This document shows, piece by piece, positions 1-32,779 of a stretch of 32,779 nucleotides of DNA. Position 1 is the first letter of the stretch. Every line of letters begins with the position of its first letter. The stretch is from Planctomycetota bacterium (GTDB taxonomy: Bacteria; Planctomycetota; UBA8108; UBA1146): contig DQQH01000199.1 of the NCBI GenBank assembly GCA_015664425.1, positions 1-32,779 of the forward strand. The letters are read 5' to 3'. The notes below the pieces were generated by a model, which was not told the origin of the DNA, searched no databases, and saw only the letters and a program-made list of their open reading frames with translations. The position numbers and the translations under genes were made by a program.

Positions 1-1
1 G

Positions 2-163
2 CACGACGAGACTCCCGAAGAGGAGCCGAAGAAGCTCTCCGAGGAGGAGTTGATGAAAGCCGCTGGGAGTGGGAAAATGAAGGCCGCAGAGGTTGGGAAT
101 AAAGCGTTCGAGATGGAATCGCTGGTCCAAATCGATGCAATTGGCACCATTTACGAGAACTGA
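2..163 (+). CDS. C-terminal fragment of an unidentified protein (5' end outside window)
   Basis: Open frame 2 from the window edge to TGA at 161-163: HDETPEEEPKKLSEEELMKAAGSGKMKAAEVGNKAFEMESLVQIDAIGTIYEN*. Too short to assign. Confidence 0.5.
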   Translation, partial: HDETPEEEPKKLSEEELMKAAGSGKMKAAEVGNKAFEMESLVQIDAIGTIYEN

Positions 164-289
164 TTTTAAGCAAATTGTGTGTCCGTTGATAATCCATCGC
201 CCGCGAACTTTCCCCAGGGGGTAGAGCCCCCGCGTCCCGTTTCCCCCGGTCCTCCCCGGGGATCGTGCGGCGAAGTGCAAGGAGTCCTC

Positions 290-1714
290 GTGAGCGTTCG
301 AAACTCTCTTCTCGCCGTTCTGATGGCAGTGCCTTTCTCCGCAACTGGCTATTCCCAGCAGGCTCCCATCGAATTTGCTGCTCCGGTTTCGGTGGTGATG
401 GCGGACAAGGTCAATGCCGTCCGGATGGCGGACGTCGATTCCGATGGCCACCTCGACATCATCGCCTTGCAGGGGGAACCGTCACTCGTTTCGGGGATGT
501 TCGTTGCTCTCGGCGATGGCAACGGCAACTTCGATGCCCCCGTCTTCAACGCGATCTCCATCAACTGGCCCTGGGCGGTCGATGTCGGGGACATCAACGA
601 GGATGGAACCGTCGATGCGGTCGTTACCGATTTCCTGAGCGGGCAATTTGCCTATCTGGAAGGAAACGGCGACGGAACTTTCAGCGAACAGCCGAGGTTG
701 GTGCCCGGCTGGGGAGGCGGAAATCCGCAGGTGCAGGTCGCCGATATCGACGACGATGGGCACCTCGACGTGATCGCCGCCGATTTCTTCGGTTCGAAGC
801 TGCAGGTGGCATGGGGGACAGGGATCGATGATCCCCTGGCAGCGTTCGACGGCCTGGCGACGGTCCCGCTGACGGGATTTCCACTCAGCCTCGACATCGC
901 CGATCTCGATGGCGATGGCGACCTCGACCTGTGCTGTGGTTTCAATAGCGGCAGCGGCGGTGGGGTTGCGACCAGCCTCTACCAGGGGAACAGAACCTTC
1001 TCCGCCGAGGAGCGCTCGATCGGCGGGCTGTCCGAGTCTCACTGGTCGACGATGGCCATCGACCTCGACGGCGGATTTCCCGAGATCGTGACGGTCGACG
1101 AGGGTTTGGGAAGCCTTGGCATCTTCACACTGGCTGCAGGGATTCCCCAGCCCGGGATCCCGATCTTCACCGGATCGAATCAGCGCCACGTTGCCGGTGG
1201 GGATCTCGATCTCGATGGAGTCGCGGACCTGGTGATCAGGAACTTCTCCAGCGGCAGTTTCCTCATCTTGCAGGGTGTGGGCGCATTGAAATTCGTGGAG
1301 GTGTTGCTGATCGACGGACCGGTTGCGTTCTCGGGCCTGGAACTGGTAGATGTGAACGAGGATGGAAGCCTCGACATCGTCGCCGGAAACTACGACCAAT
1401 CGACCGTCTCCTACTACCTGAACCTGACGGCAAGCGGGGCTTTCATCCGCGGCGAACTCAACGGTGATGGCAACACCAACATCGCCGATGCCGTCTTTCT
1501 TCTGGCTTACCTGTTCAATGGCGGGCCCACTCCGGGTTGTTTGGATGCCGCCGACACCAACGATGATGGTGGGGTGAACATCTCCGATGCGGTGACCTTG
1601 CTGGCGGTTCTCTTCAACGGAGCCTCTCCCTTCCCGGAGCCTGTCGGGTCGTGCGGTCAGGACCCGACCGCTGACGCACTCGAGTGCGAAGATTCAGGAA
1701 GTTCCTGCCTGTGA
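290..1714 (+). CDS. Secreted FG-GAP/VCBS-repeat protein with C-terminal dockerin-like module
   Basis: Start re-called from 179 to GTG 290 (AAGGAG upstream; signal peptide MSVRNSLLAVLMAVPFSATGYSQQ). About seven D-x-D-x-D-G-x-x-D repeats (ADVDSDGHLD, GDINEDGTVD, ADIDDDGHLD, ADLDGDGDLD, VDVNEDGSLD...). C-term IRGELNGDGNTNIAD...ADTNDDGGVNISD...CGQDPTADALECEDSGSSCL. Confidence 0.9.
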   Translation: MSVRNSLLAVLMAVPFSATGYSQQAPIEFAAPVSVVMADKVNAVRMADVDSDGHLDIIALQGEPSLVSGMFVALGDGNGNFDAPVFNAISINWPWAVDVGDINEDGTVDAVVTDFLSGQFAYLEGNGDGTFSEQPRLVPGWGGGNPQVQVADIDDDGHLDVIAADFFGSKLQVAWGTGIDDPLAAFDGLATVPLTGFPLSLDIADLDGDGDLDLCCGFNSGSGGGVATSLYQGNRTFSAEERSIGGLSESHWSTMAIDLDGGFPEIVTVDEGLGSLGIFTLAAGIPQPGIPIFTGSNQRHVAGGDLDLDGVADLVIRNFSSGSFLILQGVGALKFVEVLLIDGPVAFSGLELVDVNEDGSLDIVAGNYDQSTVSYYLNLTASGAFIRGELNGDGNTNIADAVFLLAYLFNGGPTPGCLDAADTNDDGGVNISDAVTLLAVLFNGASPFPEPVGSCGQDPTADALECEDSGSSCL

Positions 1715-1794
1715 TGGCGATGACCGTCGCGGTGATGGAAGAGTAGGCAGTAAAGAGAGAGAAAAATAGAGACCAATTCGTTTCAGCAGCACCT

Positions 1795-1952
1795 CTCGCC
1801 CTCACGGGCGAGGTGATTTCAGAGCAGCAAGTTTTCCCTGAAATTCTAAGGCTCTCGGCCCTTCCCCGGGGGTAGGGCCTCTCGCCTGAGCGACGGTACG
1901 CCTGTAAAATGGAAGCGGCAGTATCAAGGGAGTGGCATGCTCCTTGAGCATG
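1795..1952 (+). promoter_or_regulatory. Structured 5' leader of the FG-GAP gene at 2027 (three hairpins)
   Basis: CTCGCCC-tcac-GGGCGAG (1795-1812); GGCCC-n13-GGGCC (1857-1879); CATGCTC-ctt-GAGCATG (1936-1952). Confidence 0.4.
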
Positions 1953-2026
1953 TTGGCCTCTTCCCGCCATTGTTGAGTTCGGCGGCGATGGAGACGGGTT
2001 TGGGCAGTGGAATCGGGGTTACCGAC

Positions 2027-3538
2027 ATGAAGATCACGCTGCTCCTCCTCACCCTGCTGTTATTGCCTCTGAAACTACCGGCACAGATGGGACCGTGCGC
2101 CGGGGTCGGCGATGGCAACTTTATCGATAGCGGTCAGCAACTGGGCAATTATTACAGCAGTACCATCGCCCTTGGCGATGTCGATGGCGACAGCGATCTC
2201 GACCTGATTGTGGCGAATTTTTCTTTACTGCCCAACAGGGTCTACACAAATGACGGAAACGGCCGATTCTCATTCACTGGTCAGTTGCTGGGATCCACGA
2301 GTAGTTTTGCGCTCGCCAGCGGTGATATCGACGGTGACAGCGATCTGGACATCGTTGTTGGCAACAACGGGCCAAACGTGGTCTACACCAATGACGGGAT
2401 CGGCAATTTCACCGATTCCGGTCAGGTTCTGGAAGCAAACGGCACCCATTCAATTGCTCTCGGTGATGTCGATAATGACTCTGACCTGGACATGGTTGTC
2501 GGAAACCACGGCGTGAATCAGGTTTTCACCAACGACGGAAACGGCATCTATTCCGACACCGGTCAGGAACTGGGTTCTTCATTCAGCACAGCCGTTGCCC
2601 TCGGCGACGTCGACGGTGACGGTGATCTTGACATCGTTGTGGGGAATCACGGCCCCCCTCATCCCAATCGTGTCTACATCAACAACGGCGGCGGCACCTT
2701 TACCGACAGCGGGCAGGAGTTGGGTACAAACCCCACCTGCTCCCTTACTCTTGGCGACATCGATGGGGATGGCGATCTCGATCTTGTCGTGGGAAACGAA
2801 GACAGTTTCAACCGCGTCTTGAGCAATGACGGTCAAGGCAACTTCACCGATTCTGGCCAGGAACTGGGAGAGAACGGCAAGTCTGTCGCCCTCGGTGATA
2901 TTGATTCAGACGGTGATCTTGACCTGGTCGTTGGCAATGGCGGTCCCAATCATGTCTACACCAATGACGGCAATGGGCTCTTCACCGACAGCGGGCAAAT
3001 ACTGGGATCTTCCTGGAGTTACTCGGTAGCCCTGGGCGATGTCGATAACGACGGTGATCTCGACATCGCTGTCGGGAATTTCAATTCCAACCACCTCTAC
3101 ATCAATGCGCCCGATGGTCCCAACGACTGCAATCAAAACGGTATCGCCGATGACTGTGATTTGACCGATCCGACATTCGACTGCGATGGTAATGGTATTC
3201 TGGATGTCTGCGAAATCGGACCGGCGACAGACACCAATGGCGACGGGATTCACGATAACTGCCAGGATTTCATCCGCGGCCAATGTAACAGCGACGGTGC
3301 TCTCGATGTCGCAGATGGAATCTTCATGCTCGGATACCTGTCAGGAGCGAATCTGCCGACTCCTTGCCTCTCCGCCTGCGACTTCAATGATGATGGCAAC
3401 ATCAATATCGCAGACCCAATCAACCTCTTTGCTTACCTCTTCAACGGCGGCCCCAGCCCACCGGCTCCTTTTCCCACGTGCGGTGTCGATCTGACAGTCG
3501 ACGTCTTCACTTGTGAAAATTATGGGAGGTGTCCTTGA
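2027..3538 (+). CDS. Secreted seven-repeat FG-GAP/VCBS (beta-propeller-like) protein with C-terminal dockerin-like module
   Basis: Start re-called to ATG 2027 (signal peptide MKITLLLLTLLLLPLKLPAQ). Seven tandem ~44-46 aa units of type TDSGQELG..SVALGDVDGDGDLDIVVGN..VYTNDGNG; then Ca-binding DCDGNGILDVCE repeats and a dockerin-like tail ending CGVDLTVDVFTCENYGRCP. Confidence 0.92.
   Translation: MKITLLLLTLLLLPLKLPAQMGPCAGVGDGNFIDSGQQLGNYYSSTIALGDVDGDSDLDLIVANFSLLPNRVYTNDGNGRFSFTGQLLGSTSSFALASGDIDGDSDLDIVVGNNGPNVVYTNDGIGNFTDSGQVLEANGTHSIALGDVDNDSDLDMVVGNHGVNQVFTNDGNGIYSDTGQELGSSFSTAVALGDVDGDGDLDIVVGNHGPPHPNRVYINNGGGTFTDSGQELGTNPTCSLTLGDIDGDGDLDLVVGNEDSFNRVLSNDGQGNFTDSGQELGENGKSVALGDIDSDGDLDLVVGNGGPNHVYTNDGNGLFTDSGQILGSSWSYSVALGDVDNDGDLDIAVGNFNSNHLYINAPDGPNDCNQNGIADDCDLTDPTFDCDGNGILDVCEIGPATDTNGDGIHDNCQDFIRGQCNSDGALDVADGIFMLGYLSGANLPTPCLSACDFNDDGNINIADPINLFAYLFNGGPSPPAPFPTCGVDLTVDVFTCENYGRCP
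2108..3112 (+). repeat. Seven degenerate ~135-140 bp coding repeats (FG-GAP/VCBS units)
   Basis: Recurring GGTGATGTCGATGGYGACGGTGATCTCGACATCGTTGT-like DNA matching repeated VALGDVDGDGDLDIVVGN peptide. Confidence 0.85.
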
Positions 3539-4671
3539 GAAAGCGATTTTTCATCCTTTCTATCTTGCTTCTTGCTCCGGTGGTCAACGCTCAGGATCCC
3601 GATTACTTGCTCTACATTCTCGACAGCGGGGCGCCGACCGATGCCAGCATCGATCTCACCGTCAGGCTCGATAACCTGGGGGAACTGGTTAGCGCCTACT
3701 CCTACGGGGTGTGCCACGATCCAGCTGTATTGCAACTCGATGATGCGACCGAGGTCGGGACCGATACCGCCGATGCCAATGGCGGCAATCCTCCCTGGTT
3801 TTTTTCCCTGAACGTTTATCCCGCCCCGGTTCCAGGGGAGTCCGCTGTTGCAGGTTGGAACATGGCAGCGGTGATTGACCTCTTCGGCCAGTTCTTTTTT
3901 CCACCTGCAATCGACTACACTCTTGGCGTTGGCACCTACACGGTTCTTGGAAGCGCCGGAACCTCAACGGTGGTGGAAACCTGCAATTCCGTGGGTGATC
4001 CGCCCTACAATGTCGTCCTCGAACTCTTCGGGAACATTGCTATTCCGACCCAGATCCCGGGAATTATTTCCATCGTGACCTGCGACTCTCTTCCCGACTG
4101 TGATGGAAATGGCGAGAACGACTACTGCGACATCGCAAATGGCGCCGGCGATTGCGATGGCGATGGGGAACTTGACAGCTGCGAAATCGCCAACGGCGCG
4201 CTCGATTGTGACTCCGATGGTGTTCCCGATCCTTGCCAGTTACAGGAAGGAGAGGAAGATTGCGACCAGAACGGGGTCCTCGATGCGTGCGATCTGGCCA
4301 ACCCCGACCTCGACTGCGACGGCAATGGCCTGCTGGATGGGTGTGAAATCGACCCTGGGAGTGATCAGAACGGCGATGGAATTCTCGACAGCTGCCAGGA
4401 TTTCATCCGCGGCGATTGCAACGCCATCGGCACCATCGACCTCGCCGATGCCATCTTCTTGCTCGGTTATCTCTTCGGGAGTTCAGGAGTGGTGTCGTGT
4501 GCCGACGCCTGCGACATCAACGACGACGGCGCCATCGATGTCGCCGATGCCATCTCAATCCTGTCGGCGCTCTTCTCCGGTGGCGAGCCTCCCGGCCAAC
4601 CCTTCCCCTTCTGCGGGCTCGACCCAACCGACGACACCCTCGAGTGCGAGGGTTTCGATAGTTGCGCGTGA
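3535..4671 (+). CDS. Secreted protein: cohesin-like N-terminal domain, thrombospondin-type-3/EF-hand-like repeats, dockerin-like C-term
   Basis: TTG 3535 overlaps the upstream TGA (TTGA) and sits 5 nt after GGGAGG; GTG 3529 is the alternative. Signal peptide LRKRFFILSILLLAPVVNAQ. DxDxDGxxDxC repeats x6; C-term CGLDPTDDTLECEGFDSCA. Confidence 0.9.
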   Translation: MRKRFFILSILLLAPVVNAQDPDYLLYILDSGAPTDASIDLTVRLDNLGELVSAYSYGVCHDPAVLQLDDATEVGTDTADANGGNPPWFFSLNVYPAPVPGESAVAGWNMAAVIDLFGQFFFPPAIDYTLGVGTYTVLGSAGTSTVVETCNSVGDPPYNVVLELFGNIAIPTQIPGIISIVTCDSLPDCDGNGENDYCDIANGAGDCDGDGELDSCEIANGALDCDSDGVPDPCQLQEGEEDCDQNGVLDACDLANPDLDCDGNGLLDGCEIDPGSDQNGDGILDSCQDFIRGDCNAIGTIDLADAIFLLGYLFGSSGVVSCADACDINDDGAIDVADAISILSALFSGGEPPGQPFPFCGLDPTDDTLECEGFDSCA

Positions 4672-4737
4672 ATCCTACCGTTACAGTTGTGTGGCCTCCG
4701 CTGGACCCGACCGGGCAGCAAGCCCCCCAAACGCTCC

Positions 4738-5949
4738 CTAGGCGAGGACTTCCTGTGCGAGTTTAAGGCGGTTGGCGATGTCGACCCCTTCGGGGCAGGC
4801 ACGGGTGGCGGCGGCGAAATCGACGCCGTCGATCTCGCGTTCGCCTGGCGACATCTTGCGGTAGAGGCGTTTGGCCTCCTCGGGCTCGTCGTAACACTCG
4901 TAGTACATCAAATAGCGAAGCGAGTCGGCGATGCGGGTGTCGGCGACGACGTGCGGCTGGCAGTACTGGCTGCAGCCCATGCAGGCGAAGCCGCTGGTAC
5001 ATGCGGCCAGGCGATTGAGCTGGTGAAAGTCGGCCATGCCGAGCTTGATCGGCGACCTGGCCGCGGCGACGTTTTCCTTGAGCAGTTCGAGGCTGTCCAT
5101 GTGGGAGACTGCGGAGTCGATGCGTTCGTCGGCCCAGACCGCCTTGAGCTTCGCCTGACCGAGGGTGAAATCCTTGGACTTGAACTTGATAACCTCCTCC
5201 TGCTCGGCAGGGACCGATCTCTGGGTCTTCATGGCGATCAGCCCGATCTTCGCCTTCTTGCAGGCGTCGATCGCACGGTTGAGTTCCTTGTCGCCGTACT
5301 GGCCAAAACTATAGCGGAACATGATCGCGTCGATTCCGCCGACCCTGGCGGCTTTGTTCATCAACTCGACGACGTTGCCGTCGTGGCATGAGAAGCCGAA
5401 GAAGTTGGTTTTCTTGGCCTTCTTCAGCCGTTCGCCCATCTGGAGGTAATCCTTGTCGAGGTACTTGGTGTCGTCGAGCATGTGCATGAAGAACAGGTCG
5501 AGGTGGTCAACCTCGAGTTGCCCCAGGCAGGTCTCCAGGTCGCGCTCGAAGCTGGCAACGTCGGCGCGGCGGCGACGGTGGGGTGCCTTCGAAGTGATCC
5601 ACACCTTGTCGCGGCCCACCTGCTTGACGAACGGGGCCAGCGTCTTGTGGCTCTGGCCGCTCGCGTAGACCAGGGCAGTGTCGAGGTAGTCGACGCCATC
5701 CTTGAATCCGCGGTGAAGCATCTTGTCGTAGGTGGGATCGAAGACCTGCGAGCAGCCAAATAGCAGGATCGGGATCGTCTTGCCGGTATCGCCCAGTTCC
5801 TTGCGAGGAACCCTGTCCAAAGGCTTGGCGGGGCCTGGCTCCTTGTCGGACTCCTGGGCACCGGCCAGCCCACTCATCGCTCCCAGGCCGGCGCCAGCGA
5901 GCATGGTCTTCTTCAGAAATTCCCGGCGACCGACATCGTTGCTGTCCAT
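4738..5949 (-). CDS. Tat-exported aldo/keto reductase with C-terminal Cys cluster
   Basis: ATG at 5949 preceded by AGGAGG on the minus strand; Tat motif RREFLKK; AKR signature GVDYLDTALVYASGQSHKTLAPFV..., DLFFMHMLDD; C-term CTSGFACMGCSQYCQ. Confidence 0.88.
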   Translation of the reverse strand: MDSNDVGRREFLKKTMLAGAGLGAMSGLAGAQESDKEPGPAKPLDRVPRKELGDTGKTIPILLFGCSQVFDPTYDKMLHRGFKDGVDYLDTALVYASGQSHKTLAPFVKQVGRDKVWITSKAPHRRRRADVASFERDLETCLGQLEVDHLDLFFMHMLDDTKYLDKDYLQMGERLKKAKKTNFFGFSCHDGNVVELMNKAARVGGIDAIMFRYSFGQYGDKELNRAIDACKKAKIGLIAMKTQRSVPAEQEEVIKFKSKDFTLGQAKLKAVWADERIDSAVSHMDSLELLKENVAAARSPIKLGMADFHQLNRLAACTSGFACMGCSQYCQPHVVADTRIADSLRYLMYYECYDEPEEAKRLYRKMSPGEREIDGVDFAAATRACPEGVDIANRLKLAQEVLA

Positions 5950-5975
5950 GTTTCCTCCTGGGACCATTGGTGATC

Positions 5976-7642
<1,667 letters not shown>

Positions 7643-7646
<4 letters not shown>

Positions 7647-8794
7647 AGGATCACCTTGAGGCGGCCGGTGTAGTCGACCCTGCCGCTGCCCTTGGCTTCG
7701 GACTTGTGGAGATACTCGGGCAACTCGTTGGGATCACGTCGGAGAAGGTTCTTGAATGCCCATGCGTCCTGAGCAACCGGGTCGAGGGACGCCATGACGA
7801 CGTCACCATTGACGACGTTCGAGGGATCGCCGCCAGTCGGTCCGTTTTCCATGAGAATCTTGGTGCCGTCGAGAATCGTCAAAGTCGGGCGAATCATGAT
7901 CGAGAGGTCCGAAACGATCTCGTGAATGTCCTGGTGGAACTGGCTGCGGCGTCCACCGAGCAGCCCGTACCAGTTCTTGATGCCCATCGAGGCATAACAA
8001 AGGTTGTGGTCCTTGACGGGTGCGACGCCAATCACCTTGTCGACGTTGGTGAACGGCCGGTGGAAGAACCACCATTCAGTGATCAGTGTGGCGCCCGGCG
8101 TGTTGAGCAGTTTGAAGGCGTTGGAGTCAGGCAAGTAGACGCGACCGCCCGCCTTTTCCGTCGCCTTGCGCAGGCCCGTCTTCATGAAGCAGTCGGCGGG
8201 TGACTCGATGGGGTTGTCGGCGACCCGTACCTCCTGGGCGCGGCAGTCGACGAGCAGCAAGTTGATCAGCGCCTCGATCAGCGCTGGCTGGCTGGTGGCA
8301 CCGAGCGCGGGGGCGCGATCGAAAGCGACGTTCGGCTTGACCAGGACGATGTCACCGGGTTTCACGTAATGTTTGATGCCACCGATGGCGTCGAGCGCCT
8401 TGCGAAGCATCTGTTCGGGGGTGCCGCCGCGGCCGATCCCGACGTCGGCGGTCTGGGTCACTGGCTTGGGCACCCTGAAATCGTTGAGGCGGACCGGCTT
8501 GAACCTGGGCTTGCTGCGCAGCCCCGTCGAGTCTTTGAGAGACAGGGGCCATTCCTTGGGCGCGAGGGCAAGGTAGCTGGTGGCGCCCAGGATCCCCGCC
8601 GCGGCGCCGATGTTTCGCAGGAAACTGCGGCGTTCCATCGTGCCCTTTACGTAGTCGGGTTTCTGGATCGGCTTGGTCTGGGGAGGCTCGCCGGTTCTGG
8701 GGGCCACCGGCTTGGGCTCAGCGGGTGTCGGTTTCGACTGTCCCTCGGGCTCGGCTGCATCTTCCGGGCCGGGGGGTTTTTCTGGCTCGCTCAT
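7643..8794 (-). CDS. DUF362 domain-containing protein with internal Tat/TM segment
   Basis: [18 protein letters not shown] Tat motif after a ~50-aa Pro/Glu/Lys-rich N-term; [76 protein letters not shown]. Confidence 0.85.
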
Positions 8795-8821
8795 CAGGCT
8801 CCCCTCCTCGCCTCCGTCATG

Positions 8822-9952
8822 TTAGCCCTCTTTGCCGCCGAGGTCCTCACCGATTTTATCGCCCTGGCCGTGGAGAATCGTCTGCAGACGCTTCAGGACG
8901 ACCGCCACCGCCTCACGCTGGGGGTGCTTCTCGACCCCAAAGACGATGGTGCCCTCGTGCATCAGGCCGAAATAGGTCTCGAGGAACCTGTGCTGAAGGA
9001 GGATGCGGGCTGCCGTCGAAACGAGGGAATCGTAGTCTTCGAGCAGTTCGACGCGCAACTTGTCGAAAAGTTCCCTGGCAGCGGTGGGGGATTCTGCTGT
9101 GTGGAAAAAAATGCGCGCACCCGCAGCATCTTCGAGGTCGGCAAACCAGAAGCGCCGCGCGAAGCGATACTGAAAGACGTTGCTGGGCTGGTAGCCGATC
9201 TGTTCGAAGGGAACGCCCAGGCCTCGGTTCAGCGTCTCGAATCCAGGTGGGGGGATGCCCTGTTGGCCCAGCCTGGCGAGAGCCTTTACCACCCCCTGGG
9301 TCATCGCCTCGATGGAGTCTGCCGGTGCGTCGCCGAGCGCGTGGAAGAAGAGCCGACCGCTCATGCCGATGGCACCGAGGGTATTTGGTGTGTAATGCAC
9401 GCCTTCGAGGTGGGCGACCGGCTTGTCTCCACGCTGCTCCTGGTAAACGCCGAGGCTGCCTTCGAAAGTGCCCTGGTCGTAGAGGAACACGTCGAGGGAC
9501 CTGCCTTCGCCGGGGTGCTCGAGCTCGATCACCGTCAATTTCTCGAAACCGAACTTCAGGTACTGATCGGCCTGACCGTTGATCTTCTCGTAGAGGGTGT
9601 CGGGCTCGAAGGTCTGCGGGGTCGAAACACTTCGCCAGCCACCGGTCAGCAGCGATGGGTCGAAGGGGCCGAGATTGACTGGCGCGGGGCCGAGGTCGCC
9701 CAGACTCGGGTCTCGCCAGCGCTTGAGCGGTGTCCGGTAGAGGTTGTCCTCGACCGATTGCTTGATGAGCAGGGCGGTTTCGATATCGCGCTCACCCGGG
9801 TCATAGTTGCTGCGCTGGGCGCCGAGCCACAGGATCATGCCGACGATGACCAGGAGCAGCAGCACCCCGACGGCAGCTTCGCCGGTGGGAATCACCTTTC
9901 GAAGGAGCCTGGGGCGCCCAAGTCGATTGAAGACCTTGCTCTTCCTCGCCAT
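8822..9952 (-). CDS. Membrane-anchored DUF6599-like protein
   Basis: One N-terminal TM (EAAVGVLLLLVIVGMILWLG); DTLYEKINGQADQYLKFGFEKLTVIELEHPGEGRSLDVFLYDQGTFEGSLGVYQEQR resembles the DUF6599 core. Family call from memory of the motif. Confidence 0.72.
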   Translation of the reverse strand: MARKSKVFNRLGRPRLLRKVIPTGEAAVGVLLLLVIVGMILWLGAQRSNYDPGERDIETALLIKQSVEDNLYRTPLKRWRDPSLGDLGPAPVNLGPFDPSLLTGGWRSVSTPQTFEPDTLYEKINGQADQYLKFGFEKLTVIELEHPGEGRSLDVFLYDQGTFEGSLGVYQEQRGDKPVAHLEGVHYTPNTLGAIGMSGRLFFHALGDAPADSIEAMTQGVVKALARLGQQGIPPPGFETLNRGLGVPFEQIGYQPSNVFQYRFARRFWFADLEDAAGARIFFHTAESPTAARELFDKLRVELLEDYDSLVSTAARILLQHRFLETYFGLMHEGTIVFGVEKHPQREAVAVVLKRLQTILHGQGDKIGEDLGGKEG

Positions 9953-10133
9953 CTATCCTCCAGAGCCATCAGCGCATCGCACAGCAGCCTAATTGCTCGG
10001 GTACAGTCTACGGTCTCTGTATCCCCGGGTACAACTCCGGGCCGGGCGAGGCTCTGTCGAACCCGCGGGTATTCTGCGAGGATACGAGTCGAATTCGGGC
10101 AAGGACAGCGGAGAGGTAACGAGAGAGGTAAAC

Positions 10134-11624
10134 ATGGCGACGGGCAGAAGAACAAGGACCGTCTTGACCCTCGCTGCCATGGTGATGGCGATTTTCATCC
10201 TTCCAGTTACAGCTCAGGAGATTCCAGCTCAACTCCCGGATCCGGACGGGAAACCACCGGCTACAAATAAACCGGTCAAGGTGTACATCATGTCGGGCCA
10301 ATCAAACATGGTGGGGATAGGCCAGGTAAGTGGCGGGTTTTCACGGTGGTCAAGCTGTTCGGAAGTCATCGTTTCGGTCTATTCAGGGACCTACTCACCC
10401 ACGGCGGACTATGACAAATCGACCCCGATAAATACAAAAGTTCTGCCAGTTTATGGTGGGGTAAAACCCACTCCATTTCCCGGCGGAGGGATTCAGGTCG
10501 TCAGGGGTTTTATCGAAATAAATACCTCGGGTCTCTACCGATTCAAACCAGGCTATGCCGCTAGCGTGTTCAACATCATGGAAGTGGATGGCGTTGAAGT
10601 TTATAGAAGAGAGGTCGGGAAGAATCCTGTCTATCACGATTTTAAAACCAGCGCTGGAAACAAATACCCTTTCAAAATCACATTCTTGACCGAGGCAGCC
10701 GATGGTCTGGGCTGGTTCGGGAGAATGGACGTGCCCGGGACCCTGCACACGGTAGTAAACACAGATGGAAAATTTTCTCATCTGGTGGACGACGAGGGAA
10801 ACTGGACCGTACGAAACGATGTCTGGTACAAGGGTGTTGTTACGGCCACGGCAAATAAGTGGTTGTCGGTAGGTTGTGGTTCCGGTAGCAACACCATCGG
10901 TCCGGAACTGCAGTTCGGTCATGTCATGGGGTATTTCCACGACGAACCGGTCATCATCCTCAAAGCTTCCCAGGGCAATAGAAGTTTGGGCTGGGACATA
11001 CTTCCGCCAGGGAGCAAGAGATTCACGTACGAAGGCAGAACCTATGCCGGATACAAGGACTCTATTCCCTCATGGACGGCGGATAATCCCGGTGAAGAAG
11101 TCAACTGGTATGCAGGCAAGCAGTACGATGATTTCGTCAGAGAAATTCATGCTGTATTGGGTAATTTTTCTACTCACTTCCCGCAGTACAAGGATCAGGG
11201 TTATGAAATTGCCGGATTTGTCTGGTGGCAGGGGCACAAGGATGGAAATCCGGCGCATGCCAGTCGATACGAGTTGAATCTGGTTCATTTCCTGAAGACT
11301 TTTCGGGCCGAATTCCAGGTGCCGAATGCACCATGCGTGATAGCCACCATCGGATTCAACGGCTGGAAAATGGCAGGCCCTCACCTGACCGTTGCCAGCG
11401 CGCAACTTGCCGTTAGTGGAGAGAAGGGTAATTATCCTGAGTTTGCCGGTAATGTGTTAACAGTTGAAACCCGAGATTTTTGGAAAGACGCATCCATCTC
11501 TCCCAGAAATCAGGGCTTCCACTACAACCAAAATGCAGAGACTTACATGATGGTCGGCGATGCCCTCGGCCGTGGAATGGTCCAGCTGCTGACCGATCGG
11601 AAAAAATTAGGGGCTGCAAATTAA
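10134..11624 (+). CDS. Secreted SASA (sialate O-acetylesterase-like) carbohydrate esterase with PA14-like insertion
   Basis: ATG 10134 after GAGAGAGG; signal peptide MATGRRTRTVLTLAAMVMAIFILPVTAQ; VYIMSGQSNMVGIGQ block I; GFVWWQGHKDG block; insert GFIEINTSGLYRFKPGYAASVFNIMEVDGVEVYR is PA14-like. Confidence 0.85.
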   Translation: MATGRRTRTVLTLAAMVMAIFILPVTAQEIPAQLPDPDGKPPATNKPVKVYIMSGQSNMVGIGQVSGGFSRWSSCSEVIVSVYSGTYSPTADYDKSTPINTKVLPVYGGVKPTPFPGGGIQVVRGFIEINTSGLYRFKPGYAASVFNIMEVDGVEVYRREVGKNPVYHDFKTSAGNKYPFKITFLTEAADGLGWFGRMDVPGTLHTVVNTDGKFSHLVDDEGNWTVRNDVWYKGVVTATANKWLSVGCGSGSNTIGPELQFGHVMGYFHDEPVIILKASQGNRSLGWDILPPGSKRFTYEGRTYAGYKDSIPSWTADNPGEEVNWYAGKQYDDFVREIHAVLGNFSTHFPQYKDQGYEIAGFVWWQGHKDGNPAHASRYELNLVHFLKTFRAEFQVPNAPCVIATIGFNGWKMAGPHLTVASAQLAVSGEKGNYPEFAGNVLTVETRDFWKDASISPRNQGFHYNQNAETYMMVGDALGRGMVQLLTDRKKLGAAN

Positions 11625-11850
11625 CTGAACCAGGGCTTCATTTTTTTCGCGAACGCTGTCATCGGCCCGATTGGGGCGCTCCTGCTGAGGACGCATGTCC
11701 ATCGCCTGGCCCCCTTGATTGCTGACGTCCAGCGGGGTGTGGACTGGTGACAGGAATTCGATGACAGATTGGCGGCGACGAGCCTGGGTCCACCCTTGCT
11801 GGGAGGAGCTCTCTACTCGAGTAGTTCCCTTTGGCTGGAGGAGGTTCGAA

Positions 11851-12324
11851 GTGAAGTTCCGCGCCATCGAAATCTGTGCCTTTCTGGCAATTGCGGGTCT
11901 CTTCGGTTGCTCTGCGGTGGGGGAAGGGGCTGCAAGGTCTCAACCGTCACTACCGACTTCACGAGAAGAGACGAAGGGAATCCCCCTCGAGAGGAAAACG
12001 AGAAGCCCGGTCAGCAAGGTCGATCCCGTCGGCAATCGGGCACAGGTACACCTGCAATTTCGTCGGGAAGTGCCTGTATCTACGCTCGTTGAGGGAAGTA
12101 TCACCCGTGACGAGATCATCAAGATGCTCGGCCCGCCCAAAACCATCGAGTCCGACCGTCTGATCTATGAGATCTGGACCGACCGGACTGGTGAGTGGCG
12201 CGTGGGAGGAAGAACTCCGATTTTCCATCCGCAATACTCCGAATGGACTGCCCAGGCGGGGAGAATGGAACTCGTGTTCGACGAGCGGGGAATACTGCTG
12301 GAAAAAGAACTGCCACCACGATAG
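11851..12324 (+). CDS. Small lipoprotein, BamE/SmpA-like fold suspected
   Basis: GTG 11851 with GGAGGAGG upstream; lipobox IAGLFGCS; ITRDEIIKMLGPPKTIESDRLIYEIWTDRTGEW...GRMELVFDERGILLEKELPPR resembles the BamE G-x-T-x-x-E-V-x-x-x-L-G-x-P pattern. Confidence 0.7.
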   Translation: MKFRAIEICAFLAIAGLFGCSAVGEGAARSQPSLPTSREETKGIPLERKTRSPVSKVDPVGNRAQVHLQFRREVPVSTLVEGSITRDEIIKMLGPPKTIESDRLIYEIWTDRTGEWRVGGRTPIFHPQYSEWTAQAGRMELVFDERGILLEKELPPR

Positions 12325-12519
12325 CAGGATCGAAGCTAGCCGAAGGCCGAGTTTCGGCGAGTGATCGAGGAGAAGTGACGATCACCGTGCTAAATTGCTA
12401 GCAGAGCACCCGCGGTAGACTTTCTTTCCAGGTCATTATCCATGTCGGTACGCCCCTCGCTTCTGCGACTGCAAGGCAATAAAATGTAGGATATTTCAAT
12501 CGTCGCGTTTGGCATTTTT

Positions 12520-12549
12520 ATCGCCAGACTCCCTCCGGGGGAGGGCGAT
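12520..12549 (+). promoter_or_regulatory. Strong hairpin in the 5' leader of the cohesin/dockerin-like gene at 12587
   Basis: ATCGCC-aga-CTCCC-tccgg-GGGAG-GGCGAT: 11 bp in two helices with a 3-nt bulge, 37 nt upstream of ATG. Confidence 0.5.
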
Positions 12550-12586
12550 GGTGTGTTTTAGATCTGGAGAGTTCGGGAGTTTTCCG

Positions 12587-13396
12587 ATGAAGTTCCCCCT
12601 TTCTCTGCTTCTGTTCCTTCTCGCACTCGCCGCCGGTGAGTCCCCTGTGAGCGGACAGCCTGCCGCGGATTACGTAATGATCCTGGGAAGCGGTGCCGGC
12701 GCTCCATTGAGCACCGTGGATATAGTTGTGACCTTCGACAACAACGGCGCCAACATCGAAGGCTGGTCCTTCGGCGTCTGTTCCAATCCGGCTGAACTTG
12801 AAATTCTGGATGTCGCCGACGGAAGCACCACTGCCACCGTCAACAATGGATCTCCACCCTTCTTTCACGCTCTGAGTCTCTTTCCAGACGGCTGGAATGT
12901 GGGGGCGCTCATCAGTCCCTTCGCCAGCCCGGTGCTGCCTCCGGGCACCGGCTACGAGATGTACATCACCGTTTACTCCATCGTTGGTGAAGTGGGGACC
13001 ACATCGAACCTCGAATTCTGCGAGACACTTGGTAGCCCCCCTGTATCGACCGTCATCGTGTCGGGGGGGCAATCTTTCCTGCCGGAGTTGAACGGTGGAA
13101 CAATCGATATCCTGCAAATCGACAGCTACATCCGCGGAGATGTCTCTGGCGATGGCGCTCTCGACCTCGCTGATGCGGTCGAGATGTTGGGGTATCTCTT
13201 CATCGCCTTGCCCGCTCCCGGCTGCCTCGACAGCAGCGACGTCAACGACAGCGGTGCCATCGACGTCTCCGACGCGGTCTACCTGCTGACCTACATGTTC
13301 ACCGGCGGAATCGAACCACCAGCCCCATTCCCCTCCTGCGGCGCCGACGAGACCGACGATTCTATCGAGTGCGAGTTCTACCCCAGTTGCCCGTGA
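12587..13396 (+). CDS. Secreted cohesin-like + dockerin-like protein
   Basis: Start re-called to ATG 12587 (MKFPLSLLLFLLALAAGESPVSGQ). DYVMILGSGAGAPLSTVDIVVTFDNNGANIEGWSFGVCSNPAELEI...; C-term IRGDVSGDGALDLAD...SDVNDSGAIDVSD...CGADETDDSIECEFYPSCP. Confidence 0.88.
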   Translation: MKFPLSLLLFLLALAAGESPVSGQPAADYVMILGSGAGAPLSTVDIVVTFDNNGANIEGWSFGVCSNPAELEILDVADGSTTATVNNGSPPFFHALSLFPDGWNVGALISPFASPVLPPGTGYEMYITVYSIVGEVGTTSNLEFCETLGSPPVSTVIVSGGQSFLPELNGGTIDILQIDSYIRGDVSGDGALDLADAVEMLGYLFIALPAPGCLDSSDVNDSGAIDVSDAVYLLTYMFTGGIEPPAPFPSCGADETDDSIECEFYPSCP

Positions 13397-13539
13397 GCTG
13401 CAGTCCCGTGGCTGTTCTGTCCTGGATCCCTTCCCCGACACAAATGCTGTTTCCCTCTTGAAAGGCTCCCTGATGCCGCTCCATCATGGGCGGAGACTGC
13501 CGAGGCATTCCAGGACACTCACCGAATTGGGGAAATCAG

Positions 13540-14898
13540 ATGATCAGTTGCCTTTCATCGATTCTGGTCGGATTGCTGGCGTTGGGCGTTGGTGGCAAAG
13601 AACCACCTCAGGAAGCGATTCGACTCATCAGTTTCAACATCCGCTACGACAACTCCCGCGATGGGTTGCATGCCTGGGGATATCGTCGCCACCGCGTGGC
13701 AGGGATCCTTCGTTCTTACCGGGCCGACATCTTCGGGCTTCAGGAAGCCCTGCCCCAGCAAGTCGCGGAAATTGAGCGGCGTTTTCCCGGGTTCGGTTCT
13801 ATCGGCGTCGGAAGGGACAGGGGGAACCGTGGTGAGCGCTGCGTGATCTTCTTCGACAAGTCTCGCTTCAGGCCGATGGAAGGCGCGACCTTCTGGCTCT
13901 CGCCTGATCCCGACCGCCCGGGCCCCGCCTGGGGTGCGCGGCTGAGTCGCATCTGCACCTGGGGCGAGTTCGAGGACCGACACTCGAGAAAGAGTTTTTT
14001 CGTCTTCAACACCCATTTCGATCACCAGTCGGCGAAGGCCCGCGCGATGAGCGCAGAACTTCTGGTCAGGAAGATCGATGAGATCAGTGCCGGTGCTCCG
14101 GCATTTCTTCTCGGAGATTTCAACTGCCAGCCGGGGTCGGCTCCCTACCAGTCTCTTATCGAGGGAACGATCGCCGGGGAAAGCCATCCGCAAAAGGCGC
14201 TTCGCGATGCCCGCGATTTTGCCGAGGAACCGCCTTCCGGGCCACCGGGAACCTGGTCTGGATTCGGCACCGATGACGGTCACGGGCGGCGTATCGATTT
14301 TATCTTCACAAGGGGAGATGTTCAGGTCCGTCATTACGGCGTGATTCCTCACAGCTGGGAAGACCGCCCCGCCTCCGACCACCGCCCGGTGCTGGCAGAG
14401 GTGATTCCACATCGTCCGTCTCGAAGGCTTCATCTCCCTCTCGATCGTGGCTGGCGATTCATGGCGATGGCCGAGAAAGAGGGGGAGGGCCTGGGGTTTG
14501 GCGGCTCCGATGTCGATGACAGCCAGTGGCCTCTCCTCGATGCCGGAGGGCCGTGGGAATCCCAGGGGCAGGATGTGGACGGGGTCGCGTGGTGTCGCAA
14601 GTGGGTGACGATTCCCGAGGAGTGGCAAGGCAAGGGGGTGCACTTCGAGAGCGAGGGGATCGCCGATGAGTTCACTCTTTATATCGGTGGAAAGAAACTG
14701 CTGTCCCTGGGGAAGAAGGGCGAGAGCTACTGGAATCGGCACGTGGCGATCCCGATTCCCGAAGACCTTCTCAAATGTGGCGAAAAGAACCTGATCGTTC
14801 TGCGGATCGATGATCACGGTGGGTTTGGGGGTCTGACCGGACTCCCCCTGCGTTTGACGGTGGCTGAGGTTGCCACAACGCAACAGGGTGGCAACTGA
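13540..14898 (+). CDS. Secreted endonuclease/exonuclease/phosphatase (EEP) family protein with C-terminal galactose-binding-like beta-sandwich
   Basis: MISCLSSILVGLLALGVGG signal; LISFNIRYDN, IFGLQE, FVFNTHFDHQS, FLLGDFNCQPGS, SDHRPVLAEV EEP motifs; C-term LDRGWRFMAM...DSQWPLLDAGGPWESQG...VAWCRKWVTIPEEWQGKGVHFESEGIADEFTLYIGG resembles GH2-type sugar-binding domains. Confidence 0.85.
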   Translation: MISCLSSILVGLLALGVGGKEPPQEAIRLISFNIRYDNSRDGLHAWGYRRHRVAGILRSYRADIFGLQEALPQQVAEIERRFPGFGSIGVGRDRGNRGERCVIFFDKSRFRPMEGATFWLSPDPDRPGPAWGARLSRICTWGEFEDRHSRKSFFVFNTHFDHQSAKARAMSAELLVRKIDEISAGAPAFLLGDFNCQPGSAPYQSLIEGTIAGESHPQKALRDARDFAEEPPSGPPGTWSGFGTDDGHGRRIDFIFTRGDVQVRHYGVIPHSWEDRPASDHRPVLAEVIPHRPSRRLHLPLDRGWRFMAMAEKEGEGLGFGGSDVDDSQWPLLDAGGPWESQGQDVDGVAWCRKWVTIPEEWQGKGVHFESEGIADEFTLYIGGKKLLSLGKKGESYWNRHVAIPIPEDLLKCGEKNLIVLRIDDHGGFGGLTGLPLRLTVAEVATTQQGGN

Positions 14899-14978
14899 AG
14901 ATCCATCGATCGCCTGGAGGAAAAGACGCGATCCAGGGCCAGCCTGGTTTGCACCTCCAATTTCGTGGAGCGCAAAGG

Positions 14979-16412
14979 TCAGGCGATAATTTCCTTCACT
15001 ACCCTCGCCTTTTCGACCCCCGTGAGCCGAACGTCGAGTCCCTGGTACTGGACGGATAGACGTTCGTGGTCGATCCCGAGGAGGTGCAGCATGGTGGCAT
15101 GAAGGTCGCGGACGTGGACGACGTCCTCGACTGCGTTGTAGCCGAGGTCGTCGGTTGCACCGTGAGTGACTCCGCCCTGGATACCACCCCCAGCGAGGAA
15201 CATCGAGAACCCCTTGATGTGGTGGTCGCGGCCGGGATCGTCGCCACCGCCCTGGGACATCGGAGTGCGCCCGAATTCTCCGCCCCAGATGACAAGGGTG
15301 TCATCGAGCATCTTCCGCTGCTTGAGATCCTTGATGAGCGCTGCAGTCGGCTGATCGCAATAACCACAGCAGGTGGTCATGAACTTCTTCAATTCGCCAT
15401 GGTGATCCCAGCCACGGTGATAGAGGTGGATGAATCTCACGCCGCGTTCCGCCAGGCGCCGGGCGAGCAGGCAATTGCTTGCGAAGGTTCCGTCACCGGG
15501 TGTTGCCCCGTACATCGCCAGGGTCTCGGGGGACTCGTCGGAGATGTCGATCAACTCGGGAATCGAGGCCTGCATGCCAAAGGCGAGCTCGTACTGGGCG
15601 ATGCGGGAGTCGATCTCGGGATCGTGAGTTGTTCTGGCGCGCAGGCGGTTGAGATCGCGGACTGCGGCAATCAGATGCTCCTGGCGGTCGCGGCTGATGC
15701 CGGGAGGGTTAGTGACGTAGTGAACGGGATCCCCTGCCGAATGGAATTGCACTCCTCCCAGTTCGCTCGGGAGAAAGCCGCTAGACCATTGGCGCGAGGC
15801 GATGGGTTGTGGATTGCGTCCGCCCACGCTCGAGAGGACGACAAACCCCGGAAGATTCTCGCTCAACGAACCGAGACCATAGTTCACCCAGGAACCCATG
15901 CTCGGTCGATGGGGGATGATCGAACCGGAGTTCATGAAGGTGTGAGCGGGGTCGTGGTTGATCTGCTCGGTCACCATCGAACGGATGATGGCGATGTCGT
16001 CGGCGACGGTTGCGATGTGAGGGAGGTAACTGCTGATGACCTGGCCGCTCTTGCCATGGCGGCTGAAGGTGGCTCGTGGCCCCATGCAGCGCAGTTCCTT
16101 CCCCTGTAACTGGGCGATCGGCATCCCCCTGGTGAAGGATTCCGGCATCGGTTCGCCATCGAGGGCGGCGAGCTGAGGCTTCTCGTCAAAGGTCTCGAGA
16201 TGGCTGGGACCACCGGCCATGCACAGGAAGATCACCCGTTTCGCCCTGGGGACGAGGTTGGGAGGGAGCAAGAGAGACGTTGACGCACCAGCGCTCGGAG
16301 GCCACCACTGACTGAGCGCGGCGGCGCCAATACCGAGCGACAGGGAACCGAGGAACTGCCTGCGACTCACGCACTCGCACTGCGATTGGATGTCGTTCAG
16401 GTTTTCATTCAC
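14979..16412 (-). CDS. DUF1501 domain-containing protein (Tat signal)
   Basis: GTG 16412 overlaps the upstream stop by 8 nt; SRRQFLGSLSLGIGAAALS Tat; VIFLCMAGGPSHLETFDEKPQLAALDGEPMPES; VIWGGEFGRTPMSQGGGDDPGRDHHIKGFSMFLAGGGI. Confidence 0.93.
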   Translation of the reverse strand: MNENLNDIQSQCECVSRRQFLGSLSLGIGAAALSQWWPPSAGASTSLLLPPNLVPRAKRVIFLCMAGGPSHLETFDEKPQLAALDGEPMPESFTRGMPIAQLQGKELRCMGPRATFSRHGKSGQVISSYLPHIATVADDIAIIRSMVTEQINHDPAHTFMNSGSIIPHRPSMGSWVNYGLGSLSENLPGFVVLSSVGGRNPQPIASRQWSSGFLPSELGGVQFHSAGDPVHYVTNPPGISRDRQEHLIAAVRDLNRLRARTTHDPEIDSRIAQYELAFGMQASIPELIDISDESPETLAMYGATPGDGTFASNCLLARRLAERGVRFIHLYHRGWDHHGELKKFMTTCCGYCDQPTAALIKDLKQRKMLDDTLVIWGGEFGRTPMSQGGGDDPGRDHHIKGFSMFLAGGGIQGGVTHGATDDLGYNAVEDVVHVRDLHATMLHLLGIDHERLSVQYQGLDVRLTGVEKARVVKEIIA

Positions 16413-19400
16413 GGGTAATCGTCTCGTGAAGGTTGAGTATTGCCCGGGTGACTTCGGTCCAGGCGGCAAGTTCAACGGGTTCGATGGATTTCGGTACTGG
16501 CGTCCGACCAACGGCCAGGAGTGCCTTGGCCTCGATGGGATTCTCCTTGAAGTGCTCCCGGCTCTCTGCCAGCAATTCGGCGAGGACGGCGATCTCCTCC
16601 GCGGTCGGCTGGCGACAAGTTGCCTTTTTCATCGCAAATGCGATCGATTCCTGGTCGCTCTTTGGTACTCGAGCGAGGATGTGCTGAGCGAAGCCGCGTG
16701 CCGCCTCGACGAAAGTCGGGTCGTTGAGAAGAACCAGCGCAGCCAGTGGTGTGTTCGATGTGGTTCGTTGCGCTGCACAATCCTCACGGGTGGGGGCGTC
16801 GAAAGCGAGAAACATCGGGTGCAGGTACTGGCGTTGCCAGTGCACGTAAACCCCGCGTCGCCACTGCTGGGCGTTCATGTCCGGATGGTACTTTCGAGGG
16901 GGGAAATTTAGGTGGCGGTAATAATGCTCCGGTTGTGGGGGTTTTACGCTCGGTCCGCCAGGCTGATCGACGAGGAGACCGCTGACTGCCAGTAGGGTGT
17001 CGCGCACCATCTCGGCAGGAAGACGGAATCGTGCCTGGTGAGAGTAGAGAAGGTTCTCCGGGTCGAGTTCGGTGCTGCGCTCATCCGGGATGGAGGACTG
17101 CCGGTAGGTTCGAGAATGCACCAGTCTCCGGAAGAGAGCCTTGATGTCCCAGCCGGAATCGATGAACTCGAGAGCGAGGTGATCGAGCAACTCCGGATGG
17201 GTCGGCGGGCGACCCTGGCCACCGAAATCCTCCACCGATGGGCACAGACCCGTCCCGAAGAGAAGCGACCACACCCTGTTCACGAACACTCGAGCAGTCA
17301 GGGAGCCTACCCCGCCCGCTGACTCATCGGTGACGAGCCAGCGTGCGAGGTCGAGACGACTTGCACGCCCTTCGCCAGCGAGTTTGCCAAGAAAGGCGGG
17401 AATCGCCGGTTCGACGATGGCGCCGGAGGAGTCGAGCCAGTTCCCCCGGGGGAGAATTCGCACCTGCCGGGGAGAATCGAGTGAGCGGGTGTAGAGAGTG
17501 AGCGGAAGGGACTTTTCGATGGCGGAGATCTCTGTCTCGAGGCTGGCCTTGGTGGCGCGCAGGGCGATCACATCTTCGGACTGGTTTGCCTGGTAGTCCC
17601 GAAGTTGTGCCCTTTGATCTGGGTTACGGTGGCGAACGGGGATTGAGAGTGTCTCGATCACCGCAGCAGGTGCCGCCTGGACATTTTCGACGCCACACCT
17701 GTCCCAGTAGGTGGTTCCGCCAAACTGTGTGAACGCCACACCGTTGACGATGGTGCCGGGGCTGATGCCGATCTCGGCAAAGGGAACCTCTAAGCGAGTC
17801 CACTGTCCTGAAGGCGGCAAAGCTCCCAACCTTCTGTACCCTGCCCAGCTCTTATCCTTGCGGCCGTAGCCGATTTCATCGCCGCCCCAGACAGCGCGGT
17901 GTTCCCAGTTCCCCGAGGTGTTGCACTGCAGCATCAATGCCTTTGATGACGATTCTCCGAGCAGGTAGACCCACGCAAAGAGCAGATCTCCCTCCTCAAC
18001 TGTGATGCGCTTCTCGGTGGTCTCGTGGGTGTAGTGCTGGACCAGACCGTCACTCATCTGTTTGCGGTAGAGTTCGCCGCTGTGGGGTGGGATGGATTCT
18101 TCACGGACGAAGTTCCAGCGGCCGCTGCTTTCCCCACCTGTATCGAGACGATCATCGACCCACGTCGATTGGTGTGCTTCTCCGGACGCGATCAACGCCC
18201 GCAGGTCCGCTTCCCAGCGCTCCTGCAGGGGCTCGAGATCAGCGATGGCGGCCTCGATCTGATCTTCGGCTTCATCGATCCGGTGGCTGAGTTTTTTCGT
18301 GCTTTCGCGGGCTTCGTCGGTCACCACCCGCAATTCGGGAGCCCGGCGGGTGGGGGTGGTGTTGAGGCCGCCGTAAGGATTGCGGATATGGTCCTCATCA
18401 TCGACGTCGGCGAAGAATGCACCAAAGGAGTAGAAATCGCGCATCGTGAAGGGGTCGTACTTGTGGTCGTGGCACTGAGCGCAGCCGAGAGTGGCACCCA
18501 TCCAGACCTCGGCGAGGTTCCTGACGCGGTCAGCCATGTAGATGGCCCGGTACTCTCCGAGTTGCAATCCACCCTCGTGGGTAGTCTGGAGCAAACGGTT
18601 GTAGCAACTGGCGATCAGCTGTTCCTGGTTCGGGTTCTCGAGCAGGTCACCGGCAATCTGTTCGATGGTGAAACGATCGAAGGGCATGTTGGCGTTGAAC
18701 GCAGCGATGACCCAGTCACGATAAGGCCAGACCCGGTGCTCCTGGTCGCCATGATAGCCGACGGTGTCAGCATAGCGCACGAGGTCGAGCCAGCTGCTGG
18801 TCAGGCGTTCACCGAAATGCCGAGATGCGAGCAGTCGATCGACAGCGTCGGAGTACGCGCTGTCGCCGGAATCCGAAAGGAATCGATCGACATCCTCGGT
18901 AGCGGGCGGCAGCCCGGTGAGGTCGTAACTGAGGCGCCGCAACAATGTCACGGCATCGGTATCGGGCACCGGCCGCAGTCCTTCGGCGAGCAGGCGCTCG
19001 AGGATGAAGTGATCGATGTCGGTGGCTGCCCAGTCGCTATCGCCGATGGCGGGAACCGGGGTTCTGGCGCCAGGGAGGTAGGCCCAGTGACCGGTGTAGT
19101 CTGCTCCTTCATCGATCCATCGACCGAGGATTTCGATCTGCTCCAGATTCAGTTCGTTGTTTTCCTCGGGAGGTGGCATCGGATCTTCCGGGTCGGTGAT
19201 CATCAGCCACATCGCGCTGCGTTTTCGGCTTCCTGGAACGATCGCCGTGGCGCCGTCCTCGAGTTCGCTGGTGGCGGACTCGAAATCGACCAGGCTCAAT
19301 CCGGCCTTGCGCGATTCCTCGTTGGGGCCGTGGCATGGGAAGCAGTGTTCGGAGAGGATCGGCCGGACAACGCGAGCGAAGTCGACAGGGGTATCGGCAG

Positions 19401-19497
19401 TCCCTGTGGAAATTGTGATCGGAGATGAGACTGCGAAAAGGACCGGGATGGCGGCCGAAGTGAGCAGGAGAGCGAGGCAGGCAGGTGGAATTTTCAT
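16405..19497 (-). CDS. PSCyt1 / DUF1549 / DUF1553 (PSD1) domain protein
   Basis: VDFARVVRPILSEHCFPCHGPNEESRKAGLSL (planctomycete cytochrome C motif); RLLASRHFGERLTSSWLDLVRYADTVGYHGDQ; ARVFVNRVWSLLFGTGLCPSVEDFGGQGRPPTHPELLDHLA; TPLAALVLLNDPTFVEAARGFA. Confidence 0.95.
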   Translation of the reverse strand: MKIPPACLALLLTSAAIPVLFAVSSPITISTGTADTPVDFARVVRPILSEHCFPCHGPNEESRKAGLSLVDFESATSELEDGATAIVPGSRKRSAMWLMITDPEDPMPPPEENNELNLEQIEILGRWIDEGADYTGHWAYLPGARTPVPAIGDSDWAATDIDHFILERLLAEGLRPVPDTDAVTLLRRLSYDLTGLPPATEDVDRFLSDSGDSAYSDAVDRLLASRHFGERLTSSWLDLVRYADTVGYHGDQEHRVWPYRDWVIAAFNANMPFDRFTIEQIAGDLLENPNQEQLIASCYNRLLQTTHEGGLQLGEYRAIYMADRVRNLAEVWMGATLGCAQCHDHKYDPFTMRDFYSFGAFFADVDDEDHIRNPYGGLNTTPTRRAPELRVVTDEARESTKKLSHRIDEAEDQIEAAIADLEPLQERWEADLRALIASGEAHQSTWVDDRLDTGGESSGRWNFVREESIPPHSGELYRKQMSDGLVQHYTHETTEKRITVEEGDLLFAWVYLLGESSSKALMLQCNTSGNWEHRAVWGGDEIGYGRKDKSWAGYRRLGALPPSGQWTRLEVPFAEIGISPGTIVNGVAFTQFGGTTYWDRCGVENVQAAPAAVIETLSIPVRHRNPDQRAQLRDYQANQSEDVIALRATKASLETEISAIEKSLPLTLYTRSLDSPRQVRILPRGNWLDSSGAIVEPAIPAFLGKLAGEGRASRLDLARWLVTDESAGGVGSLTARVFVNRVWSLLFGTGLCPSVEDFGGQGRPPTHPELLDHLALEFIDSGWDIKALFRRLVHSRTYRQSSIPDERSTELDPENLLYSHQARFRLPAEMVRDTLLAVSGLLVDQPGGPSVKPPQPEHYYRHLNFPPRKYHPDMNAQQWRRGVYVHWQRQYLHPMFLAFDAPTREDCAAQRTTSNTPLAALVLLNDPTFVEAARGFAQHILARVPKSDQESIAFAMKKATCRQPTAEEIAVLAELLAESREHFKENPIEAKALLAVGRTPVPKSIEPVELAAWTEVTRAILNLHETITRE

Positions 19498-19709
19498 CGC
19501 TGCGCCCGACTCTAACAGGCCCGCGATGGGCGAGCAATGCGGCTGCGATCAGTTCGCGGCCGGGCGAATTACTTTCTGGCCACCGACCTCCATTCCACCG
19601 GGTGTTTCGACGGTTGACGAGGGAAGTAGCGTTCGAGGGGGGAGCGGAATACAGGGCACCGAGAAGGGGAATTTCTTTCCAGGGCTCTGAATATCGACCT
19701 ACCTCGTGC

Positions 19710-22040
19710 CTATGGGCAGGCTGGGAAACTGGTGCAGCCGAGGCCTCCCGAAGTCGGATCGAGCCCGCACTCCGGGAAGGGGATGGCCGGCAAGGGCCCG
19801 ATGCCGAAGACCCCGCCGAGGGCCGCGATCGCATCGGCGATGTCCGCGGACTCATCGTCGTTGACGTCGAGGGTGTTCAGACACGCTGGAGCCGGCCCGC
19901 CGAAGAGATATTCGATGATGAAAACCGGGTCGGAGACGTCGAAGGAACCATCGGAATTGCCGTCTCCACGGACCAGCCACGGTCCTTCGCACTCATCGGG
20001 GATGCCGTTGGAGTTGACGTCAGTGCTTGTCCCAGAGGATATATCGCAGCCGTCGAGGACGCCGTTTGTGTTGCAGTCCTCGGCAGTGCCAGAGTCGAGT
20101 TCGCATTCGTCGAGTACTCCATCGGAATTGCAATCAGTCGAAGTCCCGGAAGCGAGATCTTGAGTGTCAGGGATTCCGTTGTTGTTGCAGTCGGGAGGGG
20201 GCCCTTTGGAGATGGTGAAGACATCTTCGGTGGCACCGTTTTCCCTGACCATTGTCACGTTCAGGGTCTGGCCAGCGAAATCGAGGACAAGGGAACCACT
20301 GACCGTTTCGGAGATGAACATCGCCGGGTGGTCGAGAGACCCGCTGCCGGGTTGACCGCTGCTTCCCATGACGACGTAAACGGCGCCCTGGTTCGGCGAG
20401 GGAGTTTTTTCGTAGGCGCCGTTACCGAGAGGGTCGCCATTTCCCCCATCGACCAGATGAAAGGCGGGATTCCAGGTTCCGCTGGTTCCGTAGTGACCGT
20501 CGATGAGGAAGGACCTCTCATACACGTGGCTGTGCCCGGCGAGAGTCAGGTCGACACCTGCAGCCTCGAGAATCGGAAGGGCGTTCTCGCGCATGTCTCG
20601 CATCCGTCCCCCGCTGTCGGCCTCGTTATCGGAATCGTGAGTCCCCTTGGTGTATGGGGGGTGGTGGAAGAAGGCGACGATCCAGTCCTGAGCGGTACTG
20701 GCGAGATCGAGTTCGAGCCAGGAGAGCATCGGGCCAGCAGGAGTGAGGTTGGAACCCTCGGAATCGAGGCAGATGATGTGAGCATTGCCAAAATCGAAGG
20801 AATAATAAGCTTCGGTCCCCGAGGCTAGACCTCCTCCTTCTCCAGCGGTCGGATTGCTGACGAGCCCGTAATAGACGGAAGGAAAGGTTTCGTGGTTCCC
20901 ACGGGTGGATGCGAAGGGTGTCTGGATCAGGAGATCGGGGTACATGTCGAAGACCGCCGCCTGGTACTGGCTCTCAGTTCCGCTCAGGTAGGCGTTGTCG
21001 CCGAGCATCAGCCAGAGATCGGTGTAGGTCGATCCTGCGAAGGCATAGTAAGCGTCTCGAACGGCGTACTGTGACGATCCTACCGTCCCGCAATCGCCGA
21101 TGACCCAGACTCGAAAGGGAGTGCTGGTTCCCGCCGTCGGCGAGGTGAAGAAGAAGTGATCGATGCTGTCACCGGCAAGATCCTGACTGTCCGTGCCGAC
21201 GGCGTAGTAGTACCTGGTGTCGGGCTGAAGCCCACTCAGGGTGATTTCATGATCGACAGTGCTTGTGGCACTGGTGATCGAACTGGGCAGAGCTCCAGCG
21301 CTTGTGCCAAAACGTACGCCGCTACTTGTAGTAACGTCGGTTCGCCAGCGGACGACGATGGAGGTGGGTGTGACCATCTGAAGGTAGGGTCCACGCAGCA
21401 CCGCCGCCGGAGGTGGTGCGCCTTCATTGATCACCACCGTGAGGAGCGGCCTTTCACTCGTTTGTGTGGCCTCGCTGCTGCGGACCTCCGCGCCGTCGAC
21501 TCCTCCTGTAGGTCGGATGATCCAGCCGCGGTTGGCGGAGGGGGCCGTGACCCAGGATTCGATGCTGCTGGTGACGTTGAGGACCTGGGTACCTAGCGCT
21601 CCCACGGCAGAACCGACCACACCCCCGTAATCATTGGATTGCACTCCTGGATTCGCACCAAAGCTGTTGTAGGTGGTGGGAGAAGGTGGAGACCAGTCGA
21701 CTGCCACCTCGTTGATGGTTGCGGTGTTTCCAGGATTGATCACGCTGAAGGTAAGGGAGGCGGAGGTGATCACGTCGGTCGGCTTGATCTGCCCCGGCAG
21801 GGTTCCGAAGACGTCGTCGAATCGGATGAGGAGAAAGTTCTGCCCGCCGCCGTCGGAGCCATCCCATTCGAGGATGGTGTTGCCGTCGTGATCGGCATTT
21901 CCGACCGCGCCCTGGAGCCACGTATCGGTGGTTCCGTTGTAGGCGGAGGCTCCCTCCTGAAAGGTGAGGGTATCAGCGATCAGAACGGGAGTGACAAAAA
22001 GAAACATGACCTGGAGGTGCAGAAATTTCCTCAGGAGCAT
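19710..22040 (-). CDS. Secreted purple-acid-phosphatase-like metallophosphoesterase with N-terminal DNRLRE/CBM-like domain and C-terminal dockerin-like module
   Basis: Start re-called to ATG 22040 (MLLRKFLHLQVMFLFVTPVLIA). FRVWVIGDCGTVG, LMLGDNAYLSGTESQYQ, RGNHETF, AFFHHPPYTKGTHDSD, LAGHSHVYERS; fn3-like PTSIVVRWRTD; DCNNNGIPD repeats; C-term CGLDPTSGGLGCTSFPACP. Confidence 0.9.
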   Translation of the reverse strand: MLLRKFLHLQVMFLFVTPVLIADTLTFQEGASAYNGTTDTWLQGAVGNADHDGNTILEWDGSDGGGQNFLLIRFDDVFGTLPGQIKPTDVITSASLTFSVINPGNTATINEVAVDWSPPSPTTYNSFGANPGVQSNDYGGVVGSAVGALGTQVLNVTSSIESWVTAPSANRGWIIRPTGGVDGAEVRSSEATQTSERPLLTVVINEGAPPPAAVLRGPYLQMVTPTSIVVRWRTDVTTSSGVRFGTSAGALPSSITSATSTVDHEITLSGLQPDTRYYYAVGTDSQDLAGDSIDHFFFTSPTAGTSTPFRVWVIGDCGTVGSSQYAVRDAYYAFAGSTYTDLWLMLGDNAYLSGTESQYQAAVFDMYPDLLIQTPFASTRGNHETFPSVYYGLVSNPTAGEGGGLASGTEAYYSFDFGNAHIICLDSEGSNLTPAGPMLSWLELDLASTAQDWIVAFFHHPPYTKGTHDSDNEADSGGRMRDMRENALPILEAAGVDLTLAGHSHVYERSFLIDGHYGTSGTWNPAFHLVDGGNGDPLGNGAYEKTPSPNQGAVYVVMGSSGQPGSGSLDHPAMFISETVSGSLVLDFAGQTLNVTMVRENGATEDVFTISKGPPPDCNNNGIPDTQDLASGTSTDCNSDGVLDECELDSGTAEDCNTNGVLDGCDISSGTSTDVNSNGIPDECEGPWLVRGDGNSDGSFDVSDPVFIIEYLFGGPAPACLNTLDVNDDESADIADAIAALGGVFGIGPLPAIPFPECGLDPTSGGLGCTSFPACP

Positions 22041-22392
22041 GGCGGGCCCCCTCCTCGTTGAACAATGTGCCAGAAACTCGTGGAGATGATACCTCTCACA
22101 ACCAATCCTAAGAATGCACACGAGTTCGACCGCAGTGGCAGACTTTACTTTCGCTGGAGGAAGTTAGGGGAACTGGCCGATGGAAGGGGCAATGGTTTTG
22201 ATAAATAAACCAAATACCTGACCGAGATGCATGAACCGGGGCGTTAGTGGTGCTGGAGAAACTTGTGGCGGCATGGAAGATGGAGTGTAAACATGAAGAC
22301 CCTGCCAGAAGTGTGATTTACAGGATGCGTTGTATCTTTCTCGTATGGCTTACCCAGGGGAGCCTCGGTTGCGAGAACTCCGGAGGATGCCG

Positions 22393-23205
22393 ATGAGAAG
22401 CGTGATTTTCCTCCCCCTGCTCGTCCTCGTTGTGGCGATGTTTGCTGGCCAGGTGAACGGACAGCCCAACCCCGATTATCAGTTCATCCTTGGAAGCGGA
22501 TCTGTCGCACCGGGGAGCACGGTGGAGATTGCTGTCGTCTTCGACAACAACGGTGGAAACGTCCAGGGCTGGTCTTGGGGCGTCTGTTCTGACCCAAGCG
22601 CGGTGCTGGTCGAGGCTGTCGCTTATGGAAATACCACGGCCACCGCCAATAATGGTGCACCGCCCGATTTCTACGAATTGAACCTGTTCCCGGATGGCTG
22701 GACCGTCGGGGCGGTTATCAGCTTCGTCGGATCGGCTATTCTGCCCCCAGGCACCGGCTACGAGCTGAACGTTGCCACCTACTCGCCCGTTGGCGCGTTG
22801 GGAACGATCGCGACCATCGACTTTTGCGGCCAACTCGGGAATCCTCCATGGCTAGTTGTCGTCGTCGTTGGCGGTATGTCGTTCACTCCCGTTCAGAACG
22901 GGGGAACGATCACGGTCGAGCAGGTCGACAGCTTCATCCGTGGCCATGTCAACGGCGACAGTGGTTTCAATATCGCCGACGTCGTCACGCTTCTCGGCTA
23001 TCTTTTCAACAATTTTCCCACGCCGGGCTGTCTCGATGCAAGCGATGGCAACGACGATGGCAGCGTCAATCTGGCGGACGCCATCACACTGTTCAATACC
23101 CTCTTCGTGCCGGGGAGTCCTGCAATTCCCCCACCTTCCTCAACCTGCGGCGTTGACCCTACCGATGACACACTCGACTGCGGAAGTTCAGCTGGATGTC
23201 CATGA
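22393..23205 (+). CDS. Secreted cohesin-like + dockerin-like protein
   Basis: ATG 22393, 6 nt after GGAGG; MRSVIFLPLLVLVVAMFAGQVNGQ; DYQFILGSGSVAPGSTVEIAVVFDNNGGNVQGWSWGVCSDPSAVLV...; C-term CGVDPTDDTLDCGSSAGCP. Confidence 0.88.
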   Translation: MRSVIFLPLLVLVVAMFAGQVNGQPNPDYQFILGSGSVAPGSTVEIAVVFDNNGGNVQGWSWGVCSDPSAVLVEAVAYGNTTATANNGAPPDFYELNLFPDGWTVGAVISFVGSAILPPGTGYELNVATYSPVGALGTIATIDFCGQLGNPPWLVVVVVGGMSFTPVQNGGTITVEQVDSFIRGHVNGDSGFNIADVVTLLGYLFNNFPTPGCLDASDGNDDGSVNLADAITLFNTLFVPGSPAIPPPSSTCGVDPTDDTLDCGSSAGCP

Positions 23206-24050
23206 ACACTCAAATATCAGCTTCCAGGAGAATGGCCACGCTATCGGTGATTTCTGGTTTCATCCTGGCAGTGGTGATCACAATTCCGATCGGAGCCCAG
23301 AGCGGCAGCGATTTCGTTCTGGCTCTATCGGGGACTTACGATGCGGCGGAGAACATCCTCCTTGTCGATGTCTCCATCGAGAACAACGGCGGCGACATGC
23401 AGGGCTTCAACATCGATGTTTGCCACGACGAGGGCATTCTCGACCCGAAGGCCATCTTCTACGGCCCCGAGATCCAGGCACTCAACGGCGGCAGTGGACC
23501 CGCTTTCATCTTTTCCTATATCGACGCCCCAGGTGGCATCGTCTACGGCGTGGTCTTCAGCGGTTTCGGTGGTAACGAGGTCCTCCCTATCGGCTTCTAC
23601 AGGCAACTCTTCCAGATCCACTACGACCTGGTCGCAGGTGTGACGATCGACACGGAATTGTGTTTCTGCAACATCCCGCCCTGTAACACGGGAAACTGCT
23701 CGGTTGCAGAGACAATCATTGTTATTGGCGGGCAGTCCTACCCCCCTGAGTTGAACTGCTTCGATGTCACAAGCGGTGATTTCCTGCGTGGCGATGCCAA
23801 CGCTGACGGCACTATCAACATCGCCGATCCCATCTTTTCCCTCAGTTATCTTTTCAGTCAGGGGCTCGAACCGACATGTCTTGAGGCGGCGAACGCCAAC
23901 AATGACACCGGGATCGACCTGGGTGATGCGCTCTTCTTGCTCAATTACATCAACGGCATGGGGCCTGCGCCTCCGGCACCGTTTCCTGTTTGTGGTGTCG
24001 ACCCTGCCGGCGCGGTCTTTGGCTGCGGCAATTATGACGCCTGCCCCTGA
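23202..24050 (+). CDS. Secreted cohesin-like + dockerin-like protein (diverged paralogue)
   Basis: ATG 23202 overlaps the previous stop (ATGA); ATG 23196 is the alternative. DFVLALSGTYDAAENILLVDVSIENNGGDMQGFNIDVCHDEGILD; C-term CGVDPAGAVFGCGNYDACP. Confidence 0.85.
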   Translation: MNTQISASRRMATLSVISGFILAVVITIPIGAQSGSDFVLALSGTYDAAENILLVDVSIENNGGDMQGFNIDVCHDEGILDPKAIFYGPEIQALNGGSGPAFIFSYIDAPGGIVYGVVFSGFGGNEVLPIGFYRQLFQIHYDLVAGVTIDTELCFCNIPPCNTGNCSVAETIIVIGGQSYPPELNCFDVTSGDFLRGDANADGTINIADPIFSLSYLFSQGLEPTCLEAANANNDTGIDLGDALFLLNYINGMGPAPPAPFPVCGVDPAGAVFGCGNYDACP

Positions 24051-25271
24051 ATCGCCCGCTCCCGCCTCTTGAGTGCGATGGCGATAAGGCCAAGGGCGCA
24101 TCCCAGGAGCATCGAGGAGGTTTGCACCGGAGATCCACCAGGATTCCCCTCACTGACCTCGTCGATCGACCCGACAACCTCATCAGCACATGCGACCGCG
24201 TCCTCTTCGTTACCCAGCACAACGCTCTGGTCCTTCTGGCAGCAGGTTGGAACCTCAGCGTCTTTCTGGGCGGCGATCGCTTCGACCGATTCTACCTTTG
24301 CAACCCGTCGGCTCTCCGTCTCGATGTAATCGAGAAGGGTGGCGGCCTCATGGTCGCTCAACTGCATGTTTGGCATCGGGACCTGGTTGTATGCGTTGAA
24401 GAGCCCCATGGCGATGGGATCCTTCTCCTCGAGCATCACATCGGGTTCCTTGATCCAGCGAATCAGCCAGTCATGATCCCGCAGCGTGGTGATGCCCAGC
24501 AGATTCGGACCAACTCGAGACAGGCCATCCCCCTGGCCGATCTGGTGGCAGACGGAACAACGAGTCCGGTAGAGGGACTCACCTTTCGTCAGGTTGCGTA
24601 GCTTCGGAGCGTTGGCATAGTCGTTACCACGCTCCTTGGGGAGCTTGTAGTTGTGCAACCATGTTCCGATTTCCGTCGCGAGTACGTAGGGATTCTCGAA
24701 GGGGGACCGCTTCATCCAGCGACCGGTCTTCTGATTGCCGATGATCATGCTCAGGTTGTGGTCATTGGGATCCTTCTGGATCTCGTCGATGTAGAGTCCG
24801 AGTTTCTTGCGGAGGAGCGTCACGTCCTTGGACGCACCAGTCAGGAAGAGCCATCCGGGACCAGTCTGGTAGCGTTCAGCATACTCGGCAAGCACCTCGG
24901 GGGTGTCGATGGCAGGGTCGATCGATATGGAGTAAATGAAAACGTCACGACCGACTCGATCTCCGAGGATTGCCTGAACCTCGGTCAGCCGAGCGGTTTC
25001 GAGCGGGCATGCATCGGGACAACTGGTGTAGATGAAGTTGATCACGACGACCTTGTCTTTGATGAGATCGTCGAAGAACCGGACCTTTTCCCCGTGGTGA
25101 GTGGTCAGTTCGACGTTGGGGAAGTAACTCGCTCCCCAGCGGCTGCCACCGAAACGAGGATCGCTGTCCGGGCTCCCTGAGAGCGGTTGTGGCAAGGTTC
25201 CGCCGACAAGGATCACGATCAGCGCCAGCCACGGGAGGATCCTTCCGAATTTCTGCAGTTCTACTTGCGCG

Positions 25272-25282
<11 letters not shown>
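24032..25282 (-). CDS. SCO1/SenC-cytochrome c fusion with C-terminal TM anchor
   Basis: Start re-called to ATG 25282 (MTNNAQVELQKF...). FIYTSCPDACPLE (SCO CxxxC), DPNDHNLSMIIG; cytochrome c CSVCHQIG; VPTCCQK; C-term SSMLLGCALGLIAIALKRRE. Confidence 0.92.
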
Positions 25283-28088
<2,806 letters not shown>

Positions 28089-28706
28089 CTATTTCGCTCC
28101 TTTGTTTTCAATACACCTGGTGAATGTCACTGTTGGCGGTGTCTTGTCGGCTATTTGGTGATCCGAAGCCCGAGAGGGGTCGGACAAAAAACCTCGATTC
28201 GACGAAAACAACGGCTCGCCGGTCTTTTTTTGTTCCTGTTGTGGAAAGGTGAGTCTGGCGGGAGCGCCGGCGCTGTAGTTTGTATTGTCATCAGTTGGGC
28301 GCTTGTTCCGGTCTATAACTGTTTTTGCCGGCGAGGGATCGGCAATAGGGAACAGGGCCATCTGGAGTTCGCTGGAGTTTTGTATTCTCTCCTCTTTGTA
28401 GTTAATGATTGCCTGTTTACAAGCTAAGGTGTCTTGCCAGGTTTCCGCACAACTTCCAGCGACTGCCGGCCCCGACGCAGGTCGCGATGACCGTCGCTTC
28501 TCTCCCATCGTCTGTACCGACCATTTGAGGGGGAACTACACCGGGAGGGCGTGGCCCTACCCGATCCCCCTCCACTTTCTGGCGATCCATCCCGTCGCCA
28601 GTTGGTTAGGGTATCGGGCCGTGAGGAATCGAAGTGCTGACTCCGAGAATCCATGGCTGTAGTTTTTGAGGGAAGTGGAGTTGCCACCCAGTTTAGTGAG
28701 GTCGAG

Positions 28707-29552
28707 ATGAGTCGAATCAAGAAACTACTGCTGTCGGTCTTGCTGCTGCTGTTGCTGGCGGCGGGGGGGCTGTATTACTACAAGGATGCGGCGGTTCGTG
28801 CCGGCATTATCGCCGGGAGCGATCAGGTGCTCGGTTCAGACAGCACCCGGCTTGATTCCGCCTCCATCGATCTCTTCGGGGGCGGACTGGCGCTGCGCGG
28901 GCTGAAGTTGAACAACCCTGACGGCTACCGGAAACCCCACTTTTTTCAGGTGGACAGCGTCGATGTCGAGGTGTCACTCGGGTCGCTGCTGGAGGATCGA
29001 ATCGTCGTCCCAAGGCTCGATCTCGATGGTGTGGAACTGGTGGTTGAATCGTATGTCGATGAGAAGGGGCCACACCTCAATCTGCTGACAATCAAGCGGC
29101 AGCTCGCATCCTCTGGCACCAATCAGGCTGGCGGAGATCGGGATGGCAGCGGAAAGAAGTTCATCATCGAGACGCTGAGGGTGAGAGACATGAAGGTGAC
29201 CGGGGTGATGACCATCCCCGGAGCGGGTTCCTGGCCCCTCGACCTAGCGGTGCCCGCCTTCGGGATCGATGGCATCGGCGAGAAGAAGAACGGCGTGGTG
29301 CTGGCGGAACTGGTCGTGATCATCCTCGATGCCGTCATCGACAAGGCGATCGAGATGATCGAGTCCGATGGCTCCGAGCGGCTGAAGGTGCTCGGAGATG
29401 CCAAGGATGTGCTGAAGTTCTTCGGTGGGGGACTGAAGCAAGCGGGTCTCGATTCCGCCCTCGGCAAGAGGTTGCTCGACGAGGCGGTAAGGAAGGGACT
29501 CGGGGATCTGCTCGGCGGCAAGAAGAAGAAAAAGGACAAGCAAGACGAGTAG
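28707..29552 (+). CDS. Membrane-anchored AsmA/DUF748-like envelope protein
   Basis: MSRIKKLLLSVLLLLLLAAGGLYYYKDAAVRAGI N-terminal TM; ASIDLFGGGLALRGLKLNNPDGYRKPHFFQVDSVDVEVSLGSLLEDRIVVPRLDLDGVELVVE is AsmA-like; Lys-rich C-term. Confidence 0.72.
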   Translation: MSRIKKLLLSVLLLLLLAAGGLYYYKDAAVRAGIIAGSDQVLGSDSTRLDSASIDLFGGGLALRGLKLNNPDGYRKPHFFQVDSVDVEVSLGSLLEDRIVVPRLDLDGVELVVESYVDEKGPHLNLLTIKRQLASSGTNQAGGDRDGSGKKFIIETLRVRDMKVTGVMTIPGAGSWPLDLAVPAFGIDGIGEKKNGVVLAELVVIILDAVIDKAIEMIESDGSERLKVLGDAKDVLKFFGGGLKQAGLDSALGKRLLDEAVRKGLGDLLGGKKKKKDKQDE

Positions 29553-29606
29553 TTCTGCCCCCGGTTCGCCTCTCTCGTGGAACCTGATCTATTCATGCGG
29601 GGGTGT

Positions 29607-31058
29607 TTATGTTCCCGGGGTCGTTTTCCTCTTGAAGCCCTGCTTCGCCTGACGATCTCGCTCGTGCAGACTCCGATCGGAGAAGGTTCCTTTTTCCACC
29701 GGGAGATGGGCCTCCTGCGCGTACTTCTTTAACTTCTCGAGTATCTCCGGCCGCTCCTTCGACAGATCATTTCGTTCCGACGGATCGACTGCCAGATCGT
29801 AAAGTTCCCACGGTTTGGCCCTTCCAGGACGGGTTGCTTTCCAGCTCTCCATTCGAACTGCCCTCTTCTGTCCCAGTTCCCAGTAGAGGTACTCGTGCTG
29901 TCGCTGTTTCTGGGGTTCACCGAGTAGTTCGTTGGCGATCGAGATTCCATCGCTGTCTGTGGGTGTCTCGACACTGGCCAGGTCTGCTAGCGTCGGCATG
30001 ACGTCGGGGAAGTACCAGAGGTGGTCGCTCACCTCACCTGGCTTGATTTTCCCTGGCCAGCGCGCGATCACGGGGATCCGCAGTCCGCCCTCGTAGAGGG
30101 TGCTCTTCTGGCCGCGAAATTCGACCCCGGTGCGTGGGTTGACATTGGGAGCGTGAAAGCCGCGAGGTGCTTTCGGGTTGCGGAAATAGTCCTGCCCGCC
30201 GTTGTCGCCGCAGAAGATCACCAGGGTTTTCTCATCGAGTTTGAGTTCCTTCAGCAGTTGAATGATCTCGCCGATCTGGCGGTCGACCATGGTGACCATG
30301 GCCGCGTAGCGACGCGCTTCTTTCGGCCAACTCTCATCCGGATACAACTCCCAGGCGGGATCGTCGTTGGGAATGTCGAAGAGCCCGTGAGGGGGAGTGA
30401 ACGGCATGTAGCAGAAGAATGGGCGGTCAGAGTTTTCCCTGATAAAGCGGCGTGCTTCCGCGACGATTTCGTAGTGCGAATAAGTTTCACCGCTGCGGCC
30501 GCCGTTGTTGCCCTTCAACGGGACTTCCTCGCTGTTGCGGATCAGGTAGGGGGGATAGTAGCTGTGGGCGTGCACCTGGTCGTAATAGCCGAAGAAGAGA
30601 TCGAAGCCATGCTCTTCGGGGACACCGGTGGAGCCACGGCCGCCGCAGCCCCACTTGCCGAAGCCACCGGTGGCGTAACCCGCTTCCTTCAGAATCGATG
30701 CGATCGTCACCTCTCCTGCCCGCAAGGGTGTTCCACCGCCATTGCTCCTGACCGAGGTGTGACCGCTGTGCTTGCCAGTGATCAGAGAGCAGCGGGTCGG
30801 GGCACAGAGTGAGGAGCCCGCCAGGCCCTGGGTGAATCGCATCCCCTCTGCCGCCAGTTGGTCGATATTCGGAGTGCGGATGTAAGGGTGTCCCATCAGG
30901 GAGAGCTCGAAGTAACCCAGTTCGTCGAGCATGATGTAGACGAAATTGGGTTTGTCTGCCCCTGGATTGCGGCTTTCTGAAGTCAGACTGGGGGTCAGCG
31001 CGGCGCAGCTTGACAGAAGAGTGATAATAACAAGACGCACTGAAAGGGAGATGGCCAT
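29607..31058 (-). CDS. Secreted (putative lipoprotein) sulfatase, arylsulfatase A-like
   Basis: LLSSCAAL lipobox-like; NFVYIMLDELGYFELSLMGHPYIRTPNIDQLAAEGMRFTQ; sulfatase motif CAPTRCSLITGKHSGHT (C-x-P-x-R); GDNGGQDYF. Confidence 0.95.
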   Translation of the reverse strand: MAISLSVRLVIITLLSSCAALTPSLTSESRNPGADKPNFVYIMLDELGYFELSLMGHPYIRTPNIDQLAAEGMRFTQGLAGSSLCAPTRCSLITGKHSGHTSVRSNGGGTPLRAGEVTIASILKEAGYATGGFGKWGCGGRGSTGVPEEHGFDLFFGYYDQVHAHSYYPPYLIRNSEEVPLKGNNGGRSGETYSHYEIVAEARRFIRENSDRPFFCYMPFTPPHGLFDIPNDDPAWELYPDESWPKEARRYAAMVTMVDRQIGEIIQLLKELKLDEKTLVIFCGDNGGQDYFRNPKAPRGFHAPNVNPRTGVEFRGQKSTLYEGGLRIPVIARWPGKIKPGEVSDHLWYFPDVMPTLADLASVETPTDSDGISIANELLGEPQKQRQHEYLYWELGQKRAVRMESWKATRPGRAKPWELYDLAVDPSERNDLSKERPEILEKLKKYAQEAHLPVEKGTFSDRSLHERDRQAKQGFKRKTTPGT

Positions 31059-31286
31059 TGGAACTCACTCCAATCGAGGGAAGGGATTTCCTCACCCTGC
31101 ATGAGAGTGAAGGATGGCGTCTGTTACTGCAAGAGGGACAGTTCAGCGGGTTGGATCGAGGTCATGAAACGGAAACAGCCAGCTGTCATCGCGGCCCGAG
31201 GGGGGGGTGTAGAAACTGATAGTCGTCAAATTTGAGGTGTTGAGACCGTGCCGGTCGGCAGCGATGGAACAAGAAATTGAAACAAA

Positions 31287-31321
31287 CCACTTCCGGAGAG
31301 ACGTCATCTCTCCGGGAGTGG
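31287..31321 (-). terminator. Rho-independent terminator downstream of the second SCO1-cytochrome c gene
   Basis: CCACTTCCGGAGAGA-CGTCA-TCTCTCCGGGAGTGG: 15-bp stem (one G-U on one strand), 5-nt loop; on the minus strand followed by TTTGTTTCAATTTCTTG, 23 nt after the stop at 31345. Confidence 0.8.
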
Positions 31322-31344
31322 CTCAGGAAAATTACCGGCTGACT

Positions 31345-32685
31345 CTAGTTTTCACGCCGCATGAGGGCGACAGCGAGTAACCCCAGAACGCACCCGAGGA
31401 GCGTCGAGGCGGTCTTCAATGGGATGTTATTGTCACCCGATGGCAGCACCGGTTCGAGGTCGGATGTGATCTCCTCCTCGAAAAATGCGGTTTTGTTTTC
31501 CCGTTCGGTCAAGTCGTAAGAAGTCTTCAGGCCGAAGGAGGATTCGTCTGCCTCTAGTGAGTTCGCAAGAAGGCTATCGGCGTTGCTGGCAGCATCTTCT
31601 TTCAACTCCTTTTTTCCCAGGACGACATTCTCGTTCTTCTGGCAGCAATCGGGAACTTCGGCGTTTATCTGTGCAGCGAGCGCCTCGACCGACTCCACCT
31701 TCGCCACTCGGCGGCTCTCAGTCTCGATATAGTCGATGAGTGTGGTGACCTCATGCTCGTTCAATTGCATGTTTGGCATCGGCACCTGGTTGTATGCCAT
31801 GAAGAGCCCCATCGCGATTGAATCCTTCTCCTCGAGCATCACATCGGGTTCGGCGAGCCACCGACTGAGCCAGTCGTGATCCCGGCGGTCGGTGACTCCC
31901 TGGAGGTTTGGCCCGGTCCGTGAGAGGCCATCCCCTTTTCCGATGGAGTGGCACACCGAGCAACGAGTGCGAAAAAGGCCTTCCCCCTGGGTGAGATTTC
32001 GCAGTTTGGGGATGTCCTTGTATTTGTTCGAGTTCTGGCTCGGGTCCTTGAAGTTGTGCAGCCAGGATCCGATCTCGATGGCGAGAATGTAGGGGTTCTC
32101 GAAGGGAGAACGCTTCATCCAGCGGCCGGTCTTCTGGTTGCCGATAATCATGCTCAAATTGTGGTCTTTGGGGTCCTTTCCGATCTCGTCGATGTACAGA
32201 CCGAGTTTCCTGCGCAGGAGCGTGATGTCATCGCTATCACCAGTCAGGAATAGCCATCCGGGACCGGCCTGATAGCGTTTGGAATACTCCGCAAGGACTT
32301 CCGGGGTATCGGTCTCCGGGTCGATCGATATCGAATAGAAGAAGACGTCATCGCCGACCCTGTCACCGAGGATCTCTTTCACCTCCGTGAGGCGAGCGGT
32401 CTCGAGTGGGCAGGCGTCGGGGCAACTGGTGTATATGAAGTTGATCACCACGACTCTGTTCTCGATGAGATCATCGAAAAAACGGACCGTTTTCCCTTCG
32501 TGAGTCGTCAACTCGACGTTGGGGAAATAATTCGCGCCCCAGCGGTTGCCGGCGAGCCGGGAATCCCCGCTGGTGTCCTCCAGTCCCAGGACCGGGAACA
32601 CTCCAGCAAGGAGCACCGCGAGCAGGCCGGCCACAAGGGCCAGAGAGCATTGAGTTCGAGGTAGACGTGAGCAACTATTCGTCAT
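31345..32685 (-). CDS. SCO1/SenC-cytochrome c fusion with C-terminal TM anchor (paralogue of 24032-25282)
   Basis: FIYTSCPDACPLE; CSVCHSIG; VPDCCQKNENVVLG; C-term TASTLLGCVLGLLAVALMRREN. Extensive identity with the other copy. Confidence 0.93.
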   Translation of the reverse strand: MTNSCSRLPRTQCSLALVAGLLAVLLAGVFPVLGLEDTSGDSRLAGNRWGANYFPNVELTTHEGKTVRFFDDLIENRVVVINFIYTSCPDACPLETARLTEVKEILGDRVGDDVFFYSISIDPETDTPEVLAEYSKRYQAGPGWLFLTGDSDDITLLRRKLGLYIDEIGKDPKDHNLSMIIGNQKTGRWMKRSPFENPYILAIEIGSWLHNFKDPSQNSNKYKDIPKLRNLTQGEGLFRTRCSVCHSIGKGDGLSRTGPNLQGVTDRRDHDWLSRWLAEPDVMLEEKDSIAMGLFMAYNQVPMPNMQLNEHEVTTLIDYIETESRRVAKVESVEALAAQINAEVPDCCQKNENVVLGKKELKEDAASNADSLLANSLEADESSFGLKTSYDLTERENKTAFFEEEITSDLEPVLPSGDNNIPLKTASTLLGCVLGLLAVALMRREN

Positions 32686-32779
32686 CGTCGTCGTCGTTGC
32701 CGCCGCCGTTGCCGCCGCCGTTGCCGCCGCCGTTGCCGCCGCCGTTGCCGCCGCCGTTGCCGCCGCCGTTGCCGCCGCC
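32675..32779 (-). CDS. 3' end of an upstream gene with (GGGN)7-DDDDD-E tail; probably a second multicopper oxidase by synteny
   Basis: Minus-strand frame open from the window edge to TAG 32675-32677: (GGGN)x7 DDDDDE*. Overlaps the SCO start by 11 nt as in the other module. MCO identity is inference. Confidence 0.6.
   Translation of the reverse strand, partial: GGGNGGGNGGGNGGGNGGGNGGGNGGGNDDDDDE
32696..32779. repeat. 12-bp tandem repeat (GTTGCCGCCGCC)x7, reaching the window edge
   Basis: Seven perfect copies read directly; truncated by the window end. Confidence 0.97.

What the first reader, a model, noticed from the sequence alone, without database searches (positions are those of the whole stretch)
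290..24050. Seven secreted proteins share a dockerin-like C-terminal module ending in an invariant C-x10-C-x5/6-C-x-COOH tail
Seen directly. Proteins at 290, 2027, 3535, 12587, 19710(-), 22393 and 23202 end respectively in CGQDPTADALECEDSGSSCL, CGVDLTVDVFTCENYGRCP, CGLDPTDDTLECEGFDSCA, CGADETDDSIECEFYPSCP, CGLDPTSGGLGCTSFPACP, CGVDPTDDTLDCGSSAGCP and CGVDPAGAVFGCGNYDACP. C2-C3 spacing is exactly 10 in all seven, C3-C4 is 5 or 6, and each protein stops exactly one residue after the last Cys. Upstream lie two Ca loops (RGDxNxDGxxxxAD and xDxNDDGxxxxxD) with a fourth conserved Cys between them (e.g. PGCLDAAD). Module spans are 1442-1711, 3269-3535, 4402-4668, 13127-13393, 19713-19979, 22933-23202 and 23781-24047. 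The rest of these proteins differ (propeller, phosphatase, cohesin-like). A portable module fixed at the extreme C-terminus suggests a sorting, anchoring or assembly tag. Classical type I dockerins have duplicated Ca loops but not, to my knowledge, this Cys tail.
Basis: partly seen in the sequence, partly recalled or inferred. Interest (0 to 1): 0.87.

Follow-up and report, generated by a model that had tools for sequence, protein, structure and literature searches.

The report
Disulfide-stapled dockerins with matching cohesins
Seven secreted proteins in this window end in a protein "plug" (a dockerin held together by disulfide bonds); the same genome carries about 125 such plugs and about 70 matching "sockets" (cohesins), so this whole class of uncultured planctomycetes probably builds a large snap-together protein network outside the cell that shows no sign of being for digesting cellulose.

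Summary
In detail: seven C-terminal ~88-aa modules lie at the stated coordinates with the stated Cys spacing. They are 7 of ~125 in the host MAG, so not chance. The module folds as a type I dockerin (AlphaFold pLDDT 95; all 31 convincing PDB matches are dockerins) plus a ~25-aa Cys tail. The tail is not invariant, and the position is strongly but not strictly C-terminal: 111 of 117, with five of the six exceptions N-terminal. That, plus absence of sortase and T9SS tails in all 29 class genomes and of exosortase in 24, argues against a cleaved sorting tag. The "cohesin-like" domains of four window proteins are cohesins by fold. The MAG has ~70; all 44 complete cohesin proteins also carry the module. 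All 29 class genomes carry both domains in number; no genome sampled elsewhere in the phylum had both. Best reading: a disulfide-stapled dockerin-cohesin self-assembly system displaying propellers, redox proteins, proteases and lectins, with no glycoside hydrolases seen. Binding is inferred, not shown. Closest precedent: the hypothetical "planctosome" (2019).

The parts
1442..1711 (+). Cys-tailed dockerin module, C-terminal of an FG-GAP propeller protein (ORF 179-1714)
   Evidence: Pfam Dockerin_1 above cut-off
3269..3535 (+). Cys-tailed dockerin module with the optional third Cys pair (RGQC...CLSAC), C-terminal of an FG-GAP protein (ORF 1937-3538)
4402..4668 (+). Cys-tailed dockerin module with the optional third Cys pair (RGDC...CADAC), C-terminal of a cohesin protein (ORF 3529-4671); AlphaFold model m4727cdca35b0
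13127..13393 (+). Cys-tailed dockerin module, C-terminal of a cohesin protein (ORF 12509-13396)
19713..19979 (-). Cys-tailed dockerin module, C-terminal of a purple acid phosphatase-like protein (ORF 19710-22121)
22933..23202 (+). Cys-tailed dockerin module, C-terminal of a cohesin protein (ORF 22330-23205)
23781..24047 (+). Cys-tailed dockerin module, C-terminal of a cohesin protein (ORF 23196-24050, overlaps the previous ORF by 10 bp)
3607..4068 (+). cohesin domain, in the same protein as the module at 4402
   Evidence: E 4e-42
12671..13105 (+). cohesin domain; modelled together with its module (mbd3dbf917520, pLDDT 95)
22480..22914 (+). cohesin domain
   Evidence: E 7e-54
23316..23771 (+). 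cohesin domain
   Evidence: E 3e-38
4096..4366 (+). five TSP3-like Cys/Asp repeats (DCDxNGxxDxC, 18-aa period) between cohesin and module
   Evidence: approximate extent; similar repeats precede the modules at 3269 and 19713

Best explanation
The module is a type I dockerin (two Ca-binding F-hand repeats with internal two-fold symmetry) followed by a ~25-residue tail stapled back onto the domain by disulfides: C1-C3 and C2-C4, with an optional third pair tying loop 1 to loop 2. It works as a plug. Its sockets are the cohesin domains encoded in the same genome, 1-3 per protein. Because every complete cohesin protein also carries the plug, these proteins can join head to tail and branch into an extracellular network, onto which ~70 other secreted proteins (FG-GAP propellers, cytochrome peroxidases, plastocyanins, metalloproteases, lectins, phosphatases, hydrolases) clip. 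Export would be by signal peptide, then probably a secretin-based (type II) system. SHOWN by computation: dockerin fold, cohesin fold, copy numbers, positions, Cys coupling, class-wide co-occurrence, gene arrays, lack of known C-terminal sorting enzymes. INFERRED: dockerin-cohesin binding, polymerisation, formation of the disulfides, extracellular location.
For: Dockerin fold: profile hits cellulosomal dockerins in PDB sequences (2y3n E 7e-8). AlphaFold model pLDDT 95, pTM 0.85; the 31 best Foldseek matches are all dockerins, probability 0.92-1.00, though E-values are only 0.006-0.3 for so small a domain. Repeat symmetry: 45% identity at a 33-residue shift against 7-8% at neighbouring shifts. 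Cohesin fold: model of cohesin plus module pLDDT 95; the 50 best PDB matches shown are all cohesins or cohesin-containing chains, best E 2e-9, TM by target ~0.8; PF00963 hits only module-bearing proteins in the MAG. Numbers: 125-126 modules and 69-70 cohesins in a 2.2-Mb MAG; 44 of 44 complete cohesin proteins carry the module. Arrays of cohesin(1-3)-module genes in relatives, up to 10 per 20 kb. Co-occurrence: 29 of 29 class genomes have both; outside the class, 39 of 363 have module hits, 4 have cohesin hits, none have both. Disulfides: Ca-Cb p = 8e-23 and C2-C4 p = 2e-15 in the MAG, repeated in a second set (2e-19, 6e-14); C1 and C3 lost together; in both models strand/bridge residues fall on C1 and C3. 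Diverse passengers without glycoside hydrolases. Signal-peptide-like N-termini in 91 of 108; secretins in 29 of 29.
Against: No binding data, and no complex prediction could be run. Co-occurrence is at the level of one clade, so it is phylogenetically not independent. No cohesin protein with an obvious membrane or wall anchor was found, so how the network is fixed to the cell is unknown. In some families cohesin counts are low (8-23 against 78 to 150 or more modules), though the model was built from the window's own genome and may miss divergent ones. Disulfides are inferred from co-variation and DSSP bridges, not from coordinates.
Confidence: 0.72

Rival explanations
1. C-terminal sorting tag: the module is recognised by a dedicated transport or processing machine that delivers the protein to the surface, like T9SS CTDs, PEP-CTERM or LPXTG; the cohesin-like domains are ordinary adhesin domains.
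For: 111 of 117 closed ORFs end in the module, usually one residue after the last Cys; same bias in named relatives, 118 of 128.
Against: N-terminal and internal copies with Cys tails, and proteins with two modules. No sortase or T9SS tail in 29 of 29 genomes; exosortase in 5 of 29. The fold is a dockerin and the cohesin fold is present and co-expanded.
Confidence: 0.11
2. The module is a Ca-binding stability or adhesion domain that docks onto something other than cohesin (polysaccharide, outer-membrane protein), and the cohesins bind other partners.
For: Many dockerins and cohesins outside cellulosomes have no proven partner (discussed for archaea in PMC9012536, and for Omnitrophota in PMC10066038). 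Ordinary dockerins without cohesin hits occur elsewhere in this phylum.
Against: Co-expansion and physical linkage of both domains in the same proteins throughout the class.
Confidence: 0.14
3. Canonical cellulosome-like machine for polysaccharide degradation.
For: Cohesin and dockerin domains and multi-cohesin proteins are the defining parts of cellulosomes.
Against: No glycoside hydrolase or cellulose-binding family among the Pfam families shown for 64 module proteins scanned in three sets (56 of 58 families shown) nor among the 25 commonest of the larger scan; passengers are mostly propellers, redox proteins, proteases, lectins and esterases.
Confidence: 0.03

Closest known systems
'Planctosome' of freshwater Nemodlikiaceae (Planctomycetes), hypothetical (PMC6461901)
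   Same: Planctomycete non-cellulolytic cohesin-dockerin complex with P-domains, TSP3 repeats and M12B/M14 peptidases; also only inferred from genomes.
   Different: A simple system of a few proteins with an anchor (lamin-tail domain) and an adaptor; no Cys tail, expansion to 100 or more copies or class-wide conservation is described in the passages read.
Cellulosome of Pseudobacteroides cellulosolvens (PMC5590126)
   Same: Cohesin-dockerin assembly; comparable scale: 78 cohesins in 31 scaffoldins and 212 dockerin ORFs, called the most intricate known.
   Different: Passengers are carbohydrate-degrading enzymes; 15 of its scaffoldins bear dockerins, whereas here 44 of 44 complete cohesin proteins do. 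One relative here (G264) has 122 cohesin matches and at least 150 module matches.
ANME archaea and Candidatus Stygibacter (Cloacimonadota) cohesin-dockerin proteins (PMC9012536, PMC8542988)
   Same: Scaffoldin-like proteins with one dockerin and up to five cohesins (ANME); C-terminal dockerins on proteases (Stygibacter); not cellulolytic in the classical sense.
   Different: Other phyla; Stygibacter's scaffoldin is surface-attached by a C-terminal CTD; no Cys tail reported in the passages read.
Dockerin 'intramolecular clasp' of cellulosomal type I dockerins (Slutzki 2013, as cited in PMC4728124)
   Same: N- and C-terminal ends of the dockerin are held together for stability (Tyr-5/Pro-66 stacking).
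   Different: Here the tail is held covalently by inferred disulfides and is longer.

Membership tests
Dockerin type I (PF00404) | two duplicated Ca-binding loop-helix (F-hand) repeats | tested here: met
   Both loops conserved, repeat identity 45% at shift 33; AlphaFold helices 14-24 and 47-58
Dockerin type I (PF00404) | match to the curated Pfam model | tested here: inconclusive
   1 of 7 window proteins above cut-off; 5 more at E 0.003-0.01, below it; 1 not matched; 11 of 69 MAG passengers at E<=1e-4
Dockerin type I (PF00404) | dockerin tertiary fold | tested here: met
   31 best PDB matches are all dockerins; sequence profile hits PDB dockerins
Dockerin type I (PF00404) | Ca-dependent binding to a cohesin | not testable with these tools
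   No complex prediction or wet experiment available
Cohesin (PF00963), partner domain | cohesin jelly-roll fold | tested here: met
   50 best PDB matches shown are cohesins, TM by target up to 0.83
Cohesin (PF00963), partner domain | match to the curated Pfam model | tested here: inconclusive
   4 matches in the MAG, 1 above cut-off
Cellulosome | multi-cohesin scaffoldins | tested here: met
   16 MAG proteins with 2-3 cohesins; arrays in relatives
Cellulosome | dockerin-borne glycoside hydrolases and carbohydrate-binding modules | tested here: not met
   None among the Pfam families shown for the module proteins
Cellulosome | cell-anchoring scaffoldin | tested here: inconclusive
   All 44 complete cohesin proteins carry the module; no anchor recognised
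T9SS C-terminal domain (TIGR04183) | matching C-terminal tail present | tested here: not met
   0 of 29 class genomes
Sortase (LPXTG-type) sorting | sortase present | tested here: not met
   0 of 29 class genomes
PEP-CTERM/exosortase sorting | exosortase present where the module is | tested here: not met
   5 of 29 class genomes; 0 of 16 of the window's family, all of which carry the modules

The most novel reading that the evidence does not exclude
A whole class of Planctomycetota covers its cells with a self-polymerising, Ca-dependent cohesin-dockerin coat made rugged by disulfide-stapled dockerins. It would serve as a general display platform for the secreted proteome (redox, protease, lectin, propeller) and be larger than any known cellulosome in some members.
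Probability: 0.35. Interest if true: 0.82.

Novelty: new variant of a known kind. Interest (0 to 1): 0.64.

Why it matters
Cohesin-dockerin assembly is known mainly from cellulose-digesting anaerobes. Here both halves are amplified to record or near-record numbers in every genome held of one planctomycete class, with no sign of cellulose digestion and with a covalently stapled dockerin not described in the papers found. That would give a concrete, testable answer to what the secreted proteins of these uncultured planctomycetes are attached to. It would also supply disulfide-stabilised plug-and-socket pairs of practical use, and place ~120 proteins per genome, most of them below Pfam's cut-off, in one system.

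Tried and rejected
The search for related loci with alignment A1 failed because no stretch was conserved enough; a consensus sequence was used instead. NCBIfam has no matching family for the module. Known C-terminal sorting systems were tested and rejected. Weak module hits outside the class were read one by one in ten genomes: most are ordinary Cys-less dockerins, one or two followed by a PEP-CTERM-like end; Cys-tailed copies appear in G124 and G103, a partial one in G155, and a Cys-less tail variant in G115. Records titled Proteobacteria, Bacillota, Eisenbacteria and Omnitrophota may be mislabelled or mixed bins; not pursued. The review on non-cellulosomal cohesins and dockerins (PMC3035643) is not held. 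The first register scan for the internal repeat used the wrong shift range, corrected.
Full report
WHAT WAS CHECKED. The seven modules are present at the stated coordinates, all in frame and all ending one residue after the last Cys; C2-C3 is 10 and C3-C4 is 5-6 in all seven. The window lies in a 2.22-Mb, 293-contig MAG (G000, 82% complete).

HOW CONSTANT IS IT. I fetched the contigs with matches and built an iterated HMM: 125 domains in 120 ORFs. Of 117 ORFs with a stop (one ordinary dockerin excluded), 111 have the module within 12 residues of the C-terminus. The six others have it in the N-terminal part (a penicillin amidase-like protein, a DUF1800 protein, a di-haem oxidoreductase, an alpha/beta hydrolase and one not scanned on its own) or internally, and four proteins carry two modules. 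In 80 loci from named relatives, 118 are C-terminal and 10 are not.

DISULFIDES. Cys presence is coupled in pairs. In 114 non-redundant modules of the MAG, Ca (RGDC) and Cb (CLDAC) occur together in 33, singly in 5 and neither in 76 (p 8e-23); C2 and C4 together in 93, singly in 5, neither in 16 (p 2e-15). C1 and C3 are nearly always present and are lost together. A second set of 121 modules from relatives gives the same result (2e-19, 6e-14). I conclude three disulfides, one optional.

WHAT THE MODULE IS. It is a dockerin. Evidence: sequence profile against PDB (2y3n 7e-8), weak Pfam Dockerin_1 matches, two similar Ca-loop/helix repeats (45% identity at shift 33), and a model with pLDDT 95 and pTM 0.85 whose 31 best PDB matches are all dockerins. 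The Cys tail is an addition; known type I dockerins hold their ends together by ring stacking, the 'intramolecular clasp' (PMC4728124). The tail looks like a covalent clasp (inference).

ITS LIKELY PARTNER. Pfam Cohesin finds four places in the MAG, all in module-bearing proteins. A profile of these domains finds 70 in the MAG. A model of cohesin plus module (33-sequence alignment, pLDDT 95) matches only cohesins and cohesin-containing chains among the 50 best PDB hits shown (E 2e-9, TM by target ~0.8). All 44 complete cohesin proteins in the fetched contigs also carry the module: 28 with one cohesin, 11 with two, 5 with three. In relatives, up to ten such genes lie within 20 kb, and in several genomes the array adjoins a ~1700-aa Big_5/FG-GAP/TIG protein that also ends in the module.

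DISTRIBUTION. Among 392 genomes of the phylum, the module is found in all 29 of the class and in 39 of 363 others, mostly one to a few weak hits; cohesins are found in all 29 and in only four others, none of which has a module hit. Within the class, module counts are 61 to at least 150 (150 scored per genome; up to 791 first-look candidates) and cohesins 8-122. Outside the class, most weak hits are plain dockerins without the tail. This is one clade, so the co-occurrence is not statistically independent. Named relatives are mostly uncultured Planctomycetota MAGs.

PASSENGERS. Pfam families on module proteins of the MAG: FG-GAP propellers, proprotein convertase P-domains, PKD, cytochrome c peroxidases, plastocyanin, MtrC/MtrF-like cytochrome, M12B metalloprotease, lectins, arylsulfotransferase, sulfatase, phosphodiesterase, esterases; no glycoside hydrolase among those shown. 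Signal-peptide-like N-termini in 91 of 108 by a simple hydropathy rule. Secretins in all 29 genomes.

MECHANISM. Shown by computation: folds, counts, positions, Cys coupling, co-occurrence, arrays. Inferred: the stapled dockerins plug into the cohesins; because cohesin proteins carry plugs themselves, they can chain and branch into an extracellular network that carries the other module proteins. A C-terminal sorting tag is the main named rival; N-terminal copies and absent sorting enzymes argue against it. What anchors the network to the cell is not known.

COMPARISON. Non-cellulolytic cohesin-dockerin systems are already known or proposed: the 'planctosome' of freshwater Nemodlikiaceae (PMC6461901), ANME archaea (PMC9012536) and Cloacimonadota (PMC8542988). 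The largest described system, P. cellulosolvens, has 78 cohesins and 212 dockerin ORFs (PMC5590126). New here, as far as the held literature shows: the Cys-stapled dockerin, the class-wide amplification, and cohesin proteins that all carry their own dockerin. Subscription papers were not searchable, so earlier description cannot be excluded.

VERDICT. A real, conserved, large candidate assembly system; new variant of a known kind.

Noticed in passing
window 1850-3535(+), 3517-4668(+), 19713-22163(-); L017, L061: TSP3-like Cys/Asp repeats (DCDxNGxxDxC, ~18-aa period) sit directly before the module in 6 of 120 module ORFs but in only 1 of 1048 other ORFs of 200 aa or more; the planctosome anchor is also described with TSP3 repeats.
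   Followed up: partly
window 25276-25427, gene 25272-28088(-): A multicopper oxidase-like protein ends in a ~50-residue Asp/Glu run encoded by a (TCG)n array.
   Followed up: no
window 24032-25579(-) and 31345-32685(-): Two SCO1/SenC-cytochrome c fusion paralogues ~6 kb apart.
   Followed up: no
window 32695-32779: Perfect 12-bp tandem repeat CGTTGCCGCCGC x7 at the contig end.
   Followed up: no
L178, L179, L180: Family f35 of the same phylum has a single cohesin-like domain in a ~320-380-aa protein without any module, with a shared ending like NPGATSNFTNAITLYFH.
   Followed up: partly
L182, L191, L198 (G115): Dockerins that keep the tail (PFPxxGxDPTPDxL) but lack all the Cys together, consistent with paired disulfides.
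   Followed up: partly
L171, L172, L173, L174, L175; own contig C264 (L064): Conserved array of cohesin-module genes beside a ~1700-aa Big_5/FG-GAP/TIG protein ending in the module.
   Followed up: partly
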